From Dipteronia dyeriana (taxonomy: Eukaryota; Streptophyta; Magnoliopsida; Sapindales; Sapindaceae): a stretch of 64,000 bases of DNA. A model generated the notes under the pieces. That model saw nothing but the letters and a program-made list of their open reading frames with translations, did not search any database and had not been told where the DNA came from. A program made the translations under genes and the position numbers. Location of the stretch: the NCBI GenBank assembly GCA_032871835.1, contig CM065296.1, forward strand, positions 10,550,001 through 10,614,000, written 5' to 3'. This document shows positions 1 to 64,000 of this stretch, piece by piece. Each line of letters begins with the position of its first letter. Within the stretch, counting starts at the first letter, position 1.

Positions 1-101
1 AGACAGTTGTCTAGTGCCATTGATTGGAGGAGACTTATGTTGGATGAGAAAATTTATTTTCCTGGCAGGGGATTTGTTTCTTTTGAAGATCATGTAAGAA
101 T

Positions 102-281
102 TTAGGAGAGGTAAAGAGGTTTCATCAATCTGGACGGACTCTGGGATGTGGGTATATTCAACAAGGTTTTGTATTTTATCAGACTAGGTTCTCCTAACAG
201 TAGGTGGAAGAGAAACAGAAGACAAAAGTTTACTGGTGCTAAAACTGTAGAAGTAGATGAATTATTATCAGTGTTTGCCAT
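102..281 (-). pseudogene. Decayed gag-like N-terminus of the left-edge element
   Basis: The first ATG downstream of the primer-binding site (281 on the minus strand) opens a 59-codon frame. It starts with a Ser/Thr/Asn-rich stretch (MANTDNNSSTSTV), as many plant copia gag proteins do, then stops at 102. The remaining DNA to base 1 carries further stops. No gag core motif is visible, so the assignment depends on position. Confidence 0.35.
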
Positions 282-384
282 GAGTATTCAATTCCCTTTC
301 TCCAATAATTCAATTATTTGATTCAAAACAGTTCAACTCTTCTCATGGACTCCAGATCTAGAGATTGCTTTTGCCAACAAAAAA

Positions 385-397
385 GGCTCTGATACCA
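385..397 (-). other. Primer-binding site, tRNA-iMet type
   Basis: The minus strand reads TGGTATCAGAGCC, the canonical complement of the 3' end of plant initiator tRNA-Met used to prime minus-strand cDNA. It lies three bases from the LTR end at 401. Confidence 0.75.
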
Positions 398-728
398 AGG
401 TGGGGGCATGATGCTCTGAACCGTCTCTAACAATCTTAAGTGTTCCCCACCAATGGCCTCAACTCAACGGCCTAAATAGGGTACTCACATGTCAACAAAC
501 CAGAGACGGACAGGGACCTTGAGCCAAAGTTTCAGCATCGTTTCTGATGTGTAGGATCCTCAATTAGAGGCAAGCACAGAGCATACTTAGATCATTATGA
601 GCTGTTTATCGTCGCTTAGACAAATATTGAAGATAAGGAAGAGGGAATTTTAGAAATCCATGAGAGTTAAAACACACTGAGATTTTATTCGATTTTCGAT
701 TGATTTTATGAAGAAATAACTCCTCTCT

Positions 729-736
729 ATTTATAG
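729..736 (-). promoter_or_regulatory. TATA box of the left-edge LTR
   Basis: The minus strand reads TATAAATA, flanked by an inverted CCCTCT/AGAGGG pair. Its place in the middle of the LTR and its direction fit an LTR core promoter. Confidence 0.5.
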
Positions 737-1000
737 AGGGGAAGAGGAGAATCTCGCGCAAACCTGTAATATAGGTGACAAAGACAGCTTGTCTTATTGC
801 TTAACAAGTGGCAGACAAGCATCATCAAAGATGACAATCATACAACTCTGCCGGACAGATGGCAGACAAATCTTTTCAGGAATTATTACAAAGGACAAAC
901 AGTTCAAACTAATTATTACATTCGTAAATCAAACAAACCGACATCACACAGTATACACCCATGGATAAGATCAGATCAGGATATAATAAATTAAATAAAG

Positions 1001-1010
1001 GACACGTGTC
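1001..1010. promoter_or_regulatory. ACGTG palindrome near the LTR start
   Basis: The sequence GACACGTGTC is a perfect palindrome with a CACGTG core, the type bound by plant bZIP or bHLH factors (G-box/ABRE). It lies just inside the LTR start, upstream of the TATA box. Binding is an inference. Confidence 0.4.
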
Positions 1011-1086
1011 ACAACAATATTAAAACTACGATATATGATATATGATTTTATATATATAGATATATAAATTTAATAGCAATTAATAT

Positions 1087-1440
1087 TTATGATTGCCACA
1101 TAAAAGACTATTATTATTATATTATTATATATGATATATAATTATTATTATTATACATTACATTTAAAAAAAAAAGTTGATAACATTTATGATTGTCATG
1201 TATCAAAACCATATCAAAAGTAAAAAAAAGGTATATTATTATATTATTATTTATACTTTATGATTGTCACGTGTCGTAACCATATCAAAAGTAAAAAAAA
1301 AATATTATTATATGATTATATATGATACAAGATATATCATTATCATATTTAATATATTTAAAAATAATAAAAAATTGATAAAATTTATGATTTGCCGTGT
1401 GTCGTAGTCATATTAAAAATAAAAAAAAATTATTATATAT
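1087..1440. repeat. Four degenerate copies of a TTTATGATTG...ACGTGTC repeat
   Basis: The segments beginning near 1087, 1188, 1258 and 1385 each read close to TTTATGATTGTCACGTGTC followed by a 'cgtaaccatatcaaaag' type stretch and a run of A. Spacing varies from about 70 to 130 bp because AT-rich filler lies between the copies. No coding sequence is visible. Confidence 0.55.
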
Positions 1441-2285
1441 ATATATATGACATTAAATATGAATTAAACTGCTTATTTTATATGTAGGATATGGCAGTTG
1501 TTTTAGAATGGCTTCGATGCATCTCTTTTTATTATCCTTTATTTTTATATGGTTTTGACATGTACTGTCAATTTATTATTTTTACCAAACATGAGTATTT
1601 TTATTGTTTATACTCAATATTTGGTTGTGAAGACCTAAATGTCCCTCATTAGACCTCTTTACCTCTTCTCTCTCATTTGGTTAAAATCATTTTTCTCTTC
1701 CTTCTTTCTCTCTTCAATCCCTTCTCTCTCTTTCTCTTTCTCTTTCTCTTTCTCTCATGCCTCTCTCCTATCTCCACCACATTTTTTCTTACAACCTAAT
1801 CTCCTCTCTCACGCCTCTCTTCCCTTTAATTCAATTTTTTTTCCTTCTCTTTCATTTGGTTTGTAGATCTGGGTTGTGTTAGGTCGTTGGAACGGTGGTT
1901 TGGATTTGAGTTTTAGTTGTTGATTTTAAGGGTAGTTGTGGTTGTTTTAAGCTTGGGTATTGTTTGTTTAAAAAAAATTCAGACTTCGTTTTTTTAATTT
2001 TGTTCTCCAGATTTTAAAAATTTTCAGGTTTTTTTTATGTTGAAATTTTTTCATATTATGTTTCCAGATTTAAAAAAAAAAAATCAGATTATGATTGTTT
2101 GTTTTTTTTTCAGATTATTTTAAAAAGAAAACAAATTTCCAGATTTTGTTCCTTTGAAACAAACATTCCTTCCTAAAAAAATAACATTTACTGGAGATCC
2201 ATTGTTTCAAAAAAAAATTAAAAATATTTTGTATGAGAAAATCTGGAATTCCAAATCTATTCAAATATGATTTTTTTTTCCAGAT
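1441..2285. other. AT-rich spacer with a pyrimidine tract
   Basis: No gene is recognised. Bases 1655-1850 on the plus strand are almost all C and T, with repeated TCTCTTTC-like units. From about 1865 to 2280 the sequence is T-rich with several T runs and CAGATTT-like motifs. A pyrimidine tract before a T-rich stretch can mark a 5' UTR and intron of a plant gene, but no exon with coding character follows. Confidence 0.4.
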
Positions 2286-2640
2286 TTTTTTAAGCACACC
2301 AGGCCACCAATTATGCACATCAGACCACCAATTAAACACATAACTGTAACCCAATTAAATACACCTGGATAGACCAATTAAACTCACAAAGGCAGACCAA
2401 TTAAACACACCAGACATAAATCAATTAAACACACAATGACAACCCAATTAAAAACACCAGGATAGACCATTAAACATATCAGGGCAACTCAATTAAACAC
2501 ACCAAGGTTGATCAATTAAATATACAAGGGCAACTCAATTAAACACACAATGGAAAATCAGTTAAATACACTAGGACAACACCAAATTAAACACAAAAAT
2601 TCTAACATAATTAAACATATTCGGGAAGAATAAGAAGAAT
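2286..2640. repeat. Minisatellite with a 23-bp unit
   Basis: About fifteen imperfect units are built on CAATTAAACACACCAGGGCAA-like sequence. In the best-preserved part (about 2465-2580) successive CAATTAAA motifs lie 23 bp apart. The units drift strongly elsewhere. Confidence 0.8.
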
Positions 2641-3757
2641 ACTAGAGGTTTGGAAAGAAGAAGAAGATAAAGAAAAAAAAAAGAAAATAAGTCGCTTTTT
2701 TCCGGGAAGAAAAAAAAAGAAAAAATAGAATTTTTTTTTTATATAAAGAAGGGCAATTTTGTTCAAATAGTGGATATTTGGTAGATACAATAAAAATAAA
2801 CCCACTAATTTTATGGTTAGTTTTAAAGTTCTTATATATATATTCTATGTATTTTTAAATATATTAATTTAGGTTTTATATATTATAGAAGAAAAAGGAC
2901 AATTAAGGAAGTTAGGTTTGAGTTGTAAATAACATAAAAAAAACAGTATATTTATATGGTTCTAAATTTGATGTCAAAAAAGTAGAATGTGCATACATAT
3001 CATCAAATGAAGAAATAATGGATTGAGAGTGATTCTACCGTCATTCTCTATCAATATAATATATAAAAAATGAAGAGTGTTAGAATTACTCTCTCAATTC
3101 ACTCTCTCAATATACTCTCTTTTCTCCTTTTGACGCTTGCCAATTATTTACATTTTGAAAATAAATTTTAGAATCATCATTAATGAATTGTTTTTGTATA
3201 TTATTCATCATATCATCACAAATTATCCTTTTTTACACTAAATTGTCATAGCTGTCCTTTTCTTAATTATTATTACTATTCTTATTTTTGTACACCTCTT
3301 TTTTTATTTTTTAAAAAGTTATTACAAATACAATTTATACTTGAAAAAATATCGTTTTTGCCTATACTATTATAATTTCATCATATTTTATAAAGTAATT
3401 AACGATTTGAAAATATATAGTAAAAAAAATCAAAACTTCATTAATAATATCAAATCTCACACATACTATAAAAAATACAAGATATCAATGTTTATTGTAT
3501 TTTAATAATTTTAAAATTGTTAATAATATATTTTTTAATTATATTTTTAAAATAAATATAAATAAATTTACTAAATATTATTCAACCCATTTTACGGTTT
3601 TACCTTTGAACATTTTTGCTTCATATACGGTATTTGGTAATGACAATTTAGCCTAAAAAAGGGAAATTTGGAAAGATATTGATAGTTTGAATTTTAAATA
3701 GCATGTAAAACAATTCATTATTGATAGCTCTAAAATTTATTTCTAAAAGGAAAAAGC
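2641..3757. other. AT-rich spacer without a recognised gene
   Basis: The first 120 bases are purine-rich and then T-rich low-complexity sequence. The rest is AT-rich intergenic DNA with many stops in all frames. I see no RNA gene, repeat array or transposon end here. Confidence 0.5.
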
Positions 3758-3922
3758 TTGGGTACTGACTGGTCAGTATCCAGTTATACTGACCCCTCAA
3801 TGGGATGTTGCTACGTAGTAAAAACTCTTTAATTTTTTACCATTTTCTCCTAGCTTTGAATTATGTGGTAACCAACCATTGGTTAGTCAGTATAGCTGGG
3901 TACTGACCAGTCAGTACCCAAA
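3758..3922. mobile_element. Foldback MITE, copy 1
   Basis: The two ends are inverted repeats of about 35 bp. The left starts TTGGGTACTGACTGGTCAGT and the right, reverse-complemented, starts the same way. The core has no coding sequence. Small size, long terminal inverted repeats and a second diverged copy 480 bp downstream support a MITE. No clear target duplication was seen, so the superfamily is open. Confidence 0.75.
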
Positions 3923-4017
3923 CAATTTACTTGCTAAAATATCAATATATAACAAATGTCAAAATGAGAAGAGAGAGGGTTAAGAGAGTGAGTTGAGAGA
4001 GTGTATCTAGCACTAAA

Positions 4018-4202
4018 ATAAAATTGAGCCTAACTTTTGGCCATTTATTGTTAACATATTTATTTTTAATATATTTTGAGTTATTTGAAAAGTTTGATGT
4101 ATAACCGGTATTGATTGGGTTTGATTTGTTACCACCAATTAATTGGCCATTAATTAAATCATTAACTTTAGGCAAGTTGAACGAATGAGTGAATTTGAAC
4201 CA
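4018..4202. repeat. Local duplication, first copy
   Basis: This stretch, including the AATTAATTGGCCATTAATTAA motif near 4136 and GAGTGAATTTGAACC at its end, recurs in altered form at 4440-4800. The MITE copy at 4241-4391 lies between the two copies. The DNA is non-coding. Confidence 0.6.
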
Positions 4203-4240
4203 TACTTGCAATGGTTCTTTTGCTGCCGTAATTGAACAAT

Positions 4241-4391
4241 GCTTTGATACTGATTAGTCTGTATCCAAAATACTTACCATCAACAGGAGTGTAACACGTG
4301 ACACAACTTGATAGATAAATATAAAAAGTAAAAGAAAGTAATATATGTATTGCACTCCCTTTGATGGGGTAAGGATGAGTCACTACCCAAA
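4241..4391. mobile_element. Foldback MITE, diverged copy 2
   Basis: The left end (GATACTGATTAGTCTGTATCC) and right end (GAGTCACTACCCAAAC) match the ends of the 3758-3922 element with several substitutions, and the size is similar. It looks like an older copy of the same family. Confidence 0.5.
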
Positions 4392-4439
4392 CATTATTCG
4401 TTGTAATTATAACAGGAAGAATATCTACCGTCTCATTTA

Positions 4440-4800
4440 ATTGAGACTAACTTTTGACCATTTATTTTTTTAAAAATATTTTTTTTAGGTTTAGCTAAGT
4501 TGTTGTTCACAGTAAGATTACCAGGACAATCTCAATCTTTATATTTCAATCAAAAGATGTATAAAATTTAAGAATTTGAAAATTAATAAACAAATTAAAA
4601 TAGAAAGTAACCAACTCTCTCTCTCACATAACTTCCTAATAATCTTGCTATTAACATCAATATAGCAAAACCTTTAATTGAAAAGTTTGATATATAATTG
4701 GTAGTGATTGCGTTTAACTTGTTACCACCAGTTAATTGGCCATTAATTAAGTCATTAACTCTAGACAAGTTGAACCGATTCAAAAGAGTGAATTTGAACT
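4440..4800. repeat. Local duplication, second copy with extra sequence
   Basis: The start (GAGACTAACTTTTGACCATTTA) and the end (4680-4800) match 4018-4202 in order, with about 170 bp of extra AT-rich sequence between them. This suggests an old tandem duplication that was later interrupted. Confidence 0.55.
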
Positions 4801-5193
4801 ATAATGACATTGGTTCCTGTACTATATATATAGAATCAAAGTTGTTTTGTATGTGATTTGATAAAAAGATATTTAAATCTTCTCTTTTTACGAAAAAAAT
4901 ATTAAAATCTTCAATATAATATTTCCGTATTAAAAAAACATATTCTCTTCTGACTCTCCGTAATTGGCATATTAATTGCCCCCGTTTTTTTTTTTAATTT
5001 TTATCTATTATGTTTATCTATACATAGGGTCAAGACTCAAGATAAATAAACTTTATTTTGTAAATTGTAACATAATATTTGATTCCTTGATACTACTCTC
5101 ATTATTCTTGTGTCCACGGCTGCAGGTACATTACATATTTTGGCATATTTTTCATTTGTTATATGCTTCAATTATTAATATTATTATTATTAT
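4801..5193. other. AT-rich spacer
   Basis: No gene is recognised. A short frame near 4976-5227 codes for a run of hydrophobic residues, but its composition follows from T-rich DNA and an (ATT)n microsatellite at about 5175-5200. Confidence 0.45.
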
Positions 5194-5307
5194 TATTATT
5201 GTAGAGCTAATTAAACAGAAAAAGTAAATTATGGCATTTTTGCGTGTGAAGCGCCGTCTAATGCCAAAACATGCAATGAAATAAATTTTATCATTATTGT
5301 AGAGTTA
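5194..5307. repeat. About 98-bp tandem unit; its second copy is split by an insertion
   Basis: ATTATTGTAGAG followed by a TTAAACAGAAAAAGTAAATT stretch and GGCATTTTTGCGTGTGAAGC occurs at 5194-5263. The repeat restarts at 5293 (ATTATTGTAGAGTTA) and resumes only at 6347 (TTAAACAGAAAAAATAAATT and on to 6396). The second unit was therefore opened by the element at 5308-6346. Confidence 0.75.
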
Positions 5308-6346
5308 AGGGCCTGTCCTGTAAGCGTTTTTCAGTTACTGTTTTTCGAAAATAAAAATGAAAATGAAAACAGTATTTTTGGTTTCAATTTCGAATTTTGA
5401 AAACGCGTCTGGTAGCAAATACTGAAAGCTATATTTTAAAAATGAAAACGGAAAAAACGCGTATGGTAGGTTAACCGAAAACTATCAAAAATTAAAATAT
5501 TATTACAACTATAAACAAATTGATTAAATAATTAACCAATATAATTTTTGTATTATAATTTTTAAATTAAACAAAAGAAACACATAAAAAAATTAATTAA
5601 AAAAAAAACATATCAAAAAAATTAATTAATCAAAACTAAACTCTTAAATTATAAATAAATAATTATAATTTATATATATTATTATATAATAAAAATATAA
5701 TTGTATAATATATATAAATATTATAATAATATATAAAATAAATTATAATATATGTAATAATATTTAATATATTAAAAATGATTATATTTGTTATATATAA
5801 AAAATATTATATATTATAATATGTAATATTTTATATAATATTTTTATATAGTAATATATACTATAATATTAAATATATTAATATTATATAAATATATATT
5901 ATATATTATTATTTTACAATATTATATATGAATTTACTAATTATGTAAGTATTATAATATATAATATTATAGAATATTAATATATATTATAATATTATAT
6001 ATATTATATAGTATTATAATATATATACAATAATAATTATAATATATATATAAGAGGGGCACTTTGGTAATTTAAAAATCTTTTTCCGTCTTGTCCTAGT
6101 CATATCAAACGCGTAACAGTACAATTAATAGTTTAAGATATTTTTTTTAATATAAAAAAAGTGAAAAACAAAATGAAAAAAAAAACGAAAAACGAAAATC
6201 ATGTATTTTGTATTTTTCAAATCTTTCACTTTTAACACTGGTTTTGTTTTTTTTTCCGAAAATAAAATGAAAAACGATTAACGAAAGCTTTTTCGAAATC
6301 GTTTTTGAAAAATAAAAATGAAAACGGACTGAAAAACAGCCGTATG
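5308..6346. mobile_element. Non-autonomous DNA transposon, PIF/Harbinger-like
   Basis: The element sits between two copies of TTA (5305-5307 and 6347-6349; the match can be stretched to GTTAA). The left end begins GGGCCTGTCCTGTAAGCG and the right end, reverse-complemented, CATACGGCTGTTTTTCAG. The inner parts of the ends share the GTTTTTCAGT...GTTTTTC pattern. A 3-bp TTA target duplication and a GGGCCTGT start are typical of PIF/Harbinger (Tourist-like) elements. The core (about 5500-6050) is very AT-rich and has no transposase. Confidence 0.7.
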
Positions 6347-6578
6347 TTAAACAGAAAAAATAAATTGTGGCATTTTTGCGTGTGAAGCACCGTCTAAACT
6401 ACCTCTTACATTGAGAAAGATTGAACTTCCGAGTGTGCTAAAGATTACCCTGAAAAAAAAGGGTCCATAGAAAGTGCTATAGTGACGATCCTGGTATTAT
6501 TCTTCTTGTAATTTCATTTATAATTGTTGAATGATGGACTCAGGTCATCTCTTATGTAACATTAGTAAAATTTCATAT

Positions 6579-7742
6579 TGTTAATAGCCAAATTTTGTTA
6601 TTGACCAAAGGAAAAATTTTCACTCTCCTAGCCCGGGTCTAAGTCCGAGATCACCTACCATTGTACCACGGTTCTCAGGGTCGAGCTGTCGGGCCACTCT
6701 ACAGGGCGAGGTAAGGTCATCACGCCCTGGGACGCCCCAAGTAGAGCCTGTCACGATCAAATCGAGTTCCTTACACCGAAGCAAGAACCTAGGGTAAGCC
6801 AGATACATGACGATCCAGGCTCTCCAAGGTCGAAATTACCTCGCAACCTCCCCAAAAGCCCGCCATCCTCTCCATATGCAAAGAGGGACCCATAAGGACA
6901 TTAAGTTCGTATTGCGGTATCACTCAACTTCACCGAGGAAAGATTCGAATCTATCTGGATAGGTAAGAGGAAGTTCACTGAAGCTCCGTTACCACCGAAG
7001 AGCGCCACAGGTCCATCTCGAGATCTAGAAGACTTGGAAATGTCAGACTAAGCTCCTGGCACCAAGACCAGAGCATAAGTATACTTCACTCTTTGAGGAA
7101 ACGAACGTCATACAAATTGAACTCCATGAGGCATCTTACCATGAAGGCACACAGAATCATATCTACACTCCAACAAACATTAAATCACCGTTTACGTGCA
7201 GGGCAAGTGATTGAGTCCAAAGAAGAAACAAACTTATCTCCACCCAAGATACTCTCAAATCCGTTATTAATCAAAGTCAATGACTTTTATAATAAAGGAT
7301 CCCGCCCGATATGGGAGAATTGGATTCGGAGAATAATGGCGGGAGAACCATGAGTTTAACCTAATTGGACTGTGTATAAATATGCATGATCATGCATAGG
7401 AAAATGGGGGGCAGAGATATAGGAGAGTGTTTCGACTTGGCCTAAATTCTATGATCAGAACATGGCCATGATAGCTATCTACTTCTCGACAAACACGAAG
7501 CTGCCATCTCATTGTACCCTATAGAGATTGAGAGTATTTGAGTGATTTTTGTATACTCCATATGATTAATCAATAAAACAATTAAAATTCCTTTTGCATG
7601 TCATATTTGCACTTATCCTGGTATTCACATTCACACTTATCATCATACGAATAAACTAGGTATCAATGGTACCACCCCGAATGCCGCCCCAGTGGTAGTA
7701 GTCTCAATGGTGCTAACCAAAATTCCTTTCCCGAGTTTAACA
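6579..7742 (+). repeat. E1 5' LTR
   Basis: The repeat starts TGTTAATAGCC and ends GAGTTTAACA, giving TG...CA ends within a TGTTAA/TTAACA inverted pair. It is 1164 bp long. Matching sequence lies at 17698-18757 and continues at 48338-48429. The copies differ at many positions, so E1 is old. Confidence 0.85.
7375..7382 (+). promoter_or_regulatory. TATA box of the E1 5' LTR
   Basis: TATAAATA follows ATTGGACTGTG. The same box and flank recur in the E1 3' LTR (18474) and in the duplicated LTR piece (about 46812). Transcription would start about 30 bp downstream and run into gag. Confidence 0.65.
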
Positions 7743-7747
7743 CTTTC

Positions 7748-7766
7748 TGGCATTGGTTGTGGGAAC
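7748..7766 (+). other. E1 primer-binding site
   Basis: Five bases after the LTR end the sequence reads TGGCATTGGTTGTGGGAAC, a decayed form of the TGGCGCC...TGTGGGAA leaders found in plant Ty3/gypsy elements. The priming tRNA cannot be assigned with confidence. Confidence 0.5.
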
Positions 7767-7822
7767 ACCCACACCAAACTAACCAAACCAAAAGTTTATG
7801 TGTACGTTGTTTTATATGAATT

Positions 7823-9669
7823 ATGAGGCTCCGATCCGCCCAGCGATAGCCCGAGGCATCGGGACAACCTTTTGCTGCATCGACACAAAGAGCTCCAAGG
7901 AAAGGTAGGAAATCTTGGCACCATAGCCAAGCTCTGGTCCAGCCAACTGTTGCACGGGTTCTTGGCCTCTTCTATGATAAGTCAGGTCATGATCGACCAA
8001 CAAGCAGCGGTTTTCACAGAAAACATCCACCTTCGCCTGCTTGTAGAGGGCATTACAATTTAGTTAGGAAATCCTAACACTCAGGGAGAGCCGAGTAGAC
8101 CTAAAATCAGGCACCCCACCTTTGACTGGTTGGGACCTCCCCCGCTAGAGCCAGCCCGTGATGGGACATGGTCTCAACCCTTGATCCAGGATAGACTAGG
8201 CCATGCCCCTAATTCTGGATAGACGAGTCAAATCAGAAATGGATGCCTTACCACGGAATCAGCGAGAAGCTCTCTGTCCGACAGCCTCACGAAGGGAAAC
8301 CCGGTCTGAAGAGAAAGGAGCCAATAAAGCCCCCGAGCAGATCCCATTCGTAATGAAGATCGAGTCGAAATTTCCAATTCATCGAAGGGATCCAACAATA
8401 AGGGATATGAGGTCGATTCAAAAAAGCATGGGAACAAGTGCTTAAGGGATCAACTGGCAAAGCAACATAATGAGATTTAGCAGATGAAGAAGGAGAAAAG
8501 TAAGGAGGCCAAAAAGAATCCCTTAAGCGAAATGAATGCTCACTTCACTAGGAGGATCTGGGACGCTAAGCTCCTGTCATAATTTAGAATACCGACAGAC
8601 AAGTTCTCTGGTACGGAGGATCCTTTGAGCCACTTAGAGAGTTTCGTTCAGCAAATGGAAGTCTAAAATTCAACTAGGGCCGCCATATGTAAGATGTTCC
8701 CAACCACCTTGACTGACTACGTAAAGACTTGGTTCAAGAAGCTTCCCACTGGTAGCATAAATTCATTCATGAAGCTATCAACCGACTTCTACTTATGGTT
8801 CCAAGGGGTCAAACTGAGTCCAAAGGATCCCATACACCTTCAATATGTGATCCAGGAACAGGGTGAAACACTTCGGTCATATGTGGAGCATTTTTACAAA
8901 GAATTCATCCAGATGAGAGTCTTCACTGAGAAAAAGACACTCCTCAACTTCTAACGGAATCTATAGGCGGGCAAGCTCATTCGAATTTTTCCTAAGCGAC
9001 CTCTAGAGACCTACCAAGAGGCCAATGATCGGGCTATTAAGCAGGTCAAAATTGACAATCAGCTCAAGGACAAAATGTAGCATGATGACATGAGAATGTC
9101 CAAGCGCCAAAAGAAGGAAGCCCCCAAACCTGAGCTGGCTCTGGAAAAACAAAACAAACCTCGCAACAGGTCGATGTACCGGTTACCTGCTTCTCAACCT
9201 AGGCAAGAGAGGTATCCTGTGAGATGAACCCCTACGAGCTTCACCACCTCTAAGGATGGTAGCCCCCGTTACACGAGATGAAAGAGGGTATGATTACTAC
9301 ACCCCTTTGAAGCCTACACCCATGAAACCCCTCACAGACAGGAAAATTAGGTATAAGTACTGTGACTTTCATGAAAACTTACGGCACAACACTTCGAAGT
9401 GCTATAACCCGCGTAACCAGATTGAGGCTCCGATAATGGGAAGATGTTTGATAGAATTCTTGCAGCTGGTTAGGGACAACATACAGACTGGAAAGGAGAT
9501 GCAAGCAGAGATCCTAGACCATATGGAAAAGAGGAAGGGGGAACAGAAATATTTAATACAGCAAATCCATCTGATACACACCATCAGTGAGGGACCCATC
9601 CTAGCTAGTACCTCTAATAGTTTAAGGAAAAACCATGTAAGGAAGATTCCCCGTGTCGATGAAGGTTGA
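7823..9669 (+). pseudogene. E1 gag, decayed
   Basis: Gag would form the cytoplasmic particle that packages element RNA. The first ATG after the leader (7823) runs into a stop after eight codons. Recognisable pieces follow in different frames. The retrotransposon gag core (8694-8954) carries a FMKLSTDFYLWFQGVK stretch and ends at a stop before a gag-like NLWAGKL segment. The C-terminal part (9256-9669) has a CDFHENLRHNTSKC metal-binding-like knuckle. The E2 copy (44148-45650) shows the same order, which confirms the reading. Frame breaks occur at about 8445, 8955, 9000 and 9210. Confidence 0.75.
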
Positions 9670-10215
9670 GGTATCTTCAAGGTCGACGAAAGCACTGCTG
9701 GCCCATCCCAGTCAGCGCAGATCATATTCACCGAGGTAGATTTCTATAACACCGTGCAACCTCATGACGATCCCATGGTGATCACGGTACAAATTGCTAA
9801 TTGTGTGGTTCACCGTATGATCAGTTATACAGGCAATAGTGTAGCAATCTACTTCAAGGACACTTTGGAGAAGTTGAATTTGAAGCATTGGTGTTATAAT
9901 AGCTGCACAACCTTGTTATATGGATTCACTGGGGATTCGATCATACTAGTGGGATCAAAGATTCTCTCAATAATCGTTGGAACCGTACCCCTCCAACAAA
10001 ACAATATGACAGACTTCGTTGTGGTTGACACCCCGTCGGCCTATAACGCGATACTAGGGAGACCATTCCTATCCTCTTTGACGGTTGTCCCATCTATCTG
10101 CCATAATGTCTTGAAATTCCTAGTGGGGAACAAGGTAGGAGAGGTACGTGTGGATCAGCAAATAGCCAGGAAACTCTATGCAGTGTCTGCTAATCCAACA
10201 GCTTTGGCAAAATAG
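9670..10215 (+). pseudogene. E1 aspartic protease, catalytic Asp lost
   Basis: The open stretch from 9754 codes for a retropepsin-like domain, which would cut the gag-pol polyprotein. The C-terminal family motif AYNAILGRPFL is clear (residues about 92-102). At the active site the expected D-T/S-G reads Y-T-G (ISYTGNSV, about residue 25), so the catalytic Asp is replaced by Tyr. A stop separates it from gag. In E2 the matching region is missing altogether. Confidence 0.75.
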
Positions 10216-11180
10216 TTCCCGTAAGTAGCGATAATCCAAGATATGGAAGCACCAGTAATGACCCTATGAGATATAGAGCTAGCCGATCATCCTTAGGATG
10301 AACAATTTGTATTGGAAGAGGAAGAACCAAACTAATGGGTGAGTGGGCACCCAGTACATGAACTAGAGGAAGTACCTGTCAGAAGGGACGATCCCTCCAA
10401 GGTAGTCAAGGTCTGGGCTACCCTCGAGCCAAGCGCGAAGGAAGGTTTGATCGAGCTTCTCCAAGAATTCAGCAACATCTTTGCTTAGAGTCATGATGAG
10501 ATTCCCGGGATCCTGATATCATTGGTTGCTCACCGATTAGCAATGGATCCGACCTTTAAACTCGTCAAGCAAAAAAGGCATCACTTTAATGTCGAAAGGA
10601 ACACTGCGGTTAAAGAGGAAGTGGATAAGTTGATTGGAGTAGGCTTCATAAGAGAAGCGCACTACTTCAAATGATCACCAATGTGGTCATGATAACGAAG
10701 GCAAATGGGAAGTGGCGTATATGTGTCAACTACACCGACCTCAATCGGACGTGTCTAAAAGACAACTTCCCTATACCAAAAATTGACCAGCTGGTAGATT
10801 TCATGGTTGGAAACAAGCTTCTCAGCTTCATGGATGAGTTTTCAGGCTACAACCAGATTATGATGCACCTCACCGTTCAAGACAAGACTAGCTTCATCAT
10901 GGGGTTGGGTCTTTATTGCTACAAGGTAATGCCTTTCGGCCTCAAAAACACGGGAGCCACCTACCAGCGATTGGTTAATCGATTGTTCAAACCGAAGATA
11001 GGGAGAACAATTAAGGTGTACATAGATGATATGCTCACCAAATCCTGAGAAGCAGAAGAACACACCAAACATCTCCGCAGGACTTTTAAATAGTGAGGGA
11101 GAACTGAATGCGGTTGAATCCCGTGAAGTGTGCTTTTAGGGTAACAACGGGGAAGTTTTTAGGCTTCATGGTGAATGATA
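10216..11180 (+). pseudogene. E1 reverse transcriptase, frameshifted
   Basis: The N-terminal part is read at about 10490-10665 (HRLAMDPTFK, then EEVDKLIGVGFIREA). A frameshift and stop near 10673 move the frame to 10671-11048. There the fingers/palm motifs follow in order: RICVNYTDLN, FMDEFSGYNQI (first catalytic Asp), MPFGLKNTGATYQ and YIDDM (catalytic Asp pair). A stop after MLTKS breaks the thumb region. The catalytic residues survive, but the frame does not. The enzyme would copy element RNA into cDNA in the particle. Confidence 0.85.
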
Positions 11181-12310
11181 AGGGAATTGAGGCAATCCCG
11201 GAAAGATCCAAGCTATCTTGAACCTAGATTCTCCTACCACTCTTAAACAATTCCAAGTTTTGAAAAGGTGTGTAGCAGCACTCAACAAATCTCGCGTTCC
11301 ACGGATAAGTGCCTTCCCTTAGCAGACTTTCCGGGAGGAACATTAAATTAGACAGTGACAGCGAACGAGCTTTCTAGGACTTAAAGGAGTACCTCGCCAG
11401 CCCAACGCTATTAGTTAAACCAATGTCGGGGGAAGAATTACAGATATACCTGGCAATGTCAGAAATGGCAGTAAGCTGGGCTTTGGTCAATGAGTACAGG
11501 GATGGGATCCAGTGACCTATCTATTATATCAGCCATGCGTTATCCAAACTTGAAAAAGAACTACCTCTCTATAGAGAAGCTCGCATTTGCCTTGGTTACC
11601 TCAACTAGGAAGCTCCGTCCTTATTTTCAAGCCCATACAGTGGCAGTGATAACGGACCAACCTCTACCCCAATTTTTACAGAGACTGGATATATCTGGAA
11701 GGCTGGTCCTATGGGCTTTGGAGCTTACCCAATTTGACTTGAAATACATACATCGAACATCGAACATCGAACATCGATCAAAGCTCAGGCCCTAGCAGAC
11801 TTTGTAGCTGAGTTCTCAGCCCTCTCGAGCGAAGAGACACTAGTAACACTAGGTCTCGCTCCTGAGAAATTTCAAGAAGGCAACAATTGATATGAAGATT
11901 GTAAAGCCTAGACCCTTTACACTAATGGGGCATTTGGGAAGCTAGAGGGAGGTGTTGGCATAGTCCTGATCAATCCTGAAAAAATGAAGTGTTGCCACTG
12001 TTTTAGGTTCTAATTTAAAGCAACCAATAATGAAGCCTAGTAAGAAGATCACCCTCGAGCTTAGGGCTGATTACCTGCATGTCAAGAGCGACTCACTACT
12101 CATTGTCAACCAGGTTACAGGACTTTACCAAGCCAAAGGCGATAACATGGCAGCTTACCTGAAGCTAGTTCAGCAACTGAGGGAAAGGTTCAAGGGATTC
12201 TAGAACAAGCAAATACCTCGACAGTAAAACCATCGGGCGGACATCCTAGCAAACATAGCAGTGAATGAAGGTCAAGCTCTATCTAAGGGAGTACCCCTCT
12301 AGGTGATCTC
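11181..12310 (+). pseudogene. E1 RNase H and second (archaeal-type) RNase H region
   Basis: The first RNase H is seen at about 11440-11810 (PIYYISHALSKLEKE, split by a frame change, then LRPYFQAHTVAVITDQPL and WALELTQFDLKY). A second RNase H-like stretch follows at about 11900-12270: TLYTNGAFGKLEGGVGIVL, then KCCHCFRF and FKATNNEA. Two RNase H domains in a row are a known feature of Tat elements, in which the second one is thought to be active. Many stops are present. A trinucleotide-like ACATCGA repeat at about 11752-11777 is an extra local expansion. Confidence 0.7.
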
Positions 12311-13575
12311 CTAATCAAGCATAACGGCAGACAAAGAAATTTTCCCTGTGAACCGACTGCACTGTTGGAAGGACCCGATAACTGTCTACCATTAGGAAGG
12401 AAAGCTTTCAAGAACCCCGACCAAGCCTGAAAAATCAAAAGATCGTCAGTTCGGTATTGCCTAATAGATGGACACCTCTATCAAAGGGGAAAATCCCTTC
12501 CTCTACTTCAATGCCTTCATCCGGACGATGCCAGTAAGGCATTGAGAGAGGTCCACTCTAGGGACTGTGGAAATCACATCGGATGGGAGGCTCTAGCATA
12601 TCAAGTGCTCCAAATGGGGTATTACCGGCCAACGATTCACAAAGACACAAAGAGTTTTGTACAAACCTATGAACCGTGTCAGAGAACCTCGAACTTGAGT
12701 CACCTACCACCGGAGTAGCTGTCATCTCTCAGCTCAACTTACCCTTTTACCATGTGGCTGGTCGACCCGATCGGACCGCTTCCTATAGCTCATGGGCAAG
12801 CGAAGCATGCTATAGTGGCAATCGACTATTTTACAAGATCGGTCGAGGACGGGCCTCTTTCTCAAATATCAGAAGAAAATATGACGAAGTTCATCAAAAC
12901 CAACATGGTCTGTAGGTTCAGGACTCCACTTATCATTATAGCAGACCTAGGTTAACAGTTTGACAATGCTCAATTCAAACACTTTTGTGAAGGTTTGGGG
13001 ATCGATAACAGGTTCACTTCAGTGGTCCACCCTCAGACTAACGGGCTAGTCGAATCCAACAATAAGACTATCAAGAAGCTATTGAAGAAGAAATGTCGAG
13101 GAGCTACCTGAGGTTCTTTGGACATACCGGACTTTAACGAGAACAGCTACCGGAGAGACACCCTACTTCCTAGCCTTCAGGGTGGAAGCAGTACTTCCTA
13201 TCAAGCATAAATTGACCTTATTCAGGGTACAACACTTTGAACCTGAGAGTAACGGGGTCAAGCTCCGAGCTAATATAGATCTCCTAGATGAGAAACAGAA
13301 CTAGGTAGTAGAGAAAGTAGTGAAATACCGGAGCAAGATTGCCCGGCATTTCAACAGAAAGGTCAGAGCCCAGAATTTCTAGGAAGGGGATTTGGTTCTT
13401 AGGAAAGTGATCCTGAACACCTAGAAAAGGTTGGATAGAGTCTTAGAACTCAACTGGGAAAGGCCATATTTGGTAAAGATGGTGAACCGCAATGGGGCAT
13501 ACAAGCTTGAAGATATAGAGGGTCGACCTGTCGACCACACCTAGAATGCTGATCACTTGAGGAAGTTCTATCCCT
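12311..13575 (+). pseudogene. E1 integrase, decayed
   Basis: The zinc-binding N-terminus is partly readable (H...H near 12540-12600, then CQRTSNLSHLP with the first Cys changed). The catalytic core shows all three acidic positions in context: the Asp of LVDPIGPLP, the Asp of IADLG before QFDNAQF, and the Glu of NGLVESNNKTIKKLL. The C-terminal part runs to LRKFYP and a stop near 13575. Several in-frame stops and frame changes occur. The enzyme would insert cDNA into the chromosome and make the 5-bp duplication. Confidence 0.8.
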
Positions 13576-13757
13576 AAACAGGGGACTCTTGAGAAGACTA
13601 CCTCCATTTAGGTTTCAATTAAATTCCCAATAACAATGTACTCCATTTTGATCTTCAATAAAGTCTGCAATTTCTCTATCTCCGATTATGTTCTCCATAA
13701 GCTGTTAATTTCTCTATATACGATTAGGTTCTCCACAAATCAGTTCACCAAAACCAC

Positions 13758-14160
13758 CTCGAGACCAGGGACCAGTCGGGGAAGCCCCGTCACTATCCTT
13801 GATGTCTTGGCCGGGCACCACCCCTCGCCAAGAAGGGTCTGAGTGTAAGAGCATAGTTTTTAGCCAGACCTCGAGACCAGAGATCAGTCGGGGAAATACC
13901 CTCACTACCCCTGATGCCTTGGTCGGGCACCACCCCATATCATGAAGGGTCTGAGTATAAGAGCATGGCTGTCATCCAGGTCTCGAGACCAGGATATAGG
14001 TTGATAGCCCTCATAATGCCTTGGTCGGGTACCACCCCTGCCGATAAGGGTCTGAGTATAAAAGTATAATTTCCATTCAGATCTAGAGACCAGGATATAA
14101 CTCGATAACTTTCCTGATGCCTCGATCGAACTACCATCCGAGAAGGATCTAAGCGTAAAT
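13758..14160 (+). repeat. E1 tandem repeats after pol
   Basis: Four copies begin CTCGAGACCAG or CTAGAGACCAG at 13758, 13870, 13982 and 14082, so the spacing is 112, 112 and 100 bp. Each contains CTTGGTCGGGCACCACCCC and GGGTCTGAGT. The reverse complement of the same unit forms the 99-bp arrays in E2 and E5. The array lies between the pol stop and the end of the antisense gene. Confidence 0.85.
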
Positions 14161-14833
14161 AACATTTTTGCTTACAGGATCGAAGTCACCATGATAATAT
14201 ACTCCCCCGAATGATAAAAAAAAGTGTATCTAAGTTTGCACGAGAAGTCGTCAAGCATGTGAGACGCATCGCAAGGGAACTCTACCCAAAGATATGAATT
14301 CCTACCAAGTGCTAAAAATTGGAGCTAGATGTCTACCCAGCTAGTATGCTTACGCTTAACAGATTCAGAGTTTTTTTCTACCAGATTCAATTAAGTCAAA
14401 ATTATTTTGGAGGTAACGCCTAGGTCAAGATCAGAAATGAATCAAGGAATTCTCAACAAAGGTAGAATTTCATAATCAAGATCAGCATAAAGAAATCTTA
14501 ACAAAGTTTTCTTTAATGCTAAGGGAGCCTATCCCCTTGTAAGGCTACAATCATCAATCAAGGATCCCAACCCCCGATTCCCGGCTTTATATAAATAAAA
14601 ATCTATTAAACTAGTCACAGGTAAAACAGGGTGCCCACCCCCTTTCCGAGAAATCAAAATAATTGATGAAAAGATTGTATCAAGCTCCAGCATCCTCCTG
14701 GTTCCCTCTCACTGCTCATCCTCCATGATGGTCTTTACCCTGCGCCACTCCTTCCGGTGGTTGCTCATCCTAGTTGGCCACTTCTACTACTCATTCTTCC
14801 AAAGGTTGCTCATCTGCCTACAGTTCCGTATGG
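14161..14833 (-). other. E1 3' region of the antisense gene
   Basis: No separate gene is seen. On the minus strand this follows the third exon of the antisense gene and includes a decayed C-terminal tail (about 14700-14833), a GGTGGGCACCC stretch that also follows the E2 and E5 genes, and AATAAA-like sites near 14595. It probably held the 3' UTR of the antisense transcript. Confidence 0.5.
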
Positions 14834-17304
14834 TCATAACCTCAGATGAATGGCCGCATCCATAAGGATAGTCGCTGCCTCCATTCTGCTCCATTCAACC
14901 TCCAACTCTATTCTAGAGGGTTCATCAAAGCAGTCTCTGGTTCCCTCATGGGCTTCTAGTCGAACAACTTCAGGCTGCACGAGCCGAACCCCACTTGAGG
15001 ATTCCCCGGGACCCAAGACTGAAAGGATAGAAAAAGAAAAAGGAGGAAGATCTGTCTTAACCGGAAGTTTCCAGGCTCCAACCATGCTTGAAGGGCCCGC
15101 TCCAACCATGCTAGAAGGGCCCGCTCCATCACCATTAAGATGAGACTTCTCTGTAACCTTAGCCATGATCTCTTCTCTATCCCAATTGGAAATTTTGGAT
15201 AGATCGAAGGAAAATGGGAGAGCTTCAACGACGTGGAAGAAGGCATAAAAATACCCATCACTGAAGGAGGCATCCACCTCGGATTGCAACATGGCTACCT
15301 GAGCATGCAAGGTCTGGTTCTTGATGTCTAACATCTTAGGCTCAGCTTTCCAAGTGTCTCTTTGCTTAGCTCGGCATTCAGAGTGAAGGGTTTCTTGATT
15401 AAAGGAACATTTTAACCTCTCATAGTTGTAGTGAATCTCGGTTAGCTCCACTTCAATCCCCCTATGGCTAGATGTCATCTCCTACATTAAAGCTTGAGCT
15501 CGAGCCAACAACCTCATGGCCCTCTCAGCTTCAGCCTCAGCTTTAGCTACACGATCGTGAAGAGAGGTCATCTGATGACCCATGCCCACGTTGAATTTGA
15601 AAGCATACAGGTTGAAAAAAGTTCAAGTTAGAAAATGATCAAGCTAGCCGTCACTAGAAAAAATGAAGGATGATGGTTACCTCGACCAAAAAGGTAAGTC
15701 TTTTGGTGATCAAGATGTCTACGAGCATTAAAGCCATCAGGAAAAAACTGCCACCTGGGCATGATGCAACAAATTGCCCCAAGCCCTTATCAAGCATGGC
15801 AAAGCTCGGTTGATGTTGTGGACCAACGAGAGGAACCTCCTCAACACCAGCCTCGGGGTCCTACAAAGATCGAGGAATCAAGGATACGGATGAAGGGGAA
15901 GAAACATCTAGCAAGTTAACCATAGGGGCGATAGAAATAGCTACAACAACAGTGGAGGCAACTAAAGAAGGAGCAATAGTAGTTGCATCAGCAGCCTGAG
16001 AAACAGAGGTTCCTTTGGTCCGTACCTTGGTAGCCCGCGATACGAGAAGCACCATATTGGACCTAAACTGGGAAGGGGACGAAGTAGGAATGGGCAAAAC
16101 CCCAGCTGGAACAGTTGGCTCCCCTTTCTCTAAGGTAGCCAAAGAGACTCCGTGGGTCAACCTGGCAGGAGGAGGAGGGATGTGAGCTTGCTGGGTTTCA
16201 CGGGAAACTGGAGCGACAACAAAAACTATTAAAAAAAAAGAGGAGAAAGGTGTCAGAATCAAACTAGCCATTGAAACAGAGCAGGATAGCTCAACATTAC
16301 TTTACTTATGAGGAGTAGCAGTAGAGATAAACATGTATTGATTTAACCTACGAGGATCGAAGGGATCAGCAGTAGGAAACTTCAATTTCAAATAATTTAT
16401 ATGGAGGATGGCCTTCAAGATTGCTTTAGATTCAGCGGGTAAAGAATCCCAATCCCACGATGGTTTGTCATCGAAAGTTATGGGGACCTCGAGCTCGTTT
16501 TCGCAAATGAAGATCGAGCTGCCTCAATCATCCCCCACCAGAATCTATTCCTCCTTCCATGCGAGTTCTTTCTTTGAAGTGTCAGGAATGATAAAGTTGA
16601 GCATATTCTTAGCTTTCACATAGAACTAACCTCGGGGGGCACCAGATTGGCTTTCAATCTAAAAGAGGTAAGCCAACTCCTCTACACCGGGCTCCTTGGT
16701 AAATTTGCTCAGCTGGCACTGTTCCCTCCACAGCATAAGGAAGACAATTAGATGTCTCCAGAAGCCAGGCGTCAACTGGAGAGGAGCTAACTGTAGAGCA
16801 TTAAGAGCTCGTCGGAGGGTAGGATGAAAGAGAAGCCTGACCCTATTCTCGAGAGCCCTTACATGAATTGGAAGCATGCCTTTAGAAGGATTGAAGAGGT
16901 TACAATTTTTGGGAGGAACTAAGATGGACATGTTGCCAGTGATGCAATACTTGGACCTTAGGCAATCAATCGAATTCAGATCAGTGGTAGAATTTAGGAT
17001 GACCCTGAAATCGTAAGGAGGAAGCCTCTCTAGAGAAGGATTGGCAACTGTAACTTGGCCCTTCCCAACATCAGCATCTTTAGGTTCCCTATCAGAATCT
17101 CTGTCGACCAAGTTAAGTGGGCCATCAGGTCTGTTAGAGAACCCGGTCCCAACAGCTACGTTCTTGCTTGGCCGATGACGTTGCTGGTTTGAAGGAGGAT
17201 CGTCGTTTTTGAAATCTCATTGCGCCCATTTACCATGGGCAAGAATGAAGACTTCATCGCCATCTGCTAAGGGAGTCTCTAGTGTCACGGCTAATTTTCG
17301 ACAT
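14834..17304 (-). pseudogene. E1 antisense gene (Transposase_28-like), decayed
   Basis: The gene faces away from gag-pol. From the ATGTCGA start (17304) the exons are 16310-17304, 15681-16225 and 14834-15604. The first holds a domain like the plant 'putative gypsy type transposon' family, with a LPPYDF segment followed by HPTLRRALNALQLAPLQLTPG-like sequence (17111-16659). The third has a coiled-coil-like part (MLDIKNQTLHAQVAMLQSEV) and the conserved NWDREEIMAK motif. A frameshift follows the start and a stop replaces a Gln codon at about 16658. Both introns have a broken site: the first donor reads AT instead of GT (16309-16308), and the second acceptor AT instead of AG (15606-15605). A 24-bp in-frame duplication (GAGPSSMV twice) is private to this copy. 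Function is unknown. Confidence 0.7.
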
Positions 17305-17443
17305 GGTAGAGGGAATCTTCTAGTCAGAAGAAAGAAAAGATAGAGGTGTTGCTCGAAAAGGTAACGAGAGGTAGTTTTCTTCTTTTTTGAAAATTTAAAA
17401 ATTGAAAGAAAGAAAGTGTGAGGAAGACGGTGAGGCAACCGGG

Positions 17444-17451
17444 TTTAAATA
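17444..17451 (-). promoter_or_regulatory. TATA box of the E1 antisense gene
   Basis: The minus strand reads TATTTAAA about 140 bp before the ATGTCGA start. The same octamer precedes the antisense genes of E2 (20133-20140) and E5 (57443-57450). A TGACGTGGC motif lies upstream on the same strand (17556-17564), comparable to TGACGTGTC in E2 (20014-20022). Confidence 0.6.
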
Positions 17452-17697
17452 TAGGTAAATTCAATTATACGAAAGCAAATTTTTCGGTAGAGATTGCCTC
17501 GAATCTTATGGCGTAACATAGCCGGATTGTTTTGAGAACGTGTCATTCTCTACTCGCCACGTCACCCCGTACATTTAATGAGAGGATTTCCACCCAAATT
17601 ATTGTAGTGACAATGGAGGAAAAAATTTCCCAATTAAAACGGGAAGTCTGACTCCAACCCCAACTCAATCACAGGTGTTCAAGTCATATGGGACTTC

Positions 17698-18757
17698 TGT
17701 TAATAGCCAAATTTGGCTAGGAACCCAAGGAAAATTTTCCACCATCCTAACCCGGGTCCAAGTCCGAGATCACCTACCATGGTACCACGGTTCCTGGGGA
17801 CAAGCTGTTGGGCCACCCCGTAGAAGCGAGGAAAGGTCATCACGCTCTAGGATCGCCCTAAAAGGAGCCTAACACGATCAGATCAAGTTTCGTACACCGA
17901 AGCAAGACCCTAGGGTAAGCCCGATACATGATGATCCAGACTCCCCGAAGTCGAAATTACCTCACATCATCCCTAGAAGCCCGCCATCCTCTCCAGACGT
18001 AAAGAGGGACCCATAAGGACATTAAGTTTGTACTGCAGTATCACTCCATTTCGCAGAGGGAAGATTCGAATCTATCTGGACATGTAAGAGGAAGCTCGCT
18101 GAAGCTCCGTTACCACCGAAGAGCGCCACAGGTCAATCTCTAGATCCAGGGGACCTGGAAAGGTTAGACCAAGCTCCTGGCACCAAGTCAGAGCATAAGT
18201 ATATCTCGTTATTTAAGTAACTCCATGAGGCATCTTACCATGAAGGAACACAAGATCATATCTACACTCCAACAAACATTAAATCACCGTGTACTTGCAG
18301 GGCAAGTGATTGAGTCCAAAAAGGAAACAAACTTATCTCTACCCAAGATACTCTATAATTTGTTATTATTCAGAGTCAATGACGTTTAAAATAAAGGATC
18401 CTGCCCAATAAGAGGGGATTGGATTCGAAGAATAATGGTGGGAGAACCATGAGTTTAACCTAATTGGATTGTGTATAAATAGGCCCGATCATGCACAGGA
18501 AAAGAAGAGGCAGAGATAAAGGAGAGTGTTTGATTTTGCCTAAATTTATGATCAGAACATGACCACCATAGCTATCTACTTCTTGACAGGCACGAAGCTG
18601 GCACCCTACTGTACCCTAGAGAGGTTGATAGTATTTGAGTGATTTTTGTATACACCATATGATTCATCAATTAAGCAATTCAAATTCCCTTTGCTTGTCG
18701 TATTTGCACTTAGCCTGGTATTCACCTTCACACTTATCATCATACGAATAAACTAGG
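17698..18757 (+). repeat. E1 3' LTR, left part
   Basis: The repeat starts TGTTAATAGCC after a GGGACTTC polypurine-like stretch. It matches 6579-7660 of the 5' LTR and stops at CTAGG (18753-18757), where E2 is inserted. The missing end lies at 48338-48429. Confidence 0.85.
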
Positions 18758-19881
18758 TGTTAACGAGAAATTTGTTCAAGGTGAGAAATTCCAACTAACA
18801 CCCTTGAGGCCACTATCACGGAGGTGGTGGCCAATGACGGTACTTTTGATACCTGACCTGCTTAGATAGAAATGAATGTTTGAATGACAATATCAAATGA
18901 GAGCTTTATTATTGATCACTCGTGGTATACAAAAATCTTTCACATACACTCACAATCTCTCTAGGACATCAGAAGGTGGCAACTTCGTGCTTGTCAAATA
19001 GTAGATACAATGATGGTCGTGTTCTGATCACAGAATTTAGGCTCGACATAATTCTCTTTCTTTATCACTCTATTTTTTCCTATTAAAACTCATTGACTTC
19101 GAGTAACCTTCGGACTCAAGATTGTCGTTGGAGGAGATATGTTTGTTTCCTCTTTAAAATCAAACTCTCGTCTTACACGTATACAGCATTTAATTTTCGT
19201 TATAGCGTAGACATGATCTTGCGTGTATTCGTGGCATGATTCTCCGTGGAAGTCATTAGCTATTTTGTAAAGCAAGGCAGATCCATGCTTTAGTTTTGAT
19301 TTTAGAAACTTGGGATGGCCTTGCAGGAACTTACAGGAGGCAGTGTAGTCTAGGCAAGATTCTTCTCTTATGCCTAAATAGGTTACAGGCGTCCCTCTTT
19401 GAATCTAAACATCAACGAATCTGATCCTTTTAGAGGCTCTCTCTGTGTATTTGACAGGGACAACGGGCTTCTAGAGAGGTAGATGGGCTTCTAGCTTAGG
19501 CTACAAGTTAAATCTAACCTTGGGAGGCCCTGGTCTGGAAGGAGCTCTTTCTTGTTTATGTCGAGCTTCGTTTCGATTGCTTCTTGAGCTTAGAGATCCT
19601 TTCTAGCTTTCACGGGGTAGTCTTGGAGCCTGACCGTAGGAATTGAGATTTCGAGATAGGTGATCTTGAGAAGCCCGGGTTCCAATGTTCGCATAAGGGC
19701 CCGACCTGATCGTGCCTATCTTTATCCCTGCTAACTCTGAAGCCCGATCATCCTTCCCTGCTTTTACGGGGTAGCTTTCTGGTTCGCCTGGGGTCCCATG
19801 AATGGTGAATTCGGGCTTTGATTTGATCTAGGACTGTGGAAAATTTCTCTTTGATCCCTTAGCAAAATTTTACTATTAACA
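18758..19881 (-). repeat. E2 3' LTR
   Basis: The 1124-bp repeat has TGTTAAC at its left and TTAACA at its right edge. It matches 47096-48332 but lacks about 115 bp that hold the TATA box there (a gap near 19087). To the right a GAAGTCCCCTCTGAC stretch is the minus-strand polypurine tract (AGAGGGGACTTC). Confidence 0.85.
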
Positions 19882-20013
19882 GAAGTCCCCTCTGACTTGA
19901 ACATATGTGGTAGAGTTGGGGTTGGAGTCAGATTCCTTATTTAATTGGGAAATTTCCCGTTATGAAATAATTATTGTGAATCTCGAATGAAATCCTCTCA
20001 TTAATTGCTCAGG

Positions 20014-20140
20014 TGACGTGTCAAGCTTGAATTTGTGTGCTCCTTGAAGAAAACCTGGATATATACAGCCCTCTTCGTGGTTCGAGGTAATCTTCCCAAG
20101 GATATCCCCGTCGTCACTGCAACCCTAACCTCTATTTAAA
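20014..20140 (+). promoter_or_regulatory. Promoter region of the E2 antisense gene
   Basis: TGACGTGTC (20014-20022) carries an ACGT core of the bZIP-binding type. TATTTAAA (20133-20140) lies about 145 bp before ATGTCGA (20284). Both have counterparts at similar places in E1, and the TATTTAAA box also in E5. Sequence conservation in copies whose ORFs have decayed separately supports a true promoter. Confidence 0.6.
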
Positions 20141-21504
20141 TTCAAACTCACTGCCACTTCCTCATGCATTCTTTCACTTTTAAATTTTCAAACTTGCTCT
20201 CTCTTCCTATCTTTTTCGGCTGCATCATTGTTTTTCATCCACCTTTAAGCTTTTTTCCTCCATCTTCAAGCCCTATTCAATCAATGTCGAACTTTTTCAG
20301 ACAGCATTGACGCCATGGTCGAGGGCACTGATGGCCCCGATTTCGTTTCTCAAACATGGGTGAGAGGAATTTTGAGCGATGAGAATTCTTCCCCGGTTCG
20401 TCAGCGTCGTCGCTCTAGTATGAATGTCTCAATCGGCTCTGGATTCTCGAATAAGCCCGACAACCCTCTGAACTTGGTTGATAATGATTCTGACGTAGGA
20501 GTGAGAGACGGTGTCGCTAGGAGGGGTGAAGTCATGGTAGACGGTCTTCTTTCGACAGAGCTTCCGCCTTACGACTTTATGGTCATTCCCAATTCCAATG
20601 TTGATCCTAATTCTCTCAATCGTATAAGGTCCAAGTATGGTATTCCTGACAGCGTTTCTCTCACCATCTCTTACAAAGACTACGACATTTTTAACCCTTC
20701 AAAAGATGTCCTTCCAAATCACATGGTGGCCCTCGAGAGTGGGGTCAGGCTTCCCCTCCATCCTACCCTGCGGCTAGCTCTCAATGCCCTTCAACTAGCT
20801 CCTCTCCAGTTGATGCCCGGCTTCTAAAGGTATCTAATCGTCTTCCTCGTGCTGCGGAGGGAGCAGTGCGAGCTTAGTAAGATAACCAGGGAGCTCAGAG
20901 CAGAGGAGCTAGCTTTCCTCTTCCAAATTGGGAGCTTGGCAGAGGTTCCCCGAGGTCAATTCTATGACAAAGCCAAGAACAAGCTTAATTTCATCATCCC
21001 TAGAGTTTCAAGGAAGGACCTGGCTTGGAAAGAGGAGTGGATTTTAGCTGGTGATGATTGGGGGAGCTCGATCTTTATAGGTGGGCATGAGTTTACGGTC
21101 CTCATGACTTTCAACAACAAACCATCATGGGATCAGGACTCCTTGCCCTCCGAATCCGAAACGGTGTTGAGGACCATCCTCGCCAGGAACTACCTGAATC
21201 TGAAGTATCCAATGGCTGATCTCTACGATACTTGCAGGGTGAACCAATATATGTGGATCTCTGATGGTACCCCTCGTAAGTAATATTAAGTTATTGTGCT
21301 TCATTCTGTTAGCTGGCTGGCTTCTGATATTCTTCCTTTTTTCTTTTTCTTTCACTTTTTTGACAGTTTTTTTTGTTACTCTAGCCTCCTGTGAAGTTCG
21401 GCAAGCTCAAACCCCTCTCCCTCCTGCTAGATCATCATGGGGAGTCTTCTCGGTTACCTTAGAGAAAGAGGGGCCATCCATTCCAGCTGTTGTTTAGCCT
21501 GCTC

Positions 21505-21566
21505 CATCTCCATCTCCATCTCCATCTCCATCTCCATCTCCATCTCTATCTCCATCTCCATCTCCT
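21505..21566 (+). repeat. (CCATCT)n hexamer repeat
   Basis: About ten CCATCT units with few changes lie in exon 2 of the E2 antisense gene. As a multiple of three it codes for alternating Ser-Pro and keeps the frame. Confidence 0.9.
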
Positions 21567-21824
21567 ACATAAGCTAGGTCTAGGATGGCTATTCTTGCAT
21601 CACAGGCTACCAAGGCGCTAATCAAATGAGGCCCTGCTTCCAGGCTGCTAAACTAACCATCTCTACCTCTTCACCAGATACCTCTACTATTGCTGTTGCT
21701 TCCTCAATTTCCTTACTAGAGGCCTTACCCCCTCCATCTAAGCTTCCAACTCTTCAGGCTTCGACGGGCTCGGAGGCTGGTGTCTTTGAAGCTCCACCTG
21801 CTTACCCCAAACGCCAACCGAACT

Positions 21825-21825
<1 letters not shown>

Positions 21826-21877
<52 letters not shown>
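21826..21877 (+). repeat. 52-base G homopolymer
   Basis: An unbroken run of 52 Gs follows CCGAACTC inside exon 2 of the E2 antisense gene. E1 and E5 have no such run at this point. It could be true expansion, a G-quadruplex-forming tract, or a sequencing or assembly artefact. Confidence 0.9.
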
Positions 21878-21878
<1 letters not shown>

Positions 21879-22986
21879 AAGATGAGTTACTAAAGCAGTT
21901 CGTTGCCTCTTGCCCGGGTGGTGGTCTCTCTAGGATGGCTTCGATGCCCGTTGAGGTCCTAGTTACCAAAGGGTCTGCGCTCCTGGCTGAGGTGGCTATT
22001 TTCCCCTATACTTTTCTGTGATTGCGAGCTTTGATTGCTCTCTAACCTTCATCTCATACTTTACAGGCTTTCAAGTTTAATGTAGCGATGGGTCACCAGG
22101 TATCCTCTCTCCATGGTCGGGCTGGTCAAACTGAAGCTGAAACTGAAACTTAAAATGTCATAGGGCTTTTCGCTAAAGCTCGGTCTCTAATGGAAGAGAT
22201 GACCTCAAACAAAAGAAGATGGAGGCTGAACTGAGCGAGCTTCATTGTGATCATGAGAGGATGAAGTGATCCTTTGACCAGGAAATCCTCAAGTCAGATC
22301 AACGGGTTAGGTAGAGAGACTTCTGGAAGGTTGAAGCCAAGAAGCTGGATACCGAGAATGAAGATATGCATGCCCAGATTGCCAAGCTCCAAGTCGAGGT
22401 GGATACGTCCTTCAGCGAAGAATACTTATATGCTTCCTACCAGGTCGCTGAAGCCCTCCCCTCTCCCTTTGACCTATCGGTTATTGCCAACTGGGATAGG
22501 GAAGAGATATTGGCCAAGGCCATAGAGATGTCTCGTCTTTTAGGTGATGAATCGGGTCCCCCAAATATGGATGAAGCTGGGAAGCAGCCAGCTGCGTTAG
22601 ACATTCCTCCCCCTCCTCTTGTCCTTTGAACGCCAGGTCCCAGAGAATCCACTAGAGGGGTTCAACCCGTGGAAGCTGAAAGAGGCCTTCCAGGAGCCTG
22701 AGACCCCTCTAGGCTGGCTTCAAGGGAAGAGCCAACGGTGGGATAGAGCTTGCGGGAGTTAATGGCCGACCTTCTAGATGCGGCCATCCCACCTGAGGTC
22801 ATATAGGTGGTTAACGAGGTCTTAGAGGAAGATCCTGTTGAGCAGCAAGCAATCGAGGAGCATCCTCAGAAAGAGGTGGTAGAGGTGGCTAACCAGGATG
22901 AGCGACCACCAGAAAGAGGAGCAGGGGGCAAGGTTCATCCTAAGGGAGGGGAAGATGAAGGAAATTTAAAGGATGCAGAAGTCTGA

Positions 22987-23513
22987 ATCCATCTTCTTGT
23001 AGCTTGTTTCGAATGCCCGGAAATGGGGGTGGGCATCCTATCTTTACTCATGCTTGGTCACCACCATTACCCCTTTTTTTTACTAGTACTTTATAGCCCG
23101 AAACCAGGGTTTGGGCTTCCTGTTTGATTGTTGTATCCTTACCAGGGGATAGGCTCCCCATTTCATAAATGAAAATTAACTTTAGATCTAGTTCAAATTT
23201 TGATTGGCATGTACTTACTTCATTTTTTATCTCAATCTAGGTACAGCCTCTACAGCAATCTAGCTCTAAGTTAGGTGAAAGTAACGAGATAGGAAAACTG
23301 TTTAAGTGTAAAAGTAGACAGCTAGCTCGAGCTTTCGACTCTCAACAGAAACTTGTAGCTCATGACTTTAGTAAATAGTCCCCTTGTGTGATTGTAGGCT
23401 AGTCTGCACCTGTCACAGTAAGCAACTACATATACACAGAGAATTAGCGACTAGTAATAACTGGGTCATTTAAAGTAAAAGAGCTTTCCATTCTCGAACC
23501 CCTCTAGGGGGTC
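22987..23513 (+). other. E2 3' region of the antisense gene
   Basis: There is no further ORF. The segment GGGTGGGCATCC (23024) and the 'ttgggcttcctg' and 'gataggctcccc' stretches recur after the E5 gene (60146-60262). This shared non-coding tail, with ATAAATGAAAA near 23166, is probably the 3' UTR. Confidence 0.5.
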
Positions 23514-23880
23514 ATAGCCCGAGTGAGGCATCAATGTGGGCTATCTAGCCATCTCTTAGCCTTGAGATCTAGGAGCTAACTATGCTCTTACACTCAGACC
23601 CTTCTTGGGGGTGGTAGTCTGACCAAGGCATCAGGAGGGCTATCTAGCTATTTCCTGGCCTTGAGATCTGGATGGCAACTATGCTCTTACACTCAGACCC
23701 TTATTAGGGGTGGTAGCCCGACCAAGGCATCAGGAGGGCTATCTAGCTATTTTATGGTCTCGAGATCTGGATGGCAACTAAGCTTTTACACTCGGACCCT
23801 TCTTGGCGGGGGTAGTGTCCGGCTGTGGCATTAGAGATAGCGGCGAGGGGGCTTCCCCGGCTAATCCCTTGTCTTAGGAT
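23514..23880 (+). repeat. E2 tandem repeats, 99-bp unit
   Basis: The marker GTAGYCYGACCAAGGCATCA (or its variant) lies at about 23514, 23614, 23713 and 23812, giving spacings of 100, 99 and 99 bp. Each unit includes GATCTGGATGGCAACTATGC. On the minus strand, the coding strand of E2, this array follows integrase. Confidence 0.85.
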
Positions 23881-24019
23881 GGTAATGTTGAATTTTCCCA
23901 TGTAGAACCAAATCATTGTAGAACATAGTTGAAGATGAAGAAAACATGCTTTATTGAAAAGAAAAAAGAATTGAGTACATTATCATTGCTTATTAAAAAC
24001 TAGGTGGAGGTAGCCTGCT

Positions 24020-24760
24020 CACGAGTCCCCTGTTTAGGGATAGATTTTCTCAAGTGATCTGCATTCCAAGTATGATCGATGAGTCGACCATTCATGTCCT
24101 TGAGCTTGTATGCACCGTTACGGACCACCACCTTTACTAAGTAAGGTCCTTCCCAGTTAGGTCCCAGGACCCCATCGGATCTCTAGTATTCAATGTCACT
24201 TTCCTGAGAACTAGGTCCCCTTCCTTAAAGTTCTGGGCTTTAACTCTCCTATTAAAGTATCTGGCAATCTTGCTCTGGAAAATTGCTACCGTCTCTGCTA
24301 CCAGATCTTGTTTTTCTTCCAAAAGATCTAAGCTAGGACGGAGCTTTCTTCTTCCAAGAGGGGTCCCGAACTTGCAAACTACATTATTTTTTATGAATCA
24401 TGTTGAATTTTCTTTCGATATTTGGGAAAGCAGTCCGGCTTTGACCTACCTGGTGAAATAGTCAATTGCTACGATAACATGCTTGGCTTGACCAGGAGCA
24501 GTAGGAAGCGGTCCGATTAAGTTAACTCCCCACAGAGCTAAGGGATATGGTGAGCTAAGGGATGACAATCACTCCGGCGGTAGATGACTCAAGTTTACGG
24601 TCTTCTGGCATGCTTCGCATGATCATACTAAGTTTTTTGCATCTTGATGGATGGTTGGCAAATAATACCCCATACGGAGTACCTAATATGCCAGAGCTTC
24701 CCCACCAATGTGGTTCCCGTATTCCCAGGAGTGAACCTCTCTCAATGCTTATTTGGCATC
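24020..24760 (-). pseudogene. E2 integrase with core deletion
   Basis: On the minus strand the zinc-binding end and the start of the core are readable (SCEAC, then WGVNLIGPLPTAPGQAKHVIV, IDYFTR, about 24750-24370). The sequence then passes directly at about 24350 into the C-terminal part (24322-24137: [34 protein letters not shown]). Compared with E1 and E5, roughly 330 bp are missing, including the second Asp and the Glu of the DDE triad. The enzyme cannot work. Confidence 0.8.
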
Positions 24761-24989
24761 TTCAGAATGTAAACATCGAAGCAAAGGAAAGGATCTGCTC
24801 CTCCTATATAGGTACCGATCTACCAAGCATTATCGGACTGAGAGCCTCTTGATTCTCCTAGCTTGGTCGGGCTTCAGAGGGAGCCTTCCTTTTGGATTTA
24901 ATTCAATATTGGGTTCATCCAGCATGTCCGCCAATCCAGGGTATAAGTCTCGTTACTTGCTACTGTGATTGGTAGGGGAATCACTTGGA

Positions 24990-25800
24990 GAGGACTCATT
25001 ATGGTAAGGTCTGGCCACCATTCGCAGCTATCTTGGCTAGGATTTCTGCTCGATGATTCTATTGTCGAGGTACCTGCTCAATCTTAAAACCTTTGAATTT
25101 ACTCTTAAGCTGTTGAACTAGCTTCAGGTAAGCAATCATGTTATCCCCTTTTGCCTGATAATCCCCAGAGACTTGGTTGACTATGAGCAACGAGTCATTC
25201 CTGACCTGTAGGTAATCTACCCCGAGCTCTGTGGCCGCCCTTATTCCGGCTAAGAGAGCTTCATACTCTGCCTCATTGTTAGTGGCTTTAAATTCAAACC
25301 TGAAACAGTGGCAGCACTCAGTCCCTTCTAGGTCGATTAGAACTATGCCCGTTCCTCCCCTGGCTTGCCCGGATGATCCATCTGTGTAGAGAATCCACGA
25401 CTTTCAATGTTCGTCACTGCGAAGGTCGCTTGGCCTGGAGGCATTGAGAGCTCTGCTAAAAGTCCGCCAAAGCTTAGGCTTTTATTGCGGTCCTGGGCTT
25501 ATACCTTAAATCAAACTGGGTGAGCTCCAAAGCCTATAAAACCAACCTTCCGGATACATTCGGCCTTTCTAAGCATTGACGAAGGGGTAGGTCTGTCACT
25601 ACTGCTATTGAATGAGCTTGAAAGTAGGGACAGAGCTTCCTTACCGAGGTCACCCAGGCATAAACGAGCTTCTCCAGAAAGGTATAGTTCTTCTCGGGCT
25701 TGGTTAGAGCATGACTCACTTAGTAGATAGGCCGCTGAACCCTATCTCTGCATTCCTTGACTAAGGCCCCACTTACTGCAGTCTCTGATACGACAAAGTA
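24990..25800 (-). pseudogene. E2 RNase H and second RNase H domains
   Basis: On the minus strand the first RNase H shows YFQAHSIAVVTDLPLRQ (25719-25534). The second (about 25390-25040) shows the start of an RNase H fold (DGSSGQARGGTGIVLIDLE), then FEFKATNNEAEYEALLAGIR and NDSLLIVNQVSGDYQAKGD. The second domain is in better condition than in E1. Its motif order is that of the archaeal-type RNase H described in Tat elements. Confidence 0.75.
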
Positions 25801-25803
25801 GAT

Positions 25804-26934
25804 TTACAGCTCTTCTCCAAGACTTGGTTTGACCAGTAGCGGAAGGCTTGACAGATATTTTTTCAAGGCTTGAAAAGCTTGTTCACTCTCCTGGTCATAT
25901 TTCATGTTTCTTCCCTGTTTGTTGGCTTTGAAGAATGGGAGAAATTTGTCAGTAAATCGAGAAATAAACTTGTTAAGGACTGCTACCTGTCCGGTCAGGA
26001 CTTGAACCTGTCTAAGTGACATGGGGGACTTTAGTCCCAGGATAGCCTTAATCTTTTTGGGGTTAGCCTCTATGCCTCTCATGAACCATGAAACCCATAA
26101 ACTTTCCCGTAGTCACCCCAAAAGCGTATTTTGAAGGGTTCAATCTCATCTGGTTCTCCCTTAAGATCAAGAAGGTTCTGTGAAGGTTGTCCAGATGGCC
26201 TTCAAAGGTTGATGACTTGGTGATCATGTCATCGATGTACACCTCTATTGATCTTCCAATTTCGGGCTTGAACAATTGATTGACTAATAGTTGATAAGTA
26301 GCTCTTGTGTTCTTAAGCCTGAAAGGCATCATCTTGTAGCAATACAGACCCCTTCCAGTGATGAAACTGGTCTTTTCCTGGTCGGTGGGGTGCATCATGA
26401 TTTGATTGTATCCTAAAAGCGCGTCCATGAAGCTCAGGATCTTATTTCCAGAGGTAGAGTCAACTAACTGATGAATTTTTGGTAGAGGGAAACTGTCTTT
26501 CGGGCATGCCCGATTGAGGGAGGTATAATCGATGCACATGTGCCCTTTCCTATTTGTCTTTGTGACCATAACTACGTTGGCGATCCATTCAGGGTAGCGT
26601 GCTTCTTTGATGAAGCCTGCTTGGTTCAATTTGTCCATTTTTCCTTAATCACAAAATTTCTTTCGATGTTGAAGTGATGCCTTTTTTGTTTGATGGGCTT
26701 GAAGGTCGGATCCACTGCCAATCAGTGAGCAGCCTAAGTCATCGGGATCCCAGGCATCTCGTCGTGACTACAAGTGAAGATGTCATTGAATTCTTTAAGG
26801 AGCCCCCAAACTCTCATTCACTCCCGACTCAAGGGTGGCTCCAACCTTGACAACCTTTGATGGATCGTTTATTAGGAGGGACACTTCTTCTAGCTCATTG
26901 TATGACACCACAAGATCATCCTCTGGGTGATTCA
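25804..26934 (-). pseudogene. E2 reverse transcriptase
   Basis: The open stretch 26638-26063 on the minus strand contains ICIDYTSLNRA-like sequence (here MCIDYTSLN), FMDALLGYNQIMM (catalytic Asp), MPFRLKNTRATYQ, in which two conserved Gly are changed to Arg, and YIDDM. A frameshift near 26070 moves the thumb and connection to 26082-25804 (RGIEANPKKIKAI, then SEQAFQALKKYL). The linker before RT (26640-26934) is decayed and ends at the E3 insertion. The protease that should precede it is absent. Confidence 0.85.
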
Positions 26935-28929
26935 TGAAAATACAAACACAATTAAATGCTCAAGGCTAACCTAGAGGGGGGTGGGGGTGAATAGGTTAGG
27001 CACTTTTTTCGACTCCCTTAGAAACAAACAAAAGTTTGTCCCTCTAGATTGCTTGTATCACAATATATATATCAATTAAAGATACTTAATCAATATATAA
27101 AACAAGTAAAGTGCAATACAAAAAACTAATCATAACACATACACAATCTATATTATAGAAAGGAAGTCAACTTACATAAAGAGTTCTATCCATAGTAATC
27201 AAATAACAAATACAAATATAAGAGAGATAGGGATAGAGAAAAGTTGACACAAGATATAATGTGGTAAACCTCCGAAGAGGAAACATCAACGGGTTAGCAA
27301 CCACCGGCAAATAAAATCCACTAGTAGATAAGACAAGTACAATCTCTCAAGTGACCCCTTCACCTAGAAACTACTCTCCTATCCTACTCATGAAGATGTC
27401 ACCCTCTTGCTCAACAATCCGAGGCCTCACACCTCTTGTCAAGACTTTCTCGCTCACCCTTCTGGATCCTCATGACCCAAGGCAAGGCTTCTTGATCAAT
27501 TATCCGAGTCCTCCCGACTCTAGTCAAGACTTCCTCGCTCACCCTTCTAGATCCTTAAGACCCAAGGCAAGACTTCTTGCTCAACTATCTGAGTCCTCCC
27601 AACTCTAGTCAAGACTTCCTTGCTTGACAATTCAAGGTCTCCCCCTCTTGCCAAGACTTTCTTGCTCAACAACATAGGTCTCACACCTATTGTCAAGACT
27701 TCCTTCTCACAAGGCATCTAGGTGATCATGAATGCAAAACGTAAACAAGCACGTAACATATAATGTTATGATCAACACATCCTATGGAAAATACTAGACA
27801 TGAGCATGAATGCACAAAACAAATGTAGTCTAGTCAATCATGCATGTTTAATCTATCTAGATCATGTAAGATATGTTCAACATTAATTACAATCTAGATA
27901 CATGCATAGATCTAAAACTTGAATCACAAGATATGTTCAATTAACACATAATCAAGTTTAAATCTCATAAACCAAAAACATGCTAAAATCATGTGACAAA
28001 GTCAATTAAATTAAAGCTAAAGTTTTAGAGCATATTCCTATTCATAGATTCAACAAAACACATTAATAGCTCAAAAGAACCCAAGAACATGTATCATTGT
28101 GAGATTTCGGCCAAAGAGAGCCTAATACATGCGATGAACTATTTTTCACAAAATCAATCAATCAAAGATCATCAAATAGTCCTAGAATCAAAGCTAGCAC
28201 AATACAATCCCAAACATGTGAAAACATAGGCAAAATCAAAACCTAACTCAACATGTGAGATTTCAATTGAAACTCAATCTAGCTTTAAATGAGTTCAAAG
28301 CTCAAATCAAAACTATCACAAGACACATATATGTGTTGAAGAAGAAAACCCAAGGCAATTGGCAAAGTTTTAAAAGAAAACTTTGAGAGAAAATCAATAC
28401 CTTAGTTGATTTTGGTGCAATCCCCGTTTTTGTGAGTTTAGACTCCAACAATAGCAATAAACTAACTCAAACCTTCAGAGAAAAGATGGAGTATAAATAG
28501 ACAAACACTCTCAACTTTGAATCACTCAAATCGAAGTTCAAATGAAGAAGTTATGGTGTTTGGAAGGTGAGAAAATATGGAGAGAAAATTCTGCACTCAA
28601 GTTTTAAATTTCTTCTTAGAATGAAATGTGAGAGGGAAGGGAAATATAAAAGAGAGGGAAAGAATAGAAGCAAAAGGAACAAAATGCCCTCCTTTGAGAA
28701 TGCTTCCCCGAGATGGAGTGTGGGCATCTCGGGGCAGCAAGGAGTTACGGCCGAGATCGCGTCCTTGCAGCCTCGAGATGGTCATGCGCCATCTCAGGCT
28801 TGCACCACTTGATGGCCTTTGGCCATGGTGCTACTCCCTTGCACTCCTCTCGCGTTCTTCAACCGTTCTTTGGCCTTCGAACTCGGAATTCGAATCCGTT
28901 TACGGATTATGAACCGTAACTCTCTCACG
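26935..28929 (-). repeat. E3 3' LTR, left part
   Basis: On the minus strand this is the distal three quarters of a 2.6-kb LTR ending at 26935 (plus strand TGAAAATACAAAC). It matches 53920-55901 of the solo LTR in reverse orientation. It contains tandem units of about 42-48 bp (27395-27710) built on CAAGACTTCCT/CTTGCTCAA. E4 sits at 28930. Confidence 0.85.
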
Positions 28930-31350
28930 TGTTAGGATTATGCTCGATAGCAAGAGTATAATATTTTATTTGACAATCTTTTCATGTTAATAAAGTGATT
29001 TCTAGTTTAACAAATCTTATAGCATTTATAGTTTAATTATTATAATTGTCAAAAGTAAGTAATCATAAGGCCAAAAGATTATGAGAAAAGAAGAATTGTT
29101 TATACATCTAGATATGTATAAGGTAGACACAATTCTTTAGTTAGTCTTGAATAATATTCACAACTTAAGATAAAAGGTTGGGGGCCTTTATCTTGTCAAA
29201 GTTATAGATTCTTTTGCTAGCATTTGAGTGGGATCAAATATGTTATTATGAGTCTAAAATCATCAAAGTGTGGTGTCTTTGGAAAAAAGAATCTAGTGCA
29301 CTAGGTGCATTGAATAGGATCACAATGAAATACTTTATCTAGAACCGTCAATAGATAAAAGTTTTTCATTTGAAGACAATCGGAGAGTCTATCTCAATCC
29401 TGAGAGAAATGATGGACTTATGGTTGCAAGTGTTATCGTTTGAGCTATCAATGAGTACGATTATATAGCGTAGTCTATCCTCGATAGTTTGGTGGTATTC
29501 ATTTGTTAACAGATAGAGGACTTCATTTATAGATATGGACATCGTGGCTCCATTTATTAAATGAGAGTAGAATATCATCATATGGATGTTTTGAGGTATT
29601 GGATATTAAATCTTAACGTTAAAGTTTTCAATAGTGTTAATTGAAACATGGCTTCTGGACAAGTCAAAATATCCAAGTTCATAATGTGGTCATATGAGTA
29701 AATATGGCAACTTGGAGAGCTATAGACGGTCTATGAGTTTTTAGCGATTACTGGCATTCTTCACGAGGATACATTTTCTCCAATAAGGTTGTCTAGGGTA
29801 CGAATGAGTAACATCAACTTATTCTATCTTTATTTACGAGTTCAATTTTAGTTCTTTAGTGGAATGAACTAAAATTAAATAGATCAAACCTAAGTGAATA
29901 ATTTGTTGGTTGTGATTGGGTTGTGTCTATTGGAGCTTAAATTTAGATAGCCCGCCAAGATCCCCAATCCACACGAACTTGCATGGATCACTTGATATAT
30001 TCTACCGGACCAATTTAGGGGTCCATCTAGAACTGTATTAAGGCATGTGAACTTGTTTCTTTTTGTAATGGACTTTTCCTTAAGGTCCAATGGATTTAAT
30101 AAAATAAAAAAATAATATATTGCTCATATATATGTGTTGGGTGGCAAGGCTATTGAGAATAGCTTAATTATATTATTTTTTATTTTATTTTATTTTTTAA
30201 TTAAATGGAAATTAATTAATTTGTTGATTAATTAAATATTTAATTAAAAGTCAAAATCTTTTTCTTATTAGGAGTTGGTCTCTTGAAATTATACTATTGT
30301 TGGTAGTATAATTAATATTAAAGACTATATTTGATAAGTAGATAAATAAAAGGAATTATTTATCTAATCAAATTAGGAAGTCTTTAATATGGTTACAAAT
30401 ATATAATTGAGTTGGATTAGGAGTCTTGGTTGAGGATAGAATTCTTTTTTGAAAAGGATTCTTAACCACCAAGTAAATCTATCTAAGGAAAAGATTTTTA
30501 AGTACAAAGTAAATTCTTTTTAGGAAAGGATTTGTGATCCTAATCTATATCCTATAAAATTCGGCTAGCCCATATATATATATATATACAAAAGGATAGA
30601 ATTCCTATTAGATAAGGATTCTTAACTACCAAATAAATTCACCTAAGCAAAGGATTCTTGTCAACTAAGTAAATCCTTCTTAGGAAAGGATTTATGATCC
30701 TATATATATGTGTGTGTGATTTTCAGCCAGCCCCAAGAATTCTATGATGAAAATTTCGGCCATGCTAGGTAATTTTCATGAGAGAATTTGGCATAGCAAA
30801 AGAAAATTTTGAGGGAGAAAAATTTAGTTTTTGCCGACAAATTTCGATCAACTCATAGATAAAGGGTGTGGAATTCGGCCAAAGAGAAAAGAGAAAAAGA
30901 GAACGTTTTTGTTTTCGATAGTACACTAGTATCCTTTACATCAAAAGGGTTTTGTGTACAACATCGAATCAAGGTTTACGCGAGTTTCAATCAAATTGAT
31001 TGATAATTTACAAGTGGTCGGACGTTCTTGATTTTTCTCTTGGAGGATATTTGTAACTAACAAAGAAATAGATTTTGTTTGTTTCCATCCTCAGTTATAC
31101 AATTTAAAAGAAAGGGAGCCCACACTCCTAGGTGATTCACGTTCGTGATTGGATTGGAAGATCTTGCGGAATCAATTCGGCGCTTATTCAATCGTCACGA
31201 GAAAAAGGTACGACACTTTTTATATACGTCAATTAATCTAGGGTTAAGGTTCTCGTTGCAAAAAAAAGGAAATTTTTTTATTTATACGCAAACCCTAATT
31301 TTTCATTTTTCTCACGCTTCTGTTGCGTTTTGAACCATTTTTTCCCTACA
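28930..31350 (+). repeat. E4 5' LTR
   Basis: The 2421-bp LTR starts TGTTAGGATTATGC and ends TTTTCCCTACA, directly before ATTGGTATCAGAGC. It matches 36455-39734 along its length. A (TA)n run lies near 30570. Confidence 0.9.
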
Positions 31351-31352
31351 AT

Positions 31353-31364
31353 TGGTATCAGAGC
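31353..31364 (+). other. E4 primer-binding site
   Basis: TGGTATCAGAGC, complementary to initiator tRNA-Met, lies two bases after the LTR end. Confidence 0.9.
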
Positions 31365-32729
31365 TTGGTTGTACCCTTGATTAATTGATGTATGTGTTCG
31401 TGAATCTTTTTCTTTTTTGTATATATGCATGTTTTAGAAAGAGAAGACACTCTAGGTATTCGCATATATATTTACATTGGAATGTATGGATATATATATA
31501 TGTTTTATATGTGGTTTGTTATTGCTCGATTTTGGTCCTAGAATTTCAATGTATTTTGTTTTGGGATTGTAACAAGATGGGTGTTCTATCATCGCCATAA
31601 TTTCCTTCTTGGTAGTTGCTAAGTTTTTTTTTTGTTGTAATAAAAAAAAACTGCACTATTGTAATAAAAAAAATGCAGTATTTTTTTTATTTATAATTCT
31701 TCTGTAATACATTCAAGTATCGAAGACTCGAAGGTTTGAAAAATTGGAAGCATCCGGAACAAGTTTGGGACCATACGAGCCATAGCAAAGAACGTGCATG
31801 CGAAGAGCGTGCGGCCACGTTTGTTATGGCATGGGCTGCACACGGCAGCCCTTTGGTAGCCATGGGTTGCGCATGGCAGCCCTTTATGGGTTTGTGGCAT
31901 GCGTATGCCCATGGGTAAGGGCGAAGGGTGCGCACGCCCATGTGAGGTAGCTGAAGGAGTCCGAACGACGAAGGTTGCGTGAAGACTTGTTCGCCAAGAA
32001 AGGAGTTCTTGTATTCCAAGATATATGTAATTTACTTGTTTTTCTAGGATTGACCAAAATTGTAGCTATTTATATTTTTGTAAATTTTGCAATGTTTGTC
32101 ATTGTTTGATAACATGTCATATAGAATAGGTGTGCCACTCATATATCTCTTTTGGTATGAACATGCATATAATGATTTAGGTATCTAAATTGGCATCTAG
32201 ATAACTTGGTAAACCAATCTTTGGAATTCGATCACACGCCTTAAACAATTGAGTGGGAGAAGGTGTTTTGGAACACCTACAGCCTCCAAGTTTAGTTGAG
32301 CTTTATGTTTCGTAAATAACCTCTCAAGAGGTATTCATGAATGGAATTTAGCAAGATACTTCTTTACAAGGATAGACTAGACAATTAGCCCAAACGATGT
32401 CTACTCCCAAAGGAGGGATATTCGTGAGAGGTTATATTGAAGGTCGATAACTTGGTAACACACTCAATGTAATTTTATTAATATCCTCCCAAGAGTTCTT
32501 GTTAATAAAATTTCAAGGCTAAAATAGAAAACGTTGGTTGTTATGTTAACAATTAGGTGGGACTTAGTCCAACTAGTATATGGTGTGTACTCCCAAAGAA
32601 GGCGTGACATTTATGGGTGTTGGATCACCGTTGAATTTTTACAATTGAATTATTTTATTTAATTCAAGATAAATATTCAAAAGTTCTTTATCATGATTAT
32701 TTACTTATATATTTTTTGTTAATATAAAG
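31365..32729 (+). other. E4 leader between primer site and gag
   Basis: There is no coding domain in this 1.4-kb stretch. It includes a GC-richer piece (about 31740-31960) with a repeated GGCAGCCCTTT motif and several ATGs. Small frames here have no family resemblance. Such a long leader may hold packaging signals, but none can be shown. Confidence 0.5.
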
Positions 32730-33505
32730 AAATCATAACCCCATCCCTAATTAGTATCCTAAAAGATAATACTTTAACTGATGATAATTATGTCACATGG
32801 AAAAGGAAAATTGGGTTTTTATTATAATCCGAAAAGCATAAGTTCATTTTGTGCACTCCTAAACCACCTACTCCTACTAATGAATCTACTCAAGAGCAAA
32901 GAGATGAGTATCAGTAGTGGGAGTCTTCTGATGAGATGGCTAAATGTTATATTATGGCCACCATCTCCGACGTGTTGCAACAACAACACGAAGGAATGGA
33001 GATTGTAGCCGATATAATGATGTCTCTAGAGGAGATGTTTGCTATGAGGTCTAGGACGACTAAGAGAGAGGCAATGACTGCTTTTATGAATCTTAGGATG
33101 AAACCTCGACAGGCTGTGAAAGATCACATGATGAAAGTCATAGCACATCTCAACATTGCTGAACTGAATGGTGCTGAGATAGATGGTGAGACCAAAATTG
33201 ACATGATTGTCAACTCACTGTCAGGATCAATTCAAGTTGGACTACACCTTGAATAATATGGAATACACCTTGCAAGGCCTGATACAAGATGTTCAAAGCG
33301 TGGGAAAAATCCTTGTGAAAGGCAAGGGTCAAGAGATTCATACCGTAGGTAAAGATGCTACTGTTAAGACCCGTAAGAAGGTCAAGAAACAACAGAAGAA
33401 AAAGCAACTAGGACCTACACAGAAGGAGACAAAGAAAGTAACCAAAATCAAAGGGAAGTGTTTCTTTTATAGTGAAAAGGGTCAAAGGAATTCAACTTGC
33501 ATTTA
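32730..33505 (+). pseudogene. E4 gag, frameshifted
   Basis: The protein would form the particle shell. The start is readable at about 32745 (ILKDNTLTDDNYVTWKRK) and ends at a stop after the IGFLL stretch. The core continues in another frame (32936-33256: TKREAMTAFMNLRMKP, NSLSGSI), which matches the plant copia gag (UBN2-type) pattern. The next frame (33207-33506) ends in a basic segment and a zinc knuckle that begins CFFYSEKG and breaks off after two further residues of the motif. Confidence 0.75.
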
Positions 33506-34623
33506 GGCAATGGAGCGTTGGTGTCTACTAGTGTAGTGGGAGATATTAGAATCAATTTTGATTCTTATAGGCATTTAGTTTTATTAAACGTTTATTATGT
33601 ACCACAATTCAAGAGGAATTTAATTTCGGTCTCTTGTCTAAATAAATTTGGATATTCAGTTACTTTTAATAAAAGTTTTATTATTAGTAAGAATAACAAA
33701 TTTGTTTTTAAAGGTACATTGGAAAACGGTTTATTCTATTTGCATGGAAATATCTCTCACTTGTTAGACACGGAATCAACGGAACCTAATCATAAAAGAG
33801 TAAAATTATCAAAAGATGAAACCTACCTATGGCATTTGTGCCTAGGTCATATTAACCTTAATAGGATTAAAAGATTGGTATGTGACGGACCTCTAAGTGA
33901 CTTAAAGGTTGATGATCTACCAACTTGTAAATCTTGTTTGAAAGGTAAAATAACCAAAAGGTCGTTTACGACCAAAGGCGCAAGAGCCATCGAATGTTTA
34001 AGATTGATACATACTGATGTGTGTGGACCTATGAGCATTCAAGCTTGAGGTGGATATGAGTACTTCATCACTTTCACGGATGATCACTCAAGATTTGGCT
34101 ATGTGTATCTCATGAGACATAATTCGGATGCTTTTGATATGTTTAAAGTATTTAAAGCTGAAGTGGAAAATCAGCTTGAGAAACGCATAAAAATCTTGAG
34201 GTCTGATCGTGGTGGAGAATATCTATCTGGTGAGTTTCAGCAATATCTTATTGATAATGAGATAATTTCTCAGTTTTCTTCACCAGGCACAGCTCAACAA
34301 AATGGGGTGGCAGAAAGAAGAAATAGAACTCTTTCGGATATGGTTAGGTCTATGTTGAGTTTTTCAACGCTCCCTAATTCTTTTTGGGGATATGCTTTAC
34401 AAACTGCAATGTACATTATAAACAATGTACCATCTAAGTCGGTTCCTAAAACACCGCATGAGTTATGGACCCGGCGAAAGCCTAGTTTACAACACTTAGG
34501 GATATTTGGATGTCCTGCGCACATGTTAAAAGGAAAGACAGAAAAGATGGAGTCCCTTTCAGAAACATGCATATTTGTAAGGTATCCAAAAGGAACAAAA
34601 GGATATTATTTTTATAGTCCTTA
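33497..34623 (+). pseudogene. E4 protease remnant, pre-integrase and integrase
   Basis: The frame from 33497 starts at LGNGALVSTSVVGDI, the sequence that normally follows the protease active site. The DSGA core and the end of the zinc knuckle are therefore deleted. The pre-integrase zinc motif is intact (WHLCLGHIN ... CKSCLKGK). The integrase core has its three acids in [14 protein letters not shown] and [11 protein letters not shown]. One stop (34046-34048, after MSIQA) interrupts it, and the frame then reads on in phase to 34623. Apart from this stop the catalytic core is well kept. Confidence 0.85.
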
Positions 34624-35820
34624 AGATCTTAAAGTATTTGTTTCAACAATTGCTAAATTTCTTGAAAAGGACTATATGAATAATTTTGTGCCTAAAAGTA
34701 GAATTGTCCTGAATGAGCTTTTAGGAGATACAATTCCACAAGAGGTTTTGCAACCAAGCCCAATTGTAAGTTTCATACCAACACAAGATCAACAATCTAC
34801 CATACCTCATCGTAGTGGGAGGGTTGTTTGACAACCCGAGAGATACATCGGTCTAGGAGAATCTGTAGAGAATCTTTTGGAAGATGATTATCCCTATATG
34901 TACAAGGAAGCAATGGAAGATGTTGATTGTTGCCATTGGCAAAAGGCAATGCAATCCGAAATTGAATATGTTCAAAAACAAAGTCTGGTCTCTTGTAGAC
35001 TTACCTAAAGGGTTAAAACCCATCGGGTGCAAGTGGGTATACAATAGGAAAGGATGGAAATGTGGAAACCTTTAAAGCTAGATTGGTAGTTAAAGGTTAT
35101 ACACAGAAGGAAGGTATCGATTATAACGAAACCTTCTCTCTCATGGCCATGCTTAAATCCATTATGATACTCTTATCCATTGCGGCATCTCTAGACCTAG
35201 AGATTTGAAAAATGGACGTCAAGACAGCTTTCCTTAATGGAAGTCTTGATGAAAGCATCTACATGATGCAAGTAGAAGGATTCATTGAAAAGGGCCAAGA
35301 GGAAAGGGTATGCAAGTTGCAAAGATCCATATATGGATTGAAGCAAGCATCCAGATCCTGGAACATAAAGTTCGATCATGCTGTGAAAAGTTTTGGATTT
35401 AATCAAAACCTTGACGAACCTTGTGTATACAAAAGGATTAAAGGCAACAAGTTGGTTTTCCTAGTTCTTTATGATGATGATATACTACTCATCGGAAACG
35501 ATGTAGGTGTATTGACATCAATAAAAGAATGGTTAGTAAAACAATTTGATATGAAGGACTAAGGAGAAGCAAGTTATATTCTTGGTATCCAAGTTATAAA
35601 GGATAGAAAGAATAGAACGATTGCATTATCCCAAGCTTTATACATAGATAAAATCTTGTTTAGGTTTTCCATGCAAGATTCCAAGAAAGGTATGTTACCT
35701 TTCAGACATGGAATCAAACTTTCTAAAGAACAAGTTCCTAAGAATGAGCATGAAGAGCAATTCACGAGTAGGGTTCCATATGCATCGGTTGTTGGAAATC
35801 TCATGTATGCAATGCTCTGT
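34624..35820 (+). pseudogene. E4 reverse transcriptase, with altered catalytic motif
   Basis: After a decayed linker the RT is read in pieces: [21 protein letters not shown] (about 34975), [20 protein letters not shown] (about 35075) and MDVKTAFLNGSLDESIYM (35212). The copia catalytic box YVDD reads YDDD (LYDDDILLIG), which changes the residue next to the Asp pair. A stop follows MKD at 35560. The frame continues as SYILGIQV and on. Two frameshifts lie at about 34960 and 35050. Confidence 0.85.
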
Positions 35821-36454
35821 ACTAGACTAGATATTTGTTTTGTTGTCGGCACAGTTAGCAGGTTTCAATCGAAACCTGGTCCTGATCACTTGACGGCAAT
35901 CAAGCATATTTTCAAGTATCTTAGGAGAACGATAGCTTATATGCTTGTATACTCTGGAGGGGATTTGATTCCCGTTGGGTATACAGATTTTGATTTTCAG
36001 TAAGATTCTGACTCTATGAGATCAACATCAAGATCTGTGTTTACTATTGGAGGAGGGGTAGTCATATGGAGGAGTATCAAACAATCTTGTATTGCCGATT
36101 CCACCATGGAAGCCGAGTATGTTGCAGCATGCGAGGCTGTCTGACTCCACCAATTCTTGATTGACTTGGAAGTGGTTCCTAACGCGAATCAACAGATCAC
36201 TATCTATTATGACAATAGTGGAGTAGTGGCTAATTCAAGAGAACCAAGAAGTCATAAGAGAGGGAAACACATTGAAAAATTCACCTTCTAAGAGAAATTG
36301 CGCATAGAGGTGACGTGACGATTACCAAAATCACGTCAGCAGAAAATCTAGCGGATCCCTTTACAAAGGCTCTTCCACAAAAGAGTTTTGATGGACATCT
36401 AGAGAACAAGGGGATGAGAGATATGACACATTTGCTATAGAGCAAGTGGGAGAT
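35821..36454 (+). pseudogene. E4 RNase H and polypurine tract
   Basis: The RNase H is seen as GYTDFDFQ, then ADSTMEAEYVAACEA and YDNSGVVANSREPRS-HKRGKHIE, holding the expected Asp, Glu and Asp. Stops lie at 36001 and 36142. The sequence AAGTGGGAGA (36445-36454) directly before the 3' LTR is the polypurine tract that primes plus-strand synthesis. Confidence 0.8.
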
Positions 36455-38226
36455 TGTTAGGATTATGCTCGATAGCAAGAGTAGAATATTGTATTTGACA
36501 ATCTTTTCATATTAATAAAGTGATTTCTAGTTTAACAAATCTTATAACATTTATAGTTTAATTATTATAATTGTCAAAAGTAAATAATCATAAGGTCAAA
36601 AGAATATGAGAAAAGAAGAATTGTTCATACATCTAGATATGTATGAGGTAGACACAATTCTTTAGTTAGTCTTGAATAATATTCACAACTTAAGATAAAA
36701 GGTTGGGCGTCTATATCTTGTCAAAGTTGTAGATTCTTTTGCTAGCATTCGAGTGGGATCAAATGTGTTATGATGATTCTAAAATCATCAAAGTGTGGTG
36801 TCTTTGGGCAAAAGAATCTAGTGCACTAAGTGCATTGAATAGGATCACAATGAAATACTTTATCTAGAACCGTCAATAGATACAATTTTTCATTTGAAGA
36901 CAATCGGAGAGTCTATCTCAATCCTGAGATAAATGATGGACTTATGGTTGCAAGTGTTATCATTTGAGCTATCAATGAGTACGATTATATAGCATAGTCT
37001 ATCCTCGATAGTTTGGTGGTATTCATTTGTTAATCGATAGAGGACTTCATTTATAGATATGGGCATCGTGGCTCCATTTATTAAATGAGAGAAGAATATC
37101 ATCATATGGATGTTTTGAGGTATTGAATATTAAATCTTAATGTTAAAGTTTTCAATAGTGTCTATTGAAACAATGCTTCTGGACAAGTCAAAATATCCAA
37201 GTTCAAAATGTGGTCATATGAGTAAATATGGTAACTTGGAGAGCTATAGACGGTCTATGAGTTTTTGGTGATTACTAGTATTCTTCACGAGGATACATTT
37301 TCTCCAATAAGGTTGTCTAGGGTACGAATGAGTAACATCAACTTATTCTATCTTTATTTAAGAGTTCAATTTTAGTTCTTTAGTGGAATGAACTAAAATT
37401 AAATAGATCGAACCTAAGTGAATCATTTGTTGATTGTGATTGGGTTGTGTCTATTGGAGCTTAAATTTAGATACCCCGTCAAGATCCTCAATCTACACGA
37501 ACTTGCATGGATCACTTGATTTGTTCTACCGGGCCAATTTAGGGGTCCTTCTAGAATTGTATTAAGGCATGTGAACTTGTTTCTTTTTGTAATAATAGGT
37601 CTAGTTCACATGTGGACTTTTTCTTAAGGTCCAATAGATTTAATAAAATAAGAAAAATAATATATGGCCCATATACATGTGTTGGGTGGCAAGACTATTG
37701 AGAATAGCTTAATTATATTATTTTTTTATTTAATTTTTTTATTTAATTAAATGAAAATAAATTAATTATTTAATTAAAAGTCAAAATCTTTTTCATATTA
37801 GGAGTTGGTCTCCTAAAATTATACTATTGTTGGTAGTATAATTAATATTAAAGACTATATTTGATAAGTAGATAAATAAAAAGAATTATTTATCTAATCA
37901 AATTATGAAGTCTTTAATATGGTTACAAATATATTTTTGAGTTGTATTAGGAGTCTTGGTTGAGGATAGAATTTTTTTTTTTGAAAATGATTCTTAACCA
38001 CCAAGTCAATCTGCCTAAGGAAATGATTTTTAACTACCAAGTAAATCCTTCTCAGGAAAGGATTTGTGATCCTAATCTATATCCCATAAAATTCGACCAG
38101 TCCATATATATATATACAAAAGGATATAATTCGTTTTAGATAATAATTCTTAACTACCAAATAAATCCACCTATGGAAAGGATTCTTGCTAACCAAGTAA
38201 ATCCTTCTTAGGAAAGGATTTATGAT

Positions 38227-38230
<4 letters not shown>

Positions 38231-38306
<76 letters not shown>
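38231..38306 (+). repeat. (TA)n(TG)n microsatellite
   Basis: About 36 bases of TA are followed by about 40 bases of TG in the E4 3' LTR. The 5' LTR has only a short version near 30700 (TATATATATGTGTGTG), so the tract grew after insertion. Confidence 0.95.
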
Positions 38307-38307
<1 letters not shown>

Positions 38308-38433
38308 TTTTCGGCCAGCCCTAAGAATTCTATGATGAAAATTTCGGCCATGCTATGTAATTTTCAAGAGAGAATTTGGCATAGCAAGAGAGAATTTTAT
38401 GGGAGAAAATTTTAGTTTTTGCTCTAGACAAAT

Positions 38434-39221
38434 GCCCAGTTTGGCATTACTGTGTTGTGGGGAAAATTGCTTTTGATTCTGCTGTGGGAGAATTGCTTTT
38501 GGATTTGCTGTGAAAAGAATGAGTTGAATGTTTGGTAAACTGATTTTTAAAAGTGCTGTGAGAACCAAAAGCAATTTCAATGTGTTTGGTAAAAAAGTGT
38601 TATGACTGAACAAAATTACTAGAAAGAACAAAAATGAATATTTAAGATGATTTGAAAATAAATAATTTATTTTATTTTTGTATAACCATAAACATGTTAT
38701 AAAATAAATAATTTTTTTTTGTGTGACCATAAACTTGTTATAAAATAAATAAATAAATTTTGTTAAAAAATATATAATTTTGCTTTAATATTTTTTTTAT
38801 CTATTGCCACATATATTGTGAATATATCAAGAAAACTAGCATAATTTGATTCAAGGATTCATAAGATTACACAATTGAAATAGACAACATGTAAATAGCA
38901 AAGTATATGTATAGTAAATTGTAAATAAAATAATAAATGCTAAGTGTGTGTTTTGTTATGTGGTAAATTTCATAAAAGGCAATGGATAAAATAGTAAGTT
39001 TGGAAAAAAAATCATTAATAAGAGTATTAAGTGTGTTCTCATTTCTGCTTCCTAGTAAGTTGATTTCTAAAAGCATCAATTTGTAGCTTCTCAATTTCTG
39101 TTGTGGGGGAAGCTAAAAGAGACCAAAAGCACTTTCGAGAAATTTTACCAAACACCCCAGGCCAACTTCAGAAGCACTTTTAACTCCAAAAGCAGCCTGG
39201 GAAGTAACCCCAAACTAGGCC
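38434..39221. mobile_element. Non-autonomous element with GGCCNAGTTTGG ends
   Basis: It interrupts the E4 3' LTR between GACAAA and TTCGATC, which are joined in the 5' LTR. The left end reads GCCCAGTTTGGCATTACT and the right, reverse-complemented, GGCCTAGTTTGGGGTTACT. A related truncated copy lies at 56312. The flanks allow a short AAA(A)T-type duplication, but it is not clear enough to set the superfamily. There is no transposase. Confidence 0.75.
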
Positions 39222-39739
39222 AAAATTCGATCAACTCATAGATAAAGGGTGTGGAATTCAGCCAAAGAGAAAAGAGAAAAAAAGAACGTTTTTGTTTTCG
39301 ATAGTACACTAGTATCCTTTACATCAAAAGGATTTTAGTACAATATCGAATCAAGGTTCACGCGAGTTTCAATCAAATTGATTGATAATTCACAAGTGGC
39401 CGGACATTCTTGATTTTTCTCTTGGAGGCTATTTGTAACTAACAAAGAAATAAATTTTGTTTGTTTCCATCATCAGGTATACAATTTAAAAGAAAGGAAG
39501 CCCACACTCCTAGGTGATTCACGATCGTGATTGGATTGGAAGATCTTGCGGAATCAATTCGGCGCTTGTTCAATCGTCACGAGAAAAAGGTACGACACTT
39601 GTTATATACGTCAATTAATCTAGGGTTAAGGTTCTCGTTGCAAAAAAAAAAGGGAAATTTTTTTATTTATATGTAAACCCTAATTTTTCATTTTTCTCAC
39701 GCTTCCGTTGCGTTTTGAACCATTTTTTCCTACATCACG

Positions 39740-40336
39740 AACATGGACATATAAGATACTCAACCCAGAAAATAATAATTCGACTAGATATACAAAGACG
39801 AAGACAATGTATGCAACATGAGTTGAAAGTGTAGTATCTTTTGACTTAGAACTTCAAATCAATAGTATGAGTAACTGAAATGACCGGAACTCAATCAAGA
39901 ATGATTTAAGACTAAAATCAAGTTCAAGATCCATGTTACAGAAACATATACACATACAAACACAATTCACACTAGAATGCAAACTACATAGAGATAGTCT
40001 CCAATCAAGCATTTTCCAAAATATGTTATTTCCATACCAATGCATGAACATTCATCTTCAAGTGTGTGAATGTGTTATACATGGTGCACAACGATGCAGG
40101 GACACAAATGTATGAATTTTGTGTTTGTGACTAAGCCTTGTAAGAGAAAGATAAGGTCTTAGTATACCTTTGTTGAACCATATTGCATCCTTTCTCTTTG
40201 AAGACTTTGAACTTGCTTTGACTAGTTGTTCCTTCTTCTTTGAAGCTTGAATCATCATGAATCTAAACAACTAAATCATTACAAGTAAAAATCATTTTGA
40301 TATGGAATTAATGCCAACACAATCTAAAACCTAGCA
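39740..40336 (-). repeat. E3 3' LTR, right part
   Basis: This is the start of the E3 LTR on the minus strand, ending in CTAGCA at 40336 (one change from the TGTTAG of the solo LTR). It matches 53264-53918 in reverse orientation and resumes directly after the E4 target duplication. Confidence 0.85.
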
Positions 40337-40350
40337 ATGTCTCCCTTTAG
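40337..40350 (-). other. E3 polypurine tract
   Basis: The minus strand reads CTAAAGGGAGACAT just before the LTR start, as expected for a polypurine tract. This shows that the adjoining LTR is the 3' one. Confidence 0.7.
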
Positions 40351-40813
40351 CGAATTCCATGTCAAAACACCTATACATTTACTACAAATATAAAAATGAA
40401 GATAGGTCACAAAATCACTCCCTCATAATACAATGAGTAAGATTCCTATGACTAATCTTCATCAACTCTTGAACTTCATCTTGATCTTCTCTTGAAGCAA
40501 CCTACAAATCATCTCAAAACACAATGCATATACAAGAGAAAAACAACAAATGGCAACATATAATATGGATAAAAATATACAATTAAGTCCACAAATACAT
40601 GTATTTCCCCCTCAATACGTGCCAAACACAAGAATTCTTAACCAAATCTTAAGACTAATTATTACATGCCATTGAAAGTTCAAAAGTTCACAAAAACAAC
40701 ATAAAAAGAAACTAAGCAACTAGAAAAGAAACTAAGCAACTAGCATCTCTTTCTCCCCCATTTTTATATGAAATGATGCCAAAAGTTAAGAAATATACCA
40801 CAAGACTCAAATA

Positions 40814-41875
40814 CTAGCTACTTGTTCCACCAAAGAAAGTCGTGCGAGTAGTTGATTTAACATAATGCTTGAGAGGTGGTCTTGAACTTGAAGCAATACA
40901 CTCCTCCAACTCTTTTATCCTAGCATCTTGTTGAACAACTATAGCACTAAGTTCATCAACCTTCTTCTTCAATTGTATAGCCCAATCCGGAAGAATATTT
41001 GTGCTAATCACATGACTATCAACTTGAGAACTACTAAATAGTCCAAAAGTATCACAAGTCTTACCCTTATTCTTATATGACATGTATGACGCACGTTTAT
41101 CACAATACTTTTCCAAGGGTCGAACTAACACATCATCTTCTCTATTCTTAACCCCACAAGCTAAACATAATGAAGTAATAAACCCCGGTAATGCAAACTT
41201 TTTATCACCTCTAGTAGAGAAAGCCACACTATCAATGTAATACATGAGAAGATCTCCAAGGTTTATAGGTTGATTAGTTACCAAGGCATACACTATTCTG
41301 ATCTTGTCCTTATTCAACTCGGTTGAATTCGAAGATCCAATAATGTTAGTGCAAATGAATAGATGCCAAAATGCACTAGCCTTAGTTAACTCATGTTGAT
41401 TAATATATGCTCTACCTTTCCACTCAAAAGAAGCATTTTCACAAAGAGTTCTACCCATGAAATTTAGATTCACAATGACATCCATATCTAGAAAACTAGA
41501 ATCTATATCATTAGATAGCCCAAGAAACTTGTTAATGTTTTTTAGGTTAACTCTAAACACAACACCCCTAATTTCCATCAAAGCATCCAATAAGGTAGCA
41601 CTTTCCCTATATTCAAGATAAAACTATCTAACAAGAGTATCCTTTACAACTCCTAACATGCTCACCCAAGATTCCCATTTTCTATCCTTTAAGCACTTAA
41701 GAACATAAGAATCTTTACACTTACCAAAGTCTATATCTCTCTCTTGAAACATCTTATTTGTTCCAAAGATCCCTAAATCTTTTGTCCTTGAAGCTTTGGA
41801 TCCTTTTGAGGTAGACTTGGCTTTCACAACGGGATTCAATTGTTTTCCACTTTCGGTAATCTTAGTTCTTCCCAT
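40814..41875 (-). pseudogene. E3 extra ORF with plant transposon-protein domain
   Basis: The frame runs from the ATG at 41875 to the stop at 40814, about 353 codons, with a single TAG at 41624-41626. The N-terminus is basic (MGRTKITESGKQ). The middle resembles the family annotated 'putative plant transposon protein' (PF20167), with NKFLGLSND, GRAYINQHELTKASAFWHLF and NLGDLLMYYI. The end has a coiled-coil-like stretch (LKKKVDELSAIVVQQDARI). It lies between the lost pol and the 3' LTR, as the extra 3' ORFs of some plant copia elements do. Function is unknown. It is one of the best-kept frames in the window. Confidence 0.7.
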
Positions 41876-43565
41876 TTGTTCTTGTGTTATAAGATGCTAT
41901 ATACATACAACAGAAATGAGTGAAAGACAAAACAAGCATATTAGTCACAAAGATATAAAACAAAGACATATGACTTAAGAATGAATCATCATGCAAGACA
42001 AAGATAGTGAGTAATATCTTACAAGTATCATTAAGTCAAAATATGCCAACATGTAACAAATGAAGCATGTGAACATATCATAAAAGAGAACAATGTCTAG
42101 CATACAATGCTCCCCCTTGATAAATGCTATAACTAAAATCAATGATAGCATAAAGTTCACAAAGATGTTCACACAATCACACATTCAAGCAATTTGAAGA
42201 AATATCAACAAAATAAGCTTCATATGCTAAGAGAGATACACAAAGATTTTTTCAAGTTCTCTCATAATTCTTCAACAATTGCTAAAATATCATCATACTC
42301 ATAAACAAAGTGTGTGTGTGAGAGATATGCTTTAAATATATATCAAGAAGTAGTTTGATAATCAACATGCAAACAATTTCCAACAACTATTAATCTTAAG
42401 CTTTTTCCATAAAAAGTCAAACCTATTATCATCCAGAATTTTTGCTTTTAAGAGAATAGATTTCAACATATGAGCGTTTGTGTGCATATGGCTTGTCATC
42501 CTATTTCTGTTTTTCAACCCGAGCTCATTTGATTTTCAACTATACTCATTTTTAAGCCTTCCTCCTTTTCTTTTTAGGTTCTGAATTAAAGGATTTTTCT
42601 TTTCATGATTCCATTTCAACACTTCTTTGATTTTTCTATTTTATTTTTTTAACATAAACAAAATTCACTTCATGGTGGCTTTCACTCATCACAATGGTGT
42701 AGCTCTTTACAATATTGGGTAGCTTTCACAACCAATGTGTGTAGCCCTTTCCATGAAGGTGCTCGTTGAGTTCTATGTATTTGTCGAAGCAAAATGGATA
42801 CTAACCATAGGTCATTTTAAATGTACTTAAGCACAAAAACTTCAAGGTATATCTAATGTTTACATATTAGTAAACTCAACCCACTAGCAAAACATATAAG
42901 AGAAGCAAGGTGGAATTTTAGAAAACCAAGATTTTATGGCTCATAAGCACATGATCTAAGAGCAATAAGTAGAGACTTATTCAAGATCATTACTTCTCTA
43001 AGGAGTAGCTTTCAAATAATATAAAGCTCATATTTTCAAAAGTAATGTCACTCAATATACTATACACAAACAATCATCAAAGTTAAGATCAATGTGAACA
43101 ATATCACTATTAGATCCTAAAATAGCAATTATCAATGAGAACCATATGTATGCTATACAAAATGCTCAAATATGACATGCTATGAGATGTATATCAAAAA
43201 CTGAGTCAAAAGATGAATATCTAAGAGAACATGCATTAGAGTATAGAGATATCTTTTTGCATATTATATTCACCAAATATCATACTTCCGCCCCTTTTAT
43301 GAGCACTCTTGCCTTGAATGTCCTCATGACAACAAGTTGACGATGTTTCACAACAAGAGTATAAAAAGCATAATATCTCAACTCAATCAACACATATATC
43401 AAAAGAACTTCTCTAAAGTTAACCAACAAATTTTGACCATCATAACAAACATGATGTGAGATAACCAAGTTCATATCAATACATGGAGCATTCAAAGCTA
43501 GCTAGCAAGAATTCTCAACACAATTGATATATTGCCTCAAAGCTATCTCACATGTGTTTCTTATA
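41876..43565 (-). other. E3 internal stretch without a recognised gene
   Basis: AT-rich sequence with stops in all frames lies between the gag fragment and the extra ORF. The position would normally hold pol, but I find no RT, integrase or protease motif. It may be leader-like DNA of the element or of a further insertion. Confidence 0.45.
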
Positions 43566-44140
43566 TTAGTGATAAGAGAACTCACCCTTGAACCACTTGT
43601 TCTTGGGTGTACCTACATAAACATTTCCAATATCATCCTTGACAACAATGTTAAATCTAGAGTAAAGTCCTTCAATGACTTGATTAACAAGAATATCATT
43701 AACACACTCTTCCTTAACATTTTCAACACAAGCTCTGTCAAGTTGAACAAGATTAGTATTCTTTCTACTCCACAACTTCTTCTCATGCTTAGCAATATTA
43801 TCATGTTTTTCAACTTTCAAATCCTTAGCATGTTCAAGTTGAAGTTTAATCTCCTTATCTCTAGATTCATTTCCTAATTTGCATTTTTCAATATATTTAT
43901 AACACCTAGGCTTAATGTGACCTATTGTGTTTTCAATAGTGGCAAATTGGGATAAAAGATGAGATTGCACCTTTTGGAGTTGAACTAGTTTCACTAGGAG
44001 TTTGCAAATATACCTTGTTCGCCAACTTCTTCTTGCCTTTTGATCTTCTCTTCTTGTGTTGTTTCTTATCAATCACGACTTCATCCAAGTGAGTAGGAAG
44101 TTGTGCTTCCAAGAGCTCTTCTTCAACTACCAAGTCGTCT
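43566..44140 (-). pseudogene. E3 gag C-terminal fragment
   Basis: On the minus strand the text GHIKPRCYKYIEKCKL is the second half of a CCHC knuckle as found in copia gag. It is followed by basic and charged sequence and KLWSRKNTNLVQ, which resembles the region after the knuckle in plant copia polyproteins. The upstream part (KKQHKKRRSKGKKKL) is in another frame and is directly fused to the end of E2 gag near 44140. Confidence 0.6.
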
Positions 44141-45652
44141 TCACCAAATATCCCGCCCTTCATCCATACGAGGGACTTTCCTTGTATGGTTTTTCCTGGA
44201 ATTATTGGTGGTGCCAATTAGAGTAGGCCCTCCGCTGATGGTATGTATTATCTGGATTTGCTCCATCAGATCCACCTGCTCCCCCCATCTTTTCTCCTCG
44301 TGTTCACGGATCTCGGCTTGCACTTCCCTTCCAGTCTGAATGTTATCCCTGACTTACTGTAAGAATTCTACCACAAATCCTCCTTTTATCAAAGCCTCAA
44401 TCTAATTTCACGGGTTATAGCACTCTGAAGTGTTGTGTCCCACATCTTCGTGAAAGTCACAATTCTTATAAAGATTCCTCCTGTCGATGGGGGCTTTCAT
44501 AGGTACGGGCTTCTGTAGTAACCCTTTATCCCTAATGGTGAGATAAATTGTTTCACAAGATACATTTAAAGGGGTGTAATTATCAAATTCTCTCTCATCT
44601 CGAGCTATTGGAGCCATCTTCCTAGGAGTAGGCGAAACCCGCGGAGGAGTTCGTTTTACGGGATACCTTTCCGACCTAGGTTAAGAAATAGAGAGGCGAT
44701 ACGTTGACCTGTTGGGGGTTTGTTCTAGCTATTCTGAGCTTGTTCTGGTTTGGAAGCTTCCTTCTTCTGTCTCTTTACGGTTCTCATATCGTCGTGTTCC
44801 ATCTTGACCTTGATCTGTTCGTCGACTTCAATTTGCTCCAGATCTCGATCATAGGCTTCTTGGTAGGTCTCAAGAGTCCTCTTGGCGAAAGACCAGAATA
44901 GCTTGCCTGCCCACAAGTTCCTCCTAAAATTGGTGAGGGTTTCTTTCTCGGTGAAGACCCTCATTTGGATGACTTCCTTATAGAAACGCTCAACATAAGC
45001 CCAAAGGGTTTCCTCTTTCTCTTTGACCATGTATTGTAGATGGATTGGATCCTTCAATGGGGGCTTAACTCCCTGGAATTGCAAGCAGAAATCAGTTGAC
45101 AGTTTCATGAAGGAATCCACACTGCCAGCGGGTAGCTTTCTTAATCAGGTCTTAGCGTAATCCGTCAGCGTAGTTAGGAGCATTCAACACATAGTGACCT
45201 TGGTCGTGTTCTGGACCTCCATATGTTGAATAAAGCTCTCCAAGTGGCTCAAGGGATCCTCAGTCTCGGAGAATCTATCAGTCGCCATTTTGCATTTTGG
45301 TAAGAGATCCGCCTCCTGGATCTTTCTGGTGAAAAGAGCATTCATCTCACTTATAAGGTCTTTCTTGTCTTTTTTATACTTCCCCTTCTTCTTCCACTAG
45401 AACTCTTTCTAAAGCTCTGCCAACTGGTCTCTCAAGCGCTTGCTCTCATGTTTCCTTGAATTAATCTCGGACTCCTCACTGTCAGACCCTTCTGACGAGC
45501 TGACGACCTCTACCCAATTCCTTCTTCGAATGGGATCTACATGGGGGGCTTTATTGGCTTTCTTGGCTTTCTTCCTCTCTAGCTCGGATTTTCCTCCTTA
45601 AAGTCACTGGGTAAAGAAATTTTCATCTCTCCCGGGGAAGTTCATCAGCTGA
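44141..45652 (-). pseudogene. E2 gag, 5' end cut
   Basis: The minus strand shows the same gag order as E1. The core (45120-44725: FMKLSTDFCLQFQGVKPP, VERFYKEVIQMRVFTEKE, NLWAGKL) is intact for 131 codons. The knuckle region (44617-44408) has CDFHEDVGHNTSECYN. The C-terminus (44323-44141) ends VPRMDEGRDI, where E3 begins. The N-terminal stretch (45652-45130) has stops. At 45652/45653 it meets the duplicated E1 3' end, so the true leader and primer site are missing. Confidence 0.75.
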
Positions 45653-47095
45653 AAGAAAAGATAGAGGTGTTGCTTGAGAAGGTAACGAGAGGAAGTTTTC
45701 TTCTCTTTGAAAAATTTAAAACTGAAAGAAAGAAATCGTGAGGAAGACGGTGAGGTAGCATGGTTTAAATATAGGTGAATTCAGTGATGCGAAAGTAAAA
45801 AATTTGGCAGAGATTGCCTCGAATCTCGTGGCGTAACGTAGACAGATTGTTTTGAGAACGTGCCATTCTCTGCTCTCCATGTCACCGGTACATTTAATGA
45901 GAGGATTTCCACCCAGATTATGGTATCGACAATGGAGGAAAAAATTTCCCAATTAAAATGGGAAGTCTGACTCCAACCCTAACTCAATCACCGATAATCA
46001 AGTCAGAGGGGACTTCTTTTAATAGCCAAATTTGGCTAGGGACCAAAGGAAAATTTTCCACTCTCCTAACCCGGGTCCAAGTCCAAGATCACTTATCATG
46101 GTACCACGGTTCCTGAGGTCAAGCTGTTGGGCCATCCCGCAGAAGCAAAGAAAGGTCGTCACACCCTAGGAACGCCCAAAGTGAAGCCTCACATGATCAG
46201 ATCGAGTTCCTTACACCTAAGCAAGAACCCAGGGTAAGCCCGATATATGATGATCCAGACTCTCTGAGGTCGAAATTACCTCACAACCTCCCCAGAAGCC
46301 CGCCATCCTCTCCAGACGTAAAGAGTGACCCATAAGGACATTAAGTTCGTACTGCAGTATCACTCCACTTCACCGAGGGAAGATTTGAATATATCTGGAC
46401 AGGTAACAGGAAGCTCGTTGAAGCTCCGTTATCACCGAAGAGTGCCACAGGTCTATCTCTAGATCCAGGGGACCTGGAAAGGTTAGACCAAGCTCCTAGC
46501 ACCAAGACCAGAGCATAAGTATAGCTCGCTCTTTGAGTAAACAAACATCATAAACAATGACCTCCATGAGGCATCTTACCGTGAAGGCACACAGGATCAT
46601 ATCTACACTCTAACAAACATTAAATCACTGTGTATGTGCAGGGCAAGTGATTGAGTCCAAAAAGGAAACAAACTTATCTCCATCCAGGATACTCTCGAAT
46701 CCGTTATTTTTTTAAAGTCAACAACGTTTAAAATAAAGGATCCTGCCCAATAAGGGGGGATTAGATTCAGAGAATAAAGAAAACCATGAGTTTAACCTAA
46801 TTGGACTGTGTATAAATAGGCCCGATCATGCACAGGAAAAGGAGAGGCAAAGATAAAGGATAGTGTTTTGATTTTGCCTAAATTTTATGATCAGAACACG
46901 GCCACCATTGCTATCGACTTCTCGACAGGCACGAAGCTGGCACCCCACTATACCCTAGAAAGATTGAGAGTATTTGAGTGATTTTGTATACGCCATATGA
47001 TTCACCAATAAAGCAATTCAAATTCCCTTTGCTTGTCGTATTTGCACTTAGCCTGGTATTCACCTTCACACTTATCATCATACGAATAAACTAGG
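45653..47095 (+). repeat. Second copy of the E1 3' end, inside E2
   Basis: The stretch matches 17326-18757 in the same orientation, from GAAAGAAAAGATAGAGG through the antisense-gene promoter (TTTAAATA at 45764-45771) and the E1 LTR (from 46017, TG changed to TT) to CTAGG (47091-47095). It stops at exactly the base where E2 enters E1 at 18757. It shares 3'-LTR-specific bases (for example GGTTCCTG and AAGCTGTTGGGCCA) that differ from the E1 5' LTR. It occupies the place of the E2 leader and primer site. Confidence 0.85.
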
Positions 47096-48332
47096 TGTTA
47101 ACGGTAAATTTGCTCAAGGTGAGAAATTCCAACTAACACCTTCGAGTCCACTACCACGGAGGTAGTGGCCTTGGTCAGTGCCTTTGATACCTGACCTGCT
47201 TAGATAGAAACGAATGTTTGAATGACAATAGCAAATGAGAGCTTTATTATTGATCACTCGTGGTATATTGAAATCTCTCACACACATTCACAATCTATCT
47301 AGGACATAGGAAGGTGGCAACTTCGTGCTTGTCGAATAGTAGATACAATGATGGTCGTGCTCTGATCACTGAATTTAGGCCCGACGTAATTCTCTTTCTT
47401 TTTCACTCTATTTCTGCCTATCTTCTTCATATCATGCTTCACCTATTTATATATGCTCCAAGTAGTTTAAACTCGTGAATCGCCCGCCATGATTTTATGA
47501 ATCCGTTCCCTCCTTATCTGGCATAATCCTCTATTTAAAAATCGTTGACTTCGAGTAAACTTCGGACTCAAGATTATCATTGGAGGAGATAAGTTTGTTT
47601 CCTCTTTGGAATCAAACTCTCGTATTACACATATACAACATTTAATGTCCGTTATAGCGTAGACATGATCTTGTGTGTATTCATGGCATGATTCTTCATG
47701 GAGGTCATTAGTTGTTTTGTAAAACAAGGCAGATCCATGCTTTAGTTCTGATTTTAGAAGCTTGGGATGGCCTTGCGGGCACTTACGGGAGGCAGTGTAG
47801 TCTAGGTGAGATTCTTCTCTTATGCCTAGATAGGTTACAAGTGTCCCTCAATGAATCTGAACATTAGCGAATCTAATCCTCTTAGAGGATCTCTCTCCGT
47901 ATTTGACAGGGACAGCTGGCTTCTGGAGAGGTAGGTTGGCTTCTGGCTTAGGCTGCGAGTTAAATCTGACCTGGGAGGCCCTGGTCTTGAATGAGCTCTT
48001 TCTTGTTTGTGTCAGGCTTCGCTTCGAGTGCTTCTTGAGCTCGGTGATCCTTCCTCGCTTTCACGGGGTAGTCTTGGAGCTCGACTCTAGGAACCGAGAT
48101 TCCGGGATAGGTGATTTTGAGAAGCCTAAGTTCCAATGTTCACGCGAGGGCTGGACCTGGTCGTGCCTAGCTTTATCCCTGCTAACTCTGAAGCCCAATC
48201 ATCCTTCCCTGCTTCTGCGGGGTAGCTTTCTGATTAACCCGGGGTCCCATGAATGGTGAATTCTGGCTTTGATTTGAGCTAGGAGAGTAGAAAATTTCTC
48301 TTTGACCCCCTAGCAAAATTTTACTTTTAACA
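47096..48332 (-). repeat. E2 5' LTR
   Basis: The 1237-bp repeat has TGTTAACGG at its left and TTAACA at its right edge. A minus-strand TATA box (TATATAAATA, 47443-47452) lies in a stretch that the 3' LTR has lost. The right edge is followed by the CTAGG target duplication and then the rest of the E1 LTR. Confidence 0.85.
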
Positions 48333-48337
48333 CTAGG

Positions 48338-48429
48338 TATCAAATGTACCACCTCGACTGCCGCCTCCGTGGTAGTTGTCTCGAGGGTGCTAACTGAAAT
48401 TCCTTACCCGAGTGAATCTTTGGTTAACA
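48338..48429 (+). repeat. E1 3' LTR, right part
   Basis: After the CTAGG duplication the sequence TATCAAATGTACCACC to TTAACA matches 7658-7742 of the E1 5' LTR. It is followed by CATAT, the E1 target duplication. This fixes the right limit of the whole nest. Confidence 0.85.
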
Positions 48430-48899
48430 CATATTATTATTGGAAGTATTACAATATATTTTGACATTAAACAGGTCATGGATATCAAATGCGTGACCCA
48501 TATATTTATCCCATAACATGAGATATTTACTCCCATCTACCACAATACCCGTTGAAAATTGAAATACTTTAAAAATACAACTATATTGATGTAGAAAAGT
48601 AAAGGAAGAATTAGTTGGACCTTGGATTGAAAACGATGTAACAAAGTGCAAGAAAATTAATGAAACGTGTATCAAGGTTTTCGAAATCAATGGATTGAAA
48701 CTAGGACTTCGATTTCACCATAGCAATTCTATTCTATGCATTTAGTTAACATAGCAATTTTTTTCAATTAAGTAACTCACTTTTGTAAAGCTTCTATTAA
48801 ACTTACTATTATCTATATAGGGTTTTTTATTGAGTAATACTACACAGTGTAAATAATTAATCTAAATTTCAATACAAATGATGTGACAAGTGAATTGTC
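48430..48899. other. Pre-insertion DNA right of E1
   Basis: AT-rich sequence. An 88-codon minus-strand frame (48690-48424) shows no family resemblance and crosses into the E1 LTR, so I do not call it. Nothing else is recognised. Confidence 0.4.
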
Positions 48900-49588
48900 A
48901 CCACCACCCACAATATGATGAGCTTAAGTTTGGCAAAATGAATTTTTTGTTCGTCACTCATAGGATACCACTCAAAGTAGTCATCCATGGTAGCAAGCCA
49001 TTCTAGGAAGACATTGGCATCTAACCTACCATCAAATTCTGGGGCATCTACCTTAACCCTTCTAACGAGATAAAAATGGTCATCATAAAATCTTCTATGG
49101 AAGTCTCTACGGTCGTCATAGGAGTTCCTATAGGGGTCAAAATTTCGACGAAGAAAAAGATTAGGTGGACGCCTAACTTCATGATCCTCAACAGGGAGAC
49201 CTCTAAAGGCATGCCTAGGTTGTCTATATTCATCAGGTTCATCATCAGACTTAGGCCGAAAGGGTTGTGTATTCCTACGTAAAGGGAGGACCCTAGAGGA
49301 TGAAGCCCTAAGGCCTATATTGGACAAACTTGGATGTATATGACTTGGGACTTGTATACCTTGACTCATGGTAGACCCAGTAACATGTTCTTCCATAGAT
49401 TGTTTACCTCTATCCCTAGGAGAGTGATGAGTGTTAAAATCAGCGAATCGGGCCTCGATACGGGTAAAAGTATTACGCATTTGATTTGTAAGGTCAAGTA
49501 TTTTCTTTCCAAGGTCATTTTGGGTTGCCGTGATTTTGTCATTAAGATCCTGGTTAGATTGTTCAAAGTCTTGTTTGGTAACCACCAT
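48900..49588 (-). pseudogene. Chromovirus-like Ty3/gypsy gag fragment
   Basis: The minus-strand frame from ATG 49588 codes for about 230 residues. They comprise a coiled-coil-like start (DLNDKITATQNDLGKKI), an Arg-rich middle, and the gag core entry VKVDAPEFDGRLDANVFLEW followed by MDDYFEWYPMSDEQKIHFAKLKL. This is the usual gag start of plant chromoviruses (Tekay/Reina-like). It ends abruptly after KLKL, so the rest of gag and all of pol are deleted. The frame itself has no stop. Confidence 0.75.
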
Positions 49589-50800
49589 GTGTATGATTAA
49601 TGTGAAAACACATAATAATTAAAATAAATTAGCCGTATGTGCACAATAAACCACCTATGACTCTAAAGGGTTTGTTTATAGGATAGTGTACGCAATTGTG
49701 AACAATACACCAAGTAAGTTCTTAGAAAAGGGTGGAGGGTCACAACGGACACACTTAAGAACCAGCATCCATAGACAGAACTTTCCTAGACATGTACGTC
49801 CACAACCAAATACCCAATTCCAATAAACGGTTGACTAGTACTAGGTTTTTTTTATGAATCTGTTTGTGTTTTATGAAAATGCAATTGTTTTATAAAAGAA
49901 AACTAGAATAAAAACAAAATTAACAAAAAGAAAAAATAAAATAAAATAACATAAAAATGAATAAAAAGAAAAATAATTAAATAAAACTAAAATTTAAATA
50001 AAAAAGGCTGGATCTATGCAAATAAAAAAGAAAAGCCTACGAATTTAACAACAACAAAAAACTAATGAATATCGAAATTAGAATAGCCAACCTCTCCTCT
50101 GAAGTAAGCTAAAAGTTGATGAACTAAAATTTGTTGTTGTGAAAATTTGTTGAAAAGACCCTCCCGATTGTACAATTACGAAAGACTCTCTGAAGTATAT
50201 GTAATTGCAAAAAGTCCCAGTATGTTTCGTGATTAGCACAGATGCCTAGGCAAATATCCACCAAACCCTCAAACTATTAGAAATTGTTGTGAAAGACCTG
50301 GTCGACAAACTTACCTCTCGGACACTAGTAGACCGGCATTTGGACCTCCGAGCAGAAGAATCGGACACCGATGAAATGATTGGGACCGACGGTGTGGGTC
50401 CACGCTCTGAAGAACGGCGGCAATGGCAAGGTGGTTACAACCATCGGTTTGGTGCAGATCTGCACTGATAGAGGCGGAATCGGAGGTCGGCGAAGAAGGT
50501 AAAAGTGTTGGATTAGAAAACGCAACAATTCAATTATTTATTCAATTCATCAAATCTAACCCTACAAAAGGCTCTAAAGGGGCCTTTTATAAAGATCAGA
50601 TACAAGAGATAAGTACAAAGAGTTTAAATAAAAACAAACACTTAAAGATAATAACCGGAATCAATCATCTCTAAAGGAGATAATTTTCTAAAGATAAATA
50701 CTAAAAAATAACAAAAGATAATATCTAATAAAATAACAAAAGATAATATCCACAAAATCCCTAATTATCTTTTCAAAATTTACACCTAACGTAAGTTCTC
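49589..50800 (-). other. Probable leader and LTR relic of the chromovirus-like element
   Basis: Upstream of the gag start the minus strand holds about 700 bp of non-coding sequence, then a GAGAGGTAAGTTTG site like a splice donor (near 50307). Next comes a more GC-rich stretch (50310-50500) and a TATA-like CTTTATAAAAGG (about 50583-50594). This order fits an LTR promoter and leader, but no LTR ends, primer site or second copy were found, so the limits are uncertain. Confidence 0.35.
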
Positions 50801-51165
50801 AAACCCCTAACCATTTCCCCATCAAATATGGTTAATGAAAAACCATTTACCGCATCATTTAGATTATAAATTGGGCTAAATTTTTAACTTGTCCATTATT
50901 TATGTTTTTTACTAGCATAACACATCAATAAAATAGATTTCTTGCGAAAAACAATTACTCGCTGGTGATTTACTTCTCAGCCATTATTTTATTAATGGCA
51001 GCAAATACGTTATCTTTGGAAATAACTACCGCAGATGCAAATTCCGCATTTATCTCACCAAATTGAATACAAATCACAACAGCATCATGACAATACTAAT
51101 GTTGTTTATCATATAATAGTTTCATACATAAAAAAATGACTATATTGCACCCTTTTAAAAACATT
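50801..51165. other. AT-rich DNA with a duplicated segment
   Basis: No gene is seen. The part 51045-51115 (CCGCATTTATCTCACC, GAATACAAATCACAACAGC) recurs at 53231-53263 plus 55902-55955, where it is split by the solo LTR. This copy therefore serves as an empty site. Confidence 0.65.
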
Positions 51166-51918
51166 CTGGATTTTATGATCTATTGTCAGAGTCAGCTGAC
51201 CCAAGGGGGAATGCAGTTTCTCTACTTGGCTGTTTGGAGAATTTGGTATAGGCGTAACAGATTCCTTCATAATTCGGAATCCTTATTGTTAGACGATGTG
51301 TTGTCTTGGGCTATTGCCTATGGTAAGGAGTATATGAGTGCTAATGAGCCAGAGGTGAAAAGAGAAGGAAGCAATATCCATAAGATTGAGAAATGGGTCC
51401 CTCCTCCTCCAGGTGGCTTTAAGGTCAATACGGATGCTGCGTTGGATGCTCAGGCGGGGCATATTGGCGTGGGGATTATTAGGAATGATGTTGGGGATGT
51501 TATGGCTTCTAGTGCTCAAAAGGTTTTGGTCGGTTTTTTGGTTCCTGTAGCCGGAGCTGTTGCAATTTTGAAAGGGATGCAATTTGCTTGTGAGTCAGGA
51601 CTCAATCCTAGTATTTTTGAATCAGATGCACAGGGAGTAGTTAATATCATTAATTCTAGGGTCCCTCCCCTTTCTGAAATTGGGATGGTTATTTATGATA
51701 TTCTTCGGTTGTTGGATGGTCCCCTTACCTTTGCTGTAGCATTTGTTTCCCGAACTGCGAACAGTACTGCTCATGGTCTGGCAAAATTGGGGTTGAAAGT
51801 CGTCAATAATTTGTATTTGATGGAGGAATATCCTCCTGGCTTGGTTAGTACTGTAATGGGCGATCGCCCCCAGTTTTTTTCTCCATGTTCCTTTTAATGA
51901 ATTTGGTTTGTTCTAAAA
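51166..51918 (+). mobile_element. 5'-truncated LINE, 3' end with RNase H
   Basis: The insert codes for the C-terminus of an L1-type ORF2: VWRIWYRRNRFLHN, then a plant RVT_3-type RNase H with FKVNTDAALD, GVGIIRND, ESDAQGVVNIIN and ANSTAHGLAKL. The frame is open to a stop at 51897 and is followed by a short 3' UTR and a run of A. AAAAACATT precedes the insert (51157-51165) and also ends it (51919-51927), as expected for a target duplication. The ATG at 51136 lies outside the insert, so the reading frame upstream of 51166 is chance. Confidence 0.85.
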
Positions 51919-51927
51919 AAAAACATT

Positions 51928-52095
51928 AAATACATCCTAAATTAGTAGGTTTTTAAAAATCCAATAATACCCTGGAGTAAAATTACTAAAATGACTAATT
52001 GTTTGTTAGCACACCCACCAATAATTATTAATTGGTTTCCTATTTTAATCTTTTGTCATCTACTTTATAAACAACCAATCACATGTTTTAAAAAG
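51928..52095. repeat. Old host DNA; start of a local duplication
   Basis: From 52031 (ATTGGTTTCCT ... CAACCAATCACATGTTTTAAAAA) the sequence recurs at 52236-52335. Both copies run into GAAAAAGATCAGATCAGTAGAG. Confidence 0.6.
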
Positions 52096-52182
52096 ATCAG
52101 GAAAAAGATCAGATCAGTAGAGGATCCAAATCCTTGATATTTGAATTTGAATCCTCTACGGATATGATCTTTTTCCTGATCT
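52096..52182. repeat. Short foldback
   Basis: GATCAGGAAAAAGATCAGAT at the left and ATGATCTTTTTCCTGATC at the right are inverted arms of about 38 bp around a short loop. The left arm recurs alone at about 52290-52335. It could be a tiny MITE or a recombination product. Confidence 0.65.
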
Positions 52183-52335
52183 CATCTAATCCCGTTACAT
52201 ATAAATATTACAATGAATGTGTGGTTAAGATGTGATTGGTTTCCTCATTCACTTTACCAACAACCAATCACATGTTTTAAAAATATCTGGAAAAAGATTA
52301 GGAAAAAGATCAGATCAGTAGAGAATCCAAATCAA

Positions 52336-53111
52336 TCTCTGTTGAAGATCATAAAAACTCTTTCCATTTTAATAAGTCTTAGATTCTCTTTTAAATATAT
52401 TTCCAATCTCTGTTAAAGAAATACAAATTGATTACTAAGTATAGAAAATGAATCAAAATGATTTTTAAATTAACTATATTATGTATTTTTTTTTATTTCT
52501 TTCAAACACATTTTACACTTTTTTTATTTATTTACAAATATTATATGTTTTTTCTTGTAAAAAAAAATATATTAGATGTTCCTCCATTAATTCCATCAAA
52601 CACTTATCTTTTTTTCTTTTTTTTTGAAATATCATTTAACACCTATTTACCTCCACATCACTTGGAACATGATACAAATCTTACATCCCTACAACTCTCT
52701 CAAACAGAAAGTGGTTTTCTACTAAAAAAATCTTAAAATATATATTTAATGAAAAATGGAGTTTGTTTTTTAAAAAAACTAGGAAGAGAAATAATACTAA
52801 GAGAATTAAAAGTAACAACAAAATTTGAAATAACAATAAAGTTGATTAAATAACATAATAATAGTTTTAGGTGGTGTGTACATAAAAAAATACAATACAA
52901 TATAATTAGTCCTGACTTGAAAATTTCTGTATATACAGAATATAGTCCCTTTTGACTAAGTGCGTATTGATATAACTTATATCAGTGTGCTGTATGTGTA
53001 TCACTGGTTATGGAGAAACTTTGACATATACATACACTTTGAGTCAAATTATGTAAATCTAATATTCTACATCCAACAAACTGATGAATGTATATTATTA
53101 CACACTGACTT

Positions 53112-53174
<63 letters not shown>

Positions 53175-53263
53175 ATAGTTTGAATAAATCGGTACCATCA
53201 TTCCTTCAAAAGCCAAAGCCCACCAAATAATCCGTATTTATCTCACCAAATTGAATACAAATC
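52336..53263. other. AT-rich spacer with an (AT)n tract
   Basis: No gene is seen. An (AT)n microsatellite occupies about 53118-53166. Short frames (for example 52458-52736) are T-rich hydrophobic translations without family resemblance. The last 30 bases are the left half of the duplicated target region. Confidence 0.5.
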
Positions 53264-55728
53264 TGTTAGGTTTTAGTTTGTGTTGGCATTAATTCCATAT
53301 CAAAATGATGTTTACTTATAATGATTTAGTTGTTTAGATTCATGATGATTCAAGCTTCAAAGAAGAAGGAACAACTAGTCAAAACAAGTTCAAAGTCTTC
53401 AAAGAGAAAGGATGCAATATGGTTCTACAAAGGTATACTAAGACCTTATTTTTCTCTTACAAGGCTTAGGCACACACACAATTCATACATTTGTGTCCCT
53501 GCATCGTTGTGCACCATTATAGGCACACACATACAATTCATTCATATGTGTCCCTACATCGTTGTGCACCATGTATAACACATTCACACACTTGAAGATG
53601 AATGCTCATGCATTGGTATGGAAATAACATGTTTTGGAATATGCATGATTGGAGACTATCTCTATGTAGTTTGCATTCTAGTGTGAATTGTGTTTGTATA
53701 TGTATATGTTTGTATAACATAGATATTGAACTTGAATTTAGTCTTAAATCATTCTTGATTGAGTTCCGGTCATTTCGGTTACTCATACTATTGATTTCAA
53801 GTTCTAAGTCAAAAGATACTACATTTTCAACTCATGTTGCATACATTGTCTTTGTATTCATATATCGAGTCAAATTTTTATTTTATGGGTTGAGTATCTT
53901 ATATTTCTATGTCCATGAGAGAGTTACATTTTGTAATCCGTAAACAGATTCGAATTCCGAGTTTGAAGGTCGGAGAACAGTCGTAGAACGAGAGGAAAAG
54001 AAGTGCAACCAAGCACTCTTTCCCGAGATGGCGCGTGGCCATCTCGGGACAGAATGCTTGCTGCCCCGAGATGCCCATGCGCCATCTCAGGCAGCAACCA
54101 TGATTGGTGCACTTAAAGGAATTTTGTTCCTTCTTGCTTCATTCTTCCCCCTCCTCTATATTTCCCTTCCCTCTCACATTTCATTAAAAGAAGAAATTTA
54201 AAAATTGAGTGCAGAAATTTTCTCTCTACATTTTCTCACCTTCCAAACACCATAACTTCTTCATTTAAACTCCGATTTGAGTGATTCAAAGTTGAGAGTG
54301 TTTTTCTATTCATCCTTCATCTTTTCTATGGAGGTTTAAGTGAGTTTTATTGCTGTTTTTAACATCTAAACTCACAAAAACGGGACTGCACCAAAATCAA
54401 CTAAGGTATTGATTTTCTCTCAAAGTTTTCTTTTAAAACTTAGTCAATTGCCCTGGGTTTTCTTCTTCAACATATATATGTGTATTATAAGTGTTTTGAT
54501 TTGAGTTTTGAACTCATTTAAAGCTAGGTTGAGTTTCAATTGAAATCTCACATGTTGAGTCAGGTTTTGATTTTGCCTATGTTTTCACATGTTTGGGATT
54601 GTATTGTGATAGCTTTGATTCTAGGACTATTTGATGATCTTTGATTGATTGATTTTGTGAAAAATAGTTCCTCACATGTATTAGGCTATCTTGGCCGAAT
54701 TCTCACAATGATACATGTGCTTATATTCTTTTGAACTATTCATGTGTTTTGTTGAATCTATGAATAGGAATATGCTCTAGAACTTTAGCTTTCATCTAAA
54801 TGACTTTGTCATATGATTTTAGCATGTTTTGATTTATGAGATTTAAACTTGATTATGTGATTAATTGAACATATCTTGTGATTCAAGTTTTAGATCTATG
54901 CATGTATCTAGGTTGTAATTAATGTTGAACATATCTTACATGATCTAGATGGATTAAACATGCATGATTGACTAGACTACATTTGTTTTGTGCATTCATG
55001 CTCATGTCTAGTATTTTCCATAGGATGTGTTGATCATAACATTCTATGTTGCGTGCTTGTTTGTGTTTTGCATTCATGAACACCTAGATGCCTTGTGAGA
55101 AGGAAGTCTTGACAATAGGTGTGAGACCTATGTTGTTGAGCAAGAAAGTCTTGGCAAGAGGTGTGAAACCTTGGATTGTCAAGCAAGGAAGTCTTGACTA
55201 GAGTCGAGAGGACTCGGATAGTCGAGCAAGAAGTCTTGCCTAGGGTCGTGAGGATCTGGAAGAGTGAACGAGGAAGTCTTGACTAGAGTCGGGAGGACTC
55301 GGAGAGTTGAGCAAGAAGTCTTGCCTAGGGTCGTGAGGATCCAGAAGGGTGAGCGAGGAAGTCTTGACAAGAGGTGTGAGGCCTCGGATTGTTGAGCAAG
55401 AGGGCGACATCTTCATGAGTAGGATAGGAGGGTATAGGTGAAGGGGTCACTTGAGAGATTGTACTTGTCTTATCTACTAGTGGATTTTGTTTGCCAGTGG
55501 TGGCTAACCCGTGGATGTTTCTTCTTCGGAGGTTTACCACGTTATATCTTGTGTCAATTTTTCTATATCCCTATCTCTCTTATATTTTTACTTGTTATTT
55601 GAAAACTATGGATAGAACTCTTTATGTTAGTTGACTTCCTTTCTATAATATAGATTGTGTATGTGTTACCATTACTTATTTTTATCACACTTTACTTGTT
55701 TTATATATTGATTTAGTGTCTTTAATTG

Positions 55729-55781
<53 letters not shown>

Positions 55782-55901
55782 GATACAAGCAATCTAGAAG
55801 GACAAACTTTTATTTGTTTCTAAGGGAGTCGGAAAAGGTGTCTAACCTATTAACCCCCCATCTAGGTTAGCCTTGAGCATTTAACCGTGTTTGTATTTTC
55901 A
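53264..55901 (+). mobile_element. Solo LTR of the E3 family
   Basis: The 2638-bp repeat starts TGTTAGGTTTTAG and ends GTATTTTCA. AAATC flanks it (53259-53263 and 55902-55906). Its whole length matches the E3 3' LTR in opposite orientation. The site matches the uninterrupted sequence at 51060-51115. No internal region remains, so it probably arose by recombination between two LTRs. It contains tandem units of about 42-48 bp (55105-55410), an (AT)n tract (55733-55779) and a private 59-bp duplication (53468-53580). Confidence 0.9.
55105..55410 (+). repeat. Tandem repeats inside the solo LTR
   Basis: About seven units of about 42-48 bp share GAAGTCTTGACTAGAGTCG or GAAGTCTTGCCTAGGGTCG and GAGCAAG. 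The reverse complement occurs in the E3 LTR (27395-27710). Confidence 0.8.
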
Positions 55902-55973
55902 AAATCACAACAGCATGACAATCCTCATGTTTATCATATAATAGTTTGACTGTTTGAGACCAATTTTTCTATT

Positions 55974-56124
55974 GTATCACGTATTTGTGAGCATACTTAT
56001 AGCACATTTATTAACTTTATCAATTTTTGTTATGTAAGCGTTATTTAACCTAATTACATTATTTTTATGACAAAAATTGATGAAGTGGATAAATGTGATA
56101 TAAGTATGCTCACAGTTATGTATC
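55974..56124. mobile_element. Foldback MITE-like element
   Basis: The left arm (from GTATCACGTATTTGTGAGCA) and the right arm (ending in TGCTCACAGTTATGTATC) are inverted repeats of about 60 bp around a loop of about 30 bp. GTGAGCATACTTATA and CAATTTTTGT are shared by both arms. No coding sequence or clear target duplication is seen. Confidence 0.65.
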
Positions 56125-56311
56125 TACCAGAAAAAAACTCTATTTGAGACACATTCAATATATATATATATATAGAGAGAGAGAGATATATAGAAAATTT
56201 GCACATAAGTGCGCATAGATGAAATTATATAATGATATTGAATGTAAGCCACTCAGTTTACATACTTTGACTTGACATGTATACACATTCTTAAAACTCT
56301 TTTATAAATTA

Positions 56312-56838
56312 GGCCCAGTTTGGCATTGCTTCCCTAGCTGCTTTTGGGGTCAAAAGTGATTCTGGACCTAAGACATGGTGTTTGGTAAAATCGTTGGGAA
56401 GTGCTTTTGGTCACTTTTAGCTTCTCCCAACTGAGTTTTTGAGAAGCTACAAATACATGCTTTTGGATTTTGGCTTCTTCTTTTAGAAAACGCGCTACAG
56501 TGATATTAAATAAAATTGTACTAACTTTCCAACTTTGTCCTTACCTTTAATGAAATTTAACAAAAATAATTGGACTTATATTTTTGTACAAAAAAAATGT
56601 TGCCATAACTGTATAAAAAATTTGGGATAATTAATTCAATAAAGTAGAATAAAAATGAAATTAAAAAATAAAGTATAATAAAATAAAGAAATAAAGAAAT
56701 AAAGAAATTGGACCAATTAATTAAATAAAGTAGAATAAAAAATGGGGCTAATTAATTCAATAAAGTACCATAATTATATAACACTTAACACTAAACACAA
56801 ATAAACAAGAAAAATGTAAAGTATAGCACATTAGTACT
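56312..56838. mobile_element. Truncated element of the 38434-39221 family
   Basis: The start GGCCCAGTTTGGCATTGCTTC and the next 150 bp match the right end of the element at 38434-39221 in reverse orientation, including GTGTTTGGTAAAAT and GAAGTGCTTTTGGTC. The other end is missing. The sequence turns AT-rich and meets the cut LTR of E5 at about 56839. Confidence 0.65.
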
Positions 56839-57214
56839 ATTTAGGTGTGATTCCTCTTTTATGCCCAGCAGGGACAGCGGGCTTCTGGAGATGTTGGTGG
56901 GCTTCTCTCGAATGTCTCTTGAGCTTGGAGACTTCTCCTGGCATTCACGAGATGGTTAAGGAGCTTGACCTCAAAGTCGGGGTTCCCCGATAGGTGGCCT
57001 GGAGAAGCCCGAGCTCCAGTATTCGTGTAGGAGGTCATCTTGGTCGCACCTAGCTTGTTTTCTGTTAGTTGTGAAGCTGAGCCGGCCTTCCCTACTCTTG
57101 CGGGGTGGCTTTATGGTCTATCCAGGCTTTCATGATTGTTTATTATGGGTTTCGACTTGTGGCGGGAAAGTAAAAAATTTCTCTTTCACCCGTGGCCAAA
57201 TTTCACTGTTAACA
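56839..57214 (-). repeat. E5 3' LTR, partial
   Basis: It matches 62989-63365 (TTAGGYGTGATTC to TTTCACTRTTAA). The right edge reads TTAACA and is followed by AAAGTCCACTCTGAC, the counterpart of the E2 sequence after its 3' LTR. The left part is cut at the truncated MITE. Confidence 0.8.
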
Positions 57215-57442
57215 AAAGTCCACTCTGACTTGAACACCGGTGGTAGAGTTGGAGTCGGAGTCAGATTCCTTGTTTAATTGATAAAGTTTTCCGTTATAAA
57301 AATAATTAATGAGAGCGAAATCTTCTCATTAATTACCCAGTATTTGAATTTGAAACAGTGTTTTATTCGAAGAAAGACGGCTGCAATACGGCTCCAAGTG
57401 ATCTTCCAGAGGATATCACCTACATCATTATCCTTAATCCTC

Positions 57443-57450
57443 TATTTAAA
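57443..57450 (+). promoter_or_regulatory. TATA box of the E5 antisense gene
   Basis: TATTTAAA, 125 bp before ATGTCGA (57575), is identical to the octamers before the E1 and E2 antisense genes. Confidence 0.6.
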
Positions 57451-57574
57451 CCAGGCTTTACCATCACTTTCTTCATACTTTCTCAAATCTCAAATTTTTA
57501 GATTTCTTCTTTCCTGCTTTCTCTACCGATTTCCCTCTATCTTCCGCTTGCTTTCAAGTCCTTCTTACCCATTA

Positions 57575-60119
57575 ATGTCGACTTCCTCTGACAGTATTGA
57601 CGCCTTTATTGAGGGTATCAGAGGCCTTAACCTAGTTCCTCATAAACGGGTGTGAGGAATTTCGAGTGATAAGGAATCTTCCCCGGTCCGCCAGCCCGAC
57701 AACCCTCTAAACCTAGTTGATGAGGATTCTGATGTCGGGGAGAGAGTCGACGTGGTCAGGGAAGGTTCAGGTCACAGTGGCGGAGCTTCCTTCAGTGGTG
57801 ACCCTTCCTTTCAAACCCAAGGTCATCATTGATTCCATCGTTGACCCTCAGTCGATTAGCCTTCTTTGGGACAAATACGGTACTCCTGACACCGTTTCCC
57901 TCACTATCCCCCATAGGAATTATAATGTTTTTAGTCCACCCAAAGACGTACTTCCTATCCACGTCGCAGCTTTTGAGAGCGGGGTGAGGCTCCTTCTTCA
58001 CCCTACCCTTCAGCGAGCTCTTAATGCCTTTCAGCTGGCTCTGCTCCAATTGACACCAGACTTCTGGAGGCATCTAGTCGGCTTCCTTGTGTTATGGAGG
58101 GAGCAATGCGAGATGAGCAATGTAACTAGGGAGCCTGGGGCTGAGGAACTCACCTTTCTTTTCCAGATAGGTAGCCTGGCTAGGGTTCCTCGAGGCCAAG
58201 AACAAGTTTAATTTTATCTTCCCTAGGGCTTCAAAGAAAGACCCCGCTCGGAAAGAGGAGTGGGTACTGGCAGGGGGAGACTGGGGGAGCTATATTTTCA
58301 TCGGCGGATATGAGCTCGAGGTTCCCACCACTTTTAGTGATAAACCCTCATGGGATCGGGATTCCCTGCCCGCTGAGTCTGAAGCCGTGCTGAAGACCAT
58401 TCTGACTCGAAATTACTTAAATTTAAAGTTTTCAACTGTTGACCCCTTTGATCCCCGTAGGGTGAACAAGTACCTGCGGATCTCTAACGCTACTCCTCGT
58501 AAGTATCTCGCTCTATACTGTTTTTAAGTTGTTTGACGGTTCAGTTCTGATGACCTTGACCCCCCTTTTTTATTTTTAACAGTGTTTGTTGTTGCTCCAG
58601 CTTCTCGCTAAGCCCGGTAAGAAAAGACCCCTCTTCCTCCTTCTAGATCATCCCCGAGAGCTCTCTCTGTCACTTCGAAGAAGAGGGTGTCAACCATTAA
58701 GGTTGCTACCTTGCTTACTAATGCTCCAAAGCCTTCTTAGGTGAAGTCTAAGATGGATATCCTTGCGTCTCTGGCGGTAAAGGCTTTAAACCGAGGAGGG
58801 CCCACTTCCCAAGCCGCTGATAAGTCCATTATTGCCCCCTTACCAGTAGTTTCTGCTTCAAACGATGCTTCCCAGTCACATTATCCCTTTCTGCTGATTC
58901 GGCTATATCCCCGGCAGTTCAGGTTCCCAGGGAGCCCGAAGCCAATACTCCTGAGGTCGCCCCTTCTCGCCCTCACCATCAATCTAGCTCGGAGGGTCAA
59001 AACGAGGTTCTGAAGAAAATCGTTGCATTCTGTCCAGGAGGCTAGCTGTCTAGAATGACCTCGATGCCCGTGGATATCATGATTAGTAAAGGGTTTGCCC
59101 TTCTAGCTGAGGTAATTGTCGCTTTTACTTCTTCATTCAGCAGCTTGATTTATCATTTTCTAACATGAATTTCCTTTGCAGGCCTTCAAGTTTCAGGTAG
59201 CCATGGGATATCAGGTCGCCTTTCTCTATGATTGGGCAGCCAAGGATGAGGATGAGGCTGAGGCTGATCGAGTGATGGGGTTGCTTGCACGGGTTCAAAC
59301 CTTGGTCCGGAAGATGACCTCCAACCAACAGGGAATGGAAACGTAGCTTGCTGAGCTCCAGTGCGACCATGAGAGGTTGAAACGCGCTTTTGATCAGAAA
59401 ACTCTCTGGTCGAACCGACGAGCTATCCAGCGGGATGACTAGAAGGGAGAGGCGAAAGCTCTGGATGTCAAGAACCAAGCTTTACAGGTTCAAATTACCC
59501 AGCTCCAGGCCGAAGTGGAAGCCTCTTTTAAGGAGGGGTACATCTATGGCTCATATCAGGTTGCAGTAGCCCTTCCTCCCCCATTTGATCTTTCTAGCAT
59601 CACCAGCTGGGATAGAGAAGAGGTTATGTCACGGGCTGTAGAGATGTCTCACCCCAAAAATGATGGAGCTGGTTCTTCTGGGGAGGGAGCTAGGAAGCGG
59701 CTGAAAGTGCCAGATCTACCTTCTCCAGTTCCAACCTTCCCAGCATCTGGTCCTAGCGAATCCTCGAGGGGGGTCCAAACTGAGGAGCTAGAAGGAGGCC
59801 TTGCTGAAGGCCGAGATTCCCCTACAAAGCTCTTAGGAGTGGAGTCAACCGAATGTGGGATTATGCCTGAGTTAGTGGCCAGCCTTCTTGATGCAGCCAT
59901 ACCGCCTGAAGTTATGGTGGTGATGAAATCGTGGAGGAGGATCCTGTTGACCCCGATGCAGCCTAGGTGAATCCCTAGGAGGAGGTGGCGGAGGCGGTAG
60001 ATGCAGCTGACTAGGATGAGCTACGATCGGAGAGGGGAGCAAGGGGCGAGGTTAACTCTGTAGAAGAAGAGGCGGGAGGTCCTCAGAAAGACGAAGAATT
60101 TGAGTTCTCTCCCATGTAA
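57575..60119 (+). pseudogene. E5 antisense gene (Transposase_28-like), three exons
   Basis: Exons are 57575-58498, 58584-59111 and 59182-60119. This copy keeps the start context best (MSTSSDSIDAF). It stops at a TGA near 57653, where E2 has an Arg codon. The Transposase_28-like domain (57717-58211) shows LHPTLQRALNAFQLALLQLTP and FWRHLVGFLVLWREQ. Intron 1 has GTAAGT and TTAACAG, and intron 2 GTAATT and TTTGCAG, so both look able to splice. Exon 2 carries stops soon after the splice point (FVVAPASR then a stop). Exon 3 holds a predicted coiled coil with VQITQLQAEVEASF and the conserved SWDREEVMSRA motif. The end is set at the TAA at 60117. Confidence 0.7.
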
Positions 60120-60595
60120 TTCATTTTGAATTCCCAGAAAATGGGGTGGGCATCCCATCTTTAACCGTGTTTGACCTTTTGTCATTTTATTCTCTTTTTT
60201 GTAGCCCGGAATCGGGGGTTGGGCTTCCTGCTTGTTGTAGCCTTGTTGGGGAATAGGCTCCCCCACTTAATAATAAAGCTTTAATTTTAGATCTAACTCT
60301 AATTACAACTTACATGTACTTACTAGATCTCCTCTAGGTCCAGCATTTATAGCGAAACAAACTATCTTGGGGGAACAACAAGATAAGAAAACTGTTTCAA
60401 CGTGAAAATGGACAGTTAGCGTCGGGCTTCCTGACCACCGAATCTAGCAGCTCAACTTCCTTAGTCGATAGTCCCCTTGTTTGATTGTAGGCCTGTTATA
60501 GTGAGTGACCATGTATCAAGGAGGGCTAGTAACCAGAACTAACTGGTATATTTAGAGTAAATCAAGCCCTCTATCCCTGAACCCTTTTAGGGGGT
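60120..60595 (+). other. E5 3' region of the antisense gene
   Basis: The stretch with GGGGTGGGCATCC, TTGGGCTTCCTG and AATAATAAAG (about 60270) matches the region after the E2 gene. It is a probable 3' UTR with a poly(A) signal. There is no further gene. Confidence 0.5.
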
Positions 60596-61540
60596 TGTAG
60601 CCCAAGAGAGACATTAAGTAAAGAACTGTCTAGTCCCCCTTTTTAAGCTATGGATCGAGAAGGTTTCCGTGTTCTTAAATTCGAGTCTTTCCTGGGGGAG
60701 GTAGCCCGACCAAGGCATCAAGAGGGCTATCTAGCTATTTCCTGGTCTCGAGATCTGGATGGCAACTATGCTTTTACACTCAGACCATTCTTGGAGTGGT
60801 AGCCCGACCAAGGCATCAGGAGAGCTATCTAGCTATTTCCTGGTCTCGAGATCTGGATGACAACTATGCTCTTACACTCAGACCCTTCTTGGGGGTGGTA
60901 GCCCGACCAAGGTATCAGGAGGGCTATCTAGCTATTTCCTGGTCTCGAGATCTGGATGGCAACTATGCTCTTACACTCAAACCCTTCTAGGGGGTGGTAG
61001 CCTGACCAAGGCATCAGGAGGGCTATCTAGCTATTTCCTGGTCTCGAGATCTGGATGGCAACTATGCTCTTAAACTCAGACCCTTCTTGGGGGTGGTAGC
61101 CCGACCAAGGCATCAGGAGGACTATCTAGCTATTTCTTGGTCTTGAGATCTAGATGGCAAATATGCTCTTACACTCAGACCCTTCTTGGGGGTGGTAGCC
61201 TGACCAAGGTATTAGGAGGGCTATCTATTTTTTTCCTGGTCTCGAGATCTGGATGGCAACTATGCTCTTACCCTCAGACCCTTCTTAGGGGTGGTAGCCC
61301 AACCAAGGCATCAGGAGGGCTATCTAGCTATTTCCTGGTCTCAAGATCTGGACTGCAACTATGCTCTTACACTCAGACCCTTCTTAGGGGTGGTAGCCCG
61401 ACCAAGGCATCATAAGGGCTATCTAGCTATTTTTGGTCTCGAGATCCGGATGGCAACTATGTTCTTACACTCAAACCCTTCTTGGCGGGGGGTAGTGCCC
61501 TGTCAAGGCATTAGGAGTGGTGGGGGGGCTTCCCCGGCTT
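60596..61540 (+). repeat. E5 tandem array, exact 99-bp period
   Basis: The marker GTAGCCCGACCAAGGCATCA (with variants) starts at 60701, 60799, 60898, 60997, 61096, 61195, 61294, 61393 and 61492. The spacing is 98 bp once and then exactly 99 bp seven times. A degenerate unit precedes the first. Because 99 is a multiple of three, all frames repeat with a 33-residue period, and long chance frames appear. I do not call a protein here. Confidence 0.95.
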
Positions 61541-61689
61541 ACCCCTGGTATTGAGGTGATAATGTCAAATTTTCCATGTATACCCAAATCATTGTAGGAC
61601 ATAGTTGAAGAAAGAGTAGACAAGAAAGCAGGCTTTATTGATATGGAGGATGGAGTACATTTTTATCGGAGAAAAAAAAAAGAAACTAG

Positions 61690-62725
61690 TTGGAGGCCGC
61701 CTGCTCCTGAGTCCCCTGTTCAAGGGTATAATTTCCTTAGGTGATCCGTTTTCCAAGTATGGTCGATGAGTCGGCCATTCATATCCTCGAGCTTGTCGCC
61801 CCATTACGGATCACCATCTTTATTAGGTATGGTCCTTCCCAATTGGGCCCTAGGACCCCGTCTGACCTCTTCCTGGTATTCAACGTTACTTTCCTGAGAA
61901 CTAGGTCTCCTTCTTTGAAGTTTCAGGCTTTAACCCTCATGTTGAAGTACCTGGCAATCCTGCTTTGGTAGATTGCTACCTTATCGATTATTCGATCTTG
62001 TTTTTCCTCCAGGAGGTCTAAGCTAGCTCAAAGCTTACTTTCAAATCTCCCCAGTTTTAAATGTTGGATTCTAAAGAAGGTCAACTTGTGCTCTATAGGT
62101 AGGACTGCTTCAACCCCGAAGGCCAGAGAGTAGGGCGTTTCCCCGGTAGCTGTTTTCCTTGTAGTGCGGTAAGCCTAAAGGACCTCGGGAAGCTCTTCTA
62201 CCCATCTGCCTTTCTTCTGCTGTAGCTTTTTCTTCAACAACTTCTTAATGGTTTTGTTTGTGGATTCCACCAGACCATTGGTTTGAGGGTGGGCTATCGA
62301 AGAAAAACGAAGGTCGATTCCCAAGCCTTCACAGAAATCTCTGAATCGGCCATTATCGAACTTTTTTCCAAGGTCTTTTATGATGGCAAGGGGGTTTCGA
62401 ACGTACACACTACATTAGTCTTGGTGAACCTTATTGTGTTTTCTTCTGATATCTGGGAGAGTGATCCAGCTTCAACCCATCTTGTGAAATAGTCAATCGT
62501 AACGATAACGTGTTTGGCCTGTCCCGGAGCTGTAGAAAGCGGTCGAATCAAATCGACTCCCCACATAGCAAAGGGGTATGGCGAGCTAAGGGATGACAAG
62601 CGCTTCGAAGGGAGGTGACTCAAGTTTGTGGCCTTCTGGCATGCCTCGCAGGTTTGCACCATGTTCTTCACATCTTGATGGATGGTCGGTCAATAATACC
62701 CCATGCGGAGAACCTGATATGCGTG
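61690..62725 (-). pseudogene. E5 integrase, nearly full core
   Basis: On the minus strand the zinc end shows TCEACQKATNLSHLPSK. The core shows WGVDLIRPLS and IDYFTRWVEAG (first Asp, 62671-62378), then AIIKDLGKKFDNGRF (second Asp) and NGLVESTNKTIKKLL (Glu, 62408-62175). A frame change near 62390 separates the two parts. The C-terminal chromodomain-free tail follows to about 61700. The copy lacks everything upstream, because it joins LTR sequence at about 62727. Confidence 0.8.
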
Positions 62726-62727
62726 AA

Positions 62728-63365
62728 TGAGTTTGTTTTCTCTATGGAATTAAACTCTTGGCTCGCACGTATACGGGATTAATGATGGTTATCTCCTAGA
62801 TATGATCTTTTATGTTATCGCGTCATGGTATTTCATGGAGGTCACCCAGCTAGCTGCCTGTTGCCCCATAAAGTGAGGTAGATCCATGCTCCGACTCTGT
62901 TCTTAGAAACTTGAGATGGATTTTCCCTGACCCTTAGGGGCTCGAGGTGTTCCTGTAGATATTCCTGAGAGGTAGACGGGGTAGTGTAGATTTAGGCGTG
63001 ATTCTTTTTTTATGCCCAGCAGGGACAACAAGCTTCTGGAGATGTTGGTGGGCTTCTCTCAAATGTCTCTTGAGCTTGTAGACTTCTCCTGGCATTCACG
63101 TGGCGGTTGAGGAGCTCGACCTCAAAGCTGGGGTTCCCCCATAGGTTGCCTGGAGAAGCCCGGGCTCCAGTATTCGTGTGTTGGCTCGTCCTGGTCGTGC
63201 CTAGCTTGTTTTCTATTAGTTGTGAAGTCGAGCCGACCTTCCCTGCTCCTACGGGGTGACTTTATGGTCTATCCGGGCTTTTATGATTGTTGATTATGGG
63301 TTTCGACTTGTGGCGGGAAAGTGGAAAATTTCTCTTTGACCCCTGGCCAAATTTCACTATTAAAA
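62728..63365 (-). repeat. E5 5' LTR, partial
   Basis: It matches the middle and start of the E2 LTRs (GAGTTTGTTTTCTCTATGG, GCATGGTATTTCATGGAGGTC-like). It ends at TTAAAA (63360-63365) where TTAACA is expected. The 3' part of the LTR is missing at 62728. Confidence 0.75.
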
Positions 63366-63778
63366 AAATTAATGGCACCTTTTTGGGGGCTGTTGTGTAA
63401 ATAGCACCTCATTAATAAATCATGTTTAAAATACACCATTTAAAGTGTGGAGACCAAAATACTTATGCCATCACTTTCGTTGTGAAGAAAGAGAGAAAAA
63501 ATAAAAAGTAAAAAGCAAAAAAGTGAATTGACGGCATCGTGTTCACGGTGACGGTACTAAAACTTGGAAACCAGTGTCATATGGATAGTTGAACAGAATA
63601 TTGCAATCGATCGAGTTTAGTTGAGCTAGAATTTGTATCGTTTTGGCTGTTGATTAAGTGAATGAAATGTTAGATTAGGTTTTATTTGTGAATCTGAGAA
63701 TGAAAATAGATTTGAGAATGAAAATGGGTTAGGTTAGGGTTTTGTATTTGTAAAAAAGTTGTTTAGGAAAATGAAATC
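63366..63778. other. DNA right of E5, no gene recognised
   Basis: Moderately AT-rich, with a purine-rich stretch at 63485-63520. No ORF of note, transposon end or RNA gene is seen. It could belong to a host gene flank that continues right of the window. Confidence 0.4.
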
Positions 63779-64000
63779 GAGCTTCGAGCATTTGTATAAA
63801 ATCTCGGAGCTTTTATACAAAAGCTCGATCCGAGCTTTTATAAAAGCGTCGAGCTTTTATATAAAAGCTCTGATCAAGGTTTTATAAAAGATCCGAGATT
63901 TTATAAACGGAGCTTTTATAAACGGAGCTTTTATAAAACCTCGATCCGAGCTTTTGTATAAAAGCTCGGATGTTTTGTACAAAATCTCGGAGCTTTTGTA
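63779..64000. repeat. Array of short palindromic units at the right edge
   Basis: About ten units of 15-25 bp are variants of CCGAGCTTTTATAAAAGCTC, which is close to a perfect palindrome. Some units end in AAACGGAGC, others in GATC or GTACAAAATCTCGG. The array runs out of the window. Confidence 0.8.

Follow-up and report, generated by a model that had tools for sequence, protein, structure and literature searches.

Three decayed retrotransposons (E1, E2 and E5) in the window, a 64,000-nucleotide stretch of Dipteronia dyeriana contig CM065296.1, very probably each carry the remains of one antisense protein-coding gene with its own TATA promoter and two short introns, a reading of anatomy and not of function that is drawn from the sequence. 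Comparison of the copies supports the proposed coding frame, protein-level selection, exon borders and introns; from these we infer transcription, splicing and a start site. Elements of this family are already known to carry a gene of this kind; the two conserved introns, in contrast, may not have been described before, and they would connect segments that have until now been listed as distinct ORFs.

By domain order, second RNase H and the sizes of E1, the host elements are decayed Ty3/gypsy elements of the Tat clade, probably Retand-type (Table 1). Tat-clade elements of the Ogre/Retand type are described in PMC6317226 as carrying a second RNase H domain, the aRH, that lies between RH and INT; RT phylogeny and PBS type distinguish Retand from Ogre. 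Pfam searches gave the order RT, RH, RVT_3 (19.9 bits, below the cut-off of 21.6) and integrase zinc domain in E1, and RT, RH and RVT_3 (60.6 bits) in E2, placing an aRH on pieces of both; the E2 integrase pieces tried against Pfam had no match. The E5 pol remnant (61157-62722) aligns with E1 in reverse. The LTRs (~1.08 kb) and internal region (~10.0 kb) of E1 fall inside the Retand ranges given in PMC11963269 (315-1194 bp and 7380-12869 bp), a comparison that applies to E1 only, as E2 and E5 are incomplete. The initial annotation placed in each element, next to the 3' LTR, a gene running opposite to gag-pol, and reading and alignment confirmed this at all three loci: the gag, RT, RH, RVT_3 and integrase-zinc pieces of E1 are on the plus strand and its antisense gene on the minus strand, and in E2 RT, RH and RVT_3 are on the minus strand and the gene on the plus strand; in E5, with its gene on the plus strand, the reversed pol remnant shows the same opposition.

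Table 1 Features of the elements, with positions in the window.
Feature	Position	Strand	Details	Basis
E1 5' LTR	6579..7661	+	84.9% identity to 17698-18758
E1 gag and pol pieces	8667..12718	+	gag, RT, RH, RVT_3 (aRH, below cut-off), integrase zinc-binding	Pfam
E1 exon 3	14680..15604	-	premature stops; aligned gene end ~14680	alignment, spliced reading
E1 intron 2	15605..15680	-	76 nt, phase 0, acceptor AG lost
E1 exon 2	15681..16225	-	one in-frame stop	spliced reading
E1 intron 1	16226..16309	-	84 nt, phase 1, donor GT lost
E1 exon 1	16310..17304	-	Transposase_28-like; frameshift near start, stops	Pfam, alignment, spliced reading
E1 TATTTAAA box	17444..17451	-		motif search
E1 3' LTR	17698..18758	+		repeat alignment
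E2 TATTTAAA box	20133..20140	+		motif search
E2 exon 1	20284..21275	+	ATG out of frame, one stop	spliced reading
E2 intron 1	21276..21366	+	91 nt, GT..AG
E2 exon 2	21367..21991	+	frameshifts, stops, simple repeats, poly-G run	spliced reading
E2 intron 2	21992..22066	+	75 nt, GT..AG
E2 exon 3 to stop	22067..22986	+	frameshifted	alignment, spliced reading
E2 99-bp tandem repeats	23410..23904		between pol and antisense gene	repeat search
E2 pol pieces	25059..26644	-	RT, RH, RVT_3 (aRH)	Pfam
E4 promoter and 5' untranslated region	45645..46019	-	fourth antisense copy; TATTTAAA at 45771	alignment, motif search
E5 TATTTAAA box	57443..57450	+		motif search
E5 exon 1	57575..58498	+	Transposase_28 above Pfam cut-off; frameshifts, stops	Pfam, spliced reading
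E5 intron 1	58499..58582	+	84 nt, GT..AG
E5 exon 2	58583..59111	+	frameshifts, stops	spliced reading
E5 intron 2	59112..59181	+	70 nt, GT..AG
E5 exon 3	59182..60103	+	coiled-coil-like start	alignment, spliced reading
E5 99-bp tandem repeats	60694..61584			repeat search

The upstream box proposed for all three copies was recovered. TATTTAAA, which we take to be a TATA box, starts at 17451(-), 20133 and 57443, that is 147, 151 and 132 bp before the ATG. It is the longest run in the upstream region identical in all three copies, equalled in 39 of 20000 shuffles; it also occurs 15 times in the window, so the motif by itself carries little meaning. It was found again in E4, where the remainder of the antisense gene is missing, and the putative promoter lies 230-252 bp inward of the 3' LTR in four out of four copies. 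The shared ATGTCGA start is indeed present at 17304(-), 20284(+) and 57575(+), but in neither E1 nor E2 is its ATG in frame with what follows in exon 1. Visual inspection was the basis for the start site and poly(A) signals.

Two introns of about 70-90 bp had been proposed at matching positions, and they were found there in all three copies, with phases 1 and 0 and the lengths given in Table 1. GT..AG ends are kept in both introns of E2 and E5, and E1 is short of one end per intron. Each intron contains one aligned CTRAY motif, presumably branch-point-like, in three out of three copies, at 18-39 nt from the intron's 3' end. When alignment columns were shuffled, this was matched in 2 of 20000 trials for intron 1 and 51 of 20000 for intron 2. 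The frame continues across the intron 1 join, where the related peptides LFVVAPVSRETQ (E1), LFFVTLASCEV (E2) and LFVVAPASR followed by a stop (E5) bear out the earlier reading, and both introns contain an in-frame stop in every copy. Similarity among four distant homologues (P0001-P0004) drops at the exon 1/intron 1 border: with the six pairs pooled, 512 of 594 residue comparisons were identical before the border and 25 of 69 after it, and one pair still shares 5 of 8 residues past it. The aligned CTRAY motifs, the in-frame intron stops and the loss of homologue similarity at the exon 1 border are consistent with splicing.

All three copies of the antisense gene are pseudogenes with stops and frameshifts. 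Spliced E1 nevertheless gives a single frame of 740 codons over both introns, with six stops. Its previously suggested end at 14834 proved to be a premature stop, and alignment puts the end near 14680 (22986 in E2, ~60103 in E5). The spliced product would have about 800 residues, comprising a Transposase_28 region in exon 1, a Pro/Ser/Ala/Thr-rich linker in exon 2 and a predicted coiled-coil-like exon 3 part with an acidic tail. The assignment of exon 1 to Transposase_28 held for E5 (30.7 bits against a Pfam cut-off of 26.2) but fell below the cut-off in E1 (20.6); in E2, two ORF pieces had no Pfam match at E<=0.01, and exon 1 is 40-46% identical to PF04195 proteins.

Judged by their substitution pattern, all three exons have evolved under constraint at the protein level. 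Among the three copies, dN/dS was 0.13-0.22 for exon 1, 0.36-0.45 for exon 2 and 0.19-0.30 for exon 3, with synonymous sites close to saturation (dS 0.87-1.9), and codon position 3 was the most variable in all nine exon-by-pair comparisons. The comparison of exon and intron rates, set beforehand, found them unequal. Differing sites made up 0.41-0.49 of the introns, 0.28-0.32 of codon positions 1 and 2, and 0.45-0.54 of position 3, such that introns changed faster than positions 1 and 2 (Fisher P 2.1e-3, 9.3e-4 and 8.1e-8) and like position 3 (P 0.47, 0.09 and 0.93). In a six-frame control the exon 2 frame came first by only a small margin in two pairs, and it did not rank first in E2-E5, where frameshifts in E2 disturb the frame; intron ratios were scattered (0.20-1.68) and uninformative. 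In a pol control, dN was 0.18-0.21 in four of five pieces; for three of these dS was saturated and could not be calculated, so that most ratios are missing. The remaining piece gave a poor alignment (50% identity) and a ratio of 0.59.

These data bear on three other readings. The gene could consist solely of a Transposase_28 ORF that is not spliced and stops shortly after exon 1, the downstream coiled-coil ORF being a separate antisense gene or nothing. Surveys do count the ORFs separately (104 antisense ORFs in 63 clusters in PMC11963269), and the exon 2 signal is weak in the six-frame control. This reading is nonetheless improbable given that splicing leaves all three exons of E1 in a single frame, with phases that agree, that exons 2 and 3 show protein-level constraint, and that the introns carry aligned splice-type signals. 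Still less probable is a transcript acting mainly as RNA, with the protein secondary, as a source of dsRNA and of siRNA directed at the sense RNA. Protein-level constraint and the intron/exon rate difference would be unexpected for a pure RNA function, even though the overlap with sense RNA would be ~3 kb and such a role is suggested for antisense ORFs of this kind in PMC7264820; both roles may coexist.

The slightest likelihood attaches to a host gene or other transposon nested by chance. Inserted DNA would bring introns and a promoter, and may be the ultimate origin of the gene. Against chance nesting stand the constant promoter position in all four copies, the presence of the ORF in 61 of the 63 recently active clusters analysed (PMC11963269), and an exon 1 dN (0.22-0.31) little above that of the RT, RH and aRH pieces (0.19-0.21).

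Protein searches used several queries. E2 exon 1 gave 7 matches among 1994 candidates, and a longer query meant to admit full-length relatives gave one (P0003) among 4348; the E1 spliced read-through protein gave none at E<=0.001 among 7989 candidates scored. A full-length relative was not found in these searches, and of the DNA stretches surrounding relatives of P0002 (3 viral-contig and 22 genome-contig) not one was confirmed. Structure prediction was uninformative, with mean pLDDT of 34.5 for the TRP28 part and 37.0 for the exon 3 part.

A sense-strand intron of a retrotransposon is endangered at every copying of spliced RNA. A conserved gene with introns on the other strand is spared that loss and implies a transcript of its own. 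Introns readable only on the antisense strand would stay in the sense genomic RNA and survive retrotransposition. Retrotransposition reporters are the mirror image, with an intron in the element's sense orientation that is hence removed. Chances seem about even that, in angiosperm Retand elements, the TRP28 and SMC-like/coiled-coil antisense ORFs belong as exons to a single ancient gene, spliced and driven by a core promoter of its own, whose introns are kept in sense RNA and have passed through retrotransposition, and that the gene entered the lineage as DNA and not as processed mRNA. If general, this would merge the published TRP28 and SMC-like ORFs into one protein, and a correct gene model would alter the counting and naming of antisense ORFs in an abundant plant element lineage and supply the complete protein with which its function could be tested. 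Tentatively, and at somewhat less than even likelihood, that protein may work in the nucleus as an accessory factor, influencing in trans the expression, cDNA or integration of the element itself, a reading that draws on the reported nuclear location of Grande GENE23 and the predicted DNA binding of TRP28.

Extra antisense ORFs in Tat elements, as the initial annotation said, are already published. PMC11963269 reports an antisense Transposase_28 (TRP28, PF04195) ORF in 61 of 63 Retand clusters analysed and predicts TRP28 to be DNA-binding. The genes described here share the Transposase_28 match, the antisense position between pol and 3' LTR, the tandem repeats nearby and, for E1, the element sizes. 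The published ORFs are single ORFs from ORF Finder, whereas here two conserved introns link TRP28 to the coiled-coil part; in that text 'intron' and 'TATA' are absent, and 'splic' and 'exon' occur in references only. The two-intron model was not found in a literature search, and an earlier description in subscription papers is possible. Maize Grande gene23, according to review PMC7264820, has its own promoter and a protein, GENE23, reported to be nuclear. As described there, it resembles the present gene in lying antisense between pol and the 3' LTR, in having a promoter upstream and perhaps in its nuclear protein; the review mentions no intron. HTLV-1 HBZ is likewise an antisense gene that is spliced and sits at a retroelement's 3' end (PMC1459196), a comparison of working and not of sequence; HBZ starts inside the 3' LTR. 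The Ogre gag-pol intron (PMC6317226) is another case of a Tat-clade element using splicing.

Decayed retrotransposons are abundant in the window, which has the appearance of plant DNA. In each of three decayed Tat/Retand-type Ty3/gypsy elements, E1, E2 and E5, the interval between pol and the 3' LTR bears a gene on the opposite strand. A second RNase H domain (aRH) between RH and INT is given as a feature of Ogre and Retand by Neumann et al. (PMC6317226).

Retrotransposon features and repeats in the window
Feature	Position	Strand	Remarks
E1 LTRs	6579-7661 and 17698-18758		Mutual identity 84.9%
E1 gag, RT, RNase H, second RNase H (RVT_3, below cut-off), integrase zinc-binding piece		+	Domain matches
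E2 RT, RNase H and RVT_3 pieces		-	Domain matches
E5 pol remnant			Reverse match to E1
E5 LTR pieces	56839-57217 and 62990-63368		
ORF of 269 aa	40814-41623	-	Strong match to Transposase_32 (PF20167, E 7e-23), a further domain associated with plant transposons
2-kb repeat	26927-28927 and 53916-55908	opposite orientations	87% identical; first copy sits at the E2 break-off point
Foldback or MITE-like repeat	5641-6056		About 75% match to its own reverse complement

An antisense gene of such elements is already known, and the statement to that effect in the initial annotation is borne out by two papers. TRP28 (Transposase_28, PF04195) was encoded antisense in 61 of 63 Retand clusters analysed, short ORFs counted, and 72 of 104 antisense ORFs had known domains, including 11 SMC (PMC11963269); for gene23, the antisense gene of the maize element Grande, its own promoter was reported (PMC7264820). 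Term searches of PMC11963269 found 'intron' and 'TATA' absent and 'splic' and 'exon' in the references only. The term 'intron' was likewise absent from PMC7264820, which calls for a search for spliced antisense transcripts. No description of introns in this antisense gene was found in the literature searched, with key subscription papers outside its scope.

Two introns of about 70-90 bp had been proposed at matching positions, and these were recovered in all three copies. Intron 1 (phase 1) measures 84, 91 and 84 nt and intron 2 (phase 0) 76, 75 and 70 nt in E1, E2 and E5, respectively. GT..AG is retained in both introns of E2 and E5, and E1 lacks the intron 1 donor and the intron 2 acceptor. 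Intron T content is 0.43-0.52, versus 0.23-0.27 in exons 1 and 3 of E2. Each intron of each copy contains exactly one CTRAY, aligned three-way with its A 18-39 nt from the 3' end; an aligned CTRAY so positioned arose in 2 of 20000 column shuffles for intron 1 and 51 of 20000 for intron 2. Because every copy has a stop in frame within both introns, an unspliced message would terminate within intron 1.

From position 17216 of E1, exons 1, 2 and 3 form a single frame of 740 codons interrupted by six stops. The evidence for coding is comparative, drawn from three dead copies with near-saturated synonymous sites (dS 0.87-1.9), and dN/dS was 0.13-0.22 for exon 1, 0.36-0.45 for exon 2 and 0.19-0.30 for exon 3. 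All nine exon-by-pair comparisons showed the greatest variability at codon position 3 (chi-square P 0.037 to 3.8e-16). In a six-frame control of exon 1, every one of the three pairs had its lowest ratio in the antisense frame, as did, for exon 3, the two pairs with E1 as frame reference; the runner-up was the sense-strand frame that shares third positions, which has more stops. Exons 2 and 3 are disturbed in the E2-E5 pair because of E2 frameshifts: the lowest exon 3 ratio fell in another forward frame, and for exon 2 the proposed frame gave 0.67 and the lowest frame 0.48. For exon 2 in the other two pairs, the proposed frame led by a small margin. Exon 2 of E2 also contains 52 uninterrupted G (21826-21877), from slippage or an assembly artefact.

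The gene model also passed the comparison of exon and intron substitution put forward in the initial annotation, with introns outpacing codon positions 1 and 2 and resembling position 3. Pooled introns differed at 63/153, 68/149 and 76/154 sites (0.41, 0.46 and 0.49), positions 1 and 2 at 0.29, 0.32 and 0.28 (Fisher P versus introns 2.1e-3, 9.3e-4 and 8.1e-8), and position 3 at 0.45, 0.54 and 0.49 (P 0.47, 0.09 and 0.93). Between E1 and E2, dN was lower in the RT, RH and aRH pieces (0.19-0.21) than in exon 1 (0.30).

A protein search with E2 exon 1 returned seven matches among 1994 candidates. Five from ENA/JGI contigs (P0001-P0005) are 40-46% identical and match PF04195, P0004 below cut-off; P0006 and P0007, Dipteronia dyeriana gene models, are 73 and 77% identical across roughly one quarter of the query, a slight indication of a host close to the Sapindaceae. 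The exon 1 end is reached by P0001-P0004; P0005 stops short, and P0006 and P0007 have no coverage there. Comparing P0001-P0004 with one another (six pairs) gave 80-91 identical residues out of 99 before the border and, with gaps, 5/15, 6/15, 5/8, 5/15, 1/8 and 3/8 after it. The border residues, known from protein sequence alone, are G[KE][LF], matching a translation of GGTRAGT. Since identity drops at the border and these residues fit a translated GGTRAGT, the distant family indicates the same end of exon 1. Protein searches found no full-length relative.

In the three-way alignment of E1, E2 and E5, which spans the LTR vicinity to beyond the stop, the promoter motif TATTTAAA is the longest identical run across 325 upstream columns, of which 77 are identical; runs of at least 8 arose in 39 of 20000 shuffles. 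Its distance inward from the LTR edge is 248, 252 and 230 bp in E1, E2 and E5, and 249 bp in the fourth copy E4, which retains the promoter side alone. Of the 15 occurrences of TATTTAAA in the window, four are at these promoters, and its weight therefore rests on where it lies and on its conservation. Visual inspection of E1, E2 and E5 shows a CA within a TTCYTCA-like context, 31-33 bases downstream of the motif, that would suit a candidate start site. Candidate poly(A) signals, AATAAA-like, lie about 160-180 nt beyond the stop: ATTAAA (E1), CATAAA/AATGAA (E2) and AATAAA (E5).

The product is most likely an accessory protein, which would be made from its own transcript independently of the LTR promoter. 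Tentatively, it could be a nuclear factor whose targets are the DNA, expression or integration of its own element; Grande GENE23 was reported as nuclear (PMC7264820) and DNA binding was predicted for TRP28 (PMC11963269). An RNA role may exist alongside. The antisense introns would be kept through transposition because the sense genomic RNA does not contain them as introns. Retrotransposition reporters, as described in PMC12786077, have the reverse design, in which an intron in the element's sense orientation is lost.

Exon 1 contains Transposase_28, and exon 2, judged by eye, has many Pro, Ser, Ala and Thr residues. At the start of exon 3 in both E1 and E5, the top-scoring 42-residue windows beat 300 of 300 shuffles for heptad periodicity, a result no more than indicative since many windows were tried. 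AlphaFold models were uninformative (mean pLDDT 34.5 for the TRP28 part and 37.0 for the exon 3 part).

On the gag-pol strand, an AGAGGGG-like purine stretch adjoins the 3' LTR in E2, E4 and E5 and is altered in E1 (17640-17698); the stretch suits a putative polypurine tract. The E1 antisense promoter, 3' LTR and a second, reverse-oriented LTR make up about 2.6 kb (17324-19881) that is repeated at 45645-48332 with about 88% identity. In E4 (44157-45771) the antisense promoter remnant points towards a decayed gag-like stretch of the same orientation, 68% identical to E1 8319-9665 reversed; the probable cause is either rearrangement or a second element.
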